The position numbers and the translations under genes were made by a program. 64,000 bases of DNA from Blastopirellula marina DSM 3645 (lineage in GTDB: Bacteria > Planctomycetota > Planctomycetia > Pirellulales > Pirellulaceae), in contig NZ_CH672376.1 in assembly GCF_000153105.1 (NCBI RefSeq), positions 3,604,148 to 3,668,147 of the forward strand. Direction: 5' to 3'. Positions within the stretch are counted from its first letter, which is position 1. Each line of letters opens with the position of its first letter. The notes below the pieces were generated by a model, which made no database searches, was not told the DNA's origin, and worked only from the letters and a program-made list of their open reading frames with translations. Below, piece after piece: positions 1 through 64,000 of the stretch.

Positions 1-18
1 GCTATCGCGGCCAACCGG
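1..18. repeat. half of a REP-like palindrome
   Basis: The first 18 bases match 16 of 18 positions of the right arm of the palindrome at 6060-6094. The other arm would lie outside the window. It sits just downstream of the last gene of the secretion operon and may be an intergenic REP-type element. Confidence 0.45.
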
Positions 19-54
19 AAAATTGCGCCACTTCATGCGTTGGAAACAGAAGTC

Positions 55-1236
55 CTACAATTCGGCGGCACTGCGGGCTTCACTCAGCGGTTGGCCGATG
101 CGAAGCTGCACGGTTTCGCCTCCGATTTGAATCTCGATCATCTTGTCGCCGACCGAGAGGATCTTGCCTTGAAGTTGGCCGATTTCAAACTTCTCGCCGG
201 GCTTCAAACGAAGCATTTTGTTTTTGGTCCGCAGGCTGACCCATGCTTCGGGATGCTCGCCAGAAACAATCGTCGCGGTCAAAAACGCATGTGCGGCGTC
301 GTCAAACGACGGTTTCGGTTCTGGCTTCGCTTCCGGCGGCTTCGGTTCGACGACGGCGATCGTGAATTCTTTCGAGTCCATCACGGTCGGTTGACGATTG
401 TCGTGCACCATGACGTTGAATTTGAATTCTCCCAATTCGCTCGGTTTCCAGCTGATCGTTCCGCGCTCACTGATTTGCAGTCCTGTCGGCGCGCCTTCGC
501 CCAACTTGAACGAAACGCGATCCTTCTTGTCTGGATCTTCGGCTTTGACGGCGTAGCTGAACGTCTTCCCCATTTCGGCCGTATGCTTGGTGGTCGACAC
601 CAACTTGGGCGTCTTGTTGCCGGGGCGGAAGAAGTCGCGCGCCAGAATCACTTTCTGGTAGTCGGCCAAGTGACCGTGCGTGAGCGGTTCTCGGCGTTTG
701 GATTTGGCGTCCACCAGATCATCGACCCCTTGGATCCCGATCGCTTCGACGGCCAGCGTCACTTCGAGGTTCTCTGTATCGGGCAGCGGACGCAGCGAGA
801 TCGACTTGATCTTGTGCAGCACGTCAAACGCATAAAATTCGTAGCAAAATTGCGTCACGCGAGCCAACGGCGCCTTCGCGCGAACGCTGAACGCATACTC
901 GGCGTGCATCCCCACTTTTTTTCCGCTCAGCGGCTTGATGCTGACATCTTCAAAGCCGACCTCGCCCACTTTTTCGTGCAACCAGTTGGAGTACAACGAT
1001 TGCGAAACACGATAATCCTCGGGCAGAGAGTGATCGCGATAGGTCGCCAAGCGCTGGGCGGCGAGGATCGCTTGGATTTCAACAAACTCTTCCTGATCGA
1101 TTTGTCCTTGCAGCGCCGCGAGCTGTTTCGCGCGTTGGTCATAGGCGCTCGCATAGCGGCCATAGCCCAAATAGAGCACGCCGAAAATGATAAGCAAACC
1201 GACGAGACTAACTAAAATCTTCTCACGTTGATTCAT
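55..1236 (-). CDS. PilO/GspM-like inner-membrane protein with cadherin-like insert and PilP/GspC-like C-terminus
   Basis: Last gene of the secretion operon, 393 residues; its ATG overlaps the stop of the gene before it by 4 bases. A single membrane helix (about residues 8-27) is followed by a short helical segment and an alpha/beta region, as in PilO/GspM assembly-platform proteins. Residues about 210-300 look like an Ig/cadherin-type fold (motifs KAEDPDKKDRV and GTISWKPSELGEF). After a Pro/Glu linker (EPKPPEAKPEPKPS), the end (about 325-390) resembles the small beta domain of PilP/GspC that contacts the secretin. The predicted role is to link the inner-membrane platform to the outer-membrane channel. 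The three-part composition is unusual; the domain assignments are inferred from sequence character and gene order, without a profile search. Confidence 0.6.
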   Translation of the reverse strand: MNQREKILVSLVGLLIIFGVLYLGYGRYASAYDQRAKQLAALQGQIDQEEFVEIQAILAAQRLATYRDHSLPEDYRVSQSLYSNWLHEKVGEVGFEDVSIKPLSGKKVGMHAEYAFSVRAKAPLARVTQFCYEFYAFDVLHKIKSISLRPLPDTENLEVTLAVEAIGIQGVDDLVDAKSKRREPLTHGHLADYQKVILARDFFRPGNKTPKLVSTTKHTAEMGKTFSYAVKAEDPDKKDRVSFKLGEGAPTGLQISERGTISWKPSELGEFKFNVMVHDNRQPTVMDSKEFTIAVVEPKPPEAKPEPKPSFDDAAHAFLTATIVSGEHPEAWVSLRTKNKMLRLKPGEKFEIGQLQGKILSVGDKMIEIQIGGETVQLRIGQPLSEARSAAEL

Positions 1237-2816
1237 GACTGAGCCCCCTCATCCGTCTTGTTGGCGACATCGTCGTCAGCGGCGGGTTCGGTGTTGACCG
1301 GCTCGGTAGGAGCTGGCTCCGTTGGATTAGGTTCGAGTTTCGGGGGTTCTTGATTCGTAGGCTCTTCGACCGATTTCTTTTCGGCCGGCTCCGCTTCAGC
1401 AAACGGCGTTGTCGTCGGCTTGGCGACGATGATCCGCTCTTGGAAATTCCAGTCGTAACCGGTCACTTCGGATTGTTTACTGCCGAGATTGCTGACCTGG
1501 TGCTGGTCATCTCGCAGTGAGGACTCCAGCTTTTTGATTCCCCCTTCGCTGGCGACAAAGCCGTCCAGCATGATCACGCCTCCAGCGGTCTGCGACGCGT
1601 CCATCTGCAATCGAGAAAGGATCGTCTCTTCGGCCGGCGGCAAGCTGGTCGCCATCCAGTAGGCCTGATCGAGCCATTGCACGTTCGACTCGAGCCAGCG
1701 ATCGATTTTCTCGACGTCGTTTTGCTGCGCTACAGCCGCTTCGTTCGATTTTTTCAAAACGGCCAGCTTCGTCTTGGCGGCGTCGATGTCACTATCGAGT
1801 GAACCGAGCCGCATCCAGATCACCGCGACAACCAGCGCTGCGATGACCGCGGCCGCCGTTGCGTACGTCACATATTGACGACGCTTGCTCGGCGGAGCCG
1901 GACGTCGACGCGGATTGCGCAGGTCCAACGATCGCACCGACGGCGTCGCTTGATCGACCAACAGTCCCAACAAGCCGGCGTAGCGTCCCCGATTGACCAG
2001 CTTCTCGGCGCCGCTGTATTTCACGGCGGGGCTAGTGAATGGGTCGTACAACTCGGCTGGCAAACCTAATGTCGCGGCAAGCGACGTTTTCATTCCCGAC
2101 AATTCTTCCTGGCCGACGAGAATGATTTTTTCGACGCTATGCGCGCCCAGTTGATTGCGAGCGGCGATCAGCGTGCGGCGCGACTCAAGCTGCAACGCTT
2201 TCTGTCGCTCTTCGCTCCCTTCTTCGCCCGGCAGGCGCGTCGAACGGGTGAAGACGACGGCGCCATCGGCGATGATGGTCAGCTCGATGTCATCCGAACT
2301 CGATTCAACGACCAGCGCGACCGACCCAGCGTGATGCGGATCGCGCGCCATCAGCGAAGCGGCCGCCAGCGGCCGAACGCCGACATGCTCGACCACCAGG
2401 GAAGCTGTCGAACAAGGGGACTCGACCCCTTTCAGACCTTTGCCTGAGATGCCGGCGGCCAACACGATCGTTTGTCCGACGGCGTTCACTTCGATCGGCG
2501 TATAGTCAAGCAGCCAATCGTCGGTCAGCGCCGTAAACTCACGAATCGCCGCAAAGCGAACCATGTCGGGCAAATCTTCGTCCGGCGCCGGCGGCAGCGT
2601 CAACACATGCAGCTCAACGCTGCTGCGCGGCAGCGTTACGCAGACCGGTCCTACGGCGATATTGCGATCGGCCAGTGCGGCGGCGATCGACTCCGCCAGT
2701 TCGCTGGTCCGCGGCGCAGCGAACGCCGTGTCAACCGTCACGCCTCCGCTACGCGGGCGCGCGACGACGATGCGAATTTCGCTGCCGTCCCATTCGATAC
2801 CTATCAATTTCGCCAT
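1233..2816 (-). CDS. PilM/GspL-type actin-like ATPase fused to a PilN-like membrane part
   Basis: 527 residues. The first ~290 residues have the features of the actin-like PilM/GspL cytoplasmic domain (start MAKLIGIEWDGSEIRIVVA, later LPRSSVELHVLTLPP). An Arg/Pro-rich linker leads to one membrane helix near residues 315-335 (AAAVIAALVVAVIWMRLG), then a helical segment and a small alpha/beta domain as in PilN or the periplasmic part of GspL. The last ~50 residues are a Pro/Glu/Thr-rich tail. Gene order after gspK supports GspL. The next gene starts within its stop codon region, so the two are probably co-translated. The sequence is distant from proteobacterial GspL, so the name describes position and fold rather than clear orthology. 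Confidence 0.65.
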   Translation of the reverse strand: MAKLIGIEWDGSEIRIVVARPRSGGVTVDTAFAAPRTSELAESIAAALADRNIAVGPVCVTLPRSSVELHVLTLPPAPDEDLPDMVRFAAIREFTALTDDWLLDYTPIEVNAVGQTIVLAAGISGKGLKGVESPCSTASLVVEHVGVRPLAAASLMARDPHHAGSVALVVESSSDDIELTIIADGAVVFTRSTRLPGEEGSEERQKALQLESRRTLIAARNQLGAHSVEKIILVGQEELSGMKTSLAATLGLPAELYDPFTSPAVKYSGAEKLVNRGRYAGLLGLLVDQATPSVRSLDLRNPRRRPAPPSKRRQYVTYATAAAVIAALVVAVIWMRLGSLDSDIDAAKTKLAVLKKSNEAAVAQQNDVEKIDRWLESNVQWLDQAYWMATSLPPAEETILSRLQMDASQTAGGVIMLDGFVASEGGIKKLESSLRDDQHQVSNLGSKQSEVTGYDWNFQERIIVAKPTTTPFAEAEPAEKKSVEEPTNQEPPKLEPNPTEPAPTEPVNTEPAADDDVANKTDEGAQS

Positions 2817-2833
2817 TTGGCGTACGCTCCCAC

Positions 2834-4549
2834 TTAGTTGGCTGCGCCTGTAAATCCGAGGCCGATTCCCAATACTTCCAATGGATGACCGCGCCCGAGA
2901 TGGCTAATATCTCTCCACAATAATAGCCGCGGCTCAGGCTGAGTAGCGTCAATCACGGCCTCATGCCGACTAAATGCAAGTCCACCTTCGTAATAACCGA
3001 CAATTTGGGCCCGATGGACGTCTCCGCCGGCGTTGACCAGCGGCAACAGGGTCTTCATCTCGTCCAGCGTGACGATCCCTTCCATCCAGATCCAGGTCTC
3101 ATAGGCGCGGAGCGGGTTCTCTTCGTCCGCGACCGGCACGCGACTCGCGATAATCGCTTCGGCCGCTTCTTCGGTCATGCCGGGGATCGCGAGCAGCAAT
3201 TCACGCGGCGCCTGATTGATGTTGATGCGTCCCGGAATGATCGGCGACTCGTTCACCGTCAGCAGTTCCATGAAGTCCGGCATCCACTGCGCGGCGTTGA
3301 GCTGCTGAAACGGCGACTTCATCATCTGCGCCTGGCCGCTCTGACCAGAGTTTTGCCCGCCGTTTGACTGAGTTACCGAGACGACGGCGTCGATCAAATC
3401 GAGCGCGCTGGCAAAGGTCCCTTTCGGCTCTTGCGAAAAATCGAACTGGACGGAGGTGACATATTTTTGATTGGTCGCATTCGAAGTCGACGTGCTGGCG
3501 CCATACATGCGATAGGCGACGATAAAATCGGCCCACTCTTGCGGCACGACTTCCAGCAGGCGCGCGTGCAGCGCTTCGACATCTTCATCGTTGATGAAGA
3601 TTTTCTCAGCCCCATCAGCGCCGTAGTTCTTCTCCATCCCATACAACGTCAGGAATGAAGTCCAGCCCCGCTCCGGCGCCTCGGTCAGCATGTCCTGTTC
3701 AAAACGATCCGCGTCAGGCGAAAGCGCGAGTTCCTGCGGATCGATGACGCCGTTGCGGTTTTCATCGCGGCCGAATAAGAGCTGCGGAGTTACTCCCCGC
3801 ACGAGCAGCAATTCTTCGACCGTTTCCAGCGGGCCATTCTTCGGCGCATAGGGAGGATCAAGCCCTGAGTAGTAGTCGACTTCGGCGCCAAACTCACGCG
3901 GCTCATCGTCTTCGTCGATGTAGTCGAGAATCGCGTCGGCGATGTCTTCAGTCATGCCGGGCAAGCCCATCAACAATTGCCGGCCGGTGCTGCCGGAAGT
4001 CAGCGCCTCGTCGCTCGCCAGACCGGTGATTGTCGCTGACGCGCCTGCTCCGCTGGCCGCCGCAGCGCCGCTTGCATCCGAGAGGCCAGCGGCGCTGGCG
4101 AGTTCCGAAGCGGCGCCGGATTGCTCTTCCAGCATCAGCAACGCGTTCAAATTCAACCGGGCCGATTCATCTTCGAGCCCGTAGCGGATTCCGTCGAGAT
4201 AGCCGTCGATATCGACGAGCGGGGCCAGAATCGTAAACCGGCCGCGCTGTCGCTCATCTTCTTCATCATCAACAAGCAGCTGCCCTTGGAACATCGCTGG
4301 GTTGTCGTAGATCCCGCCCAACTCGGTGATATATTCCGGCTCTTGGGCCAAGTACGATTCCAGAAATGACTCGCCCGACTCGGCGAAAGCGCGGGCTTGA
4401 ATTTGTCGCCCGGTCAATTGAACGGCATGGTTTTCGGTTTGCATCAATTCAGTGAACGCATAAGCGCCCAGCGTCAGCATCATGACGACGACCAGCACGA
4501 CAATCAGCACCGCGCCGCGACGGTTTTGTCCTCGTTGATTGCGACTCAT
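2834..4549 (-). CDS. gspK: general secretion pathway protein K (minor pseudopilin)
   Basis: 571 residues, within the large end of the GspK family. The N-terminus is a basic leader followed by a long hydrophobic helix (GAVLIVVLVVVMMLTLGAYA) with the expected Glu a little downstream. Two helix-hairpin-helix-like segments are visible: LLMGLPGMTEDIADAILDYI with a following acidic stretch, and LLLAIPGMTEEAAEAIIASR. Both are typical of GspK, which caps the pseudopilus with GspI and GspJ. A low-complexity Ala/Ser/Gly segment around residues 140-175 is an insertion. Its start codon overlaps the gspJ stop (ATGA), which implies translational coupling. Confidence 0.85.
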   Translation of the reverse strand: MSRNQRGQNRRGAVLIVVLVVVMMLTLGAYAFTELMQTENHAVQLTGRQIQARAFAESGESFLESYLAQEPEYITELGGIYDNPAMFQGQLLVDDEEDERQRGRFTILAPLVDIDGYLDGIRYGLEDESARLNLNALLMLEEQSGAASELASAAGLSDASGAAAASGAGASATITGLASDEALTSGSTGRQLLMGLPGMTEDIADAILDYIDEDDEPREFGAEVDYYSGLDPPYAPKNGPLETVEELLLVRGVTPQLLFGRDENRNGVIDPQELALSPDADRFEQDMLTEAPERGWTSFLTLYGMEKNYGADGAEKIFINDEDVEALHARLLEVVPQEWADFIVAYRMYGASTSTSNATNQKYVTSVQFDFSQEPKGTFASALDLIDAVVSVTQSNGGQNSGQSGQAQMMKSPFQQLNAAQWMPDFMELLTVNESPIIPGRININQAPRELLLAIPGMTEEAAEAIIASRVPVADEENPLRAYETWIWMEGIVTLDEMKTLLPLVNAGGDVHRAQIVGYYEGGLAFSRHEAVIDATQPEPRLLLWRDISHLGRGHPLEVLGIGLGFTGAAN

Positions 4550-5547
4550 AGGGGGGCCTCCGAACTAGAGCCGGAGTCCATCATCGCTTCTTCTTCGGCC
4601 AACGGATCAATCGGCACGGCGATCGGTATGCGAACCAACCGGCGATAGATCATGTCACCCTCGGCGACGCCGATTACGATCGCCTCTCCCTCGTCGTCAG
4701 CGCCGCCGCGCTCGTCGGCCGAACGAATCGCGACCACAATATCAACGGCCAGCGGCAGACCGCCCATCGTCGAGGAGTCCCATTCTTCGTACCACTCGTA
4801 TCCGTCGAAATAGCGGAAATTCAAAAAGCAGACTTCCGGTGCGATGATCTCGGCCGTTGCGTCTAACTGTTTGGTATCGCCGTTCTCCAGCGCCCATTGC
4901 GTGACCGAGCGATCGAGCACGCGACGAACCAAGCCGGTCTGTTCGACCGTTCGATCGGGCGATTCGCCAACGGTCCCTTGATAGGCCGAACCGGGAATCA
5001 ACAAATAGTAAGTGACCGTCTTCACATCGCTCGGCTTATCGGCCAGCTTTTGCGAACGGAAACCTACGTACTCGGGATCGTACTCATCGACACGCGGCAA
5101 GCGGCTCATATCGAACTGCAATTCGGTCGCGTTCCCATACAGACCAATCTGCATCGCAGGACCGCTGGACGCGGCCAGATCGGTCGTATTCAGGCTCGCG
5201 TCGGTTTCGGCCGTGGAGTCGAGACTGCTGAGGTCGGAAGAAATCGCGCCTCCGGTGAGCGAACTAGCCGCGCTCGAAGCCGAGCCGGACGCCATCGCTT
5301 CGACCGAGGAGAAATCGATCTCGTTCTTCCAAATGCAGTTGCGGAGGTCTTCTTCCATCAGTTTCATGACGGCGCGCCCCAGCTGCGCTTCTTCGACATT
5401 GGTGCGGCCGATATCGACGCTGCGCGAATACATATGAATCGCCGCGCCGACTGCCGCCATCAAGACGACCGCGATCGCCGAGGCGACCATCAATTCCAGC
5501 AGCGAAAGTCCGCGGCGCCGCCGACGACGGTGGGAGATGCGGTTCAT
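4546..5547 (-). CDS. gspJ: general secretion pathway protein J-like minor pseudopilin
   Basis: 333 residues from the ATG at 5547, chosen because it gives a short basic leader before the prepilin motif RGLSLLELMVASAIAVVL and overlaps the gspI stop as ATGA. The open frame runs further upstream to 5754, but only as an out-of-frame overlap with gspI. The leader is a run of Arg/His before the processing Gly, followed by the hydrophobic N-helix. An insert rich in Ser/Ala/Thr (about residues 85-125) separates the helix from the C-terminal beta domain. Gene position between gspI and gspK supports the J assignment. Confidence 0.78.
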   Translation of the reverse strand: MNRISHRRRRRRGLSLLELMVASAIAVVLMAAVGAAIHMYSRSVDIGRTNVEEAQLGRAVMKLMEEDLRNCIWKNEIDFSSVEAMASGSASSAASSLTGGAISSDLSSLDSTAETDASLNTTDLAASSGPAMQIGLYGNATELQFDMSRLPRVDEYDPEYVGFRSQKLADKPSDVKTVTYYLLIPGSAYQGTVGESPDRTVEQTGLVRRVLDRSVTQWALENGDTKQLDATAEIIAPEVCFLNFRYFDGYEWYEEWDSSTMGGLPLAVDIVVAIRSADERGGADDEGEAIVIGVAEGDMIYRRLVRIPIAVPIDPLAEEEAMMDSGSSSEAPL

Positions 5548-6119
5548 ATCGCGCCTCCGCTCGCGCTGCTGCTCGAATTCGGATCGCTGGACTCCGGCAT
5601 TTCTAAGAGTTCCGCTTCGGGATCGGGGATCCAGCGAATCAGTTGAAATTGATCGGCGTCGGCCAGCGACGTTGCGTTGATGCGGCGGACCGAAACCCTC
5701 ACCGCCAACAGACCATCCATCGTCGCCGGCTGCGAGTCGATGGAGTACGACCAAACGACCTCGCGCGCCGGGAGCGTGATGTTGGTTTCGCTGAGCATGT
5801 CGACCGGGATATCTTGCACCGGATCGGGCAAGCGGACGCCGACGATGATTTCGTCCATGATGGTCTGACAGATCATCTGCGACTCGGTCAGCCCTTCCGC
5901 TTCGCGCGCGCTGCGAAATCCGATGCTGATCAACTGCCCCAGCACCGCCAGCGAGCCCGCCAAGATCGCGAACGCCAACACCACTTCCAGCAGCGAAAAA
6001 CCAACGTTATTCGTTCTTCGTAGCCCGCAGCGCAAGTTGCGAGGTTGCGTTATTTCCCTGGTTGGCCGCGAGAGCTCCGCTATCGCGGCTAACCGAGTCC
6101 TGCAAAGACTTGCGTTCAT
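5544..6119 (-). CDS. gspI: general secretion pathway protein I-like minor pseudopilin
   Basis: 191 residues if read from the ATG at 6119, which overlaps the gspH stop. The prepilin cleavage and helix motif GFSLLEVVLAFAILAGSLAVL only begins at about residue 40, so the leader would be unusually long. Most of that leader is encoded by a REP-like palindrome (6060-6094). A TTG at 6035, with an AGGGA-type ribosome-binding site upstream, would give an ordinary leader of about 11 residues and leave the palindrome intergenic; it is a credible alternative start. The rest has the beta-rich region of type II minor pseudopilins. It ends by overlapping the gspJ start. Confidence 0.75.
   Translation of the reverse strand: MNASLCRTRLAAIAELSRPTREITQPRNLRCGLRRTNNVGFSLLEVVLAFAILAGSLAVLGQLISIGFRSAREAEGLTESQMICQTIMDEIIVGVRLPDPVQDIPVDMLSETNITLPAREVVWSYSIDSQPATMDGLLAVRVSVRRINATSLADADQFQLIRWIPDPEAELLEMPESSDPNSSSSASGGAI
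6060..6094. repeat. REP-like palindrome inside or before gspI
   Basis: Two 14-base arms (GGTTGGCCGCGAGA and the complement of TATCGCGGCTAACC) are nearly perfect inverted copies around a short centre. The right arm recurs at the start of the window (1-18). If gspI starts at 6119, the element is translated as part of its leader. Confidence 0.6.
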
Positions 6120-6748
6120 AGCGAAAGGTCCTCCGTGCTCTCGACTTCGGCGATCTTGGCGATCCCCGTTAAGCCGCGGAGTTTGACCATTCGCATCGAG
6201 CCATCTTCCGACTTCAACACCACCATCGCGTCGGACGTCGTTCCGTCGGGATAAAAGAGAATGGGCCGCGACTGGTCGGCGGAACCACCTTCCGCGATTT
6301 GTCCATCGGTCGTCTCATACGATCGCATATCGATATCGACCTGCTCTCCCATAAACACGACCCCTTCCGGCAACTCCGCCTGACGCGTGGCCGCTTCGAC
6401 CGACTGCGTGATTAGCGAATTCCCGACGACGCGGTCTCCTTCGCCCACCAGATTGTTCTCTTGCGTGTCGCTCGCGCGCAGCCAAGGTTCGACCTGGTAA
6501 TTGCCGGTATCCTTTTGAAAGCGGAACATGCGCACGCGTCCTGATTCCATCGCTTCGACGCGGGCCTTGCTGAACTCGGCGCAGATGGTGTCAGCAGCGC
6601 TTTTCAAACGTTGCGAACGAAGCGGCGCCAGAATGCTGGGCGCCGCGAGGGACAACAGAATCACCAGCAACGTCAGCACGACAAGCAGTTCGAGCAGAGT
6701 AAACCCGCTCGAACGTCGTGACTTTGGCATGGAAAGGTGAGTCTGCAT
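6116..6748 (-). CDS. gspH: general secretion pathway protein H-like pseudopilin
   Basis: 210 residues. Short basic leader, then the type IV prepilin motif SSGFTLLELLVVLTLLVILL with the conserved Glu at +5. Downstream is a GspH/FimT-like beta domain (LFYPDGTTSDAMVVL near residues 168-182). It is a minor pseudopilin of the type II secretion pseudopilus in the inner membrane. It lies 11 bases after gspG and overlaps gspI by 4 bases. A second ATG at 6730 would shorten the leader by six residues without changing the product. Confidence 0.8.
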   Translation of the reverse strand: MQTHLSMPKSRRSSGFTLLELLVVLTLLVILLSLAAPSILAPLRSQRLKSAADTICAEFSKARVEAMESGRVRMFRFQKDTGNYQVEPWLRASDTQENNLVGEGDRVVGNSLITQSVEAATRQAELPEGVVFMGEQVDIDMRSYETTDGQIAEGGSADQSRPILFYPDGTTSDAMVVLKSEDGSMRMVKLRGLTGIAKIAEVESTEDLSL

Positions 6749-6759
6749 AAACGTCCAAC

Positions 6760-7173
6760 TTATTGAATATCGTCGTCCGAACCGTCGACGCCATCGGGGC
6801 CAGCCGAGTAAACGTCAGGCATGCCGCTGGCGCTTTTCTTGTATTTGAAGTCGTTGTCCCACGCATCTTTCGGCAGCGTCTCTTTTTCCAAGTAGGGACC
6901 TTTCCACTTGGTCGATCCGGCCGGCGCGACGATCAGGTCTTCCAGCTTTTCGGGCAATTGGCCCATGTTTAGGAGATAGGTTTTGCAAGCTTGTTCCAGC
7001 ATCGCAGCTTGCACGGTCGTGCTTTTTTCTTTCGCTTGATCGAAGCTGCTGAAAATAGCTACGCCGGCGAACGAGGCCAGAATCACCAAGATCACCAGGA
7101 CCAGCAACACTTCCAACAAGGTAAACCCGCGGCGCCGACGGCGATTGCGCTGATGCGACATAGCTAAACTCAC
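6760..7173 (-). CDS. gspG: type II secretion major pseudopilin GspG
   Basis: 137 residues, the usual GspG size. Leader rich in Arg, then RGFTLLEVLLVLVILVILAS (processing after Gly, Glu at +5). The C-terminal half has the GspG signature: KGPYLEKETLPKDAWDNDFKY, then the Ca-binding loop YSAGPDGVDGSDDDIQ at the very end. GspG polymerises to form the pseudopilus. Its position directly after gspF and before the minor pseudopilins is the standard operon order. An ATG four codons in (7161) is a possible alternative start. Confidence 0.92.
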   Translation of the reverse strand: MSLAMSHQRNRRRRRGFTLLEVLLVLVILVILASFAGVAIFSSFDQAKEKSTTVQAAMLEQACKTYLLNMGQLPEKLEDLIVAPAGSTKWKGPYLEKETLPKDAWDNDFKYKKSASGMPDVYSAGPDGVDGSDDDIQ

Positions 7174-7200
7174 TCCTAACGTTTGAACAAAATAAGGGGC

Positions 7201-8406
7201 TTACAAGCTGCTGCTCATCCGGAAGATCGGCAACAGCAGCGCGATGACGACGACCAGCACGATGCTGGCCATCACCAACAACATCATTGGTTCTAACAAC
7301 CGCACGGTCAGATCAAGCCGACGTGACGTCCGCTTCTCGAGACCATCGGCGATTTCGACTAACACCGTGTCCAACGAGTTCGACTCTTCCGCGACGCTGA
7401 TCATTTCGACCACGTTGCGGGGGAAGTAGCCGGACGCTGACAAGGGACTCGCCAGCGATTCGCCGGCGCTGATATTTTCGGAAGCGTCTTCGATCGCTTT
7501 GGCCAAGATCAGATTGCCGGCGGCGTCGCGACTGATTTCTAACGAACGAATGATCGGCACGCCGTTCTTGAGCATCGTTCCCAGCACGCGGCAGAACCGC
7601 GCGACGGCCAGCGACAACAAAATCGAGCCGAGCATCGGCATTTTGATCTTGATCCAGTCCCAGCGACGACGGCCGGTCTCGGTCTTCAGCTGCACGTTGA
7701 TATAAAAAACCAGCGCGACAAAGCCGATCAAAAGGGGAACGCCAAAATTTTTGACCGACGTGCTGAACCACAATAGCCAATCGGTGATCGCCGGCAATTG
7801 GCCGCGCTCACGCAAGCGTCCAAACAACTCATCAAACTGCGGCACGAAGACCAGCAGCAGAAAGCCAAGCACGAACGAGCCGACGACGCCGAGAAAAACG
7901 GGATAGGCGAGCGCACTCATCGTGCGGCCCTTCAGATCTTCCTGGTCTTCGGTGAATTTGGCGACGCGATCGAGCGCATCTTCCAGGAATCCGCCTTCGG
8001 CGCCAGCGCGAACCATGTTGGTCGCCATTTCGCTGAACGCTTTCGGGTGGCGGCGCATCGCTTCATCGAGCGAAGCCCCTTCTTCGACCCGGCTGACGAT
8101 GTCGTCCAAGATTTCCTGCAGCGCGACGTTCGACGCTTGTTCACGCAGCACTTTCAATGATCGCATCAGCGGCACGCCGCTGCGGATCAAAGAAGAAAGC
8201 TGCGCGTAAAGAATGGCCGACTGTTGAGCGCTGACCCGTTTGCCGCCGATCCGAAATCCGCTTCCCTTGGACTCTGCTTTGACTTCGATCGGAAAGAGCG
8301 ACTTGCCCGACAGTTGGACAATCACGTCTCTCTCGGTCGCCGCCGACAGCACGCCGTTGACCTTCCGGCCGGTCGTATCTCGCGCGATGTAAGTAAAGTC
8401 AGGCAT
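7201..8406 (-). CDS. gspF: type II secretion inner-membrane platform protein GspF
   Basis: 401 residues, the normal length. It shows the duplicated T2SSF domain: first copy about residues 65-190 (LYAQLSSLIRSGVPLMRSLK, LDRVAKFTEDQEDLKGR), second copy about 265-390 (FCRVLGTMLKNGVPIIRSLE). There are three membrane helices, the last two near residues 170-190 and 375-395. It is the polytopic platform protein that works with the GspE ATPase to extend the pseudopilus. It starts 56 bases after gspE ends and is followed 27 bases later by gspG. Confidence 0.92.
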   Translation of the reverse strand: MPDFTYIARDTTGRKVNGVLSAATERDVIVQLSGKSLFPIEVKAESKGSGFRIGGKRVSAQQSAILYAQLSSLIRSGVPLMRSLKVLREQASNVALQEILDDIVSRVEEGASLDEAMRRHPKAFSEMATNMVRAGAEGGFLEDALDRVAKFTEDQEDLKGRTMSALAYPVFLGVVGSFVLGFLLLVFVPQFDELFGRLRERGQLPAITDWLLWFSTSVKNFGVPLLIGFVALVFYINVQLKTETGRRRWDWIKIKMPMLGSILLSLAVARFCRVLGTMLKNGVPIIRSLEISRDAAGNLILAKAIEDASENISAGESLASPLSASGYFPRNVVEMISVAEESNSLDTVLVEIADGLEKRTSRRLDLTVRLLEPMMLLVMASIVLVVVIALLLPIFRMSSSL

Positions 8407-8462
8407 CGGTGGCTACAGCGAAATGAGAGGGATCGAAAAGCGTGAAATAGGAAGCAAGCAGG

Positions 8463-10190
8463 TTAGGCATGCGCCGGAGAGCCGACGACTTCCGGTTTGG
8501 TGACTCGCAAGATCTCTTCGACCGACGAATCGCCGCTCAACGCTTTGCGCCAGCCATATTGTCGCAACGTGAGCATGCCGTTCTTTTTGGCAATCTGCTT
8601 GATCTTGTGCGTGCTCAGCCCTTCGTGCGCGAGCTCGCGGATTTCTTCGGTCGTGATCAACAACTCGTAAATACCCATTCGACCGCGATAGCCAACTCCG
8701 CGACACTGACGACAGCCGGTCGGCTGGTGCAGTTTGCCGCCGGCCGCGATAAAGTCATCCCACGGAAAATCGGCCGGCAGTTCCGCTCGTTTCGGCTCAT
8801 AGGCGACTTTGCAGTGCGGACAGAGCTTGCGAACCAGGCGCTGGGCCATGACCCCTTCGATCGTGCTGGCGATCAAAAACGGTTCGACCCCCATGTCGAT
8901 CATTCGCGCAAAGGCGCCTGCCGCGTCGTTGGTATGCAGCGTACTGAACACCAAGTGCCCCGTCAGCGAGGCTTGCACCGCGTTTTCAGCGGTCTCTTTA
9001 TCACGAATTTCACCAACCAGCACCACGTCCGGGTCATGACGCAAAATACTGCGGAGCGAAGCGGCGAACGTGAGCCCGATCTTCGGATGGACCTGAATCT
9101 GGTTGATCCCGTCCAGCTGATATTCGACCGGGTCTTCGGTCGTGATGATCTTGGTCGACTCGTCTTGAATTTCGAGCAGCGAGCTATAGAGCGTGGTCGT
9201 CTTTCCCGAACCGGTCGGGCCGGTCACCAGCACGATGCCGTGGGGTAGCGAGATGATGCTTTTGAATTGTTGATAGACGTCTTCGTCCATTCCCAGCGTG
9301 CGTAGGTCGAACGTGAGCGAACCCTTGTCGAGAATACGCATCACGATGCTTTCGCCGTGAATCATCGGGATCATCGAGACGCGGATATCAATCTCGCGGC
9401 CGCGCACCTTCAGCTTGATCCGGCCGTCTTGCGGCAGACGTTTCTCGGCGATGTTCAAACGCGACATGATTTTCAAGCGGCTGATGATCGCCGCCTGAAA
9501 GTAGTTGATCTCTGGCGGGACCGGCTGCGAGTGCAGCATGCCGTCGATGCGGTACCGAACGACCAGGCCGCTCCCTTGCGATTCGATATGAACGTCGCTC
9601 GCGCGCGATTCGATCGCTTCAAACATGATCTCGTTGACCAAGCGAACGACCGAGGCCTCTTGGGCCATTTCGGAAAGTTCTGAGCCGTCTGATTCGATGT
9701 CATCCAGCAGTTCGATGTCGCTGCCGGCGTCTTCTTCTTTCAGCGCCAGCAAGCCTTCGACCGTCTCGCCGCCGACCCCCAAATTGGCTTTGATCAGCTT
9801 GGCGATTTCGACCCGTGAGGCCAACACCGGAACGACCGATAAGCCGGTGACCGCGGCGACTTCGTCCAGCGGGTAGAGATCAAACGGATCGCTGGTCGCG
9901 ACAATCACGCTACCGTTGCGGCGCTGCAGCGGAAACAGAGACTGGCGATAGATCAACCGCTGCGGCAATGTTTTCAACAGCGAGAGATCGATATCGGCGG
10001 TGGTCAGATCGACGAAATCGAGCCCCACTTCCACGCCGAGCGCTTTCAGCGCGTCTTCTTCATCGACAAACCCCAACTCCACAGCGCGCTCGATCGCGTC
10101 ACCTGGAAGCTTTTGCTCGCGACGAACGATCTCTAACTGTTCGGCCGAGATCAATCCATGACGCACCAAGATTTCGCCGGCTTCAACCAT
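8463..10190 (-). CDS. gspE: type II secretion / type IV pilus assembly ATPase GspE (PilB family)
   Basis: 575 residues from the ATG at 10190, which begins at the point where the N1 domain normally begins (GEILVRHGLISAEQL). The frame stays open to an ATG at 10271, but those 27 extra residues are low-complexity and neither start has a clear ribosome-binding site. Walker A GPTGSGKTTT is near residue 322, the Asp box and Walker B (DPDVVLVGEIRD) near 387, and a His box is present. A four-Cys zinc site (CPHC, then CRQC) is typical of GspE. It powers pseudopilus assembly at the cytoplasmic face. It appears to be the first gene of the operon. No gspD secretin or prepilin peptidase gene is in this window. 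Confidence 0.92.
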   Translation of the reverse strand: MVEAGEILVRHGLISAEQLEIVRREQKLPGDAIERAVELGFVDEEDALKALGVEVGLDFVDLTTADIDLSLLKTLPQRLIYRQSLFPLQRRNGSVIVATSDPFDLYPLDEVAAVTGLSVVPVLASRVEIAKLIKANLGVGGETVEGLLALKEEDAGSDIELLDDIESDGSELSEMAQEASVVRLVNEIMFEAIESRASDVHIESQGSGLVVRYRIDGMLHSQPVPPEINYFQAAIISRLKIMSRLNIAEKRLPQDGRIKLKVRGREIDIRVSMIPMIHGESIVMRILDKGSLTFDLRTLGMDEDVYQQFKSIISLPHGIVLVTGPTGSGKTTTLYSSLLEIQDESTKIITTEDPVEYQLDGINQIQVHPKIGLTFAASLRSILRHDPDVVLVGEIRDKETAENAVQASLTGHLVFSTLHTNDAAGAFARMIDMGVEPFLIASTIEGVMAQRLVRKLCPHCKVAYEPKRAELPADFPWDDFIAAGGKLHQPTGCRQCRGVGYRGRMGIYELLITTEEIRELAHEGLSTHKIKQIAKKNGMLTLRQYGWRKALSGDSSVEEILRVTKPEVVGSPAHA

Positions 10191-10351
10191 GATTGGGGCA
10201 GATGATGGGATAAGGGGTGAAAAAGAGGAGGCGGAACCTATTGTAACTGTTCGTCCCCCAGAATGACTCATTGTGTTCGATAGTTTGTTTGTCTACTAAC
10301 TTCCAACGCCGGAAATAGCGTCAAAGTTTCGCAAAACGTGCAAACCGCAAC

Positions 10352-10388
10352 AAAAAAACCCCTGGCCCGTGCGGGCAAACCAGGGGTT
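10352..10388 (-). terminator. intrinsic terminator of the Spy-like gene
   Basis: A 9-bp perfect stem (AACCCCTGG with CCAGGGGTT) is followed, reading the minus strand, by a run of seven T. It lies 26 bases downstream of the gene at 10414-11166. Confidence 0.85.
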
Positions 10389-10413
10389 CTCTGGTCAATT
10401 TTCGCTCGCACGC

Positions 10414-11166
10414 CTAGTTGGTGTTGTCGCCCGCTGGCGTTCGACCGCGACGATTGTTCTGATTGCCGCGGTTATTTGGACCGCCTCGTCCGCCGAACTG
10501 CAATTCGTACGGTTCGCCGAGCAGTTCTTTCCACTTCGCTTGTTGCTCAGGAGTCAGCACGCTCAACAGCTTTTCTTCCGCTTCTTTTTGGGCGGCCGCC
10601 AGTTTCTCACGCAGCTCTTGGGCGACTTCTTCCCGCTTTTCACGTAGTTCGGCGATCTGCTCTTCGGTCAGCCCCAATGCTTCGACAACCCGCTCGTTGG
10701 TCAACGCATTCGCGGCGCCTGATCCGCCGCCGGGTCCGCCGCTGCGGGCAACTTGCTGTTGCAGCGCGATTTGCTTCAAGCGCGAAACCTGATGCGGCAG
10801 CAAGACCTGCTCCATTTCGGTCTTCACTTCGGCTTGAACTTCCGCCATTTTGGCCTGCATCGATTCGCGAAATTCGGTCCGTTCTTCTTCACTCATGTCG
10901 CGAAAATTGCCCATTCCCTGGAAGACTTCGCGCATCTTTTCGCGAACGGAATTTTGGATTTCGCGGATCTCTTCATATTGGGCGTCGGGGATTTCCAGTT
11001 CTTCTCGCACTTGCGGGCTGTTCAACAGGCCAAATTCGTCGCCGCCCCCGCCGGGACCGCCGCCAAAACCGCCACGTCCGCCGGGGCCTTGGGCCAGCGA
11101 GATGGAGCTGAACGTAACCACAAGCGCCGCAACCATTAACGACAAACCGGCAAATCGCAATTTCAT
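10414..11166 (-). CDS. exported Spy/CpxP-like helical protein
   Basis: 250 residues. Signal peptide at the N-terminus (LSLMVAALVVTFSSISLAQG), then a Gly-rich linker (GPGGRGGFGGGPGGGG). The remainder is charged and helical with repeated LTxxQ-type units: LTEEQIAELREKREEVAQ and LTPEQQAKWKELLGEPYEL, as in Spy/CpxP and zinc-resistance-associated proteins. This class commonly acts as a periplasmic chaperone or metal/stress sensor. The C-terminal tail is basic and Asn/Arg/Gly-rich. The gene is monocistronic, divergent from the EF-hand gene at 11381, and ends in a strong terminator. The exact role is unknown. Confidence 0.75.
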   Translation of the reverse strand: MKLRFAGLSLMVAALVVTFSSISLAQGPGGRGGFGGGPGGGGDEFGLLNSPQVREELEIPDAQYEEIREIQNSVREKMREVFQGMGNFRDMSEEERTEFRESMQAKMAEVQAEVKTEMEQVLLPHQVSRLKQIALQQQVARSGGPGGGSGAANALTNERVVEALGLTEEQIAELREKREEVAQELREKLAAAQKEAEEKLLSVLTPEQQAKWKELLGEPYELQFGGRGGPNNRGNQNNRRGRTPAGDNTN

Positions 11167-11380
11167 GACCGTATTCTCCGCGACCGTTAGATGAAAAACG
11201 CCTTGTAAGGCGCTAGTTGATGAATCACCACCGTAAATCTAACCCGCGAGAGGGCCCGAGGTTCCGGCGATTTCGGCTTGATTCCGATAAAACCGAAACA
11301 ACCGATCGACCGCTCGGTTAATAATAGGTATCTCTGTTGATCGCCTTCCTTACCGGCCCTCCTTTTGGGACGACTCCGCA

Positions 11381-12736
11381 ATGCGAAACTACCTCCTGCT
11401 GCTCGTTTTAGCTCTCTCCCTTCCTTTGGCCGCCCAGGCGCAAGGTCCCGGCGGCGATCGCGGTGACCGTGGAGGGGATCGCGGTGACCGTGGAGGAGAT
11501 CGAGGTCGCGGCGGCGATCGCGGCGGCTGGGGCGGACGCGGCGGAGATGATCGAGGTGGAGATCGAGGAGATGATCGCGGCGGACGCGGCGGCGATGACC
11601 GTGGGGGAGACCGCGGGGGCGAAGATCGGTGGAAAAATTTCGATCCGACCAACATGCTGAAGGGAATGGACAAAAACGGCAACGGCGTGCTGGACGACGA
11701 CGAAGTCTCAGGACGATGGGGCGGATTTATTGATCGAATCAAAGAAAGAGCGGGCTACAGCGACAAAGGCCCGGTCAATATCGAAAAGCTGACCAACGCG
11801 CTGAAAAAGCAACGCGAAGCAGGCGAATCGGGAACTGTTCCCGGCTTCGGCGAAGAAGCGGGCCTGGAGATGGCCAAAGGGTTCGACGCGCCTCCTCCCT
11901 ACACCGGAATAGCCCTGGAAAACAAGTTTGACCAGAAGACGATCGACAGCGTCACCAGCATGCTGGACCGCTACGACAAAGACAAAAACGGCTTTCTCGA
12001 CAGCTACGAATGGTCAGGCGCTCGCTGGCGCACTCCGCCAGAAGGCTCCGACCTGAACAAAGACGGTAAGCTCGATCGCCTGGAGCTGGCCAAGCGAGTT
12101 TCTGGGTTCTCGGCCGGTCGCGATGACGGCAAAGATGACGCTGGCGGAGATCGTCGCGGTTCCGATGACAAAGGCGACATCCGCGAAAATGCGAAAGCCC
12201 TGCTAAAGCAGCATGACAAAAACGGCAACGGCTATCTCGAAAAGGACGAATGGTTCAAAAGCGATCTCGGTAACTACGATAAGAACCGCGACGGCAAGAT
12301 CTCGACCGATGAACTGGCCAGCCGCATCTCGAGCTTCGCCAACCGATCGTCGTTTGCGTCCAGTCGCGCCGAGGGTCAAAAGGTGGAGACCTATCGCTTT
12401 TTAACCCCGCTAGAGCGTCTGCCCAAAGGGTTGCCCGATTGGTTTAACAACAACGACGCCGACGAAGATGGCCAGATTCACATGAGCGAATACTCGGTCG
12501 TCTGGTCCGACAGCAAAGCGGACGAGTTCGCCAAATATGACTTGAACGGCGACGGCTTTATCACGGCGAAGGAAGCGCTCGGCGGCGGGTCCGCGACCAC
12601 GGCTGCATCAACCTCCTCCTCGTCGTCCAGCCGTTCCTCGTCATCGACCGCTTCGGCGTCCCCTTCCGAACGGAGCAGCGGACCGCCGTCACGCGGCGAT
12701 CGTTCGCGCGGCGGTTTTGGCTTCGGACGTCGCTAG
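11381..12736 (+). CDS. exported EF-hand protein with Gly/Asp/Arg repeat region
   Basis: 451 residues. Signal peptide MRNYLLLLVLALSLPLAAQA. Residues ~24-80 are a low-complexity Gly/Asp/Arg region built from GDRGG-like units. Seven EF-hand loops can be read, including DKNGNGVLDDDE, DKDKNGFLDSYE, DLNKDGKLDRLE, DKNGNGYLEKDE, DKNRDGKISTDE, DADEDGQIHMSE and DLNGDGFITAKE. The C-terminus is Ser-rich, then Arg/Gly-rich (GDRSRGGFGFGRR). It is presumably a periplasmic or surface Ca-binding protein; multi-EF-hand exported proteins are common in planctomycetes. A palindromic terminator follows at 12766. No enzymatic domain is visible. Confidence 0.8.
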   Translation: MRNYLLLLVLALSLPLAAQAQGPGGDRGDRGGDRGDRGGDRGRGGDRGGWGGRGGDDRGGDRGDDRGGRGGDDRGGDRGGEDRWKNFDPTNMLKGMDKNGNGVLDDDEVSGRWGGFIDRIKERAGYSDKGPVNIEKLTNALKKQREAGESGTVPGFGEEAGLEMAKGFDAPPPYTGIALENKFDQKTIDSVTSMLDRYDKDKNGFLDSYEWSGARWRTPPEGSDLNKDGKLDRLELAKRVSGFSAGRDDGKDDAGGDRRGSDDKGDIRENAKALLKQHDKNGNGYLEKDEWFKSDLGNYDKNRDGKISTDELASRISSFANRSSFASSRAEGQKVETYRFLTPLERLPKGLPDWFNNNDADEDGQIHMSEYSVVWSDSKADEFAKYDLNGDGFITAKEALGGGSATTAASTSSSSSSRSSSSTASASPSERSSGPPSRGDRSRGGFGFGRR

Positions 12737-12765
12737 TTCGCCAACAACCAAGACCCCATTTTTCG

Positions 12766-12800
12766 ACAACAGCCGTTTCTCGCCAAACGGCTGATGTTGT
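12766..12800. terminator. stem-loop terminator after the EF-hand gene
   Basis: AGCCGTTT pairs with AAACGGCT around a short loop, extended by ACAAC/GTTGT with a small bulge. It is 30 bases past the stop codon. The following T-rich stretch is short, so its strength is uncertain. Confidence 0.6.
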
Positions 12801-13210
12801 TTCTTGGGCATGCGTAGCCCAACACGCGAGCTTTGAAGGGCCGCTATTTGCTAGAGGAGAAGATGAAACGCGGCAAAACAGGGCAAGAAACAACATGGCG
12901 CCGTTCCGTAATGACGGACAAGTTGGGGCCGCGAAAGTTGCCAAATAGCAAATCTCTTAGGTCCGGCCGGGCCGTTCCAACATAGTCTGGGGTGGAGTCG
13001 CTGCAAGCGACGCAGCCCCGGGTCAAAGCGAATAACCGGGACACTGACGTTGGACAAAAATCCCGAGCAATCGGGCTCAAACGCCAGCAGTTCTAACAGC
13101 ACCGAGCCCCCGGGCGATGTTATCGAGGCCTGTGGGGCCTAAAGAATGGATGATTAGGAAACTCGCAACTTGCTCACCCAGGCGCACTTCTCTTCTAGCA
13201 ACGTGTTCGG
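12801..13210. other. non-coding stretch with palindrome and MITE-like inverted repeats
   Basis: No convincing gene. A near-palindrome at 12987-13020 (CTGGGGTGGAGTCGC... GCGACGCAGCCCCG) looks like a REP-type element. A motif at 12846-12862 (ATTTGCTAGAGGAGAAG) returns inverted at 13188-13202 (CTTCTCTTCTAGCAA), bounding about 357 bases. Several of the same motifs recur at 25880-26120. Confidence 0.45.
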
Positions 13211-14710
13211 CTACTTCGCCGCTTGCTTCGCCGATTCGCCGACCGTTAGTTCGCCATCGCTGGCGCTGTCTTCAATCGTCGTAGCGTCAAACAGCGGCAG
13301 CGTGATGCGGAAGGTGGTGCCAACGTCAGGCGCACTTTCGATCCGGATGCTGCCGTCGTGCGACGCGATGACCGCTGCGCAGATGCTAAGCCCCAGGCCC
13401 GTCCCTTGCGTCGGTTCACCAGGCACGCGTTTGCGATCGCCGCGGTAGAAGCGTTCAAAGACCTTCTCGTGGTCTTCTTCGCGAATGCCGCAGCCGTTGT
13501 CGGCGATCGATAGCTCCACCGTCGAATTGTCGGCCGACTTTTCGATCAACACGTCAATCCGCCCCCCCTCAGGCGTAAACTTGATCGCATTGTCCAACAG
13601 GTTGTTCACCACCTGGCGAAGATGCTCGACATTGCCGCGCACCCAACACGATTCCATTTCGCTATGGAGCGTCAATCCATTCTCTTCGGCGGCGCCGCGG
13701 AACATATCGACCGAGCGTTGGACCGCGTGGTCGAGCGACATCCGATGGAGATGAAAATAGCGCCGATCCGATTCGGTTTCGGAGAGGAGCAGCAGCTGAT
13801 TGACCAGGGTCTCAAGATGATAGTTCTCTTCGATCAACTCGCCGAGCAGCTCTTGATAATCTTCGACCGGCCGCGTCTCGTTCAACGTGACTTCGATACT
13901 GCTGCGAATCGCCGCCAAAGGAGTGCGCAGTTCATGGGCTGCGTTGGCCAGCAGATCTTGTTTGCGAGAGACATGCACGGCGATTCGATCGAGCAATCCG
14001 TTGATCGTCGCCGCTAACTGATCCATCTCGTCGCCGGTTCCTCGCCAAGGCAAGCGCTCTTCGAGATGGCTCGGGCGCAATCGGGCCGACGCGCGGATCA
14101 TTTCTGACAACGGTTCGGTGGCGCGCCCGGCGAGCCAATATCCGCACAGCGGAGCGAGCAATAAAACAATCCCCGATGCGACCAAGACCTGACGATCGAC
14201 CCGCGTCAGATCGTCCCAAATCGGCCGCAGACTGGTTCCTAAACGGATCGACGCGATCCCTTCTTCCGGTTTTCCCAATTGGTGCTGCACGAAGCGAATC
14301 GAACCAACTTCGATCGGCCGAGAGTCAGGAATCTGCTTCGCATAGCGCAGCGCCACGTCCGGCGCTTTTGCGCTGGCCCAAATGACGTCCGACTGCTCGC
14401 CGATAAACGCGACAAACCAACCATGTTGCAGGTGCCCTTCCGCATGCTGCTCGAGCGTCTGACGCATGTCGGCCAAGTCAATCGGTCGCTCATTCAGCAT
14501 CAATACGATTTGCCGCATGTCCTCTGCTAGCAGCTGATCGACTTCATGATAGAGCGCGTAGCGAACCCCTTCGCGCAGTCCCGCTAGCGTCGCCCCCGCC
14601 GCCAGCAAGACGACGATCGCGTTCCAGACCATCAACCGAAATCGCAGCGTTTGAGACGCTGTTTGCAGGGCCTTCCAACGTTCGCTAATCCAGAGAGAGA
14701 AGGGACTCAT
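13211..14710 (-). CDS. two-component sensor histidine kinase
   Basis: 499 residues, classic EnvZ/CusS-like layout. First membrane helix about residues 28-50, a periplasmic sensor region to ~155, second helix about 160-180, HAMP segment, then HisKA with the phospho-acceptor His in ANAAHELRTPLAAIRSS (near residue 258). The ATPase domain has N box NNLLDNAIKFTPEGG, G1 DNGCGIREED, an F box and G2 GTGLGLSI. A cognate OmpR-type regulator is encoded nearby on the same strand (16352-17023), with the divergently oriented porin gene between them. The pair probably controls envelope genes, perhaps that porin; the signal is unknown. Confidence 0.9.
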   Translation of the reverse strand: MSPFSLWISERWKALQTASQTLRFRLMVWNAIVVLLAAGATLAGLREGVRYALYHEVDQLLAEDMRQIVLMLNERPIDLADMRQTLEQHAEGHLQHGWFVAFIGEQSDVIWASAKAPDVALRYAKQIPDSRPIEVGSIRFVQHQLGKPEEGIASIRLGTSLRPIWDDLTRVDRQVLVASGIVLLLAPLCGYWLAGRATEPLSEMIRASARLRPSHLEERLPWRGTGDEMDQLAATINGLLDRIAVHVSRKQDLLANAAHELRTPLAAIRSSIEVTLNETRPVEDYQELLGELIEENYHLETLVNQLLLLSETESDRRYFHLHRMSLDHAVQRSVDMFRGAAEENGLTLHSEMESCWVRGNVEHLRQVVNNLLDNAIKFTPEGGRIDVLIEKSADNSTVELSIADNGCGIREEDHEKVFERFYRGDRKRVPGEPTQGTGLGLSICAAVIASHDGSIRIESAPDVGTTFRITLPLFDATTIEDSASDGELTVGESAKQAAK

Positions 14711-14902
14711 GCTTCACCTACAAATTTCAAAACCAGACAGTCGTATGTTTCGTGAATCGCAAACTCGCTCGCTAGCATCGCGTGAATCCGGGAAGACCAG
14801 GCGCCTTAAGGTATTTTAATAGTTGACATCGACAAATGAGATAGCCGATGAAAATCGAACACCCCACTCGCTATGTCAAAAACAAAAACTGTCGGAAGCT
14901 TC

Positions 14903-16327
14903 ATGATCATACGCCGGATCGCGACCCTGTTGTTCCTTTTCGCCAGCATTGGGCTTGTCCGCACGAGCTTCGGGCAGGAAGCCTATGTCGAAACCGATGT
15001 CGAACGACGTCTCCTTTCGATGGAGAGCGAAATCGAATTGTTGCGCAATGAACTGGCCGCCGCAAAAACGGTCGGCAGCGCACCCTACCACGAGGCCTCC
15101 TATTCGACGCCTGCGGAAGAGGCACGCTGGGTGATCAACACCAACGCCGGCCTACCGCCGTGCCCTCCGGCCGCGACCTATCCGACCGTGAAGGTCTCGG
15201 GGTTCTTTCACTTGGACACGGATTGGTTTGACCAAAATCAGGCGAATATCGCCACGGTGGGCGACATTCAAGATGGTAGCGGCTTCCGTCGCTCGCGCCT
15301 GGGCGTCAACGGCAATGTGGCCGAAAACGTCAACTACAACATGGAATATGACTTTGCGGTCAGCCAGGCCCGCTTCACCGACGTCTGGGTCAACTTTAGC
15401 GAAGTCGCCCTGTTGGGCAACGTTCGCATCGGTCGCTGGCGTCAGCCGTTCGGCATGGACGAATTGACCAGCGTGCGCGAACTGCCATTCTTGGAACGTT
15501 CGCTGTTGTTTTCGATGTCGCCGTTCCGTCAAACCGGTATCGGCTTTTACGATAACAGCGAAGGCGAAAACATGACCTGGGCCGCTTCGGTCATTCGCTA
15601 TCAGACCGATAACTTTGGCAACACCGCCGGCGACAACGGAGGCTATGGTTTCGTCGGTCGCTATACGATGCTGCCGATCTATCAGGATGACGGCGAACGC
15701 TTAGTGCATTTGGGCGCCGACTACTTCTATGTCGATCCCTCCTTGAATACGACTCGCTTCGCCTCGCAGCCTGAAATTCAGATCGTCGACAGCACCGGCT
15801 TCCAAGGAAACATTCTATCGAGCGTGCCGCCGTTCATCGACACCGGCGTCGTTCCGACCAACCACGTCAGCTCGTATCGCTTGGAAGCGGCCGCCGCTTA
15901 TGGAAGATTTTACGTCCAGTCCGAAGCGCAGTGGCTGCAGCTGGATCAGCTGGGCGGACCGAACCAAACGATCGAAGCGGCCTACATTCAAGGTCGCTAC
16001 ATCCTGACCGGCGAGAAGCTGCCGTACAATCGCAAGACCGGCGTATTTGGCGGAATCACTCCCTTCCACGACGTGAAGCCTTGCTACGGCGGAATCGGCG
16101 CTTGGGAAGTGACGGCGCGATGGTCCTATGCAGACTTCAACGGCGCATGGGTCGGCGCCAACGCTGGTCCTGGCCGTCAATTGAACGACGCGACGCTCGG
16201 CTTGAACTGGTACGTCAACAAGTTCACCAAGTTCCAGTTCAACTACATCCATGCGATGTTGAACGATCCAACATTGGGCGACAGCCACGCGAACATCTTC
16301 GCCGCGCGCTGCCAGTTAGCGTTCTAA
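14903..16327 (+). CDS. outer-membrane porin, O/P (phosphate-selective) type
   Basis: 474 residues from the ATG at 14903, preferred because it follows a GGAAG ribosome-binding site and gives a clean signal peptide (MIIRRIATLLFLFASIGL). An in-frame ATG at 14873 adds ten polar residues. After the signal, a short coiled coil (DVERRLLSMESEIELLRNEL) precedes a beta-barrel of the Porin_O_P type: GFFHLDTDWF, RRSRLGVNGNVAENVNYNME, VRIGRWRQPFGMDELTS. The protein ends in Phe (ARCQLAF), as outer-membrane barrels usually do. Substrate cannot be told from sequence. It lies between the kinase and regulator genes, on the opposite strand. Confidence 0.87.
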   Translation: MIIRRIATLLFLFASIGLVRTSFGQEAYVETDVERRLLSMESEIELLRNELAAAKTVGSAPYHEASYSTPAEEARWVINTNAGLPPCPPAATYPTVKVSGFFHLDTDWFDQNQANIATVGDIQDGSGFRRSRLGVNGNVAENVNYNMEYDFAVSQARFTDVWVNFSEVALLGNVRIGRWRQPFGMDELTSVRELPFLERSLLFSMSPFRQTGIGFYDNSEGENMTWAASVIRYQTDNFGNTAGDNGGYGFVGRYTMLPIYQDDGERLVHLGADYFYVDPSLNTTRFASQPEIQIVDSTGFQGNILSSVPPFIDTGVVPTNHVSSYRLEAAAAYGRFYVQSEAQWLQLDQLGGPNQTIEAAYIQGRYILTGEKLPYNRKTGVFGGITPFHDVKPCYGGIGAWEVTARWSYADFNGAWVGANAGPGRQLNDATLGLNWYVNKFTKFQFNYIHAMLNDPTLGDSHANIFAARCQLAF

Positions 16328-16351
16328 ACGACGACGACGCGAGCACGTGCG

Positions 16352-17023
16352 TTAGCCGGTTCGCAAAACGTAGCCCCTGCCCCGTACGGTATGGATCAGG
16401 GGCTCGTCGAATCCGCGATCTACTTTTTGCCGCAGATGGTTGATGTGGACGTCAATGACATTGGTCATGCCGTTCCAGTCCTGTCCCCACAGATGCTCGT
16501 TCAGCATCTTGCGCGAGACGATCTGACCTGCGTGCCGCATCAGTAGTTCTAAGATGCTGAACTCCGACGGCGAAAGATCAATCTCTTTGCTGCTGCGCGT
16601 CACCTTGCGGCTTCCCAAGTCAAGCGCCAGGGGACCTGCTTCGTAGTTGAGCGCCGGACGCGGACTGGCTCGGCGCCACATCGCGTTGAGCCGCGCGAGC
16701 AATTCTGGAAAAGCGAACGGCTTGACCATGTAGTCGTCCGCGCCGTGATCCAGCCCTTGGACGCGATCATCGACCGACCCCAGGGCCGTGAGAATCAACA
16801 GCGGAGTGCCGATACCTTCGTCACGCAGCGTTCTAACGACCTCCAGCCCACCGATCCCCGGCAACATCAAGTCCAGCAAGATCGCGTCAAACTGCTGCGT
16901 CCTGGCGTATTCCAGTCCCTTCTCGCCGCTGCGGGTCCACGTACATTCGTGCCCCGCTTCGGTTAAACCGCGTGACAGCGACTTGCCCAGGAGTTGTTCG
17001 TCTTCGACGACTAATATGTGCAT
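16352..17023 (-). CDS. OmpR/PhoB-family response regulator
   Basis: 223 residues from the ATG at 17023, where the receiver domain begins (MHILVVEDEQLLGKSL). The frame runs on upstream to 17056, but those residues are not receiver sequence. Acidic pocket E7/D8, phosphorylation site D51 (ILLDLMLPG) and the conserved Lys in MVKPFAFPELLARL are all present. The C-terminal half is a winged-helix DNA-binding domain (LSPSEFSILELLMRHAGQIV, VDVHINHLRQKV). It probably pairs with the kinase at 13211-14710. It ends 24 bases from the convergent porin gene. Confidence 0.92.
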   Translation of the reverse strand: MHILVVEDEQLLGKSLSRGLTEAGHECTWTRSGEKGLEYARTQQFDAILLDLMLPGIGGLEVVRTLRDEGIGTPLLILTALGSVDDRVQGLDHGADDYMVKPFAFPELLARLNAMWRRASPRPALNYEAGPLALDLGSRKVTRSSKEIDLSPSEFSILELLMRHAGQIVSRKMLNEHLWGQDWNGMTNVIDVHINHLRQKVDRGFDEPLIHTVRGRGYVLRTG

Positions 17024-17497
17024 TACGGCGATCCGAGCTTCGTTTTTACATCCCAAGCGGCGGTTACTTTGCCGCTGAAACCATTAAATCTACCGTACGA
17101 GAGGAGCGTCACTGCGAGAACATGAATGTTTTTTAATTCTAACGACCTTTGCACTTTCCGGCATCTCGACGCAAAATTGCATCACAGTTGAAGTGCACCG
17201 CTTCAACAGCTGCAAAGGGCGAAAACGGATTTCGTCTTCGCGACAAAAACAACACACCCAAGCCCCCCATGATAACCTCCGCAGGGATTCGCCGCTTCGC
17301 TCCCCACCGCGAAGCCTGGAAACATCCGTCGCTGACGGCACAAGTAACGCAAGCCTTGTAGCAGTCCCCAGCACCTGAGCGGCGGCGGCGGCGACATTGT
17401 CGCACAACGCCGCCGCGCAGGTTTGCTGAACGGGAACGCCCGCCGTCGAGAAACCGATACAAGTTCCGCTGACTTACCGCAACGCAAAGTTTTCGCA
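17024..17497. other. intergenic region without a convincing gene
   Basis: Several short overlapping frames exist on both strands, but none has a recognisable motif, a good ribosome-binding site or convincing codon use. The upstream regulatory region of the response regulator gene must lie in its left part. Confidence 0.4.
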
Positions 17498-17935
17498 ATG
17501 GCAGCCGCTAACGTCGCGATCAGCATCGAAGGAGATCCGCTCAGCTTGCTGCGCGAGTCTTCTTACGAACTGATGCGAACTGATTTTGAAATCGCTGTCA
17601 TGAGCGGCGTTTTGCTGCTGCTAGTCGGTCTGCTTTCGCTGCTGCGGGGAAAGTTCGCACGCTTTGTTCCGGTCCCGTTGAGCGTGATCTTTCTCGCCGC
17701 TTTGCCTGGCTCCTACGTCGACGTCAACTGTCTCGATTCGGACAATCCCGCTCTGGCGGAAACGGAACAGTGCGACGCCCAGTCCAAATCGGACGCCGAC
17801 TTCCCTTTGGCGACCATCGACTTGCGCCCTAGCGTTGTGCGAAATTCCACAACTTCGCATATCCTCGAAGAACAAGCTGCCCCGTCGCCGCGAAGCCGGA
17901 ACAATTTTCTCTTGCGCGGGCCCCCTGCGATTTAG
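17498..17935 (+). CDS. hypothetical small membrane protein
   Basis: 145 residues from the ATG at 17498; the open frame begins at 17423, but the upstream part looks non-coding. There is a hydrophobic segment (SGVLLLLVGLLSLLRG) and a second, weaker one (PVPLSVIFLAALPGSY). The C-terminal ~80 residues are polar and end in an Arg-rich stretch. No family is recognised and the ribosome-binding site is weak. It precedes sbtA by about 200 bases on the same strand. It may not be a real gene. Confidence 0.35.
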   Translation: MAAANVAISIEGDPLSLLRESSYELMRTDFEIAVMSGVLLLLVGLLSLLRGKFARFVPVPLSVIFLAALPGSYVDVNCLDSDNPALAETEQCDAQSKSDADFPLATIDLRPSVVRNSTTSHILEEQAAPSPRSRNNFLLRGPPAI

Positions 17936-18137
17936 TCGCCGCTCTCTTCATGCCCACCATGCACTTATTCAACCTCGTTTTGAATTCACCGCTGCACGTT
18001 CTCAAAAAGTCATCTGTCCACGCGTTTGGCTTACGAGTTTGAGATCCTGTCGCGACCAAAACGAACGCCGGCGTCGACTTCATGTAGGAAGTCCGCCACA
18101 GATTCAATCCAACCCCACAATTTTATACAGGTGAAGT

Positions 18138-19937
18138 ATGCGAAAGCAGAAGCATCGCTCTGCTCAAAACGCCGCTACCGGCCGCGGTCGGTGGTGGAAG
18201 GGCGCTTGTCTTGCGATTGTCCTTGTGACCGTCGGACAAAGCGCCTACTGGCTGACCAATACGGCGAAGGCCCAGGAAAAGGAAGCCTCCGCCGTTACTT
18301 CGGTCGTCTTGGGCCAATCGATGAAAAACGAAGCGGAGGTCGCGACCCGCAAAGCGGACGAACTGAAAAATCGCCCGATCGGCATGCGCGAGTTTCGCGC
18401 CGTCGTCGAAGTTGAAGACCCGTCGACCCTGAAGGCCGGCGACGAAGTCGATGTCGCGCTGGTTACGCTCGGCGGCGATCATGGTCACGTCGAGAAGATC
18501 TTGAAAAAGGTCCGCGTCCAATCGGTCGAAGTTCCCCGCGGCGAAAAGCCGGAGCCGGAGAAAGTTGTCGCCGCTGAGGAAGAAGCCGCCGCCGAACACG
18601 TCGCGCCGGAGCTTTATCCGACGCGCGTCGTCACGCTGCAGGTGACCAGCGGCCAACTCGAGAAGGCCCGCGTCGCCGACGCCCAAGGCATCCTCCGCTT
18701 GTCGCCGTACGTCGATCATGCCAACGTCGGCATGTTGGAATCGATCGCGAGCAACTTTGTGGCCAACTTGTTCCAACCGTTGTTGCTCTTCTTCTTCATG
18801 GGCTTCGCGATTCCGCTGTTGCATGTCCCCTTTGAATTCCCGAAAGCTTTGTATCAAAGCTTGACCATCTATTTGTTAGTAGCGATCGGTTGGCACGGCG
18901 GCGAGCTGATGGCTGCTCTCGCTCCATCGGAACTGGCGGTCGCCGGCGGATTGGCCGTAGTGGGGTTCGTCGTGAACGGCGTCATCGGAATCGCAGCTAC
19001 GTGGATGCTGCGAACCTTCACTCCGATGCGTCGGATCGATGCGGTGACCGTCGGTTCTTATTACGGTTCGGACTCGGCCGGTACTTTTGTGACCTGCTTG
19101 GGCATCTTAGCGACCTTGGGGATGCTCCACGACAGCTACATGCCGGTCATGTTGGCGGTCATGGAAATCCCCGGCTGTCTGGTCGGTTTGTTTCTGATCT
19201 CGCGTTTGCGGCGCCAAGGAATGGACATCTCGGGCAACATGCCGGACGAAGCCGGATACTCGGGACCTGCCGGCGATGATTCCTGGTCCGACGGGGCTGG
19301 AACAGGCGAAGCGGACCCCTATGCTCATGACGATTCGAAGAAGCTTGCTCCCAAATCGGTCGGAGCCGCGGCCGCTCATAGCGGTGGAATTCTGAGCCCG
19401 AAGATTTTACACGAAGTCTTCCTGAACCCGGGACTCTTCATGCTGTTTGGCGGTTTGGTCGTCGGTTTCATCAGTGGTCGTCAGGCCCTGATCGATCCGC
19501 ATGTCGTCGAAGGCCCGAACAACTTCTTCGTGATGATGTTCAAAGGGGCGTTGTGCTTGTTCCTGTTAGAGATGGGCATCACCGCTTGCCGCCGTCTGCA
19601 AGACTTGAAGTCGGCCGGCTTCGGGTTCATTGTGTTCGGCTTGTTGGCGCCCAATTTGTTCGCCTTCATCGGCATCTGCGCCCTGCACGCCTACAGCATG
19701 GCGCTGGGACATCACTTTGAAACCGGTACGTATGCGTTGATGGCCGTGCTTTGCGGAGCCGCATCGTACATCGCCGTTCCGGCGGTGCAGCGAATCGCAA
19801 TTCCGGAAGCCAGCCCGACGTTGCCGTTGGCGGCGTCGCTCGGTTTGACGTTCACCTGGAACGTGACTTTGGGCATTCCGATTTACATCGAGATGGCGAA
19901 GTTCGTCATTGACACGTTCCCCGTTCCGGTCAGTTAG
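18138..19937 (+). CDS. sbtA: SbtA-type Na+/bicarbonate symporter with N-terminal CpaB/RcpC-like domain
   Basis: 599 residues; a good ribosome-binding site (AGGTGAAG) precedes the ATG. Residues about 200-599 match the sodium-dependent bicarbonate transporter family (SbtA, DUF897), with about ten membrane helices in two halves split by a hydrophilic loop (about 365-430). Cyanobacterial SbtA is about 370 residues; this protein carries ~200 extra residues in front. They contain a signal-anchor helix (CLAIVLVTVGQSAYWL) and a domain with LKAGDEVDVALVTLGG, VRVQSVEVPRGE and RVVTLQVTSGQLEKARVAD, which resembles the CpaB/RcpC domain of Flp-pilus proteins. The likely role is bicarbonate uptake, regulated by the SbtB protein encoded next and supported by the carbonic anhydrase after it. 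Confidence 0.85.
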   Translation: MRKQKHRSAQNAATGRGRWWKGACLAIVLVTVGQSAYWLTNTAKAQEKEASAVTSVVLGQSMKNEAEVATRKADELKNRPIGMREFRAVVEVEDPSTLKAGDEVDVALVTLGGDHGHVEKILKKVRVQSVEVPRGEKPEPEKVVAAEEEAAAEHVAPELYPTRVVTLQVTSGQLEKARVADAQGILRLSPYVDHANVGMLESIASNFVANLFQPLLLFFFMGFAIPLLHVPFEFPKALYQSLTIYLLVAIGWHGGELMAALAPSELAVAGGLAVVGFVVNGVIGIAATWMLRTFTPMRRIDAVTVGSYYGSDSAGTFVTCLGILATLGMLHDSYMPVMLAVMEIPGCLVGLFLISRLRRQGMDISGNMPDEAGYSGPAGDDSWSDGAGTGEADPYAHDDSKKLAPKSVGAAAAHSGGILSPKILHEVFLNPGLFMLFGGLVVGFISGRQALIDPHVVEGPNNFFVMMFKGALCLFLLEMGITACRRLQDLKSAGFGFIVFGLLAPNLFAFIGICALHAYSMALGHHFETGTYALMAVLCGAASYIAVPAVQRIAIPEASPTLPLAASLGLTFTWNVTLGIPIYIEMAKFVIDTFPVPVS

Positions 19938-20039
19938 GCCCAAGCGCAATCATGGGATGGCTGTCGGCCGATTTTGGCTGCCCGCGGGTCGGTCGACAGC
20001 CTCCGTTTTCAAGCACACAACGACCTTTGGAGATATTCC

Positions 20040-20369
20040 GTGTTTACTACCAAAAACGCGCGTCGCGTCACGATTGTGATGGACGCGGCGCTCAAAGGCT
20101 TCATGCTGGAGAAGCTCTCCGAACTGGGAGTCCGCAGCTATAGCTTTATGAATTGTCATGGCCAAGGTCACCACGCGGTGACCGGCGATCTCTACAACGG
20201 CGACGACTTGCTGCGTCTAGAGATCGTGACGACCACCGAAATCGGGGCCAAGATCCTGGATTGGATCCATGCCGCCCAGTTCGCTCAACTGAGCCAATAC
20301 GCGTTGTTCGCTTATGCGGATCATGTCGAAGTCGACGAACGCGATCAATCGTTTCGCGCAGCCCAGTAG
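20040..20369 (+). CDS. sbtB: SbtB-like PII-family regulator of SbtA
   Basis: 109 residues from a GTG at 20040, chosen for the GGAG box eight bases upstream; the longer frame from 19974 adds residues without PII character. The PII-like ferredoxin fold is suggested by RRVTIVMDAALKGFMLEKL, then VRSYSFMNCHGQG (the MNxxGxG motif of SbtB) and LLRLEIVTTTEIGAKILDWI. SbtB binds adenine nucleotides such as cAMP and AMP and inhibits SbtA in cyanobacteria. This copy lacks the C-terminal Cys-Gly-Pro-x-Gly-Cys R-loop of some cyanobacterial forms. It sits about 100 bases after sbtA. Confidence 0.8.
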   Translation: MFTTKNARRVTIVMDAALKGFMLEKLSELGVRSYSFMNCHGQGHHAVTGDLYNGDDLLRLEIVTTTEIGAKILDWIHAAQFAQLSQYALFAYADHVEVDERDQSFRAAQ

Positions 20370-20542
20370 CCGCCGCCAGCGATCCACGCTATTCTCTTTG
20401 GCCCGCTCGGCATGAGATGCATCGCCGAGCAGGCTCCTTTCTCCGCGTCGAAATAGACTTCGCAACCACCCACAAGGATTGCGCCGCCGTGTTCTCTAGC
20501 TTCGCTTACAACCTCAATAGTCAGTATTCGCTAGGCACGACC

Positions 20543-21361
20543 ATGCAGCGTCCCAGCGACGCAGTCGCCGCACAACAAGCATTGGAACAAGGGAACCTGG
20601 CTTTCCGGCACTGGATCGCCAACGCCTACACCGGCAACGAATCGACCGACGAGGTCGACTTCGCGCAGCGTCGCGCAGCGCTCGAGACGTTGTTCCCCCC
20701 GGGTAAGGTCCCCAAGCAGACCCCGTTCGCCGCGGTGTTCGGTTGTTCCGATGCGCGCGTTCCGGTTCGCCAGCTTTTCGGACAGTCGGCGAACGATATC
20801 TTCGAAGTCCGAACCGCCGGCCAAACGATGGGAGACGAATGCCTGGGCAGCGTCGAATATGCGCTCAGCCACATGCCGACCATCAAAACGGTCGTCGTGC
20901 TCGGGCACGGAAGTTGCGGCGCCGTCACTGCGTCGGTCGATTCGTACCTGAGCAACTGGGGGCTGAACCTGGGGCTCGCGTCAGTCGGACTGCGCAGCAT
21001 TTTGCAACGGATCAATCCGGCCGTGGTCCTGGCCGCGCACTCGATTCAAGCTTCCACCATCGGCGTCGACTTCCGCCGCGAGACCGATCGCAAGCGCCTG
21101 ATCGACGTCGCGACTACGCTAAACGCCGCAGCGTCAGCGCATCAATTGAAACTATTGGCCGACAGCGTTGACCGAACCGATGTCAGCGTTCTGTATGGCG
21201 TCTACGACATCGCGACGCACGCGGTCGTGCGTCCTCCGCTTCGCGCCGTGGACGGAGACGCATGGGAAGATGGCCTGGCGCAGGCGCCCGAAGAAGATGA
21301 CCTCTTAGAATCGCTCGCGGCGATCTCCGTCACCGCCGCCGATCGACAACCGCTCGGTTAA
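20543..21361 (+). CDS. beta-class carbonic anhydrase
   Basis: 272 residues from the ATG at 20543; the open frame begins further upstream (20153) but overlaps sbtB and lacks protein-like sequence there. The zinc site of beta carbonic anhydrases is complete: C68, D70 and R72 in GCSDARVPV, H122 and C125 in VLGHGSCGAV. It catalyses reversible CO2 hydration in the cytoplasm. No signal peptide is seen. Placed behind sbtA and sbtB, it probably interconverts the imported bicarbonate for carboxylation reactions. A strong terminator follows at 21402. Confidence 0.92.
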   Translation: MQRPSDAVAAQQALEQGNLAFRHWIANAYTGNESTDEVDFAQRRAALETLFPPGKVPKQTPFAAVFGCSDARVPVRQLFGQSANDIFEVRTAGQTMGDECLGSVEYALSHMPTIKTVVVLGHGSCGAVTASVDSYLSNWGLNLGLASVGLRSILQRINPAVVLAAHSIQASTIGVDFRRETDRKRLIDVATTLNAAASAHQLKLLADSVDRTDVSVLYGVYDIATHAVVRPPLRAVDGDAWEDGLAQAPEEDDLLESLAAISVTAADRQPLG

Positions 21362-21401
21362 CGGTTTGCCAGGATTCCAGCCCCTGGCGGATCGTTCTCT
21401 C

Positions 21402-21450
21402 GCAACCCGCATCGAGTCTCCCTACCGCTTCGATGCGGGTTGCCGTTTTT
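21402..21450 (+). terminator. intrinsic terminator of the sbtA-sbtB-carbonic anhydrase group
   Basis: A 14-bp perfect stem (GCAACCCGCATCGA with its complement) is followed by CGTTTTT. It lies 40 bases after the carbonic anhydrase stop codon and closes the three-gene unit. Confidence 0.88.
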
Positions 21451-21727
21451 CTTGGCCAGTCGGTGTGGCGAACTTTCTCTCTTCATCGCCCGTTGCGCAA
21501 GCGTGCGAGGGAATACGGCTCGCCGCTTCAATCCGTCTCTGGATCGCAAACCGCCTTTCCTCGCTGGCGCTGGCGGGCTGGCGTGACGATTTTCGGTTGA
21601 TTCTATCCATGTATACGGTCCTTTGTTCGCATTCGATCATTGGTGAACCTGCCAAACAGCGCAACTTCAAAGTCGGAAGGTATAATAGACCGCCCTTCCG
21701 AATTTCGACCGCCAGTCAGAGTTCCCC

Positions 21728-22732
21728 ATGCTTCGAGCCGTTTTGATCCTCGTCCCCCTCCTCTGCGCGCCTCTGCCGATCGCGCATGCGGCGCCGCTGC
21801 AGCGGTTCGAAAGCGTTCGCCCGTTGATGGGAACCGTCGCGAAAGTGATCGTCTATGCCGATACGCCCACCGCCGCCAAGCAAGCGATCGACGCGGCGTT
21901 CGTCGAGATGAATCGCCAGATCGCGATTCTCAGTGACTACGAGTCGACCTCCGAGGTTTCTCGGCTCGGCCAGGCCAGCCCCGGCACAACGCCGATCGGA
22001 CCAGAACTCTGGGACGTGCTTTCCTATTCCGAAAAAATCAGCCACGCCACCGACGGCGCCTTCGATGTCACCGTCGGCCCGCTCACCAAAGCCTGGAGGC
22101 GGATGCGGCGCCGCCGCCAGATCGATCGGCAAGCGATCGCCGATCTTTTGCCGACCGTCGGCTACGCCAAGCTGAAGCTCGACCCGGCGTCTCACACGGC
22201 CGAGCTAACGATCCCCCACATGCGTCTCGATCTCGGCGGAGTCGCCAAGGGGTACATCATCGACGCCGGCTTGCAGACGTTACGCAACCACGGCCTGAAG
22301 CAGGCGCTGGTCGATGCAGGCGGAGACATGGCCATCGGCGCCGCGCCCCCGCAGTCGGCCGGGTGGAAGATCTCGGTCGCTCAATCGAAAAAGCCCGGCG
22401 CCGAAGCAATGATCGTCGAACTGGCCAACTGCGGCGTCGCGACTTCCGGCGACGCCTATCAGTTTGTCGAAATTAACGGCGCCCGGTACTCGCACATCCT
22501 CGACCCACGCACCGGATACGGCGTCACGACCAGTCGCACGGTAACGGTCTTCGCCCCCACCGCGATGCAAGCCGACGCGTGGGCATCGGCGATCAGCGTT
22601 CTGGGCCCCAAGCAAGGCTTTGCCGCACTAGCCAAACACCCCGATCACGCGGCCGCCGTCACCACGCTCGAACAAGATAAATTGGTCGTCGAGAAAAGTG
22701 CGAATCTCGATGCCTGGCTAGCGGCGCATTAG
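21728..22732 (+). CDS. apbE: FAD:protein FMN transferase (ApbE family)
   Basis: 334 residues. Signal peptide at the N-terminus (MLRAVLILVPLLCAPLPIAH), so it is exported. ApbE signatures are in order: LMGTVAKVIVYAD, a Ser/Asp-rich loop (LSDYESTSEVSRL), DLGGVAKGYIID, LVDAGGDMAIG, CGVATSGDAY and SHILDPRTGYGV, the last two contributing to flavin and Mg binding. It attaches FMN covalently to Thr residues of exported or membrane flavoproteins such as NQR/RNF subunits. No obvious target gene is in the window. It appears to be a single-gene unit. Confidence 0.92.
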   Translation: MLRAVLILVPLLCAPLPIAHAAPLQRFESVRPLMGTVAKVIVYADTPTAAKQAIDAAFVEMNRQIAILSDYESTSEVSRLGQASPGTTPIGPELWDVLSYSEKISHATDGAFDVTVGPLTKAWRRMRRRRQIDRQAIADLLPTVGYAKLKLDPASHTAELTIPHMRLDLGGVAKGYIIDAGLQTLRNHGLKQALVDAGGDMAIGAAPPQSAGWKISVAQSKKPGAEAMIVELANCGVATSGDAYQFVEINGARYSHILDPRTGYGVTTSRTVTVFAPTAMQADAWASAISVLGPKQGFAALAKHPDHAAAVTTLEQDKLVVEKSANLDAWLAAH

Positions 22733-22809
22733 CGTTTCTTTCTACGTAGCGCTCCAACCGGCGTCAACATCGCTCCTCCGCCGTATCGGTCGACCTTCGC
22801 CAACGCCGT

Positions 22810-22840
22810 GTAAAGCCGCGGCAACGGCGCCCCGGCTTAC
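22810..22840. repeat. REP-like palindrome between apbE and the DUF1080 gene
   Basis: GTAAAGCCGCGG and CCCCGGCTTAC are near-inverted copies. The segment CGGCGCCCCGGCT recurs at 41795-41810, so it belongs to a dispersed element. It may serve as a terminator between the two convergent genes. Confidence 0.45.
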
Positions 22841-22860
22841 AACCGACTACAAAGGGGTGG

Positions 22861-23622
22861 TCACTTCTTCGTTAGGGCGAGGATTTCCTTGGCTTCCGAG
22901 GCCCCAATCTCGCGTACGAAAATATTTCGCCAAGAGATTTCGCCTCCATGCGTTTGCAGCATAATGGGCCCTGTCGAGGGAAGCGGTTTGCTTCGCCCCC
23001 AGAAGTTTTCCATCACAGCATCGTCCACGACCAGTTTTCCATTCAGCCAAACCCACGTCCGGGCGCCGATCTGTCGAATACGGAGTTGATTCCATTCACC
23101 AAACGGGTGATCGGCTAATTCAAGCGGGTCGCGACCTGGGGCGCCTGGAGTATTGTTGTACAAACCGCCGGAACCAAGATGAGGTTTTCGGTCCGGCGCT
23201 TTCGAGTTGAATTTTTGGTTCGAATCCCAGATTTGCACTTGGGGTGCGCCTCTTAAATAGATACCGCTGTCAGCCCCCGCCACCGTCTTGTATTCCAGTT
23301 GCAATTCCATGTCACCAAACTCGTCAACGGTAGTCGCATAGGGCCCCTTTCCATCATTGACAAGGCTCCCATCTTCGACTCTCCAATATTTCGAAAACTC
23401 GGCTCGCTGCGTCCGTAAGTTCTTGTCCTTTTCTTCTCCGTCCAATTTAGCGGCTAAGTGTGGATTCAACCCATACCAGCCGCTCAGGTCATGCCCGTTA
23501 AACAAAGCACGAAACCCTTCCGGCGGCATCGGTTCGGCCGAATATCCAGGCGTTGATGCGAAGCCCAGCGCAAGGAGCAATACAAACAAACATCGAGTTG
23601 CGAAACAGAAATCAAGTTTCAT
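22861..23622 (-). CDS. DUF1080 (3-keto-disaccharide hydrolase-type) exported protein
   Basis: 253 residues. Signal peptide ending near GFASTPGYSA; ribosome-binding site GGGAG five bases before the ATG. The concanavalin-like DUF1080 fold is indicated by FRALFNGHDLSGWYG, WRVEDGSLVNDGKG, ADSGIYLRGAPQVQIWDS and GEWNQLRIRQIGARTWVWLN. Members act on glycosidic bonds of 3-keto sugars; planctomycetes carry many paralogues. The oxidoreductase gene upstream on the same strand (24010-25335) is a typical neighbour and may make or handle the keto sugar. The two genes are separated by 387 bases, so they are not clearly one operon. Confidence 0.87.
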   Translation of the reverse strand: MKLDFCFATRCLFVLLLALGFASTPGYSAEPMPPEGFRALFNGHDLSGWYGLNPHLAAKLDGEEKDKNLRTQRAEFSKYWRVEDGSLVNDGKGPYATTVDEFGDMELQLEYKTVAGADSGIYLRGAPQVQIWDSNQKFNSKAPDRKPHLGSGGLYNNTPGAPGRDPLELADHPFGEWNQLRIRQIGARTWVWLNGKLVVDDAVMENFWGRSKPLPSTGPIMLQTHGGEISWRNIFVREIGASEAKEILALTKK

Positions 23623-24009
23623 AGTGACTCCCGAGGAAGACGGCGAAGTTAAAGCCGTGAAATAAGGTCAAGTTGAGTGTTGCTGTCGTTTGAAATGGGA
23701 TTTATCCGTCCCCTCAGCCGAGTTCCAAGCGATACCTGGGTATTTGGTCGAATGCATCCCATTGCACGGAGGAGGTCAAAAGGCCGCAGGCTGATCGCGT
23801 GGGCGAGCAATACCAAAACAATCATTCATGCGATTGTCGAATCAAAGTCACTGAAGGAAAGTGAAGATAGGTGCGTCGCGGCAGCGCAGTCTCTGCTGTG
23901 CTGGGCATCAAGACTCTCCCTTGCAACGCGCATGCATTTCGCAAAATCGAATTAACGAATCCATGCGGCTGAAAGGGAAACGCACCGATGAACGATTGGG
24001 CCCTGGCGT
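23623..24009. other. intergenic region, nothing recognised
   Basis: About 390 bases between the DUF1080 gene and the oxidoreductase gene. Short frames only, none with a recognisable domain. The promoter of the DUF1080 gene may lie here. Confidence 0.35.
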
Positions 24010-25335
24010 TTACACCTCCGGCACAGTCCAACCAGATCGGTAGTCCTTCCTCAAAAACTGATTTGCCTCGGGAGCGTTGGTGATATTCATCTTGGCGGAA
24101 TCCCATTCCAACGACTGCGTCGGCAGACGGCTCGCGACGATTCCCAACAGAACTGTCTCCGTCAGCGGTCCTGAGTAACTAAACGCAGAGGTCGTATCCG
24201 CTTCCCCGCGACACGCGTCCGCCCATCCGGTGTAATGGTCCCGGCCTTCGACCTTGGTGACGGGATACTCCTCAAATGCTTCTCGAGGCGAGAGCATCGG
24301 AGCGCCAACGTGCGGAAGGATAAGATGCCCCTTTTCTCCAATAAACACGGAGCCAGCCTTGGGGATCTTAACCCCTTCCGGCAAGGTCAATTGCTCGCGC
24401 GTAGGCCGATGGCCTTCCCCGCTATACCATGTGACTTTGATTGTCGGATCCGTCGTGTACTGGGTCCCGGGGAACTTATATTTTACGATGTTCGTCTTCG
24501 ACCAGACTTCCTTATTCAAAACCTGATTTTCGGCGACTAGCGAAGTCGGCGCTGTCAGTTCCAATGCCGTAAAGACAGGATCCAGAATATGGCAGGCGAA
24601 ATCTCCGAGCTTGCCGGTGCCAAAATCTTGCCAGTTTCTCCAATTGTAAGGATGGTAGCACTTCGAGACATAAGGCCGCTCGGGAGCGACTCCGAGCCAA
24701 AGGTCCCAATGGACTCCCGAGGGAACTGGATTACTGCCTGGGACTCGGTCGTCCCAGAGATTCCACGACGTATTCCCGCTTTGCCACGAATAGACCTCAC
24801 GGATTTTGCCAATGGCTCCCTCCTGCAGCAGTCGAACAGCAGTACGATAGTACGTGTGCGATTGGATCTGATTACCCATTTGCGTCACGACCCCCATCTT
24901 CGCGGCGGCCTCTGTCATCGCCCGCGCCTCAGCCACACTGTGCGCCAACGGCTTTTGGCAATAGACATGCTTTCCTAGCGACATCGCGGCCAGGGAAATC
25001 GGAGCATGCATGTGATCCGGAGTCGAGACGATCACAGCGTCGATACCGGATTGCTCCATCATCTTTCGCCAGTCGACATAACGCTTCGCTTGGGGAAATT
25101 TTTCAGCGGCCCGCCCAAGATTGTTGGGCCCCTCATCGATATCGCACAACGCGACGACATTCACATAAGGACTCGATGCAACCGCATTAAGATCGGACCA
25201 ACCTTTTCCACCTACCCCTACGGACGCGACGTTCAGCTTGCTGTTTGCAGGAGCGCCATGCGAAATTCCGCACGCCAGAGCGGCGCTGCACAAGGAAGAT
25301 GATTTCAGAAAGTTTCTTCGCGTAAGCATTGCCAT
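24010..25335 (-). CDS. Tat-exported Gfo/Idh/MocA-family oxidoreductase
   Basis: 441 residues. The N-terminus has a twin-arginine signal (LTRRNFLKSSSLCSAALACG). The Rossmann domain follows with KLNVASVGVGGKGWSDLNA and ALCDIDEG, then the family motif VSTPDHMHAPISLAAMSLGKHVYCQKPLAHSV split over two stretches, containing the EKP-type active-site Lys (here QKP). The C-terminal half is the alpha/beta domain that binds the sugar substrate. It is an NAD(P)-dependent sugar or inositol dehydrogenase/oxidoreductase acting in the periplasm with pre-bound cofactor. An AGGAG box lies 11 bases before the ATG. It probably works with the DUF1080 protein. Confidence 0.9.
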   Translation of the reverse strand: MAMLTRRNFLKSSSLCSAALACGISHGAPANSKLNVASVGVGGKGWSDLNAVASSPYVNVVALCDIDEGPNNLGRAAEKFPQAKRYVDWRKMMEQSGIDAVIVSTPDHMHAPISLAAMSLGKHVYCQKPLAHSVAEARAMTEAAAKMGVVTQMGNQIQSHTYYRTAVRLLQEGAIGKIREVYSWQSGNTSWNLWDDRVPGSNPVPSGVHWDLWLGVAPERPYVSKCYHPYNWRNWQDFGTGKLGDFACHILDPVFTALELTAPTSLVAENQVLNKEVWSKTNIVKYKFPGTQYTTDPTIKVTWYSGEGHRPTREQLTLPEGVKIPKAGSVFIGEKGHLILPHVGAPMLSPREAFEEYPVTKVEGRDHYTGWADACRGEADTTSAFSYSGPLTETVLLGIVASRLPTQSLEWDSAKMNITNAPEANQFLRKDYRSGWTVPEV

Positions 25336-26192
25336 GAGAGCAAGTTCTCCTAACGGATGATTTACAACATAATAGTGCGCCTAAGTAAGTAATGAAGCCA
25401 CCACCAGCCATCCAACGCAGACTGGCGAGCGATCAGCGATTTACGATCGACCAAAGCGACTTCATCGAATCCCAGGATCGCCACTGCGGCAAGGAACCGA
25501 GCGAGCGGGAACGCAGCGGCCCATGTTTTCAATTGTTTAGCGGTTCACCATCGAAGCGCTGGGCGAGCTATTTGGCAACTTCCGTTTTTGGATCCCGCCT
25601 TCTCGCTCCTCGGCTCTCCGCAAACTGATTTGCCCTAATCGACCAAGCAAAAAATGCAGCGGAACGCCATTAGCAACCCCCACCACTGTACCTAACTTGA
25701 TGTCACGTGTCATCAACTTTTTTCGCGTCTCCCTTATTTTGCTGAACACGATTATTGCTCTGCGACACCCCCGGCAGCGCGGTGAGGCAGCGCCCGAAAT
25801 GGAGGCGCGGCAGCGTCTTGCTTTCGGATTCACCCGAGCCGTTCCACTCCCGTCAAATGAGCAAAAACGAGAAGGGAGAAACTTGCTCACCCAGGCTCAT
25901 TCCCATTCTCCGTTCATTGGAAGCGCTTTTCGGCCGGCCCTTTTCCATGTTCTTCCAGCTTGCTTTCCTGCCCTGTTTTACCGTCCCTTCATCCGTGGCC
26001 TGGCCGTGTTCCATTCTTGGTTCCGAAATATAGCGCAACTTCAAAAACGCGCGAGCGAGGTAAATGTGGTTGCAAGTTCATTCAGACGAGGCGTTGCGAT
26101 ATATTTGCTAGAAGAGAAGAATAGTACACGACAAAGCCACGCTGAACCTGTTGCAACTCTTTCGGCGGCAGGAACAGCACCCCGGCATGGCG
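25336..26192. other. non-coding region with dispersed repeat motifs
   Basis: No convincing gene in about 860 bases. The motif ACTTGCTCACCCAGGC at 25881 also occurs at 13169. A stretch at 25964-25993 is an inverted, diverged copy of 12862-12890 around AAAACAGGGCA. ATTTGCTAGAAGAGAAGA at 26103 matches 12846. The region looks like accumulated repeat debris next to the IS insertion. Confidence 0.45.
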
Positions 26193-27475
26193 TCCGGCCC
26201 CGCACGGCGATCGCACCATAAATCACGTCCCCAGCAACACTTCCAACAAGTAGGCGTCGTTCCTTCCAGCTTTTAGCCGCTTGTTCTTCACGCCCCACTT
26301 CGCCGTTTTGTTGTTCTTCAACAAGCTCAGGCTTGTTCTTCTTAGCAGACTGAAGTTGACGTCGGCGTGGCCTTTGCGGATTCGACTTTGGTCTTCGCCG
26401 AACGTTACGTCGAGTTGCCAGTGGAGCGAATTCTCAATGCTCCAGTGCCCTCGGACCGCTTCGGCGAAGCGTTTGCCGGTGAGATATTTGCTCACGATGT
26501 AGTAGCGTACTTCACTCGTCTCTTTGCCGTTTTGCTTGACGATATTGATCGTCATTCCGATCGCCTTCAGCTTCGTCCAACGCGAGGCGTACGGAAAATC
26601 ATCGGCGTCGATTGGACAGAGATAGTAGTAACGCGACTCTTCGCGGCCATGCCCTTTCTCGTGCGTCTCGTGGCGGTGAACTTTCATTTTCGCAAAGTCG
26701 ATTTCCATCGCAGCGGCGAAGTGATCGCGAATCGCTTGATGCAGATAACGCTGATTCCCTTTAATCGCCAGACAGTAATCACCGCCTGCGTTAACGATCT
26801 TGGCGGCGATCTCTTTCTGACAACCCATCGCGTCGATCGTCACCAAACAGCCGGAAACCTCGATGATTTCGAGCAATTTCGGAATCGCCGTGATCTCATT
26901 ACTCTTCGCGTCAGTCGCGACTTGCCCGAGACTCACATGATTGGCGGTCGCCCAGGCGCTGACCATATGAATCGCGGCCTTGCTGCTGGCGGCGTCAAAG
27001 CTGCGCCGCAAAGTTTTGCCGTCGATCGCGATAATCTGCCCATCGGTAATCTCTTGCAACGAAGTGATCCAGCTAAGCAAACACTTCTCAAATTCAGCCG
27101 GCTTCAAAGCGCCGAGAATCGCGTTGAAGCGATCATGCGAAGGAACGCCGGTGCTCATGTCGAGGAACTGCGAAAGCCACTCTTTCTTGTCTTCGGCCCA
27201 GTCAGTGATCGCAACGAAATCATCTGCTCCACCTAGCACCGCACAGAGCGACATCGTGACGATGTTGACTAGCGGATAAGTTACCTTGCGAGTCCGCGGA
27301 TCCGTCAGATCGGCGAAGTGTTCTTGAATCGAAGCGCGCGATGAAGACGACATGCTGAACAACTCTCGGCAAGACAAACGCTTGGCCGCGATCAAGCAAT
27401 CACGAAACCGCCAAGACGCACTTGCCGGATTGTCGCAGGTTGCCCATCATGGCGCAATCGCCGTGTCCGGCCCCG
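26193..27475. mobile_element. ISAs1-family insertion sequence, intact, with 10-bp target duplication
   Basis: The element spans 26203-27465 (1,263 bp). Its ends form a 17-bp inverted repeat, CACGGCGATCGCACCAT against CACGGCGATTGCGCCAT (15 of 17). It is flanked on both sides by the identical 10-mer TCCGGCCCCG (26193-26202 and 27466-27475), a target duplication of the size known for ISAs1. The transposase frame is intact, so this is probably a recent insertion. Confidence 0.93.
26223..27353 (-). CDS. ISAs1-family transposase
   Basis: 376 residues from the ATG at 27353 (MSSSSRASIQEHFADLTDPR); the frame runs on upstream to 27395 inside the element. The N-terminal associated domain shows DPRTRKVTYPLVNIVTMSLC and WAEDKKEWLSQFLDMSTGVP. 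The DDE catalytic domain includes IIAIDGKTLRRSFD, LVTIDAMGCQKEIA and YCLAIKGNQRYLH, and a late Glu region near AEAVRGHWSIENSLHWQLDV. It is about 1 kb of coding sequence in a 1.26-kb element with defined ends. A second copy at 35674-36936 carries a nonsense codon and a third survives only as an end fragment (44757-44898). Confidence 0.95.
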   Translation of the reverse strand: MSSSSRASIQEHFADLTDPRTRKVTYPLVNIVTMSLCAVLGGADDFVAITDWAEDKKEWLSQFLDMSTGVPSHDRFNAILGALKPAEFEKCLLSWITSLQEITDGQIIAIDGKTLRRSFDAASSKAAIHMVSAWATANHVSLGQVATDAKSNEITAIPKLLEIIEVSGCLVTIDAMGCQKEIAAKIVNAGGDYCLAIKGNQRYLHQAIRDHFAAAMEIDFAKMKVHRHETHEKGHGREESRYYYLCPIDADDFPYASRWTKLKAIGMTINIVKQNGKETSEVRYYIVSKYLTGKRFAEAVRGHWSIENSLHWQLDVTFGEDQSRIRKGHADVNFSLLRRTSLSLLKNNKTAKWGVKNKRLKAGRNDAYLLEVLLGT

Positions 27476-27509
27476 CCTCCTTGTCCGATTTCTAAGCAAT
27501 CGCCGTTAC

Positions 27510-28478
27510 ATGAATCACAGCTATCCATTCGCATGGCTCTTATTTTGGAGCGTCACTGGAGCGGTTTGGACGCTCATATCAGCGACGGGCTGTGAAAAAA
27601 TGCCGCTTCCAGTTCGCACTTCCTGGCATCAAAAATTCGACTGGAAGGCGGAGGAGTATTTTGACGATCCGCAGGCAATCGCTCTCTGCGAAGCGATCGC
27701 GGCGAATGATCTCCAGGAGATCGACCGGCTGGTCGCGGCGGGCGCCAACGTGAATGCGTTGGGCAAAGGGAAGATGACGCCGCTGCTGTGGGCTTTGCCC
27801 GACAATCATCCCGAACGCTTCGGCAAGTTGCTGGAGCTAGGCGCCAATCCGAACGTGATCGTCGAAAGTGATTTCAACACTCGTAACTCGGCGATTCGAC
27901 CAGGCGACTCAGTAACGCACATGGTCTGCAAGACCCATTTTCCCGGCTATTTCGAGTTGGTTTTCCAACACGGCGGCGATCCCAATCTGGTGAATCCCCA
28001 AAAGAAAGAAACGCCGATCTTCGTGCTGATCACCGGCTCCTTGGTTCAGCGAAAGGAGAAGATGCGTCTCCTGATCGACAAGGGAGCAGATTTAAATGCG
28101 CTGAATGCGAGCGGAGTACCTGCGACCGCGCTTGCTTGTGTCCATTTTGGACAGTACGACATCGTTTTGATGCTTCTGAAGGCCGGGGCGGATCCTGATA
28201 TCTATCTAGAGAATCAAAACAGTAAGCTTCTCCATGTCGTAATACGCGAAGAAGGACGTCTGCCGCAGATGACTCCGCAGCAGCGAACGGACTATGACCG
28301 ACTTGTTGGATGGTTGAAGGAACATGGCGCCTCGTTCGAGAATGCGCGAGCCGACATCGAGCGATGGCGGTCGTGGGGGGCGAACCCGCCGAGCAGAATC
28401 AAAGAGCTCCGCGAGGCGGAAATCGCGGAACGCAAGGCGCGAGATGCGGAGCCGCCGTCACGCGCTAAATTCCCCTAA
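27510..28478 (+). CDS. ankyrin-repeat protein, probable lipoprotein
   Basis: 322 residues. The N-terminus is hydrophobic and ends in SATGC, a plausible lipobox. At least four ankyrin units are visible: LCEAIAANDLQEIDRLVAAG, GKLLELGANPNV, RLLIDKGADLNALNASG and DIVLMLLKAGADPDIY. The C-terminus is charged and helical. It is probably a membrane-anchored protein-binding scaffold; no enzyme domain is seen. It begins 35 bases after the IS target duplication, so its original promoter region may have been disturbed by the insertion. The ribosome-binding site is weak. Confidence 0.75.
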   Translation: MNHSYPFAWLLFWSVTGAVWTLISATGCEKMPLPVRTSWHQKFDWKAEEYFDDPQAIALCEAIAANDLQEIDRLVAAGANVNALGKGKMTPLLWALPDNHPERFGKLLELGANPNVIVESDFNTRNSAIRPGDSVTHMVCKTHFPGYFELVFQHGGDPNLVNPQKKETPIFVLITGSLVQRKEKMRLLIDKGADLNALNASGVPATALACVHFGQYDIVLMLLKAGADPDIYLENQNSKLLHVVIREEGRLPQMTPQQRTDYDRLVGWLKEHGASFENARADIERWRSWGANPPSRIKELREAEIAERKARDAEPPSRAKFP

Positions 28479-28973
28479 ATCGCGACCAAGCGGTCATGGT
28501 GAAATCCCTGCTAATCCGAGGGACGTTCGCCCTTTTCAGCCAGTCTCTTTTCTTCCTCTTCTCTATCGCAAACGCCGTCGCTATATCTTTGTGACAATGA
28601 ATGTGGTCCACCACGTTGAAGGATCGTCGATACCGTTCAGGGGTCCCTTCTACGAATGTTATCCCCGCTCGTTATCAAGTCGAATGTTCACGCGTTTCGA
28701 TCGGCAAGAAGCCGTGGCCATGGCGCCCGCCTGACCTCCTCAGATATCGCAGGAAAAGCGCCCAAAATTGTCTCTCGACAAAGCGCACCGCTTTATGGTC
28801 GATTGCGAGATGAATCCACCGGCGGTCCGTAACGACCGGCGCGAGCGGGGACTGCTGCGCGGTTTGGTTTCCGTCGGTTGGTTGGGCGATTGGAGACGAG
28901 TGAACCTGTAGGTCTGGCCTTGGCCTGATGCAGCAATGGGGGGGAAGGTAGAACAACCCGATCGCCGCGCGAA
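28479..28973. other. intergenic region before the minisatellite
   Basis: About 500 bases with no recognisable gene on either strand; short frames only. Confidence 0.35.
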
Positions 28974-29470
28974 AAAAACGTGGCGGTCCGGTCCAACCTA
29001 GGGGGCCAATGTCGAATGTCGAAACCAGAATGTCGAATTATTGGATCGCTGGACTCCAAAAAAAACGTGGCGGTCCGGTCCAGTCCAACCTAGGGAGCCA
29101 ATGTCGAATGTCGAAATCAGAATGTCGAATTATTGGATCGCTGGACTCCAAAAAAACGTGGCGGTCCGGTCCAGTCCAGTCCAACCTAGGGGGCCAATGT
29201 CGAATGTCGAAACCAGAATGTCGAAATATTGGATCGCTGGTCTCCAAAAAAACGTAGCGGTCCGGTCCAGTCCAACCTAGGGGCCAATGTTGAATGTCGA
29301 AATCAGAATGTCGAATTATTGGATCACTGGACTCCAAAAAAACGTGGCGGTCCGGTCCAGTCCAACCTTCTGGAATGTTGAATCAGCCGATCGTTGGACT
29401 CCCCAAAAAAGTACTGCGGTCCGGTCCTACCTTGGGGAATGGTGAACGTTGAAACCAGAATGTCGTACGA
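28974..29470. repeat. tandem repeat (minisatellite), unit about 90 bp, about 5.5 copies
   Basis: Units begin near 28974, 29058, 29149, 29246, 29335 and 29402. Each has an A-run, then ACGTGGCGGTCCGGTCC, then a variable number of AGTCC pentamers (0, 1, 2, 1, 1), then AATGTCGAATGTCGAAA and ATTGGATCGCTGGACTCC. The last two units are shortened and diverged. The copies are contiguous without unique spacers. Both strands stay open over several units, but the translated repeats look like by-products. Confidence 0.9.
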
Positions 29471-29575
29471 AGCGCTCCGCGGCGGTAATGCGGGTTTCGG
29501 GCTTTCCTTCGATATTCGGACTTCTTCATTCGTCATTTGAAATAGAGGCCGGATTTCCCTCGCTGGCGCGTCGGG

Positions 29576-31198
29576 CTACGAAGAGCCGGGCTCAGTTGGG
29601 GCGGGCTCGTCCATCGGAGCAGTTTCGGCCGGGGCGACTTCGGCCGGCGGCTGTTCGGCGGTCGGCGTGATGCCGAGGATTGCGTGCAGTTTAGACGTAT
29701 CGACTTCGACCGTGTCGAGTCGCCCTTGTCGCTCGACGACCAAACGAAGCGGCTGGGTAAAGTCCGTCACCAAGTCGAAGAACTGGTGGCCATCGTCAAA
29801 TTTTTGGCCGTTGACTTCGTAGATGCGATCGCCGGTTCGCAGGCCGGATGCGGCGGCGAGTGAGCCCGGGACGACCGACGTGAGAAACATGACATCCGGA
29901 TTCGCATCGTCGCCGCGCCAGCGAATGCCGAGCGGCGATGGTTTTTCGTTCAGCGTGACCGGTAGTTCCAGCGGGCTCTCTTCTCCTTCGCGCTCGACCG
30001 TGATCGTGGTCGACGCGGGAGAGGCTTGGACGTTGATCAGAAACTGTTCGACGGTGGGGATCGGCAATCCGGCGAACGCGATGATTTTGTCACCGCTACG
30101 AACACCGGCGAGCGAAGCCGGCGACGCAGGCACGACTCCTTTGACGGTGAGCCCGTCGATCGCTTCTGCTTCGGAAGTCGCCCAACGGACGCCTAAACGG
30201 GAACCACGACCGAGATAGGGGGATTCAAACCGTCGTCGCTGCGAAGGACCCTCGCGCCGCGCTAGATCGCGAAACGTGCGCGGCGTCTCTTCGTTGGCTA
30301 ACAACCAGGTCAACTGGAACGCCATGCGAGCGACCGACTGGGCGCCGTCGAACGAGATGAGCTCGACATCGTCTTGGGGGCGATGGTATTGGTCATGCAG
30401 CCCGGTGTGCAGCATGACGTAGGGAATGCTCCGCTCATAGAAAGGATGATGATCGCTGTTGGCTTTGATCTCCCAATCGAAGTCCAGCATCAGCTGCGTC
30501 GCTTCGTTGGAGCGCGTGATCAGACTGCGAAGCCGATGCGCCGTGCGACCACCGGAGACTTCGACGCGGCCTTTTCGTAGTCGCCCGATCATGTCGAGAT
30601 TGAGATAGAACTTGACGCGCGACAGCGCAATTGTCGGATGTTGCAACCAATGTTTCGAGCCAAGCAGCCCTTTCTCTTCGCCATCCCAAAAGCAGAAGAG
30701 AATACTGCACTGCGGCGGTTCGGCCAAGGTTTGAAACGCTTCGATCACTTCCAACAGGCCGGAGGTTCCGCTGGCGTTGTCATCGGCGCCGTTGTGGATG
30801 TAGCCGGTCGGCCCAAAGCTGTTGGTCGAGTTACCGTAACCAACATGATCGTAGTGGGCGCCGACGACGATCACTTGTTGGGCGAGGGTCGGATCTTTGC
30901 CGGGGAGCATGGCCAGGATGTTGCGATATTCACTGCCGAACCACTGAAAGTAAGTTCCGTTATCGCCGGCCGGCTGCAGCCCCTGCGCTTTGACAAGCTC
31001 GACGATGTAGTTGCCAGCGGCGCGACCGCCGCGGCTGCCGGCTTCGCGTCCTTCAAAGGAATCGGCGGCGAGGGTCTCGACGTGGCGCTTAATATCGTCG
31101 CTCTGGATCGAATGGACCGCTTCGCCGAGGGTCGCCTCGCCGGCGGCGGCCAGCGGCGCGAGAAGCAGCAGCGCAAGAATCGAGATCAGGCGAATCAT
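29576..31198 (-). CDS. secreted M28-family metallopeptidase with PDZ domains
   Basis: 540 residues from the ATG at 31198, which gives a good signal peptide (MIRLISILALLLLAPLAAAG); the frame is open further upstream to 31279. The M28 zinc ligands can be placed: His/Asp in GAHYDHVGYG, Asp in NGADDNASG, Glu-Glu in FWDGEEKGLLGS, Asp in LNLDMIGR and His in LHDQYHRPQDD. Two PDZ domains follow, one around GLTVKGVVPASPASLAGVRS and one around VMFLTSVVPGSLAAASGL. The tail is Pro/Ala/Glu-rich. It is predicted to be a periplasmic or secreted aminopeptidase; PDZ domains may guide substrate choice. The gene ends just beside the minisatellite region. Confidence 0.9.
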   Translation of the reverse strand: MIRLISILALLLLAPLAAAGEATLGEAVHSIQSDDIKRHVETLAADSFEGREAGSRGGRAAGNYIVELVKAQGLQPAGDNGTYFQWFGSEYRNILAMLPGKDPTLAQQVIVVGAHYDHVGYGNSTNSFGPTGYIHNGADDNASGTSGLLEVIEAFQTLAEPPQCSILFCFWDGEEKGLLGSKHWLQHPTIALSRVKFYLNLDMIGRLRKGRVEVSGGRTAHRLRSLITRSNEATQLMLDFDWEIKANSDHHPFYERSIPYVMLHTGLHDQYHRPQDDVELISFDGAQSVARMAFQLTWLLANEETPRTFRDLARREGPSQRRRFESPYLGRGSRLGVRWATSEAEAIDGLTVKGVVPASPASLAGVRSGDKIIAFAGLPIPTVEQFLINVQASPASTTITVEREGEESPLELPVTLNEKPSPLGIRWRGDDANPDVMFLTSVVPGSLAAASGLRTGDRIYEVNGQKFDDGHQFFDLVTDFTQPLRLVVERQGRLDTVEVDTSKLHAILGITPTAEQPPAEVAPAETAPMDEPAPTEPGSS

Positions 31199-31467
31199 CC
31201 GGAAGCTCCGAGTGCAAATCGAGAAAGTCGGTCCCCTCAACCATCTGGCGGAAATCGTCTCGACAGGATCAGGGGGCAAAGGTGGAATCGAAAGAAAAAC
31301 TACCGTACGCCATATTTAAGCCTATTTACCGGCGGTTTCCTCCCCAATGGCCAAAATTTGTACCGATTAGTCGGGCAATTCCGCCAAAAGCGGCCGAACC
31401 CAGCCCACGATTTCCCGGTCTCCCCATTGCCGAAACAGAAGCCAAAAGTTAATCTGTTCGTTCCACT

Positions 31468-31556
31468 GGAGAGGTGGCAGAGTGGTCGAATGCGCCGGTT
31501 TGCTAAACCGGTGAACGGGTCAAACCGTTCCACGGGTTCAAATCCCGTCCTCTCCG
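31468..31556 (+). tRNA. tRNA-Ser (anticodon GCU)
   Basis: An 89-base cloverleaf: acceptor GGAGAGG pairs with CCTCTCC, D-arm, anticodon stem GCCGGTT/AACCGGT (extended) with loop TTGCTAA, a long variable arm (AACGGGTCAAACCGTT) as expected for tRNA-Ser, and T-arm CGGGTTCAAATCCCG. CCA is not encoded. It marks the point after which the DNA becomes rich in transposons and toxin cassettes. Confidence 0.95.
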
Positions 31557-31568
31557 CTTCAGAAAAAT

Positions 31569-31619
31569 GGCTCGCCGTAAGGTCTTGTAAACAAAGACTT
31601 TCTGGCGGGCCGTTTTTTT
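31569..31619 (+). terminator. terminator after tRNA-Ser
   Basis: GGCTCGCC pairs with GGCGGGCC (one G-U pair), with an inner AAGGTCTT/AAGACTT stem, followed by seven T. It starts 13 bases after the tRNA. Confidence 0.8.
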
Positions 31620-32080
31620 GGGCCCAATCCATTGGGTCAAGATTGGGCCAAAAACGGAGAAAACCACGAGGTCGGTTTCTTAACAGGATTCTTCGTTCTG
31701 GACGGAAACCTCTCTCAAAAAGCAACACGATCAGCTCAACGTCCGGCAGACGATCTGCCGAGTCACCGTCAAACCGACACTTGAACAAGCAAGGCTTAGA
31801 CAAGGTTTTGCTTGATCTGAAGGGATTCGACTCCGCTCAAAGATCTGCGATCTTCAATCACCTGGACGCCCCAGCGAATGCTGGTTCCCGGTCGTCGCAT
31901 CAGCTTTGCCATCGACCGTGATGGTGCCGCCATCTGAACCCGTCGAAGCCGAACCAGCGGCGGCGTTCTGCGTCGGCCTGGTAGCTGCTGCATAGTCGAT
32001 ACTCCGGCTGAGCGGATTACACCTGCCATCAGGTCGGCGGTTGCAGTCCATCAGGATGCGTTATTAGCGATGCTGCCCGA
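31620..32080. other. non-coding or decayed sequence between the tRNA and the first cassette remnant
   Basis: No recognisable gene on either strand. Short minus-strand frames do not resemble the neighbouring cassette proteins. It may be decayed accessory DNA. Confidence 0.35.
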
Positions 32081-32176
32081 AGCGGAGGATCCAAATTGTA
32101 GCTTGGTCCGGGATTGGTAAACGTGAAAGTCACCTCGCCCTCTTCCGGCTGCAGGATGGTTTCTGTCGGCCGCATC
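32081..32176 (-). pseudogene. remnant of a cassette junction (MRPTE linker)
   Basis: About 95 bases are nearly identical to 43430-43525 in the LHH cassette. Read on the minus strand they give MRPTETILQPEEGEVTF and then NPGP...NLDPPL, after which the similarity stops. It is the start of a further cassette whose toxin part has been lost, directly downstream of the small gene at 32202-32516. Confidence 0.75.
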
Positions 32177-32201
32177 AACAGAGAAGGAGTTTCCACGAAA
32201 T

Positions 32202-32516
32202 CTATCCAAATGAGATTTCGTACTCATCGAGGTCGGTTGAATCAAGAGTCGTTTGAATCAGTTCAATAGCTTCAAGCAGCATTTGAACGTACGGGGTCTC
32301 ATTTTGGGAAATCGCCCACATTTTGAGTGTTTCCACTTCCGAAAGGAATTGCGTCTTGAATTCCAAAGCTATTTCCAGTGCGGGGAGCGCTGCAAGCATC
32401 GGAAGATTTAGTTTGGAAATCGCTGGCCGCCATAATTTTTGGTATTGTTCCGCCGAGCATATCGGAATGAACTCTGATTCGTCAGTAGCACGATTAGTTT
32501 TGCAAATGTCGATCAT
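32202..32516 (-). CDS. small acidic protein, putative immunity protein
   Basis: 104 residues, acidic and helical (MLLEAIELIQTTLDSTDLDE near the C-terminus). No family recognised. Its ATG lies three bases after the stop codon of a truncated toxin-like frame (32520-32715), the same tight spacing as the other toxin-immunity pairs in this locus, and it is followed by another cassette junction remnant. That position is the only reason to propose an immunity role. The low GC content compared with the housekeeping genes is shared with the other immunity-like genes. Confidence 0.55.
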   Translation of the reverse strand: MIDICKTNRATDESEFIPICSAEQYQKLWRPAISKLNLPMLAALPALEIALEFKTQFLSEVETLKMWAISQNETPYVQMLLEAIELIQTTLDSTDLDEYEISFG

Positions 32517-32519
32517 TTT

Positions 32520-32715
32520 TTACTTTCCAAAATCTACGGTGAACTCCCAGCCAGGAAATTGCTTTCGCAGTTCATTGACTTGGTAGAGTACATGTCGAAT
32601 TAGGATGGGATCATCTCCTTCAATCCTTAGTTCAAATTTTTGCACTTTTACAGTCCCAGGAATTGGTCTTCCGAAATAGCGTGAGCCTCCGTCAAGATGC
32701 TTGGGTATCTCACAT
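32520..32715 (-). pseudogene. C-terminal fragment of a toxin-like tip, cut off by a transposase gene
   Basis: About 60 residues of protein-like sequence (PKHLDGGSRYFGRPIPGT, LYQVNELRKQFPGWEFTVDF) end at a TAA just before the small gene at 32516. Upstream, the same frame runs into the antisense strand of a transposase gene (32743 onward), so the original 5' part is gone. Family unknown. The position before a putative immunity gene suggests the last part of a cassette toxin. Confidence 0.5.
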
Positions 32716-32742
32716 CCAGGCACTTGAGCAAGGAGGCTCACA

Positions 32743-33362
32743 ATGGAACTTGTACCCGAATTTGCTGCCCTTTTGCAACCCTTTGCCCAAGCGATGACGA
32801 CTCCGACCTTGGAGAGTCTGGCGACGCTGATGGCCGGGTGGGTGCTGGCTAGTGGACGGACTGTTACACGCATGATTCTCGCGGCGGGCGATTCGGCCGA
32901 CAAACATTTTTCGTCCTACCATCGCGTGTTCAGCGCCGCCCGCTGGTCGCTCGACCGCGTCGGTCTGGCGGTGTTCGACTTGATCGAACCGTGGATCGAT
33001 GGCGACGTCCTGTTGGCGTTGGATGACACATTGGCCCGCAAGCGCGGCTTGAAAATCTTCGGCTGCGGCATGCATCATGATCCGCTCATTTCGACGCGCA
33101 GCAAGGCGGTGATGAATTGGGGGCATAGCTGGGTCGTGCTGGGAGTAATCGTCGAGTTGCCCTTTCGTCCGGGACATTATTACTGCCTGCCGATTTTGTT
33201 TCGTTTGTATCTGAACAAGGCGAAGGCCAACCAACATCGCCGCGTTTATCGGACCCGACCAGAACTGGCGGTGCAGATGCTCGACACGCTCTGTTCCCAC
33301 CGGAAAAACAGGCGTTTTCATGCCGTGGCCGACAGCGCCTACGGCGGTCAAAGCGTGCTGAA
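32743..33362 (+). pseudogene. 5' part of a DDE (IS4/IS701-like) transposase, interrupted
   Basis: About 206 residues are intact, from MELVPEFAALLQPFAQAM to DSAYGGQSVLN. The DDE superfamily is suggested by LLALDDTLARKRGLKIFGCG (first Asp) and FHAVADSAYGG (second Asp). The frame is then cut by the IS256-type element at about 33363, and no 3' remainder is seen beyond that element. The gene itself truncates the toxin-like frame at 32520-32715, giving a nested insertion. Confidence 0.75.
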
Positions 33363-33380
33363 TGGTAGTGTCCGTCAAGT

Positions 33381-34750
33381 TGCGCACATTTGATTTTCAG
33401 CCCTGGCTCTGGAAAATTGTTTTTGCCGCGCGCGGCAAGAACAATTTTTCACGCTCCGTGATCTTCCCTCTCCTCCGGTTCGTGCAGGCGGTCCATGTCC
33501 AGGTAACGCCGTGTGCCCCAGTGTGTGCCCGCGATGTGACGCAGCCGGGCGGCGACCAACATCAGGGCGCTTTGGCCGTCGGGGAACGCTCCGACGACTC
33601 GCGTGCGACGGCGGATCTCTTTCATGATTCGCTCCAGCATGTTATTGCTTCGCAGTCTTGTCCAGTGCTCGCGGGGGAAGTTCATGTACGCCAGCGTTTC
33701 CTGGACGCCTGCTCGGAAGCATTTCGCCGCGTTCCCCAGCCGTAGCGAGGCCAGTTTCTCGGCGACTTGTTCCGCTTTTTCAGTCGCTGCAGTTCGGTCT
33801 TCCTGGGCGTGCACCGCCTTCAGCATCGCCGCTACGTCGCGTGACTTGCTGCGCGGCACATCCTTCAACACGTTGCGATAGAAGTGCACGATGCAGCGCT
33901 GCCAAGCCGCCTCGGGAAAAAACTCGCCGAGCGCTTCGACCAGGCCGAGACACTTGTCGCTGGTGATCAGCCGCACGCCTTGCAGGCCACGCTCTTTGAG
34001 ATGGCGTAGGAACGTTCGCCAGCTCTCGCTGTCTTCCTTCGTCCCTTCGGCGACCGACAGAATCTCGCGATGCCCGTCCGATCGCACGCCAACGGCGACG
34101 AGCACCGCGATGTTTTTTACCTCGCCGCCCCAGCTTCGCTTCAGCCAGATGCCGTCGAGCATCACGTACGGATGTTCTCCTTCCAGCGGCCGATTTCGCC
34201 AGACGTCGATTCGCTCGTAGATCTTCTGGTTCAGCTCGCTGACGGTGCTCGAACTGACCCGCGTGCCCCACAACGCCTCGGTGATGTCTTCGACGCGACG
34301 GACCGAGACGCCGGCCAAGTACATCTCGACCAACGCCTCTTCGACGCTCGATTCGCGACGTTTGTAACGTTCGATAATCTGCGTCTCAAGCGGCAAGCTC
34401 CGCAACTGCGGAACCTTCAGCGAGACTTCGCCCGCCTTGGTCTGCAGCTTCCGCGAATACGACCCGGCTCGCGAGTCGACGCGGTCCGGCGAGCGTTCGT
34501 ACCGCTTCGCTTTGCAAATCTGATCCGCTTCGGCGTCGAGCATCTGATTCAACGTCTCCTCGACAGTCGAGCGGACCAGCTCATCAAGATGCCCCCGCAC
34601 CGCTTCGCCGTCAATTTTAATCGCATCCCGGATCTCTTCGCCGGTCCGATCTTCTGGTAAATTCGTCATGGTCAGTCCTTGGTTCTGGTGGTGGTTGATG
34701 TTGCTAATCAAATCCATACCAGAGCCAGGGCTGGCTCTCAAATTTGCGCA
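33381..34750. mobile_element. IS256-family insertion sequence
   Basis: Terminal inverted repeats of about 32 bp, beginning TGCGCA and ending CAGCCCTGGCTCTGG, match at about 27 positions. The outermost bases and target duplication could not be fixed, so the true ends may be a few bases to either side. It carries one complete transposase gene on the minus strand. Confidence 0.8.
33449..34669 (-). CDS. IS256-family (Mutator-like) transposase
   Basis: 406 residues from the ATG at 34669 (MTNLPEDRTGEEIRDAIKID); the frame starts further upstream at 34741, within the terminal repeat. Family signatures: LPLETQIIERYKRRESSVEE, EMYLAGVSVRRVEDI, the first catalytic Asp in YVMLDGIWLK, the second in GVRLITSDKCLGL, the CxxH-type motif around QRCIVHFYRN, and the Glu in RLRSNNMLERIMKEIRRRTR. 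It appears full length and probably active. It has interrupted the DDE transposase fragment at 32743-33362. Confidence 0.95.
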   Translation of the reverse strand: MTNLPEDRTGEEIRDAIKIDGEAVRGHLDELVRSTVEETLNQMLDAEADQICKAKRYERSPDRVDSRAGSYSRKLQTKAGEVSLKVPQLRSLPLETQIIERYKRRESSVEEALVEMYLAGVSVRRVEDITEALWGTRVSSSTVSELNQKIYERIDVWRNRPLEGEHPYVMLDGIWLKRSWGGEVKNIAVLVAVGVRSDGHREILSVAEGTKEDSESWRTFLRHLKERGLQGVRLITSDKCLGLVEALGEFFPEAAWQRCIVHFYRNVLKDVPRSKSRDVAAMLKAVHAQEDRTAATEKAEQVAEKLASLRLGNAAKCFRAGVQETLAYMNFPREHWTRLRSNNMLERIMKEIRRRTRVVGAFPDGQSALMLVAARLRHIAGTHWGTRRYLDMDRLHEPEEREDHGA

Positions 34751-34959
34751 GTAATTAGGACGTTATCCTGAATGGCCCAGGCTCGCGAAAAGTAAAACAA
34801 CTCCTGGAACATACGCTCGCAATTGCCGTGTAAAAGTGCAAAAGTTGAACTAAGCAGAAACGCAAAGACAAGGCGTTAACCTGAGGATCGCTGCTGAGAA
34901 TGAGCGTTCCCAAAAGTAAGTGAAGGTGATTGGTGAGAAGGCCTGCTCGGCACCAACTC

Positions 34960-35436
34960 CTATTCAAGTACAAGTTTGCAAATGAAGCTGCCAAAGTCAG
35001 GGGCGACTCGAATAAGCGTGGCCGACTTTGCGGCATCCTCATCGCCAAGAGAATCATCCCATCCGACTGAATGGCTTTGAAAGCAAATTGCGCCAAAGCA
35101 ATCAGGACGAAGAGAAATACAAATGAGGTTGCCTGCACCATCATCATTGATGGGAATAACCAATCTTGGAAGCCGCTCGCTAAAGTCGTTCAACGCACCC
35201 GCCAAGTCATCGCCAAAGAACGAGCCGGGGGCAATGCTGCCGTCTTCGGTTAGTATCACAGCATATTCTTCCAAGTCACAAGCTCCGAATTGACGGAGAA
35301 AAGTTCGGTAGTCATCAGGGAAGGCAACCCCAACGCTGTTTTCAAGCCGCTCGAGCTCATCTTCGCTCAATGGTGAAAACTGATCACCTTCCAGAGGCGT
35401 CACGCCCAGTTCTTGAAGCTTGTCAACCCAATTCAT
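34960..35436 (-). CDS. SMI1/KNR4 (SUKH) family immunity protein
   Basis: 158 residues. SUKH features: ELERLENSVGVAFPDDYRTFLRQFGACDLE near the N-terminus in two adjoining motifs, a central beta region, and the late LPRLVIPINDDGAGNLICIS motif. SUKH proteins bind and neutralise nuclease and other toxins of polymorphic systems. It begins 10 bases after the stop codon of a truncated nuclease-like toxin fragment (35447-35673), which is the expected partner. It is one of three SUKH paralogues in this locus, and they are strongly diverged from one another. Confidence 0.85.
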   Translation of the reverse strand: MNWVDKLQELGVTPLEGDQFSPLSEDELERLENSVGVAFPDDYRTFLRQFGACDLEEYAVILTEDGSIAPGSFFGDDLAGALNDFSERLPRLVIPINDDGAGNLICISLRPDCFGAICFQSHSVGWDDSLGDEDAAKSATLIRVAPDFGSFICKLVLE

Positions 35437-35446
35437 AGTTTATTCT

Positions 35447-35673
35447 CTAGTGGGTGATGTCTGTATGTTGTACTTTGTGAACTGCTGTTGGAACGAGTTC
35501 GATCGTGTCACCACCAGCATGATGTGGAGCGAGTCCCTTTCCACCAAATCCGTCATCCGCATTCTTCAACCACCGGCGAGCAGCCGCCTTGGATGGTAAG
35601 TTCTTTCGTCGGGCAATCTCTTCGAAAATCTTTGATATATCAGCATTCGAATCGACCTTTGTGCCGACCAACC
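35447..35673 (-). pseudogene. C-terminal fragment of an HNH/EndoVII-type toxin, truncated at an IS end
   Basis: About 75 residues remain: EEIARRKNLPSKAAARRWL, then LAPHHAGGDTIELVPTAVHK with a final QHTDITH. The His-His pair and later His residues resemble HNH/Endonuclease VII toxin tips. The frame is cut exactly at 35674, the left end of the ISAs1 copy, and no matching 5' part exists beyond that element. The SUKH gene immediately downstream is intact, so immunity has outlived the toxin. Confidence 0.7.
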
Positions 35674-36936
35674 CACGGCGATCGCACCATAAATCACTTC
35701 CCCAGCAGCACTTCCAGCAGGTACTTGTCATTCCTACCCGCCTTTAGTCGCTTGTTCTTCACGCCTACCCTGGCCGTTTTGTTGTTCTTCAGCAGGCTCA
35801 GGCTCGTTCTTCTCAGCAGGCTGAAGTTGATGTCGGCGTGTCCTTTTCTGATTCGACTTTGGTGTTCGCCGAACGTCACGTCGAGTTGCCAGTGCAGACT
35901 ATTTTCAATGCCCCAGTGCCCGCGAACCGCTTCGGCAAAGCGCCGGCCGGTGAGGTATTTGCTCACGATGTAATAGCGAACTTCGCTCGCCTCTTTGCCA
36001 TTTTGCTTGACGAGGTTGATCGTCATGCCGATCGCCTTCAAATTCTTTCACTTGCTCGCGTACGGAAAATCATCCGCGTCGATCGGGCAGAGATAGTAGT
36101 AACGCGATTCCTCACGGCCATGTCCTTTCTCGTGCGTCTCGTGTCGATGAACTTTCCTTTTCGTGAAGTCGATTTCCATCGCATTGGCGAAGTAATCGCG
36201 AATCGCTTGATGCAGCAATCGCTGATTTCCCTTGATCGCTAGGCAATAATCGCCGCCGGCGTTGACGATCTTTTCGGCGATCTCCTTTTGGCAACCCATC
36301 GCGTCGATTGTCACCAAACAGCCGGAAACCTCGATGATGTCGAGCAATTGCGGAATCGCGGTGATCTTGTTGCTCTTCGCGTCGGTCGCGACCTGACCGA
36401 GGCTCACATGATTGACGGTCGCCCACGCACTGACCATATGAATAGCGGCCTTACTGCTGGCTGCGTCGAAGCTGCGCCGCAGCGTCTTGCCGTCGATCGC
36501 GATGACCTGACCGTCGGTCACTTCGTGCAGCGCCGTGATCCAACTCAGCAAGCACTTCTCGAATTCGGCCGGCTTCAGCGCACCGAGAATCGCATTGAAA
36601 CGATCATGCGAAGGAACGCCAGAGCTCATGTCGAGAAACTGCGCGAGCCACTCCTTCTTGTCCTCCGCCCAATCGGCGATCGCCACGAAATCGTCCGCTC
36701 CGCCCAGCACCGCACACAGCGACATTGTCACGACGTTGACCAGCGGATAAGTCACCTTCCGCGTCCGGGGATCGGTCAGGTTCGAAAAGTGCTGTTGAAT
36801 CGAAGCGGCCGAAGAAGACGACATGCCGGAACCCTCCCTGCAAAGCGAACGCCCGGCCGCGAAACGAACATCGCAAAATCGCCAAGACGCACTTGCCGGA
36901 TTATCGCAGGTTGCCCATCATGGCGCAATCGCCGTG
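35674..36936. mobile_element. ISAs1-family element, second copy, inactive
   Basis: 1,263 bp, exactly the length of the copy at 26203-27465 and similar throughout, with the same terminal repeats (CACGGCGATCGCACCAT at left). The 10-mers flanking it do not match, so there is no target duplication; one side has probably been rearranged or deleted since insertion. Confidence 0.88.
35694..36824 (-). pseudogene. ISAs1 transposase with premature stop
   Basis: Aligned with the intact copy (26223-27353), the codon for Trp in YASRWTKLKAIG is TGA here (36048-36050; the local sequence reads YASK then stop). The two segments on each side are in the same frame and the local length is unchanged, so this is a nonsense substitution with several neighbouring changes. 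The rest of the 376-residue frame is well preserved, including IDGKTLRRSFD and LVTIDAMGCQKEIA. Confidence 0.9.
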
Positions 36937-37053
36937 TGACGTCTGGCTCATCTGGGTTCCTATTCGTCATAGGCACCACCTCACACCTTATCTTCGAGGT
37001 GTGGGTATGCATTAAAAAACGTCTTCCTGTAGTTCATCGATAAAACGCTGAGA

Positions 37054-37074
37054 AGGCGTGAAGTATTCACGCCT
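37054..37074 (-). terminator. short hairpin across the stop codon of the SUKH gene
   Basis: A perfect 9-bp stem (AGGCGTGAA with TTCACGCCT) and 3-base loop overlaps the stop codon of the gene at 37067-37507. The T-rich stretch after it is weak (CGTTTTATC), so terminator function is only possible. Confidence 0.4.
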
Positions 37075-37507
37075 CAACTTTGAGGCATTGCGTGCGAATG
37101 TAGTCTTCAAATCCAGAAGCCAATTCAGTCACGCCGCCAAAGTCATGATCGAAAATCCAGACCTTACCATTCACATCCATGCCGATTGGGTTACCTGAAT
37201 GGTCTTCCGAAAAAATAACCCAATCGGAAACACCATCGGTTACCGACTGCCGAACCTCATTTGTTACGTCAATGACTGACCAACGATCATCTTCCATGAC
37301 ATCCGATCCCCGAAGCCCAAAAACCGGATATGGTCCGACCATTGCTCCACCGTAACGCAAAAGGAACTGTCGGTAATCTTCGGAAAATGGGATGCAGACT
37401 TGCTGTGAAGCTGAATCTACTTCATCGCTTGTCGGAACTTCGTCGGCACGCATCACTGGTGATTCAGCGAACATATTGTCAAGTCGTTCAATCGTGTCTG
37501 GTGTCAT
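37067..37507 (-). CDS. SMI1/KNR4 (SUKH) family immunity protein
   Basis: 146 residues. The SUKH pattern is visible: DEVDSASQQVCIPFSEDYRQ then FLLRYGGAMVGPYPVFGL, and DWVIFSEDHSGNPIGMDVNG with a final GGVTELASGFEDYI. It is the predicted antitoxin for the LHH nuclease tip encoded just before it; its ATG overlaps that gene's stop codon (ATGA), so translation is coupled. GC content is lower than in the operons to the left. Confidence 0.88.
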   Translation of the reverse strand: MTPDTIERLDNMFAESPVMRADEVPTSDEVDSASQQVCIPFSEDYRQFLLRYGGAMVGPYPVFGLRGSDVMEDDRWSVIDVTNEVRQSVTDGVSDWVIFSEDHSGNPIGMDVNGKVWIFDHDFGGVTELASGFEDYIRTQCLKVEA

Positions 37508-37992
37508 GGTGTAATTCTCCTAGCAGCCAATTCTTCCAAGGCTCTTGCTTTCCAGTAGCTTTCTCTCCACGCATTGAAGGCTGCTCGCTGTTCAGCAGTA
37601 AGCCCTGCCCCCGGGGCATTGCCAAGGGGATGTTGAATTCGGTTCCCAATGTTGTGGCGGAAACCGGGCATTTCGACAATCGGCCCAACCGGGTCCTGGT
37701 CCAGATGGTGAAGAATCAGTTTCTTACCGTTGATGTCTTTCGGTGCGAAGCCGTTTTTCGTCATCGCTCGAAGCGTGCTGTATTCGACATGCGACAAGCT
37801 CCGAACAGCCCGGACTTCTATTCCCTCAAAAACCAAGCGACTTGGGTTCGAGCCACGAACGATGCCACTTGCTGGGGCATTCTTAACCGCCGCAACCGCC
37901 TTCTTATACGCCTCGCTTGACGCTTCGGCAATGTCGTTAATATTACCAAATCCATTGGCGCTGACCACGACTACCTTTTGCGACTTGGCCAA
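37504..37992 (-). CDS. LHH-type HNH/EndoVII nuclease tip of orphan cassette (3' part, separated by a frameshift)
   Basis: 162 residues. The first ~40 (VVVVSANGFGNINDIAEASS) are nearly the same as the end of the pretoxin region of the giant protein; the rest is unique. The tip reads DINGKKLILHHLDQDPVGPI then VEMPGFRHNIGNRIQHPLGN, the Leu-His-His and downstream His pattern of the LHH group of HNH/Endonuclease VII toxins, predicted DNases or RNases. A one-base deletion near 38073-38080 separates it from the upstream frame (37971-39359). The SUKH immunity gene overlaps its stop codon. As it stands the toxin could only be made by internal start (GTG/ATG near 37992) or frameshifting. Confidence 0.8.
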   Translation of the reverse strand: MAKSQKVVVVSANGFGNINDIAEASSEAYKKAVAAVKNAPASGIVRGSNPSRLVFEGIEVRAVRSLSHVEYSTLRAMTKNGFAPKDINGKKLILHHLDQDPVGPIVEMPGFRHNIGNRIQHPLGNAPGAGLTAEQRAAFNAWRESYWKARALEELAARRITP

Positions 37993-39222
37993 GATTCTGT
38001 CCAGCTCTGTGACATACGTCTTCGCAAATATTTTTGCTTCCTCGACTGTGTCAGCTGTCCATATCCGAACGGTCTGGCGCCCGCCTGGAAGTTATTTAAT
38101 CTGCTTGCTTTTAACCAGTCGGCCGTGGGTAAATCGGCATAACGGACGCCTGAGGTCTTGCCGAGATCGAGTTTTGCGCCAAACAGATGCAGAAGGCCGA
38201 TGCCGATGTTGGAGCCCGACTCTAGATCGACCCCTTCATTCTGGATCGCCTGCATGATGCCCTTGTAAGTGAAGTACGATCCGGTCGCAATGTTGATCGT
38301 GGCGCCGGTACGATACATTATCACGGCGGCCTTGGTGCCTTGGATCTCGGCGGAGCCAGCCCCTAGAGTTACAATCGTCGCTACGTCGCCAGCGGCGGAA
38401 ATGAACGCTTCCTCTTTATTTCCGTCGCCGAACTCTAAGAATGTGTTTGCGAACAGTGGAAATGCCTGGTAAGCGGCTACTGCGGCGTATCTGCGATTGA
38501 TTTGGCCTTGAGAGTCTTCAATGCTTTGATAGGTACTCAGATTGTGGTTTACGGATTCTTGCTTTAGATGAGCTTTCAGTAGCTCGTCAATCGCCAGAGC
38601 GCCGCCACCCTGAGCTGGGCTTGTCGTCCATTTTACGACACGGTAGTGCTCTGGAATCGTTCGCACTGCTTTCGGCAAATGCTGACCAGGCTTCCACGGG
38701 ACGCCATTCGTATGTCCGGTGACTGTGGGCACCCGCTCCAAAATGATTTGGTGAAGCGTTCCGCCTGATACGTCCGCAAGATAGATAAGGTCATTCCCTA
38801 ACGAAGGTAGGGTTGCCCGCTTGGCGTATCCATGGGCGAGAAGATCATTCACTCTCGAAGGCAGCAGATAATTCGGGTTATACGAAAGCGATACGCCGAT
38901 TCCATTAACCGAATTTTGGCCTGTGGGCGCCGCCAATACAGGTGCAACTTCAACAGATTCGTCGTTCAGCCCGATCTCCGTCGGCCGCATCAAATTCTCT
39001 GGAATCCTGACCGGCAGATTGGCGTAGTCGCTTTCAACTTCGCTTGCTTCGGCATTCCCGGCATTGGTAATCGGCGCCAAATCCGCGTTCACTTCGCGAA
39101 CCGCCGCTTCTTTCGTAACACGATCGGCCGTAACCTCCTTCTCCGTCACCGCCTTGCCAACATCCGCTTGCACCTCTCCAACAATCCGATCACGATCGGC
39201 CTGGGTGGTTGCAACATCACTC
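37880..39222 (-). repeat. 1.35-kb near-identical copy of the giant gene's junction and pretoxin region
   Basis: Matches 45728-47075 with few differences by eye. The similarity covers the constant segment, the PENLMRPTE junction and the pretoxin domain and stops where the two toxin tips diverge (after AAVKNAP). Same orientation, about 7.9 kb apart, so homologous recombination between them could exchange the tip. Confidence 0.88.
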
Positions 39223-39359
39223 GCTGCTAGCGTCTGCGGGTCTAGCGAAGCGTTGCCGTGCGACTTGGGCAGGTCGAACTTCGCCGGCAAAAGTTCCCGA
39301 AAGACGGCTTTCAAAGCCTGTAAATTCGTGCGAATATCGGTGCTGTCTTGATGCGGCAT
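37971..39359 (-). CDS. orphan cassette pretoxin region with transposase-like N-terminus (5' part, frameshifted)
   Basis: 462 residues. From about residue 47 (ATTQADRDRIVGEVQADVGK) to about 425 it is nearly identical to the giant protein's junction and pretoxin region, including VRIPENLMRPTEIGLNDESV. The first ~46 residues (DIRTNLQALKAVFRELLPAK, SHGNASLDPQ) are unrelated to the giant protein and resemble the start of a DDE transposase. They supply an ATG with an AAAGGA ribosome-binding site. After NNFQAGA a one-base deletion relative to 45921-45940 throws the frame into a 34-residue Arg/Ser-rich tail. The continuation is the frame at 37504-37992. Confidence 0.8.
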   Translation of the reverse strand: MPHQDSTDIRTNLQALKAVFRELLPAKFDLPKSHGNASLDPQTLAASDVATTQADRDRIVGEVQADVGKAVTEKEVTADRVTKEAAVREVNADLAPITNAGNAEASEVESDYANLPVRIPENLMRPTEIGLNDESVEVAPVLAAPTGQNSVNGIGVSLSYNPNYLLPSRVNDLLAHGYAKRATLPSLGNDLIYLADVSGGTLHQIILERVPTVTGHTNGVPWKPGQHLPKAVRTIPEHYRVVKWTTSPAQGGGALAIDELLKAHLKQESVNHNLSTYQSIEDSQGQINRRYAAVAAYQAFPLFANTFLEFGDGNKEEAFISAAGDVATIVTLGAGSAEIQGTKAAVIMYRTGATINIATGSYFTYKGIMQAIQNEGVDLESGSNIGIGLLHLFGAKLDLGKTSGVRYADLPTADWLKASRLNNFQAGARPFGYGQLTQSRKQKYLRRRMSQSWTESWPSRKR

Positions 39360-39510
39360 CCAAGAATCCTTTCTTGGTCATCAGTGCATATGGTTTTGGT
39401 CGACCGCATTGAACTGCTTAACCGCAGGCCGCATCAAGACTTATTTCTTAGAAGACGAAATCGTTACCGGCGTTGGATGCCACCCAACGTCCCGTCTTCT
39501 ACTTTAGTAA

Positions 39511-39876
39511 CTATTTCGTTACGTCGCTTTCCCTGTCCTTTTTGGTGGAAACTTGCTTGTACTGCCAAATGCCAACGATGATGGAAACCGCACAGAAGTG
39601 TATGTACGTCGCAACTATCAATATAACACCAATTTTTGCAATATTCAGAACAGAGAACAATCCTGCTTGTTCCGTGAGCCATGCGATAGATAAAGCTATA
39701 ATCAAAGGCACTACTTCTATAACGGGAAACGTTGACCAGCCTCGCTCTTCCTTGCTAAGTAGCATTGCGTAGGGCAAACCTATGTTCCAAATGCATTTAA
39801 TGAGAACAATAAAACAACAGAATGCAATGAGGATTGTGCCGGTCCAGCTGACAATCCAAGCGGCGACTGAAATCAT
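39511..39876 (-). CDS. small integral membrane protein, putative immunity protein
   Basis: 121 residues with three to four hydrophobic helices: WIVSWTGTILIAFCCFIVLI, VIEVVPLIIALSIAWLTE, and AKIGVILIVATYIHFCAV with a following segment; the C-terminus is charged (KKDRESDVTK). No family recognised. Its ATG overlaps the stop of the toxin-cassette gene (39873-41348) as ATGA, the layout of a toxin-immunity pair. A membrane-bound immunity protein would fit a toxin that acts on or enters through the inner membrane; that is an inference from position only. AT-rich relative to its surroundings. Confidence 0.65.
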   Translation of the reverse strand: MISVAAWIVSWTGTILIAFCCFIVLIKCIWNIGLPYAMLLSKEERGWSTFPVIEVVPLIIALSIAWLTEQAGLFSVLNIAKIGVILIVATYIHFCAVSIIVGIWQYKQVSTKKDRESDVTK

Positions 39877-41348
39877 TTAACTATCCTCTGACCCAAGATG
39901 CCTTTAATGTATTCCCAACCTCTGGGCCACATCAACTGTGATTGCTGAACGAACTCCGAAACATAGTTTGAAATCGGCGCGTTTGAGTTTGTCCACTTGA
40001 AAACCCATGGAAAGTTCCTGCTAAGTCCCAATTCAAATTTACCTCCCCAAAGGCCGGTCTTAATATAGTTCCATGGAGTTGGTCCGCCTATTTGAACCCA
40101 ACGTCCAGGATTTAAATCGGGAGTAGTGCCAGCCTCAGCCCATGATGTCACCTTAACCTTGTCTACGTCATCTATATTCGAAGCCAAGGACCTTGTTTCA
40201 TCCAATCCAGCAGCCGTTACCTCGGCGACTTCGTCTGCGCTGCTGGCCCCCTTCCCACCCAGAGACTTGAACAGCTTACCGAAAAGACCAATCTTTTCAA
40301 TGTACGCCCCGGTCAAGATCTCTACGCTGGATCCCCCAATGAACTTGCTCCATCCATGGCTGTCATTCCAAGCACCTTCTTCGCCGTATTCGTCGATGAT
40401 AAGGCCGCGCGACCAATCGTAGAAGGCAATGTAGCCAACACGGAAGTTGGGGTCCTCATCTAGAATTCCAACTTGCTCTTCCGCCCAAATAATTGTGTTG
40501 GTAATTGCGGCTGGCGTATTCAAAAGCCCGACAACGATATCCTGCACACCATTAACCGTATTGGCCGCCCCTTGGGCGACGCCAAGCCCGTCATTGTGGT
40601 AGACGCGATTGAATTCAGGAGCCGTTTCAATGAATTTCTTTGTCCATTCGTCCGAAGTAAGACGCTCTAATTCATCCTCTTCGTTGCCCGGAGCTGGGAG
40701 ATGAATCTCCTTCTCCAGGGAGTAATATTGCTTTCCTTGCTTGGATGTCCGCGTAAGCTTCAGGACGTAAATAGTGGCCATCCCGTTGCTGACTTCCACA
40801 ACGGTCAGATAGTCTCCCAATTCATTGGCTTTTATGGTCTTCGACGTACCGCGCCCCGTTCGCACTTTCATTTCGACTAAGCTCGTCGCAGTTGACGTTA
40901 AGCCTAGCTGTTGCAATTTCTTGACGGCTTCAACAGTAAAGCCCTTCTCAGCGCCAAATGTAAATGCGCCCTTGTCTTGCAGGAACATTTGCGAATCGAA
41001 GGTACTCACCAGTCGGGCGGGACGGCTAGGCGGCGATGTATTGATCGAAGTATTTGAGCCAATTACGCCAATCGAGCCTTGATTCGCATGCGACGATGGA
41101 TTCGTGAGATTCAGTTCAGCTTCTTCGCTTAAAAGACTAGGCGAAGTCGCCGGGGAAACGCCACCTGGAATCTCAACCGAATTTGATTGGCCACCTGCGG
41201 CCGTGGGCGATTGGACGACATCCCCATTCCAACCATTCGTCTGCATTCCAGATCCAGCGACGTTCACTTCGCGAACCGCCGCTTCCTTCGTAATACGATC
41301 CGCCGAAATCTCCTTCTCCGTCACCACCTTGCCAACATCCGCCTTCAC
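39873..41348 (-). CDS. orphan toxin cassette with unique C-terminal tip
   Basis: 491 residues from a GTG at 41348. The first ~30 residues (KADVGKVVTEKEISADRITK) belong to the constant segment shared with the giant protein, but here the PENLMRPTE junction is absent and the sequence diverges after AAVREVNV. A Ser/Asn/Pro-rich linker follows, then a domain with KGFTVEAVKKLQQLGLTSTA, a hydrophobic segment near GAYIEKIGLFGKLFKSL, and a tip containing PGRWVQIGGPTPWNYIKTGL and ending GWEYIKGILGQRIVK. The tip family is not recognised. The frame is open upstream to about 41652 but has no start codon there, so expression is doubtful: a silent cassette. The overlapping membrane protein gene is the likely immunity gene. 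Confidence 0.7.
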   Translation of the reverse strand: MKADVGKVVTEKEISADRITKEAAVREVNVAGSGMQTNGWNGDVVQSPTAAGGQSNSVEIPGGVSPATSPSLLSEEAELNLTNPSSHANQGSIGVIGSNTSINTSPPSRPARLVSTFDSQMFLQDKGAFTFGAEKGFTVEAVKKLQQLGLTSTATSLVEMKVRTGRGTSKTIKANELGDYLTVVEVSNGMATIYVLKLTRTSKQGKQYYSLEKEIHLPAPGNEEDELERLTSDEWTKKFIETAPEFNRVYHNDGLGVAQGAANTVNGVQDIVVGLLNTPAAITNTIIWAEEQVGILDEDPNFRVGYIAFYDWSRGLIIDEYGEEGAWNDSHGWSKFIGGSSVEILTGAYIEKIGLFGKLFKSLGGKGASSADEVAEVTAAGLDETRSLASNIDDVDKVKVTSWAEAGTTPDLNPGRWVQIGGPTPWNYIKTGLWGGKFELGLSRNFPWVFKWTNSNAPISNYVSEFVQQSQLMWPRGWEYIKGILGQRIVK

Positions 41349-41652
41349 CTCTCCAACCGTCCGATCACGATCGGCCTGGGCGGTTGCTACATCACTGGCT
41401 TCGCTGGCGGCGGCTTGGCTGACTTCGTAATCGTGGATCGCGGCGGCGATGTCGGTGGCGGCGTCTTGGACGGCGGCGGCGACTGCCAGGGCTTTGGTGG
41501 TCCAGGGATCGGCGGTGTCGTTGTTAGCGGCGGTGAGTGCGGCGAGGGCGTCTACCAGGGAGTCGTAGTCGTTATCGACACCGAACTCGGCGAACTGTTT
41601 ATCGCGGGCAGCGATTGTTTCTTGCTGGGTGCGATAGGCGGCAGCCCGGGTG
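41349..41652 (-). repeat. truncated copy of the giant gene's stalk end, in frame with the cassette
   Basis: Closely matches the giant gene at about 47000-47310 (AAYRTQQETIAARDKQFAEF onward on the minus strand). It stays in frame with the gene at 39873-41348 but contains no usable start codon, and the similarity ends abruptly at about 41652. Confidence 0.85.
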
Positions 41653-41654
41653 CC

Positions 41655-41800
41655 GTGGTCACGTCTTCGTGGCCATGAATGCCGTTGGCGAATTAACTGC
41701 GGTGCATCCTACGGAAATTTGACCAAACGATTGGGGCCTATGTGAGCCTGTCGCTCACGCACAATCATGGCCACGCAAGGCCGTGACCACGGCGCCCCGG
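41655..41800. repeat. inverted-repeat pair, possible mobile or REP-type element
   Basis: The segment at about 41655-41690 (core GCCGTGGTCACG and CGTGGCCATGA) returns inverted at about 41765-41800 with a few differences. About 75 bases lie between. Part of the right arm (CGGCGCCCCGGCT) also occurs at 22828-22837. It sits exactly at the break point of the truncated stalk copy. Confidence 0.55.
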
Positions 41801-41868
41801 CTCAACCGGCCAAGCTGCAACCCTTCAGGCCGGCACAGCCTGCGAAGATCGTGATGCAGAAGCCGAAG

Positions 41869-42324
41869 TCAGGCTGAGATTCTCAGCGTGAGATACTCTG
41901 CCAAGAAGTCATTGAAGGTTGGTGCCAGCGGCTTGGTGGACTTAGAAAAAACATCGAAGGCCACGACGGGACATTCATCCCCATCAAACTGGCTTACATC
42001 AAGGCACCACACAACATCATCGGCCCCAAGGTAAATCACAACCAGATTCTCTGGCAGGGAATAATCTTCACGGCAAAGCAACGTGTCACCATAAACGGTT
42101 CCTCGATGCTCAAGAGTGGGGTCGTCATCTTCGATGCCAGAAACTTCTTCCTCGACGACACCGCCACCGCCGTATTCTGCCAAAAAGGTCTTGAACGAAA
42201 CCGGAAGTCGAGACCCCAGCAGTGACTCCAATTTTTCAATGGACTCCTGCGATGCCTTACCTTGCCAAAAGACATCCTTGCCGCTTTGGTCAAGCTGCTG
42301 GATCAATGAATCAATGTCAGCCAT
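41869..42324 (-). CDS. SMI1/KNR4 (SUKH) family immunity protein
   Basis: 151 residues from the ATG at 42324, which lies one base after the stop of the LHH toxin gene and has AGGGA seven bases before it; the frame runs further upstream but only through the toxin gene. SUKH features: ESIEKLESLLGSRLPVSFKT, FLAEYGGGGVVEEEV, LPENLVVIYLGADDVVWCLD and a final FNDFLAEYLTLRI. It is the predicted antitoxin for the LHH cassette at 42326-44757. Confidence 0.88.
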   Translation of the reverse strand: MADIDSLIQQLDQSGKDVFWQGKASQESIEKLESLLGSRLPVSFKTFLAEYGGGGVVEEEVSGIEDDDPTLEHRGTVYGDTLLCREDYSLPENLVVIYLGADDVVWCLDVSQFDGDECPVVAFDVFSKSTKPLAPTFNDFLAEYLTLRISA

Positions 42325-42325
42325 A

Positions 42326-44757
42326 TCAATTCCCTGTAAGTTGTTCGATTCGCCACTTCCAATACCGACCACGGAAAGAGTTGTATTGGCTCTCCAACCC
42401 CGGCACGTTGCGGAAGCTGTTGCCGTCTTCGATCAGCCCATGCAACGGCCCGTGGTGCCGCTTGTGGGTGCTACCGAGAATCTCCAGCATCGGTCCCGGC
42501 TCATCACCTAAAACGTGATGAAGATTGATTGGTCGGCCATCACGCCCAATCGGAGCATTGCCGTTTCTCATCAAGTCGGCGTTCGTCCAACCGTTCTCGA
42601 TCTTCTGACGAATGCTCTTGTGGACATACTTCGGATCAACGTTCGTGGGAACACCAAGATCGAAGTCATCCGCAGCACGGTAAATGCGCCTGCCCTCGAA
42701 TACGTCTCGTGAATAACGTGAGACATTTCTTGTTGGGGCATCAAGTCTCGAAAGGTTTACGTCAACGCCATTGTAACGTCTAGCGGCCCCCTTAGCAGCT
42801 CCTTCCACAACAGTACGCGGAGAAAATCCGAACAGCTGTTCCGAGTTGGCGTCCGCCGTCTCCTTAAGAACTTCCTTCCCGCCAGTCGTAGCCGCTCCAC
42901 GGATTCCTACCGTAACATACGACTTCATCACTGCTTGAGCGATAGACCGTCCTGCAAAGTAAACAGCGAGAAAGTCCTCCACGAAAACGCTTTCCATTTT
43001 CGGAGCGGAGCCAAAGTTCCGTTCGTAAAGAACGCGATCGAGGGCGGCTTGGCCGCCAACGCCTCCATAAAACCTTGTTAGCCAGCCTTGCTCAGAAGGA
43101 TTATTGGACGACAGCTCCGGAATCACCGCATCCGAATAGGTTGTCGCCAGCAAGTAAAGATTGGCCTTGATATTGTTGCTCTGTTGAAGGATTTCGCGTT
43201 CCAGGACTGCTTGTTGCTCTCGCAGCCCTTCTCGAAACGCCTCGTTTCTTCGTTGTCCGTCCGCACTGTTCAGCCTGTTTTCGAGGACGGCGATTCTACG
43301 CGCCAGATCCGAAATGTTGTCTCGCGCAGCGAACACATCACGGGCAATCTTGAGGGCAAGTTCTCCCTTCGATTTTTCACTTTCGGTGAGAGCAGGAATT
43401 CGGTCCACATAGGGTTGATGGTAAAGCGGAGGATCCAAATTGTAGTGTGGTCCGGGATTGGTAAACGCAAAAGTCACCTCGCCCTCTTCAGGCTGCAGAA
43501 TGGTTTCTGTCGGCCGCATCAGATTCTCTGGAATCTTGACAGGCAGATTGGCGTAGGCGCTTTCGCCTTCCCCGGCCGAGTCATCTGAATTTCCAGTGAC
43601 AGCGTTTGTGATCGGGGTCGAGTTCGCATTCTGCTCGTGAACCGCCGCTTCCTTAGCAACACGATCCGCCACAATATCCCTCTCCGTAACCACCTTGCCA
43701 ACATCCGCTTTCACCTCGCCAACCGTCCGATCACGATCGGCCTGGGCGTTTGCAACATCATTGGCTTCGCTGGCGGCGGCTTGGCTGACGTCGTAATCGT
43801 GGATTGCGGCGGCGATGTCGGTGGCGGCGTCATGGACTACAGCGGCGATCGCCAGGGCTTTGGTGGTCCAGGGATCGGCGGTGTCGTTGTTAGCGGCGGT
43901 GAGTGCGGCGAGGGCGTCTACCAGGGAGTCGTAGTCGTTGTCGACATCGAACTCGGCGAACTGTTTATCGCGGGCGGCGATCGTCTCTTGCTGGGTGCGA
44001 TAGGCGGCGGCTTCGGTGGTGACGTAGTCGACCTGGGCGTCGGCGATGGCTTTGGTGGACTGAGCGCGGGACTGGCCGACGTTGTTTTCGTAGTCGGCTT
44101 CGGACTTGGCGACGGTGGATTGATGGGCGCCTTGGGCGCCGATGGCCGCTTTGTAGTAAGCTTCGGTAAAGGTTTCGCGGGCAGCGCGGAGCGCTTTGTT
44201 AGCATCTGTGAGGGAGGTGTTGTGGGCGGTCGTATCGCCGTTGTCGGCGAAGCGACGGTCGGCTTGTTCGATGGCGATGCGATGGTCGCGGAGCGCCTGG
44301 GCCTCGGCGATTTGATAGGCGGCGATGGCGTCGGCCAGCTGCGTTCCGTTCGACTGGTAGCTGCCGGCGACCTGGGCTTCGGCCTGCTTCAAACTAGAAG
44401 CGGCGAGCAGGTTGTGGGCGAAGATCGTCGATTCGCGAAGGCTGGAATAGGCATTGCTGGCGACGGCGGCGATCGCGGCGTAGGCGACGTTGGAGCCGAT
44501 GTTGTCGAGGCCCCAATCTTCCGTTTCGGTCAGCAGATTGGTCGCGGCCGTTTGATGCCCAGTGAACTGGGCGGTGAGGAACGCGGTGTAGTCATTGTCC
44601 AGCAGCGTATCGATGGTGGTGACGCCTGCCTGTTGGGCGGCGGCCTGGTTGGCTTGATGCGTCGCGGTATTGGTCGTCAGGCGGGCGTTGAGTGCATTGG
44701 ACGCCGCATTGTTTTGGGCGAGGGCCGATTCGTTTGTCGCTTCGAGCCCGAGGTTGG
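42326..44757 (-). CDS. orphan toxin cassette ending in an LHH-type nuclease
   Basis: The frame is open to 44959; about 810 residues from 44757 belong to the cassette. The first ~370 residues are a near-identical copy of the end of the giant protein's stalk (LEATNESALAQNNAASNALN onward), then the constant segment and VKIPENLMRPTETILQPEEG. A new pretoxin part follows (QPYVDRIPALTESEKSKGEL, a coiled-coil stretch, then a hydrophobic segment). The tip contains GRDGRPINLHHVLGDEPGPM then THKRHHGPLHGLIEDG, matching the LHH group of HNH/Endonuclease VII toxins. Upstream of 44757 the frame runs through an ISAs1 end fragment, out of frame with the transposase start, and the only ATG (44959) is inside the preceding immunity gene. 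Probably a silent donor cassette. SUKH gene follows. Confidence 0.82.
43620..44757 (-). repeat. 1.1-kb copy of the giant gene's stalk end and constant segment
   Basis: Nearly identical to about 46930-48067. The left limit is where the sequence before the PENLMRPTE junction begins to vary; the right limit is the abrupt join to the ISAs1 end fragment at 44757. Confidence 0.88.
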
Positions 44758-44898
44758 TTGAATCGAAGCGGCCGAAGAAGACATCCCCAAGACCTTCCTG
44801 CAAAGCGAACGTCGGGCAGCGAAACGCAAGTCGCGAAAACCAACCAAGACGCACTTGCCGGATTGTTGCAGATTGCCCATCATGGCGCAAGCGCCGTG
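44757..44898. mobile_element. ISAs1 end fragment (right end plus about nine transposase codons)
   Basis: 142 bases match the right end of the element at 35674-36936, finishing in the terminal repeat (GGCGCAAGCGCCGTG) two bases before the stop codon of the neighbouring gene. The transposase start MSSSAASIQ is still legible and is then joined to the stalk copy. It is in the same orientation as the other locus copy. Confidence 0.85.
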
Positions 44899-44900
44899 CT

Positions 44901-45284
44901 CTAGTCGTCGACTTCGTCCTGCGAGCGCCCCAATTCCCGTTGTTGCTCCAAAGATGCAAGTCGGGTTAAAATGATATTCTTCAACCGTAGTGCGTTAATG
45001 ATATAATACCTGTCGCAGTTGGCATCATCGAAGTCTTGACCATCTAATACCTGATAGGACCTGTAAGGAAGCGAGTTGGCCTCAAGCCATTCCAAGAATG
45101 ACATAAGTCGCTCGGGGAACTCTGGATTATCTCGACTAAAAAGCGGGCGCACAAATAAAGGGCTTGAGTTTGCGACAGCAGCGGTAACATCCGAAATGCT
45201 GGACGTACAAAATGTGCGAAGCTCTCTAAGGACATCCGCTTTCATCGTCCCAAAATCGTCAAGAATTAGTGCTATTTGCGCCAT
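44901..45284 (-). CDS. putative immunity protein of the giant toxin
   Basis: 127 residues from the ATG at 45284, eleven bases after the giant gene's stop; the ribosome-binding site (TGAGGT) overlaps that stop codon. The frame is open further upstream inside the giant gene. The protein begins MAQIALILDDFGTMKADVLR and contains FVRPLFSRDNPEFPERLMSF and a charged helical C-terminus. No family recognised. By position it should neutralise the nuclease-like tip of the giant protein. The ISAs1 fragment begins two bases after its stop. Confidence 0.65.
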   Translation of the reverse strand: MAQIALILDDFGTMKADVLRELRTFCTSSISDVTAAVANSSPLFVRPLFSRDNPEFPERLMSFLEWLEANSLPYRSYQVLDGQDFDDANCDRYYIINALRLKNIILTRLASLEQQRELGRSQDEVDD

Positions 45285-45294
45285 GTGAACTACC

Positions 45295-48200
45295 TCAAAA
45301 ATCGTCTGGCAGGTCCGGTCGCAACGGAACGCCATGTGTTGGATTCCACCAGTTGCCACCGTGATACTTGAAGAAATGTTCACGGAACGTCAACGGAGTG
45401 ATGATGTCTGGGTCATCGGCTAATTGGGGATAAAGGGAGACGCTGTAACTATGGTGGCTGAAAATTCCCCGTGGCTGACCGCCAGCCAAAATCGTCTTTC
45501 GAGCTAGGTCGTTCCAGTTGCGAGTTCCCGGCAACCCCTGAGAAAGCAGTTCTCGTTCTCGATCCCAAAATGCATCAATTCCCGCTTGTCGTCTGTCAGT
45601 CAGTCGCTCGTACCATTGCAATCGCCTCCATTCATCGTTCGTAATGGTACGAGACTCTACCTTGCTAAGTAACTCGTTGTACTTATTACGGCTTAACTGT
45701 CGGTAAGGTGTCCCAAAGGGAACGGGAGCATTCTTAACCGCCGCGACCGCTTTTTTATACGCCTCGCTTGACGCTTCGGCAATGTCGTTAATATTACCAA
45801 ATCCGTTGGCGCTGACCACGACTCCCTTTTGCGACTTGGCCAAGATTCTGTCCAGCTCTGTGACATACGTCTTCGCAAATATTTTTGCTTCCTCGACTGT
45901 GTTAGCTGTCCATATCCGAACGGTCTGAGCGCCTGCCTGGAAGTTGTTTAACCTGCTTGCTTTTAACCAGTCGGCCGTAGGTAAATCGGCATAACGGACG
46001 CCTGACGTCTTGCCGAGATCGAGTTTTGCGCCAAACAGATGCAGGAGGCCGATGCCGATGTTGGAGCCCGATTCTAGATCGACCCCTTCATTCTGGATCG
46101 CCTGCATGATGCCCTTGTAAGTGAAGTACGATCCGGTCGCAAGGTTGATCGTGGCGCCGGTACGATACATTACTACGGCGGCCTTGGTGCCTTGTACTCC
46201 GGCGGAGCCAGCCCCTAGAGTTACAATCGTCGCTACGTCGCCAGCGGCGGAAATGAACGCTTCCTCTTTATTTCCGTCGCCGAACTCTAAGAACGTGTTT
46301 GCGAACAGTGGAAATGCCCGGTAAGCGGCTACGGCGGCGTATCTGCGATTGATTTTCCCTTGAGAGTCTTCAATGCTTTGATAGGTACTCAGGTTGTGAT
46401 TTACGGAATCCTGGCTTAGATGAGCTTTCAGTAGCTCGTCAATCGCCAGAGCGCCGCCACCCTGAGCTAGGCTTGTCGTCCATTTTACGACACGGTAGTG
46501 CTCTGGAATCGTTCGCACTGCTTTCGGCAAATGCTGACCTGGCTTCCACGGGACGCCATTCGTATGTCCGGTGACTGTGGGTACCCGCTCCAAAATGATT
46601 TGGTGAAGCGTTCCGCCTGATACGTCCACAAGATAGATAAAGTCATTACCAACCGAAGGTAAGGTTGCCCGCTTGGCGTATCCATTGGCGAGAAGATCAT
46701 TCACTCTTGAAGGCAGCAAGTAGTTCGGGTTATACGAAAGCGATACGCCAATTCCATTAACCGAATTTTGGCCTGTGGGCGCCGCCAATACAGGTGCAAT
46801 TTCAACAGATTCGTCGTTCAGCCCGATCTCCGTCGGCCGCATCAAATTCTCTGGAATCCTGACCGGCAGATTTGCATAGTCGCTTTCAACTTCGCTTGCT
46901 TCGGCATTTCCGGCATTGGTAATCGGCGCCAAGTCCGCGTTCACTTCGCGAATCGCCGCTTCCTTCGTGACCCGATCAGCCACAATATCCTTCTCCGTAA
47001 CCGTCTTGCCGACATCCGCTTGCACCTCTCCAACCGTCCGATCGCGATCGGCCTGAGCGTTTGCAACATCATTGGCTTCGCTGGCGGCGGCTTGGCTGAC
47101 GTCGTAATCGTGGATTGCGGCGGCGATGTCGGTGGCGGCGTCTTGGACGGCGGCGGCGACTGCCAGGGCTTTGGTGGTCCAGGGATCGGCGGTGTCGTTG
47201 TTGGCGGCGGTGAGTGCGGCAAGGGCGTCTACCAGGGAGTCGTAGTCGTTATCGACACCGAACTCGGCGAATTCTTTATCGCGGGCGGCGACTGTTTCTT
47301 GCTGGGTGCGGTAGGCGGCGGCTTCGGTGGTGACGTAGTTGACCTGGGCGTCGGCGATTGCCTTGGTTGACTGGGCGCGGGATTGGCCGACGTTGTTTTC
47401 GTACTGGGCTTCGGACTTGGCGACGGTGGATTGATGGGCGCCTTGGGCGCCAATGGCCGCTTTGTAGTAAGCTTCGGTAAAGGTTTCGCGGGCAGCGCGG
47501 AGCGTTTTGTTGGCGTCTGTGAGGGAGGTGTTGCGGGCGGTCGTATCGCCGTTGTCGGCGAAGCGACGGTCGGCTTGTTCAATAGCGATGCGATGGTCGC
47601 GGAGCGCCTGGGCTTCGGCGATTTGGTAGGCGGCGATGGCGTCGGCCAGTTGCGATCCGTTCGACTGGTAGCTGCCGGCGATCTGGTCTTCGGCCTGCTT
47701 CAAACTGGAAGCGGCGAGCAGGTTGCGGGCGAAGATCGTCGATTCACGAAGACTGGAATAGGTATTGCTGGCGACGGCGGCGATCGCGACGTAGGCGACG
47801 TTGGAGCCGATGTTGTCGAGGAGCCAATCTTCCGTTTCGGTCAGCAGATTGGTCGCGGCCGTTTGATGCCCAGTGAACTGGGCGGTGAGGAACGCGGTGT
47901 AGTCATTGTCCAGCAGCGTATCGATGGTGGTGACGCCTGCCTGTTGGGCGGCGGCCTGGTTGGCTTGATGCGTCGCGGTATTGGTCGTCAGGCGGGCGTT
48001 GAGTGCATTGGACGCCGCATTGTTTTGGGCGAGGGCCGATTCGTTTGTCGCTTCGAGCCCGAGGTTGAGGGCCTTTTCGCTTTGGGCGGACTTCTGACTG
48101 TAGGCGTACTGAGCGCTGTCGATTTTGATCGTGAAACTGTAGTCGGCGTCGATCGCGGCGGCGTTGTACGTTTTCAGGTGGTTGGCGGTATCCTGGGCGT

Positions 48201-51200
48201 ATTGAAAATCGGCCTGGGCGGTTTTCTCGATCTGGGCCAGATCGAGGGCGAGCAAGGTGGCGTCTCGCTTTGCTTCGGCGCCGTCGACGACGTCTTGGTC
48301 TTCGTCGTTGAGCTCGATCTGGTAAGTGACCTGAGCGGCGACCGCTTTGGCGTAGTAGTCGACATAGTCGGCGGCGAGTTTTGCGCCATGCTTCGCTTCG
48401 GCGACGGCAAGCTGATCGTCAAGCGTTTGTTGTGCCTTGGTCAAGTCGAGCGAATATTTTTGACTGGCGGCGGAGAAGGTGATGTCGAGCGTGTTGCCGT
48501 TGCTGCTGAGGTCGCTGTAGTAGTTGTCAAGCTTGGTGCTCGTCGACGAAAGGAGCAAGTTGGTTGTGGCTTGCTGCGCGGTTTGATACTCGATCAGGGA
48601 GTTGGTTTGTTCGAGTTGGTTGCGGACCGTTTCGGTCGTGTTGGCGGTAAGGTAGGCCTGTTTGCCTTGGGCCTGGGCGAGCCCAACATCGGCGCGGACG
48701 CCGGGCTGGACGGTCGCCAGACTGGACCACGCGGCGGTGTCGCTGGCCGCTTTCCCCAGGTAGTAGGAGTGCAGCAGCGTGGCGCCGGTGGCGGCCGCCG
48801 TTTGAATCGCCGGAATCGACGCAGTCCACTGGGCTGTGCCTGCGGCGGAGAGGGCGAAACTGAAGGTGTTGGTGATGGACTGTTGTGTGGAGGCTTGTTG
48901 GGTTTCGGCGGCGATGGTCTGCTGCTGGGCGGTCGACTCGACGGTGTTATCCATGCCGACCAGTTTGGTCGCGGCGGCGGAGAGATTGCTGACGAAACTG
49001 GTATAGGCTGCGCCGACAGCTGTCGCGTGAGCCAGAACCGCGACGCCGTTGGCGGTGACGTGGGCGTTGACGGCGTCGCCGAGGGCCTGGACCTGGGTTT
49101 CCTCGGCGGAGCCGTTGGCGTCAGAGCGTATTTGATTGGCCGCTTCCAGGGCTGCATTGTAAGCGCCTAGCGTTGCGGTCACTTCTGGATGAACGTAGTC
49201 GTAATATTCGAACTCGTCCAGCGGGTAATCGTAGGGAATAAGCAGCGCCAGTTCGTAGGCCTGCTTTTTCGGCGCTACGCTGTTTATCCAGTCGTAATCG
49301 TTCTGGACGAAGGCGATTTTGGCGGCGGCTTCGGCGGCGGCTTGCTGTTGGAAGTGGGCGACGCCAGCTTTGAGGGTGGCGGCGTCGTAGGCGTTGGCGG
49401 CTTTGATTTGCGCCGAGTCGGCGGTGGTGGAAGCTCTGGTCGCCGTGTTGGAGTAGTCCGCGGAATTGCTAGAGTAGGCGTCGAGAGCCGCTTTGGCGGC
49501 GTTGGCGGTAGCGGTGACGAACGCGGATGCGACCGGGGCCAAAGCGTTGGTCATCGCGTCAAGGCTGGAAGCGGTCGCGGCGGCGTAGCCGTTTTGTTGG
49601 GCGACAGAAGCGGTGACCGAGGCGACGTCGGAATTGGCTTGACCGATCAAAAGGGTCGACAGCGGGCCGCCAAAGTCGGCGGCTTCCAGCGCCGTGTGAT
49701 GATCGGTTGCAACGCTGGTGACCAGGATTCCGGAGTTGGAGGTGACATTTTGACGATGCGTGTTTTCGAGCGGCGACAGCGACGTATCGAGCGTGTTTTG
49801 CGTAGCGGTGAACGATGTGTCGTAGACTTGGTAGGCGGCGGTTTGGGCCTTGGTCGCCGCCGTGTCGCTCTTGGCTAAATCGGCGTTCCATTTGTCGATC
49901 GTTTGTTTGTCGGCGTCGGCGAGACGATCGCTGGAATTTTTGATGGCGTCGGCCAGGGTGTTGGCGGCGGTGACATATTTGCCGGCGAAGGCGGTCTTGG
50001 CGTTTTCGCTGGCGGTGACGTACTCAACCTCGGCCTGTGCTTTGGCGAGAGCGTATTCGGTTTGGGCGTCGACGTTGTCGCGTCTTCGTTCTAGATCAAC
50101 TTCGTAGGAGGTTTGTTCAGGTTCCGGCAAAAAGTGATCATAATAAGGGCTGGATCTGTACCAGTAGTGATACCACTCTTCACTGGACGCGGCGGCTTTA
50201 GCGTTACCTTCGGCATAGACCGTTTGCAGTTCGAAGTTCGCGGTGACGTCGTCCACCCGTTTGTCGCGTTCCGCCGTGAATTGTGCGATATCGCGATCTC
50301 GCTCGGCCTGGAGCATGGCGATTTGGTAGGCGACTTGGGCGGCGAGTAGATCCTGCGTCGCCTGAGCGCCATCAGTGATTGACTTTTTGTCTGCAGCGGC
50401 GGACGCGTCGCTGACCGAAATCGCGGCCTCTTCGTTTGCCGCCGCAAGCGCGGCGGTGAGCGTATTGGAGAGCTCGGCCGCCGAGTCGATAAAGCTGTCG
50501 AACAAATCGCCGGCCGAAGTGACGATCTGAGAAAAGTAGGAAGTAAAGTCAGCGAGCGCATTGGCTGAATAGGAGTTTCCCTGGGCCGCGTCAAAATCGG
50601 CCAGCTTGTCTTGATGTTCCGCCGCGCGATCTAGGTCAAATTGAGACGAGAGGCCTGCGTCGGTGGTTTCGTAAGTCGCCTGTTGGTTTGCAATCTCTTC
50701 CTGGAGTTGGCGATTGAGCCCGGCGGCGTTCGCTTCGTACTGACGAATGGTATCGAGATTGGCCTGATCGGCGCTGGCTTGCTGACTGGTCGCGCTCTCC
50801 AGATAGCCGCTATCCTGCTGTAGGATTTCAATTTCGTAAGCGGTCCAAATTTGGGCGTCGGTCTTTTGCCACTGGAACTTGGCTTCGGCGATGTCCAAGT
50901 CGTATTGGGCGATTGCGGCGACTTTGTCAACGTTTATTTGACCGTCGGCATACGCATTCTGACCGTTGTAATAACCTGAGAAGGTATCCGATTTGATGCG
51001 ATTCAGGTCGCCGGTCAAACTGCTAGGGCGTCCTGGACTCGATTCGTGCGGGAATAGATCATCGAAGTATTGCGGATAGTAGTCACGACTATAGGGATAT
51101 TCCCACTCCGCAACAGCGTCCCGCATATCTTTGGCCAGTTGCTTATTGCCGTCGTGCCAGACTTTGACTCGATCGATCAGTGCGTCATAGACGGCGTCTG

Positions 51201-54200
51201 TGAACGCTTCTTGCGATGTGTAATAAGCTTCGTTCTCGGCGAGTCGGTATTCGAGTTCGTTGTCTAGTGAAGCCTGATTGGCCTGGATCCAGGCATCCGA
51301 ATCACTGATGCGGATGGCTGCTTGCATCGCGGCGAGTTGACTGGCAACCTGGGACTGCTGCGATACGGCGCTGGCCTGAGCGCTCGCCAAGTCGTCGGCG
51401 ATGGCGTTAAAGACTTCCAACTGCTTGGTAAGAATCGCCTCGGAGACGGCTTGGGAGTTATTTTGTTGATCCAATTGAAGTGTAGCGGCTTGCGAGGAAT
51501 CGGCCTGAGCGTAGGCGGATACAGCGCCGGTCCCTTCGGTAAGCAACGAGGTTTGGGCGACGACGTCGGCATTGAATAGATCTTTGTCACGGGTCGCCGC
51601 TGCGCTGGTGGCAGCGTCGTATTTTGTCTTTTGTATCTGCAGTACGGCGGCTTCCGCGGTAGACAAAGCCGTCGACATCGTCGTAAGATACTCGTGCTCG
51701 ACCTGCGCTTTATATTTCTGCTCGATGATTGCGTACTTGCTCAGTACGTCGGCTCGTTTCTGGTCGAGACTGGTTTTCTTCAGTTCATACGACCGCTTCT
51801 TTTCAATCATCGTCCGATTAAAGTCGGCCATGGTATCCAAGGCCTCAATGCTGATTTGGTACTCAGTCGGGGCCAGCGTCTTATAGTACGCCTCGGCGGC
51901 GTCGGCCATCTGCTCGTAATAGTACTCGGTCTGGCTTTCGTACCATTCGTCCCATTCTTCATAAGGGGCGTCGGGACCTGGCTCGCCCGGCCAGTTCTCC
52001 AACGCCTGTTGAACGTCGAGGGTTCTTTGGTAAAAGGTGTTGTAGGCGGACGTATGGGCCGCCATGTACTGAGAGGATACGCTGTACTGACCGGACCAGA
52101 ACGAGGCGGCTTCGTTGAGTTCGTCGTAAACTTCTTGTCCAATGACATCCACGACGTGCTCATACCCCAGCGGTAAACTTTGGGCGAGAGACGAGTAGTT
52201 GAACGAGAGTATCCAATTCGTCATCGCGAGGAATGGTTCATACCCCTCCATGAGCTCTTCGCGATCTTGATTGACGCGATCCAGTTCGGCCTTCAGGTCA
52301 AAAGCGCTAACGCCGGACGGCAGTCCTTCGGCACGGCCGGCCAGAATTTCTTCGGCGTCAGCCAGTTTTTGATCGCGCAGCCGCTCGGCTGCGTTTATCT
52401 CCTTTTCCAGATCGCTTAGAATCGTCGCGATCTCGCCGTTGGCCGCCTCGGCTAGGTCGTGTACCGTCTGCTTATAGTTCGCAACAGCGGTCCTTTTTGA
52501 TTGCATTTGGACCTGGTAGGCCGCACGCTTCGACGCCTGGTAAACGGGGTCTTTTTCGATGTCGAAGCGGAAGTAGTTTGGCTCGGCGTCGTATTGCGGC
52601 GCGGTGACCAGATCATCGCCGCTGGCAAGTTTGTAGGCGATGGATTGCGGCGCGTCATCTAGTTCAAATCCGTCGAACTGGAAGCTGGTTTTGTCGCCGC
52701 TGAAGAGCCCCAGATCGGTCAGGTAGTTTGCGTTCGCCAGTGAAGTGGCGGCGTTCACATCTAATAGTGACTGCTTGACGATGCCTTCCAAAGTGGTCCG
52801 TGCGTCCGCCATGGTCGATTGGAAGGTCGCGGTGGCCGTTGCGATCGCCGAGTCGAACTGATTGATGACACTGGTAATGGAGGTATTGAATTGGAAATTG
52901 GAACCGTCAATTGAGAGCTGGTAGTCGGTGTTGATATTTCCCAGCGCGTTGCCCAAATTTGCTTGCGACGTGAGGAGATCTTGCGTCGCTTCCGAATCAG
53001 GATTAGTGCTGGAGATGAAGCTGATACTGCGCCAGTCGCTGGTTCCGGCGACTCGGGCGCTGATATTGTGGTACCCTTCCTCCAATCCGGCGGGCAGGTA
53101 GTTAAACGATTGGCCAGCAACTCCGGTGGCGGTTCCATCGATAACGCCGTCGCCGTCATGATCGAATTCGATCGTTATATTACCCGAGCCGAGGGAAGCG
53201 GAAAGCACTCCGGATAAGGTGGAGTTGGCCGTAGCGCCGTCCGAATTGCTATTGCCGGTGTCATACAACAACTTCAATTGAGAAATGCTGCCGGCCGTTG
53301 TCACTTGGGGCGTTTCTAATTCGAACGTTACCGTCGATAGGTCGCTGTAAATGGCGACGTTATGCTCGTCGTACTCCTTCACCCGGATCGATAGAGTATG
53401 TTCCCCGGCTGCCAGGCCAGTCGGCTTGAATTCGAATTCGCCGCTGCTGTTGGTTGTGGTCGTCTGGTCAAAGAGGCCGTCGCCATTGGTGTCGATTTGA
53501 ACTTCGACGCCTGAGAGGGATTGATCGTTGGCGATAACGCCGTGGATCGTCGGATCGGTGGTAACTCCGTCGGCGGCGGTTCCTGTATCGTTAACGAGCT
53601 CAACGCTCGTGATTGAGACTGGCGTGTTGACTCGCTGCGCGTAGGAGAAGGCGATCGGAGTCCAGTCGCCAATCAATTCAGCGCCGGTGGCGAAGTCGAA
53701 TTCGCGAGTCCGAATCTTCAGCGAGATTTCGCCATCGGCTGGGTTGTCGACCGTGTAGTTGAAATGACCCCGTTGATCGGTCACGGTGATTGCGTCGGCA
53801 ATTCCATCTTCATCAAAATCGATATCGATTGTAACGCCAGCAAGCGTAGTTTCGTTTCGAATGACGCCTGAAATGGTTGGATCGTACGTGGCTCCGTTGA
53901 CGATTGCAGCTCCATCCGCCAACCCAACGCTGACGATTTCTGCAGCGACATTCGCTTGCTCTTCGAACGTAAACGTGAGCGGTTCCCACGCACCTAGCTT
54001 GTACGTTGACGAAATGTAGTCCCATTCGCGGACACGCGCCGCGATCGTATGGGTTCCGTAGGGTAATGCAACTGGTTCGTAGTCAAATTCACCACTGGCG
54101 TCGGTGAATGAATATCCATCGACGGTTCCATCGCCATTGTGATCAAACTCGACGATCAATCCATCGAGAGATTCTGCGTTTGTCACCACGCCGCCGAGCA

Positions 54201-57200
54201 GCGGGTTTCCGGTGACTCCGTCGTTGGGGGAAGCGCCTGTATCGCTGAGCAGATAGAACTGCGTGACCTCAGCGGCTTCGTTGACCGGTTGAGCGACGGT
54301 AAAGGTATATTCGCTCCAGTCGCCGGTGATGATCTGTCGCGACGCATAGTCCCATTCGCGGACGCGCGCCTTGACGGTGTGTTCGCCTAAACTAAGACCG
54401 ATCGGCACATAGAGAAATCTTCCACTAGCGTCCGCATTGACGCGACCATCAGAGACGCCATCTCCGTTCTGATCAAATTCGACCGTCCAATAGGCGACAT
54501 CGCCATCGTTGGCGATCTGGCCTGAAATTGCGGCATCGGTGGAGATGCCGTCGTGCTTGTCGACGCCGTTGTCATTGAACAACTCCATATTCACAACGGT
54601 AGCCGGCGTGTTCGTGGAGTTTTCGATCGTGAAGGCAAGCGATGTCCAGGCCCCGGAGGCAAAATCGAAGAGCGTATCGTTCCAGACGGCGACTCTCGCA
54701 CGTAAGTTGTAATCGCCAGCGGATAGCCACGGCGATTCGTAGAGAAAACTTCCATCTCCTTGGACCGTCGCCAAACCATCGATGACGTTGTCACCGTCGT
54801 GATCGATCTCAACGAACAACTCGTCAAGATTGAGGCCATCGGTAAAAGTGACAAGGCCGATCAGCGATCCGTCAGTGGTGATCTTGTCAGCGGGGTCGAT
54901 TCCGGTGTCATTGGCGAGATGGAGCTGCGTTACTTCGGGCAGTTCCGGCGCTTCTAGCTTGAAAGATGCGTACGTCCAGTCGCCGTATACCTCGGTGTCG
55001 GTGCGATAGTCGAGACGCACGCTACGAGCGCGAATCGTCACCTGGCCGGGACTCATTCCGGTCGGCGAATACTGAAAACTGCCTTCTGTACCGGTATAGA
55101 CAAATCCATCGTATTGGTCGTCGCCGTCATGATCGAATTCGATGCGAACGTTCGATAATGTCTCTGCGTCGGGATCAAGTTGCCCCACGAGTTGTGGATC
55201 CTGCGTGGATCCCCCGTACGAATAGAATTCGTCGTATTCACTCGCTTCCTGACTCGCCAGGTGGAATTGCGTGATTCTCGTCCCTGTTTCGGGGATCAGC
55301 TCGTATGTAAAGTCGATCCATGGGCCCGTTAGATATGCCCCAGCGTTACTCGACCATTGAAGGACGCGATGGGAAATTGTGATCGGGCCATATTCCGTCA
55401 GCAGCGGTGTAAACAGGAACTTTCCGTCCAGGTCGGCGAACGCCTGGCCATCGGCTTGCTGGTCATCATCGAGATCAAACTGGATAACGGCGCCGGCGTT
55501 GTCGGCGCCAACGCTGCCTTGCAGGGTTGGATTGGACGTTTTCTTGTCGCCAACACCATTCGTATCCTCCAACAGCGAGACTTGGGCGATTAGACCAGTT
55601 GGCAGCGTTTCCAAACTAAATTGGAATTCGGCCCAGTCGCGATACGTCTTCACCGCACCGCTTTCATCTACCTCAGCGGACCGATATCCAAGCGTGAAAT
55701 CTCCCTCAAATAGGTAAAGCGATTCGTCAATCGCTCGAGGATTGTAGTAGAAGGTATCATAGGTAAACAGCTCAGGGGATTCGACGACTTTGACGCCATC
55801 GACGATCCCATCGCCGTCGTGATCGAACTCAATTTCAACGTGTCCGGAAGGGAGTTTGGCCAGGATGCGTCCAGTTACGCCTGCGTTGTAAGTGGAGCTC
55901 TCAAACTCGTATCCCCAATCATCTGCAAGTTGTACATTGTCAATTCTGCCGTGATAATCGGCGACCGTATCGCTAATCGAAACAGTGATTATGCTCTCTA
56001 TCCATTCTCCAGAGGAGTCAGTGGCTCGGATGACAACCTCTGATTCGCCGATCTCTGCGGGATCGTAGTTCAACGTCAGCGAGCCATTCTGTAAATCGGC
56101 GCTGGCCAGCATCGTGTTGGATTCCGAGATTAGCTGATAGGTCAGCGTGTCCGTTCCTTGCGACACGTCAGCGTCGGAGAAGATTGCCGATAGATCAATC
56201 ACAGACTGGGAGACGCCGCCGGTATAACTAAGATCCAGCGGGTTCGTTACCGTCGGGGCATCATTGACTGGAGAAACAGTCATCAAGAATTCGTCTGTTC
56301 CCGTTAGCCCCGATTGATCGGTCGCCGTGATGGTGACTGTCGCGCTCCCCGAAGCGTCAGGCAGAAAGACCAAAACCAGATTGGTTCCGTCAATTTCGGC
56401 GGAAAGCACATCATTCGAATCAACGGAAACCGAATAGCTAAGACTATCTCCCTGCAGTGCGATGTCAGCATCAGCAAAGATGGTCGAAATATCGATGACG
56501 AGATCCTCCGAATCCTCGTCGACCAATTGATCGGCTATGCCTGCAGAAACGATGGGGGCCTGACCCGTATAGATCACTTTGACTGGCAACTCGTATTCGA
56601 CAAAATCCCCCGCCAGATCCGTCGCGCGAATGGTGACGATCGCTTCGCCGGTTTGGTCGGTTAACGGGGTGATTGTCAGTTGATTGCCGACGATATCCGC
56701 GCTGAGCAGCGACACAGCGGAAATCGACGTGACGCTGAACGCCAACTCATCGGACGCGGTTTCGACATCGACATCCGCGAAGAGTCCGGCCAAGTCAACG
56801 ATCGTCGCTGCGGAATTGATGGTTGTCGAAACATCGCCCAATTCGCCAATCACAACCGGTGCGTCGTTGACCGAATTGATCGTGAACGTAAACGTCTCGT
56901 CGACAAATTCTCCCATCGAATCGATCGCCCGAATGGTAATCGTGGATGTGCCGCTACTATTTTCGGGCGCCGAAATGTGCAAGTTTCCGTCGAAAATGTA
57001 GGTGGAGGTCACAGGCACGCTAGACTCAATAGCGTTGGCATGCTCCAGCAAAACGTAAAGTAGCGTGTCATCTGAATCGACAAGTTCGCTGTCCGTGAAC
57101 GCGGTCGCTAAATCCAGCGTCCACTCGCCAAAATCTTCATCAACATGAATGTCGCCCAGCGGCGTGATCACCGTGGGAGCCGAATTCACCGCTTCGACGA

Positions 57201-60200
57201 TGACCAGAAAAGTGTCGCTTACTTGTACGCCATCCAGATCCGTTGCTATGACCGTAATCTCGGACTGTCCGATTTCGCCCGGCGCCAGGGTTAACGTTAG
57301 CACTCCATCTATTTCATTCGTTGCAAGCAGTGCGGAGTTAGAGTTTGATAGGGTAAAAGTCAAGTTGCTGGACGACGAAATATAGTTTGCAAGCTCGATC
57401 GTTACTGGAGAATCGTTGACGGAGAGGAATTGATCAGAAATCCGAGTCTGCAATTGCGTTGCGGCTTCGGCAGGGGGATCATCGCTCTTGATTTCACCAC
57501 TCGCCTCAGGCGTTGCGATCGACGCGCCGACTGCATTCGTCAGCGTCAGCTGAAACAATTCCGGCGATTCGTAAATCTCGTCGTTGAGAATCGAAACGAC
57601 GATGTTTCGCTTAGAAACGCCTGGCGCAAAAGTCAGCGTTCCTGACGTGGCCGTATAGTCGAGACCCGCCAGGGCGGTACCATCCACCGTCGCGAAGTTG
57701 ACCGTCACCGTTTCGTCGGTGGTTGGACTCAACGTCACGGTGAAAGTCGCCGTCCCTGCAATTTCATCTACAGAAACGTTACTGACGCTTAGGGCGGGTC
57801 CGCTCTCGAAGACCTGTATCGTGTAGGCGCCCAACGCTGAGCTTTCCGCACTAAACGATCCGAATCCTCCCACTTCAGGGTCAAAGTTCTGGTTATGCGT
57901 CGACGAGACGGCGATATAATACGTACCTGTTGTGGAGGGAGCAAAGGTCACACGACTATCGCGATATGCGTACTTTACATAGTCATTGGCCGAATAGCCC
58001 TCGTCATTCGACCTCAGCGGATTTCCGGAAGCGTCGAATATCTGTACGAAACTGTCGAGAGCGGAGTCGGACGCCCCGGTCTGATCGTTGTAGTACGCGT
58101 CGATGTCGACTGTGATCGTTTGACCCGAAATCAGTTGGATGGCGTAGAAGTCAACATCCGCCGAATTGTAGGATCCGTCCCCAATCGTCGCAGAAATTTC
58201 GGTGACTCCATTCGCGGTCAGTTCAATGAATTGAGCGGACGAGAGTTGATCTGCCGCCAGATCAGAAGGAGGCAATTCGACTTCAATGCTCACGATCTCC
58301 GTCGTTGTCGTGACCTGGTCCGTGACCTGCAGCGTGAAGTAAAAGGTCCCCCAGAAATCGAGATCTCCGATAAACTCGAACGCGCCGGTTTCGTCGATCG
58401 TGATGACGCCGCCCTCCTCGAATGAGGCGAGGCTATAGATTAAGTTGTCGGCATCCGCGTCGATCGCCGAAAACTCGCCAGTCAGCAACTCTCCATGAAC
58501 CACGCTGAGCGGCTCCGGCGTCGTGATGACGGGATCGTTGTTGGTCACCGCGATCGTAACAATCCCTTGCGTTTCGAAGTCATCGTCCGCTACCGAAAAT
58601 GTAAACTCATCACCGCCGATATAACCTTTGTTAGGCGTGTAAATAAAGCTTCCGTTTTCTTCGATGACAACCGATCCATGCAAGGCCTGGACTGCGCGAC
58701 TGTATCTCAACGTGTCGCCGTTGACATCCGTAGCGAATAGGTCGCCGCTGAGCGACGTGTCATGTACAACCGTTACTGTCGCGCCACTAGCTACCGGTGC
58801 AATAGGCGTATCCAAAACATGAATGGTCACCGTCGCCGTATTTCCCTGCGACGGGTCAGTGTTGATTTCGTAGGTGAAACTATCGACGCCGGCGAAGCCA
58901 GGCGTCGGCGTATATTCGAAAGAGCCGTCCGCATGGAAGAAAAGCTGGCCATGCTGCACATCCGCGAGCAGTGTCGGCGTAACCGCACCATTATCGAAGT
59001 CGTTTTGTAACACGCCTGTCGTATCGTCCACGATGAGTTCACCGTAGTGGGGGACGAAGTAGGCATCGTCGGCGGCGGCCCAAGCGACGGACACCGGCGT
59101 TTCACCTGTCCATTGATAGGCAAAATCATGTTGTCCCATGAGGATGTTCGTCGGCCCCGAAAGTGAGATCTCAACTTGCGACTGAAGAGCGGTCGTATAT
59201 TCGTGCTCGCCGACGATCCGGAACTGATTGGTTTCGCCGATTACATAGCTGCCAAGCGGCTCAAGCGTCGCGGCAGACTCCGTTCCGTCTCCCCAGTTTA
59301 TGGTGGCGGTGAAATTATCGACATGGACCGCATCATCGATCGTAAGGACGTCGAGCCGAAGTGCGTACTGTTGCGGCGTGTGACGGATACGCACTAGACC
59401 ATCCGACGACGTGAAGTACTCTCCGTCTTCGGTCAAATACAAATCACCTGTCTCGCCCCATCCGGGAATCGTCCCAGAAATCGAATCGAAGTTCGTGATG
59501 ATTCCGTATTCGAAAGTGTTTCCCCAAACTCTGGCAAGCCGGCCTCCGTCTGCCGATTCGTAGACATCGGTATGTTGGGTCAGCGAGCTGTCTTCATAAG
59601 TGTCGGATGAAATCTTCGTATAGGTCGACGCTTGATTCCAGCCCCACACGGCGACGTAATTAATCGTACCGAAATCTATGAGTCCGGTGGGCTCGCCTAC
59701 GGTTTCTGTAAGCGGCGACGAATTCCAGACGATTCCACTTCCAACTGCGTCAACGGTAGCGGCGCCTTGTTTGACAATTCTTACGGTCGTGGCGAATTGG
59801 CCGTTGTACGGATAAGTGTGGCTTGCCGTTACATGAAATTGCCCCTCTTCATCGGCCACGACGACGCCGACAGCAGTGGTGCCGTCGCCCCACTGAATTG
59901 TTGCGGAATATTGCGACACGTCTGACGGATCGGCATCCGTGAATGTCGCTACGGTCCCAGAAAAGTACTGATCGCGGACGGTCTCAAATACGGCGCCGAC
60001 GGCGGAGAGCGTTTGGACCACGACAGCAACTGGCAATTCACCGGACCACGATTCTCCGACAAAGTACTCTCCCACAGAGAGATACGCAGGGCCCGTTACT
60101 GTAACGATCGTGTCGTATTCGCCCAGCAACGCGTAGGTATGGTCACCCAAGATGCGGAATTCATTTTGACCATTGACTTGATAGTCTCCGATGGCCTCTA

Positions 60201-63200
60201 ACTGTGCGACGCTTTGCGTGCCGTCGCCCCAGTCAACGATGGCGGAATAGTCGTCCAACGTGATAGCGTCCGACTGCATAACGACTTCGATATTCCCATA
60301 GTCATTAAATCGAGCCTTTGATTTCCCATCACTGCTGATCCAATAGTTTCCTTGCACTGTGGTTGCATGATAGAGCGTAAACTCAACTGAACCAGACAGA
60401 GTTAGATAGGATTGCGAGCCGTTCAGTGCTGTGGCGTAGACAATCGTTCGGCCATCGGGCGCTTGATAGGTCTCGGAATGATAGTTTTCGTCGACGTATC
60501 CTTCGACATAGGAAAACTCCGTACTTCGATCAAATCCCCATGTCGCCTCGTAAGCGATCGTCCCCAAGTCTGTGACGCCCAGCGAGACTTCTTCCGTTGC
60601 GACTAGTGGAGCAACCATGCGGACAATACTCGTTGCTGCAGCATCGACGGTCGCGGCGTTGAGTTTGACAATCCGAATATCGATAGCGAATTGGCCGTTG
60701 TATTCGTAGGCGTGCTTGCCGGTGACATGGAAATTTCCGGCGCCATCCGATATCACCTTGCCGAGACTGCTGGATCCATCTCCCCATTGGATGGTTGCGA
60801 AATAGGCCCATTGCGTTGTGGGCTCTGTGTCGGTAAAAGTTGCGACTGTGTCGTCGAATTCATTGCCAAATTCAACCAAAAACGGCGTGCCTGCAGCGGT
60901 GAGAGTTTGAGGAACGATCGTGATTGGCATCTGACCATTCCACTCCTCTCCGAAGCTTTGGCCGCCGACAATCAGGTCTGAGGGCCCCGTGACAGTGATA
61001 TTCACCATTGCGTCGCCAGTCACTTCGTAGGTGTGATCGCTGACTACGCGAAACCAATTTGTTCCCCCCGGAACAAATTGGTCAAAAGGCTCTAGTACGC
61101 CTTCGCTCTGAGTTCCGTCTCCCCAGTCGATTACCGCTAGATAGTCATCGACGGAAATGGCGTCCAGGGCTGAAATCACGTCGATACCTTCCCCCCAGTT
61201 GCGCACTCGAACAGTTCCTTGGGAATTGGTGTAGTACTCCTCATGCGTGATGGGATCAAACGACAAAGAGAGTATATCTTCCCCATATTCGATTTCGCCG
61301 AAATCGCCGCCTCGAAGCGCCATTTGCGCATAGTTTTGGCCGCTGTTGTAAACGATCGTCATTTCGCCGTTAGAGTAAGTAATCTGAGTTCCGGTTTCAT
61401 CCCAGTACGATTCAGTAATTGGCAAGTGCGTACCCATATCCCATGTCCAGTCGGCGGCGAATGCAAGTGAGGCCAATACCGTTTCGCCCAAATGCACGTC
61501 TGGAGTCGCGATCATTGGCTCCGCACTCCAAACGGTAGTGTTCAATTCGGCGTCGATCATCGCGGCATTTTGCTTAGCGATACGAACGCTTCCTTCGAAC
61601 GCGCCGTTGTATGAATAGGTATGGCTGCCGGTTACCTGATACTGGCCATTTCCGTCGGCAATGATGCTGCCATTGCTACTAGTGCCGTCGCCCCATTGAA
61701 TTTTCGCCGAGTATTGCGAAGAAGTGGAGGGTTCGCTGTCGAAGAACGTCACAAGCGTACCGCTAAAGTTCTTGGCGACAACCGGCTCGAACGAGATCCC
61801 CTCCGCCGCAAGCGTCTGCACAACTACTACGACAGGGGCTTGTCCAGACCACTGCTGCCCAAAACTATGACCTCCTTCGACAAGATCGGTGGCGGCGGTG
61901 ATTGAAATCTGAATCTGCGCGGTGGTCGTCGTCGCATAGATGTGTTGACCCAAGACGCGTAACTGGTTTTCTTGGCCCGGTTGAAATACTCCGACATTCT
62001 CGAGCGTTGCGGCGCTTTGCGTTCCGTCTCCCCAATCGATCACGGCCGTGAAGTCATCAGGTGACAACGCGTCATCCGGCGTCAGCACCTGGACCGCCGA
62101 CGACTGGACGCGTGCACGGAAACCGCCGTCGTAACTCTCGAAGATTCCGTCGTAGTTGTCGTCGAAAAGCAAGACTTCTGGCTTGTCGGTAGGACGCAGT
62201 CGTGCTCTGGATTCGTAGCTGTTGAAGTAGAAAGCAATTTCGCTCCCGTCCGGAAGCGTGTAGGTTGAATCGTAATTGGGATTCCCAGCTTCATAGGTGG
62301 TGGAAGCCAAGTCGTATTGCTGCGAACGATCCCAGTCCCATTCGGCTAGATACGTCAGCTTCGCAAATTCGGTATCGTCGGTCACGACGTTTTCTGTTGC
62401 GATCAGCCCTGGTATGCTCCAGACGGAGATATCCGCTGCGACATCAATCGTGGCTGATTCATGCTTGACAATTCTGACGCTGGGCGCGAACTGGCCGGTG
62501 TATTGATAGCGATGGCTTCCATTGACATGAAAGAGGTCGTTCCCTTGCGATGCGATGGAGCCCGACTCAATCGTTCCGTCGCCCCAATCAATCGTGGCTG
62601 AATACTCCGCAACTTCTGCGGGGTCGATATCGGTAAATGTCGCGATGGTCGTACTTAAATAGTCGCCGCGAACCGTATCCAACAACGCGCCGCTGGCGGT
62701 TAGCGTCTGCTCTACGATCGTAACGGAACGGTTTGCGGTCCAGGTATCGGCGGAACTCTGCCCCTCGACGACAATTCCATCGGGGCCAGTAACGGTAACC
62801 GTGATGTCGGTGACGCCGTCCGTTGAATAGAGATGATCTCCGATCACGCGAAATTGATTTTGGCCGCCGACTTGGTAGGTTCCGATTTCTTCGAGGGTTC
62901 CTTCGCTTTGGACGCCGTCTCCCCAATCGATCACGGCCGTGTAATCTTCGGTCGCAATAACGTCTTGGATCGTCACGACGTCAATTGAATCGATCAAATA
63001 GCGAACTCGCACCGTCCCTTCTTGGTTGGTGAAATACGCCTCACTTGTAGCCGAGTCATAATGGTAGTGCAGCACGTTGTCCCAGCCGGCGGCGCCCCAA
63101 TCATCAGCAGAGAGCGTCATTTGCACGTAGCCGTAGCCATCCTGATATTCGATTTGGCGACCATCCAGGGAGTAGGTCGCTTGCAAAACGCCCTCGTACA

Positions 63201-64000
63201 TGCTTGACTCTTCCAAGGGGAGGCTGGTTCCGCGATCCCAGTCCCAGTCCGCCGCATAGGTGATCGTTCCTAAATCAAATGCTCCGGTCGGAACATCCAC
63301 CGTCGCGTAGAATTCCGTTGGCGGAACTTTCGCCAACAATTGCAATTTGTACTGCCCCTGAACTTCGTCGTAGTTCGGCGCCCCATAGCCGCTATTCGCC
63401 GTGTTCGGACTATAGTTGGTGCGGTAGGCGGAACTGATGCCGATGTAGTAGGTTCCGGCTGCTGGAGCAACGAACAGCAGATAGGAATCGGACGTGCCGT
63501 AATAGGGAGACTCTTCGTCGTTCGCGCTGGTTCCGCTGCTGTTCGACGCCAGTTGTGTTCCCGCCGTATTGAAGATTCGCAGATAGCTGTTCAGCGAACT
63601 GAGCTGGGCGCCATCGTCTAGGCGAGTCGCGTCGATGTCAACGTGCAGTTTCTGACCGATCGCCAACTCTACCGCGTAGAAATCGGTATCGTTGTTCCCG
63701 TAAGTTCCATCGCCGATCGCGCCCGACAACTCGGTTTGCACATCCACCGTCAGCTCAACTTCGAGCGTTCGCGAGAGCACGTCTCCCGCCGCGTCGGCGA
63801 TGGTCGCCGTCGCTTCGTCGTCCAGCAAAATCGCTCCCGCCACGTTGGACAACTGCAGCGTAAAGGACTCGGCATCCTCCACAACGCCATCATCGGCGAT
63901 CATCACTGTGACCGTTTGCGTCGCAATGCCTGGGGAGAAGGTGAGCGTGCCGCTGGCAGCTGTGTAATCGGCGCCGGCAGTCGCCGTGCCATCGACGGTC
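45295..64000 (-). CDS. giant multidomain adhesin-like polymorphic toxin (5' end outside the window)
   Basis: At least 6,234 residues; the frame is open at the window edge and enters inside a Calx-beta repeat (TATAGADYTAASGTLTFSPG). In order: PPC-like domain (about 63730-63310); five ~300-residue units with PKD-like WGDG motifs (63300-59100); tandem cadherin-like units (SFEYTPTPGFAGVDSFTYEI); a second PPC and a Calx-beta domain (58250-57480); cadherin-like repeats (57460-55980); nine ~110-residue units with EFDHDGDG-type Ca loops (55900-53100); about 2,000 residues of Ala/Gln/Asp-rich helical stalk (53000-47000); the constant segment and VRIPENLMRPTEIGLND; a pretoxin region; and a tip ending SHHSYSVSLYPQL, then HGGNWWNPTHG, resembling GHH/GH-E-type HNH nucleases. 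Presumed surface-displayed effector. Secretion signal not visible. Confidence 0.85.
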   Translation of the reverse strand, partial: TVDGTATAGADYTAASGTLTFSPGIATQTVTVMIADDGVVEDAESFTLQLSNVAGAILLDDEATATIADAAGDVLSRTLEVELTVDVQTELSGAIGDGTYGNNDTDFYAVELAIGQKLHVDIDATRLDDGAQLSSLNSYLRIFNTAGTQLASNSSGTSANDEESPYYGTSDSYLLFVAPAAGTYYIGISSAYRTNYSPNTANSGYGAPNYDEVQGQYKLQLLAKVPPTEFYATVDVPTGAFDLGTITYAADWDWDRGTSLPLEESSMYEGVLQATYSLDGRQIEYQDGYGYVQMTLSADDWGAAGWDNVLHYHYDSATSEAYFTNQEGTVRVRYLIDSIDVVTIQDVIATEDYTAVIDWGDGVQSEGTLEEIGTYQVGGQNQFRVIGDHLYSTDGVTDITVTVTGPDGIVVEGQSSADTWTANRSVTIVEQTLTASGALLDTVRGDYLSTTIATFTDIDPAEVAEYSATIDWGDGTIESGSIASQGNDLFHVNGSHRYQYTGQFAPSVRIVKHESATIDVAADISVWSIPGLIATENVVTDDTEFAKLTYLAEWDWDRSQQYDLASTTYEAGNPNYDSTYTLPDGSEIAFYFNSYESRARLRPTDKPEVLLFDDNYDGIFESYDGGFRARVQSSAVQVLTPDDALSPDDFTAVIDWGDGTQSAATLENVGVFQPGQENQLRVLGQHIYATTTTAQIQISITAATDLVEGGHSFGQQWSGQAPVVVVVQTLAAEGISFEPVVAKNFSGTLVTFFDSEPSTSSQYSAKIQWGDGTSSNGSIIADGNGQYQVTGSHTYSYNGAFEGSVRIAKQNAAMIDAELNTTVWSAEPMIATPDVHLGETVLASLAFAADWTWDMGTHLPITESYWDETGTQITYSNGEMTIVYNSGQNYAQMALRGGDFGEIEYGEDILSLSFDPITHEEYYTNSQGTVRVRNWGEGIDVISALDAISVDDYLAVIDWGDGTQSEGVLEPFDQFVPGGTNWFRVVSDHTYEVTGDAMVNITVTGPSDLIVGGQSFGEEWNGQMPITIVPQTLTAAGTPFLVEFGNEFDDTVATFTDTEPTTQWAYFATIQWGDGSSSLGKVISDGAGNFHVTGKHAYEYNGQFAIDIRIVKLNAATVDAAATSIVRMVAPLVATEEVSLGVTDLGTIAYEATWGFDRSTEFSYVEGYVDENYHSETYQAPDGRTIVYATALNGSQSYLTLSGSVEFTLYHATTVQGNYWISSDGKSKARFNDYGNIEVVMQSDAITLDDYSAIVDWGDGTQSVAQLEAIGDYQVNGQNEFRILGDHTYALLGEYDTIVTVTGPAYLSVGEYFVGESWSGELPVAVVVQTLSAVGAVFETVRDQYFSGTVATFTDADPSDVSQYSATIQWGDGTTAVGVVVADEEGQFHVTASHTYPYNGQFATTVRIVKQGAATVDAVGSGIVWNSSPLTETVGEPTGLIDFGTINYVAVWGWNQASTYTKISSDTYEDSSLTQHTDVYESADGGRLARVWGNTFEYGIITNFDSISGTIPGWGETGDLYLTEDGEYFTSSDGLVRIRHTPQQYALRLDVLTIDDAVHVDNFTATINWGDGTESAATLEPLGSYVIGETNQFRIVGEHEYTTALQSQVEISLSGPTNILMGQHDFAYQWTGETPVSVAWAAADDAYFVPHYGELIVDDTTGVLQNDFDNGAVTPTLLADVQHGQLFFHADGSFEYTPTPGFAGVDSFTYEINTDPSQGNTATVTIHVLDTPIAPVASGATVTVVHDTSLSGDLFATDVNGDTLRYSRAVQALHGSVVIEENGSFIYTPNKGYIGGDEFTFSVADDDFETQGIVTIAVTNNDPVITTPEPLSVVHGELLTGEFSAIDADADNLIYSLASFEEGGVITIDETGAFEFIGDLDFWGTFYFTLQVTDQVTTTTEIVSIEVELPPSDLAADQLSSAQFIELTANGVTEISATIGDGSYNSADVDFYAIQLISGQTITVDIDAYYNDQTGASDSALDSFVQIFDASGNPLRSNDEGYSANDYVKYAYRDSRVTFAPSTTGTYYIAVSSTHNQNFDPEVGGFGSFSAESSALGAYTIQVFESGPALSVSNVSVDEIAGTATFTVTLSPTTDETVTVNFATVDGTALAGLDYTATSGTLTFAPGVSKRNIVVSILNDEIYESPELFQLTLTNAVGASIATPEASGEIKSDDPPAEAATQLQTRISDQFLSVNDSPVTIELANYISSSSNLTFTLSNSNSALLATNEIDGVLTLTLAPGEIGQSEITVIATDLDGVQVSDTFLVIVEAVNSAPTVITPLGDIHVDEDFGEWTLDLATAFTDSELVDSDDTLLYVLLEHANAIESSVPVTSTYIFDGNLHISAPENSSGTSTITIRAIDSMGEFVDETFTFTINSVNDAPVVIGELGDVSTTINSAATIVDLAGLFADVDVETASDELAFSVTSISAVSLLSADIVGNQLTITPLTDQTGEAIVTIRATDLAGDFVEYELPVKVIYTGQAPIVSAGIADQLVDEDSEDLVIDISTIFADADIALQGDSLSYSVSVDSNDVLSAEIDGTNLVLVFLPDASGSATVTITATDQSGLTGTDEFLMTVSPVNDAPTVTNPLDLSYTGGVSQSVIDLSAIFSDADVSQGTDTLTYQLISESNTMLASADLQNGSLTLNYDPAEIGESEVVIRATDSSGEWIESIITVSISDTVADYHGRIDNVQLADDWGYEFESSTYNAGVTGRILAKLPSGHVEIEFDHDGDGIVDGVKVVESPELFTYDTFYYNPRAIDESLYLFEGDFTLGYRSAEVDESGAVKTYRDWAEFQFSLETLPTGLIAQVSLLEDTNGVGDKKTSNPTLQGSVGADNAGAVIQFDLDDDQQADGQAFADLDGKFLFTPLLTEYGPITISHRVLQWSSNAGAYLTGPWIDFTYELIPETGTRITQFHLASQEASEYDEFYSYGGSTQDPQLVGQLDPDAETLSNVRIEFDHDGDDQYDGFVYTGTEGSFQYSPTGMSPGQVTIRARSVRLDYRTDTEVYGDWTYASFKLEAPELPEVTQLHLANDTGIDPADKITTDGSLIGLVTFTDGLNLDELFVEIDHDGDNVIDGLATVQGDGSFLYESPWLSAGDYNLRARVAVWNDTLFDFASGAWTSLAFTIENSTNTPATVVNMELFNDNGVDKHDGISTDAAISGQIANDGDVAYWTVEFDQNGDGVSDGRVNADASGRFLYVPIGLSLGEHTVKARVREWDYASRQIITGDWSEYTFTVAQPVNEAAEVTQFYLLSDTGASPNDGVTGNPLLGGVVTNAESLDGLIVEFDHNGDGTVDGYSFTDASGEFDYEPVALPYGTHTIAARVREWDYISSTYKLGAWEPLTFTFEEQANVAAEIVSVGLADGAAIVNGATYDPTISGVIRNETTLAGVTIDIDFDEDGIADAITVTDQRGHFNYTVDNPADGEISLKIRTREFDFATGAELIGDWTPIAFSYAQRVNTPVSITSVELVNDTGTAADGVTTDPTIHGVIANDQSLSGVEVQIDTNGDGLFDQTTTTNSSGEFEFKPTGLAAGEHTLSIRVKEYDEHNVAIYSDLSTVTFELETPQVTTAGSISQLKLLYDTGNSNSDGATANSTLSGVLSASLGSGNITIEFDHDGDGVIDGTATGVAGQSFNYLPAGLEEGYHNISARVAGTSDWRSISFISSTNPDSEATQDLLTSQANLGNALGNINTDYQLSIDGSNFQFNTSITSVINQFDSAIATATATFQSTMADARTTLEGIVKQSLLDVNAATSLANANYLTDLGLFSGDKTSFQFDGFELDDAPQSIAYKLASGDDLVTAPQYDAEPNYFRFDIEKDPVYQASKRAAYQVQMQSKRTAVANYKQTVHDLAEAANGEIATILSDLEKEINAAERLRDQKLADAEEILAGRAEGLPSGVSAFDLKAELDRVNQDREELMEGYEPFLAMTNWILSFNYSSLAQSLPLGYEHVVDVIGQEVYDELNEAASFWSGQYSVSSQYMAAHTSAYNTFYQRTLDVQQALENWPGEPGPDAPYEEWDEWYESQTEYYYEQMADAAEAYYKTLAPTEYQISIEALDTMADFNRTMIEKKRSYELKKTSLDQKRADVLSKYAIIEQKYKAQVEHEYLTTMSTALSTAEAAVLQIQKTKYDAATSAAATRDKDLFNADVVAQTSLLTEGTGAVSAYAQADSSQAATLQLDQQNNSQAVSEAILTKQLEVFNAIADDLASAQASAVSQQSQVASQLAAMQAAIRISDSDAWIQANQASLDNELEYRLAENEAYYTSQEAFTDAVYDALIDRVKVWHDGNKQLAKDMRDAVAEWEYPYSRDYYPQYFDDLFPHESSPGRPSSLTGDLNRIKSDTFSGYYNGQNAYADGQINVDKVAAIAQYDLDIAEAKFQWQKTDAQIWTAYEIEILQQDSGYLESATSQQASADQANLDTIRQYEANAAGLNRQLQEEIANQQATYETTDAGLSSQFDLDRAAEHQDKLADFDAAQGNSYSANALADFTSYFSQIVTSAGDLFDSFIDSAAELSNTLTAALAAANEEAAISVSDASAAADKKSITDGAQATQDLLAAQVAYQIAMLQAERDRDIAQFTAERDKRVDDVTANFELQTVYAEGNAKAAASSEEWYHYWYRSSPYYDHFLPEPEQTSYEVDLERRRDNVDAQTEYALAKAQAEVEYVTASENAKTAFAGKYVTAANTLADAIKNSSDRLADADKQTIDKWNADLAKSDTAATKAQTAAYQVYDTSFTATQNTLDTSLSPLENTHRQNVTSNSGILVTSVATDHHTALEAADFGGPLSTLLIGQANSDVASVTASVAQQNGYAAATASSLDAMTNALAPVASAFVTATANAAKAALDAYSSNSADYSNTATRASTTADSAQIKAANAYDAATLKAGVAHFQQQAAAEAAAKIAFVQNDYDWINSVAPKKQAYELALLIPYDYPLDEFEYYDYVHPEVTATLGAYNAALEAANQIRSDANGSAEETQVQALGDAVNAHVTANGVAVLAHATAVGAAYTSFVSNLSAAATKLVGMDNTVESTAQQQTIAAETQQASTQQSITNTFSFALSAAGTAQWTASIPAIQTAAATGATLLHSYYLGKAASDTAAWSSLATVQPGVRADVGLAQAQGKQAYLTANTTETVRNQLEQTNSLIEYQTAQQATTNLLLSSTSTKLDNYYSDLSSNGNTLDITFSAASQKYSLDLTKAQQTLDDQLAVAEAKHGAKLAADYVDYYAKAVAAQVTYQIELNDEDQDVVDGAEAKRDATLLALDLAQIEKTAQADFQYAQDTANHLKTYNAAAIDADYSFTIKIDSAQYAYSQKSAQSEKALNLGLEATNESALAQNNAASNALNARLTTNTATHQANQAAAQQAGVTTIDTLLDNDYTAFLTAQFTGHQTAATNLLTETEDWLLDNIGSNVAYVAIAAVASNTYSSLRESTIFARNLLAASSLKQAEDQIAGSYQSNGSQLADAIAAYQIAEAQALRDHRIAIEQADRRFADNGDTTARNTSLTDANKTLRAARETFTEAYYKAAIGAQGAHQSTVAKSEAQYENNVGQSRAQSTKAIADAQVNYVTTEAAAYRTQQETVAARDKEFAEFGVDNDYDSLVDALAALTAANNDTADPWTTKALAVAAAVQDAATDIAAAIHDYDVSQAAASEANDVANAQADRDRTVGEVQADVGKTVTEKDIVADRVTKEAAIREVNADLAPITNAGNAEASEVESDYANLPVRIPENLMRPTEIGLNDESVEIAPVLAAPTGQNSVNGIGVSLSYNPNYLLPSRVNDLLANGYAKRATLPSVGNDFIYLVDVSGGTLHQIILERVPTVTGHTNGVPWKPGQHLPKAVRTIPEHYRVVKWTTSLAQGGGALAIDELLKAHLSQDSVNHNLSTYQSIEDSQGKINRRYAAVAAYRAFPLFANTFLEFGDGNKEEAFISAAGDVATIVTLGAGSAGVQGTKAAVVMYRTGATINLATGSYFTYKGIMQAIQNEGVDLESGSNIGIGLLHLFGAKLDLGKTSGVRYADLPTADWLKASRLNNFQAGAQTVRIWTANTVEEAKIFAKTYVTELDRILAKSQKGVVVSANGFGNINDIAEASSEAYKKAVAAVKNAPVPFGTPYRQLSRNKYNELLSKVESRTITNDEWRRLQWYERLTDRRQAGIDAFWDRERELLSQGLPGTRNWNDLARKTILAGGQPRGIFSHHSYSVSLYPQLADDPDIITPLTFREHFFKYHGGNWWNPTHGVPLRPDLPDDF
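47000..53000 (-). repeat. Ala/Gln/Asp-rich helical stalk region
   Basis: About 2,000 residues of the giant protein with strong Ala bias and few Gly or Pro, predicted long helices or coiled coil (for example QQNNSQAVSEAILTKQLEVF, EAKHGAKLAADYVDYYAKAV). DNA is GC-rich here, so long spurious frames exist on the opposite strand. Its last ~370 residues are duplicated in the cassette at 42326-44757. Confidence 0.8.
53100..55900 (-). repeat. nine ~110-residue repeats with Ca-binding DxDGDG-like loops
   Basis: Protein-level repeat inside the giant gene, spacing about 320-340 bases. Each unit has a core such as VEIEFDHDGDGIVDG or LIVEFDHNGDGTVDGY, followed by a GxFxYxP strand and an Arg-rich strand (VRAR/KARVREWDY type). 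The Asp pattern resembles dockerin/EF-type loops, so Ca may stiffen this section. Confidence 0.85.
59100..63300 (-). repeat. five ~300-residue PKD-like repeats
   Basis: Protein-level repeat inside the giant gene with a period near 900 bases. Each unit has a W-D-W-D-type start (WDWDRGTSLPLEES, WTWDMGTHLPITES, WGFDRSTEFSYVEG) and two WGDG strands (AVIDWGDGVQSEGTLE and ATIDWGDGTIESGS). The units are clearly diverged at DNA level, so the expansion is old. Confidence 0.85.

Follow-up and report, generated by a model that had tools for sequence, protein, structure and literature searches.

The stretch of DNA that we analyzed (the window: 64,000 nucleotides, C2:3604148-3668147, of the 6.66-Mb genome of Blastopirellula marina DSM 3645) very probably holds a polymorphic toxin locus, in which a downstream reserve of toxin tips could be loaded onto a giant carrier protein. 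This reading is carried by the domains of the locus, a shared junction, end differences between relatives, shuffling of modules and a recombination footprint. An earlier note on the same DNA had proposed a tip-switching system equivalent to CdiA, Rhs and MafB, and at the sequence level this proposal is supported by toxin and SUKH profiles, by related loci and by a pre-toxin (PT1) common to the main gene and its third cassette. Positions are in window numbering, with coordinates above 64000 referring to the adjoining genome, and the parts of the locus lie on the minus strand unless stated otherwise.

A giant carrier gene ends in a predicted nuclease domain

The giant carrier-toxin gene occupies 45295..64000 with its 3' part and runs on to 72612. 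Its open reading frame takes up 45295..63906 within the window, stays open into the adjoining genome and, counted from the first ATG, encodes 9,105 residues (45295-72612). A Pfam scan of the whole frame, cut into five pieces, identified PPC repeats, Calx-beta, Big_9 and cadherin-like domains and a C-terminal Tox-GHH domain. The Ala-rich stalk of about 2,000 residues that had been described earlier is present at 46930..52800 (giant residues ~6600-8560); over residues 6601-8700 alanine makes up 17-23% of six of the seven 300-residue blocks and 12% of the first. Behind the stalk and the pre-toxin, the main tip (45295..45735) is a Tox-GHH domain of the HNH/EndoVII nuclease type (PF15636, residues 9004-9073 of 9,105, E 8e-14, 51.7 bits against a cut-off of 25), so that this multi-domain carrier terminates in a toxin domain. 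With this match above cut-off and the next ATG 10 bp past the stop, the view that the gene ends in a nuclease-like tip followed by a small gene is borne out. The main tip region had no match in viral contigs.

Pfam has models for two-partner-secretion haemagglutinin/FHA-type repeats and for RHS, MafB and LXG/WXG domains. No RHS, filamentous-haemagglutinin, MafB or WXG/LXG match was found in the whole giant frame at E<=0.1, and the claim that the carrier is unrelated to CdiA, Rhs and MafB holds for the families scanned. The N-terminal 2,000 residues, searched with Pfam and NCBIfam, contain PPC, Calx-beta and an FDP_fam (DVUA0089) repeat together with a sub-threshold Planc_extracel motif (PF07595, residues 34-48, 16.9 bits against a cut-off of 25.5, E 0.005), and the first 120 residues contain no 19-residue stretch with a mean hydropathy above 1.6. 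Since there is no hydrophobic stretch above the cut-off and the Planc_extracel match falls below its own, export is unaccounted for, which counts against reading the protein as a weapon.

Five cassettes follow the giant gene

Going 3' on the same strand, the giant gene is followed by cassettes c1, c2, c3, c4 and c5 and then by a 98-bp trace of another cassette. The five tips or tip remnants end at 42326, 39873, 37504, 35447 and 32520, exactly as first reported. The first two are tips in an open frame with a copy of carrier sequence. In c1 the carrier copy (43506..44756) matches 46829-48067 at 92% over 1,251 columns, with 244 bp at its 5' end identical, and leads into pre-toxin PT2 and an LHH nuclease tip (42326..43505; Tox-LHH, PF14411, 84.7 bits, E 5e-24). 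The c2 copy (41261..41645, 385 bp, 92% to 46938-47322) leads into a pre-toxin and tip at 39873..41260. In c3 a copy of the carrier end and PT1 (37874..39225, 95% to 45725-47077 over 1,353 columns) is separated by a broken frame from an LHH nuclease tip (37504..37873; PF14411, 47.1 bits, E 3e-12). The last two cassettes are tip remnants cut by transposases: c4 (35447..35670) is WHH-like below the cut-off (13 against 25.1 bits, E 0.09), and c5 (32520..32700, limits set by eye) has no profile. The carrier copies, of 385-1,353 bp and 92-95% DNA identity, are far beyond chance.

Two of the earlier claims about these cassettes stand in part. Four tips had been assigned copies of the carrier 3' sequence; such copies lie upstream of the tip in c1, c2 and c3 only, whereas c4 has an ISAs1-type element in that place and the copy near c5 (32080..32177, 98 bp, 94% to the c1 junction and PT2 start) is placed downstream of it, as a trace of a further lost cassette. 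Of the toxin profiles suggested for the tips, GHH (main) and LHH (c1 and c3) were found above cut-off, but WHH in c4 only below it, and the c2 and c5 tips had no Pfam match. The G+C content is 43-53% in tips, pre-toxins and small genes versus 56-62% in the measured pieces of carrier.

Transposable elements are interspersed with the cassettes. A one-end remnant of an ISAs1-type element (142 bp, 44757..44898) separates the main immunity-like gene from c1. A full insertion sequence (35674..36937; Pfam DDE_Tnp_1/DDE_Tnp_1_assoc), which we take to belong to the ISAs1 family, occupies the place of the 5' part of c4; the genome has nine full-length copies of this type among 14 matches. Two full copies of a Mutator-family transposase gene flank the giant gene, one at 33449..34741 and the other upstream of it at 76418-77731; counting matches of any length, the genome has 7. 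On the plus strand, a DDE_5 transposase fragment (32743..33393) adjoins the c5 remnant. Judging from their positions, the ISAs1-type elements probably account for the damage to c4 and to one cassette of a second array (own2, below), and the DDE_5 fragment for that to c5. The repeats at 36814-36936 and 44774-44898 were considered as a downstream recombination border and rejected, being insertion-sequence ends. Given the broken frame of c3 and the remnants c4 and c5, the array is partly decaying, which counts against a weapon reserve.

Three further features were seen around the array. Another full ISAs1-type copy at 26203-27466 is 85% identical to the one in c4, and beyond the end of the array a tandem repeat (28984-29368) contains about 4 copies of a ~92-96-bp unit with 91% matches. 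A 171-bp carrier fragment, 95% identical to the main gene, lies close to the second Mutator copy (77817-77987; L022:5965-6135).

Small genes behind the tips

A different small gene had been said to follow each downstream tip within 10 bp, and the distances from tip stop to next start (1, -4, -4, 10 and 3 bp for c1 to c5, and 10 bp for the main tip) are in agreement. The description of these genes as immunity-like holds for three of them, as the genes after c1 (41869..42324; PF14567, 83 bits), c3 (37067..37507) and c4 (34960..35436; PF09346, 69.2 bits) match SUKH/SMI1 in Pfam above cut-off; for those behind the main tip, c2 and c5, position is the only ground for the term. The main small gene (44901..45284, 127 residues) had a sub-threshold match to EspC as its sole Pfam match (14.2 against 23.5 bits, E 0.06) and nothing in NCBIfam or PHROGs. 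The c2 gene (39511..39876) contains several hydrophobic segments and had no match in Pfam or NCBIfam, and the c5 gene (32202..32516) had none in Pfam, NCBIfam or PHROGs.

The c2 tip had no match in Pfam, NCBIfam, PHROGs or PDB sequences. Among 241 genomes of the family, besides its own, only one (G087) gave a match, where 95 residues near the c2 end are 40% identical to a tip (E 7.5e-7). A HINT-like stretch (below cut-off for PT-HINT, 14.9 against 27.7 bits) precedes the G087 tip, and a small hydrophobic gene follows it; this gene has no blastp similarity to the c2 small gene (E 3.3-4.2) and shares only its hydrophobic character. Because the neighbouring genes are hydrophobic, our guess is that the c2 toxin might have a membrane target. 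The G087 locus (L064) has two tips with different ends behind HINT-like stretches within 2 kb, and is perhaps another cassette array.

Junction motif and pre-toxins

The carrier copies meet their variable ends at a junction motif, YANLPVRIPENLMRPTE (46828..46878, giant residues 8579-8595), which is near-identical in c1, c3, own2a and own2c; with the main gene, these share the consensus YANLPV[RKD]IPENL[MR]RPTE. Soon after the motif the main gene, c1, own2a and own2c are unalike, except that c1 and own2c have PT2 in common (53% over 275 alignment columns starting at the motif). Both c2 and the congener G028 depart from the carrier slightly before it. The main gene and c3 share PT1 (45736..46730 in the main gene), with 94.7% protein identity over 356 residues (giant residues 8541-8896) and DNA homology (95%) to residue ~8963; past PT1 the main gene ends in GHH and c3 in LHH. 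This sharing of one pre-toxin by two different nucleases appears to be the best trace of switching at the locus. LHH is joined to PT1 in c3 and to PT2 in c1, and PT2 in turn is joined to LHH in c1 and to an MPTase4-like end (below cut-off) in own2c. These different pairings show two exchangeable joints, one between carrier and pre-toxin and the other between pre-toxin and toxin, and pre-toxin and toxin modules are shuffled separately.

Recombination footprint and selection

The main gene and c1 differ at 90 of 1,239 sites, none of them among the first 244, and 0 of 5,000 permutations produced a run of this length. Plain conservation does not explain the tract, because 14 of the 213 sites compared within it differ between own2a and the main gene. 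The run test was weaker for main-c2, c1-c2 and main-G029a (77, 60 and 56 of 5,000) and not significant for main-c3 (1,619 of 5,000), all counts being uncorrected for the five pairs tried.

Relative to the main gene, dN/dS was 0.22 for c1, 0.24 for c2 and 0.24 for c3, as compared with 0.38 for own2a and 0.15 for G028; for own2c it was 0.41, calculated on the open part. On the c1 branch, when own2a was taken first among the outgroups, 24 changed codons were synonymous and 14 nonsynonymous (P 4e-7); with G029a in that position the counts were 19 and 13 (P 2e-5), and 11 codons were unresolved. The nonsynonymous share of 37-41% is well below the neutral share of 75.7%, a value that ignores transition bias. 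On the own2a branch the counts were 18 synonymous and 35 nonsynonymous (P 0.07), a share of 66% that is not clearly below neutral; purifying selection on the c2 branch depended on the outgroup (P 0.003 or 0.07). The 244-bp tract together with purifying selection on the c1 branch points to a recent exchange or a recent demotion. It would seem that c1 diverged mostly inside a working gene and that own2a has long been silent.

Related loci vary behind the carrier end

The same genome contains a second array, own2 (C2:3282337-3292342), about 360 kb from the window locus. There, own2a has an HNH-like end (14.1 against 21.4 bits) and a SUKH-like gene (20.6 against 25.4 bits), both below cut-off. The own2c carrier copy is interrupted by an ISAs1-type element; this cassette has a Tox-MPTase4-like end (20.9 against 25 bits), carries a stop and adjoins the insertion sequence. 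The array also contains a PT-HINT tip followed by an ankyrin gene.

The stalk end, used as a protein query, matched 6 of 241 genomes of the family, and a stalk-end profile reached 7 of 396 genomes from the order and 5 of 392 from the phylum, each count including the window's own genome. The order and phylum draws overlap, and the comparison covers one genome per species. Alignments of the C-terminal 2,505 residues of the giant with own2, G028, G030, G033 and G056 stop at residues 8540-8637, an internal own2 fragment (residues 8047-8211) being left aside. As had been anticipated, the junction is shared by related genomes, the carrier end being kept and the following sequence changed, and own2 and L055 repeat the layout of the locus.

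Related carriers bear different toxin domains, several of the ends being below cut-off or without a profile. Above cut-off behind a carrier copy are GHH (main), LHH (c1 and c3), PT-HINT (G030, G033 and G037) and Tox-REase-3 with Imm7 (G033). The G056 end resembles Tox-REase-5 below cut-off (23.1 against 25 bits), and the ends of c2, c5, G028, L052, both L055 copies and L061 had no toxin profile match. The gene 3' of the tip encodes Imm7 in G033 and SUFU with Ank domains in G037, and an Ank gene follows own2d. A SUKH match after L061 is below cut-off (16.4 against 27 bits). As with the main gene, c2 and c5, the small gene is assigned by position only in G028, G030, G056 and L051, and no small gene was identified after the own2c and L052 tips; in L052 (Rhodopirellula solitaria) no same-strand frame of at least 80 residues starts within 1.1 kb after the end. 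Different toxin families with immunity-type neighbours, both above cut-off, are found in two genera, the window's own (g1) and g8 (G033 and G037). No two of the compared genomes (one per species) differ solely by a tip taken from the window array; the swap itself is thus not seen, which counts against the reading as a weapon reserve.

Individual relatives differ in how much of the locus they retain. The congener G028 has a carrier of 61% identity, a tip without profile and a 230-residue gene 12 bp on; a protein similar, by eye, to type IV coupling proteins is encoded about 9 kb downstream of its giant gene (L024:9861-11210), a hint of a mobile element. In G033, PT-HINT and Tox-REase-3 with Imm7 lie on a 7-kb contig, so that most of the carrier is outside it. 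PT-HINT tips are also present in G030, G037 and L051, that of G037 being followed by the SUFU/ankyrin gene. In G027, of the same genus, the stalk end is unmatched and the middle region gives a short, weak match (101 residues, 37%). The congener G029 is syntenic at the site of own2 (85-92% DNA identity), with the array absent save ~130 bp of carrier. At another place in G029, the alignment to a carrier remnant likewise ends near residue 8560, with no recognised tip behind; the middle region of the giant has no match in this genome, in which nothing but remnants of the carrier was found. This remnant locus (L025/L026) and own2 (L021) have in common 583 bp of a PT-HINT cassette, at 95% identity and at non-corresponding sites.

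Genome contigs searched with the stalk alignment yielded no relative, and with the middle region of the giant they yielded nine loci, which by title are 7 planctomycete, 1 'bacterium' and 1 proteobacterium (E 2e-4). Among the nine, ends were read in L051, L052 and L055; L050 is the record of G056, the frames of L053, L054, L056 and L057 run beyond the stretch read with their ends outside, and L058 was left out. In L055, a distant planctomycete MAG that was reached by the middle region alone, the main gene is followed by a small gene that overlaps the stop of the main gene and then by an orphan that repeats the L055 stalk end (81% over 625 bp of DNA, 73% over 222 residues of protein) and continues into a different end. 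Neither of the two ends has a Pfam match. L061 (G065) has a doubled stalk piece of ~200 bp at 77%; L060 (G065) was read and left out of the profile tests. On the MAG contig L057 a weak middle-region match (33%, E 1e-13) lies within a long frame whose later part looks RHS-like by eye, and middle domains similar to those of the giant may sit on other carriers.

Discussion

Export, delivery, toxicity, immunity and swapping within a species are the steps that we infer. The giant protein would be a surface-displayed or secreted carrier whose C-terminus, a pre-toxin and a nuclease, would be delivered into neighbouring cells, and the producer would be protected from the toxin by the gene right after the main tip. 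The cassettes further downstream would be former or acquired tips, three of them retaining part of the carrier 3' sequence, and homologous recombination in the shared 0.4-1.35 kb, or at the border of pre-toxin and toxin, could place a spare tip, together with its immunity gene, on the carrier.

The locus appears to work like the tip reserves of CDI, Rhs and MafB, and its carrier fits none of the three. Like CdiA-CT/CdiI loci, as described in passages of PMC3150448, it has a main gene, an immunity gene and downstream orphan toxin/immunity pairs that retain carrier sequence of varying length and are in some cases cut by insertion sequences, and a junction motif that marks the variable end. Unlike CdiA, the giant carrier has no haemagglutinin-type domain in Pfam, and no VENN motif occurs in the giant, in c1 or in the 21 end sequences compared. 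In Salmonella Rhs, an orphan and the main gene have 522 bp in common at 95% and a fusion was inferred after passage (from part of PMC3967940). A stretch fit for recombination is likewise common to cassette and main gene at our locus (95% over 1,353 columns in c3 and 92% over 1,251 in c1), but the giant is without RHS repeats in Pfam and fusion was not observed. MafB/MafI loci similarly keep silent C-terminal cassettes and immunity genes behind a secreted toxin gene (from part of PMC4287609), whereas our carrier of ~9,100 residues has no MafB-type match. The N-terminal LXG/WXG domain of T7SS toxins was not found in the giant (E<=0.1).

With polymorphic toxin systems in general the locus shares a C-terminal toxin, varied toxins, an immunity gene directly downstream and standalone cassettes nearby (c1-c5, own2 and L055). 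In the portion of Zhang et al. 2012 available to us (PMC3482391), SUKH is paired with Tox-LHH, Tox-GHH and Tox-WHH and Imm7 with Tox-REase-3; the same text covers HINT pre-toxins and solo cassettes and lists planctomycetes for LHH and WHH. Planctomycetes are absent from the Tox-REase-3 row as seen there, and most of that text lacks the terms cadherin, Calx-beta, coiled coil, alanine-rich, Rhodopirellula and Blastopirellula. Giant genes are numerous in planctomycete genomes, with 12-14 in three Stieleria strains according to part of PMC7717043, where a table entry gives the Pirellulaceae protein Pla52n_68570 of Stieleria varia (6,872 residues) as 'toxin system' with cadherin-like adhesion. The likeness to our giant lies in this table entry alone, as tip variation, an immunity gene or a cassette array are not given in that part of the article. 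Giant cadherin-like proteins also appear in PMC9387257 and PMC11573180, without a main-plus-cassette layout in the parts available. Among the matches listed, with subscription literature mostly outside, no title concerned a planctomycete giant carrier with exchangeable tips.

Whether the array serves as a reserve has to be judged from the state of its parts. The cassettes might be displaced old tips that are decaying, with the immunity genes as the living function, if any, a history compatible with a weapon but not with a reserve. It would explain the transposase-cut remnants c4 and c5, the broken frame of c3 beside SUKH genes of c3 and c4 that are still open, the nearly neutral evolution of own2a, the stop and adjoining insertion sequence of own2c and the mere fragments in G029. 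We nevertheless find it somewhat doubtful, given that c1 and c2 are open into their tips and that the c1 carrier piece changed while purifying selection acted on it and shares its 244-bp identical tract with the main gene. Another course of events, not exclusive with a loadable reserve and in our judgement slightly less likely than not, is that tips arrive by horizontal transfer with a foreign stretch of carrier and push older tips downstream, swapping back being rare. Carrier pieces that differ by 5-8% from the main gene with dN/dS of about 0.22-0.24, as if diverged in working genes elsewhere, are consistent with such arrivals, as are the low G+C of the tips and the PT-HINT piece shared by G029 and own2; the identical main-c1 tract argues instead for some exchange within the locus.

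It is very improbable that the giant protein is an adhesin, no weapon at all, to which insertion sequences brought a nuclease end and cassettes by chance. The locus is indeed rich in insertion sequences, and the giant proteins of one Stieleria strain are mostly read as adhesins or glycosyl hydrolases (from part of PMC7717043). However, in two genera related carrier ends are joined, with matches above cut-off, to toxins of different families beside immunity-type genes, and the spacing between tip and small gene is tight. The reading that we prefer remains a toxin locus with a reserve of tips. Much more tentatively, it could represent a class of contact weapon that is the planctomycetes' own: a rod of 5,000-9,000 residues built of PPC, Calx-beta and cadherin-like domains, with an Ala-rich stalk, planctomycete-specific export, two exchangeable joints and a tip reloaded from downstream cassettes.

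Such a weapon raises the question of how so large a protein (9,105 residues), with no hydrophobic signal to be seen, exits the planctomycete cell and delivers its end. If the preferred reading is true, some planctomycete giant genes would encode weapons against other bacteria, with spare tips in store and a carrier that belongs to none of the delivery families compared. This would give planctomycete giant proteins a concrete and testable function and open a new source of toxin and immunity families.
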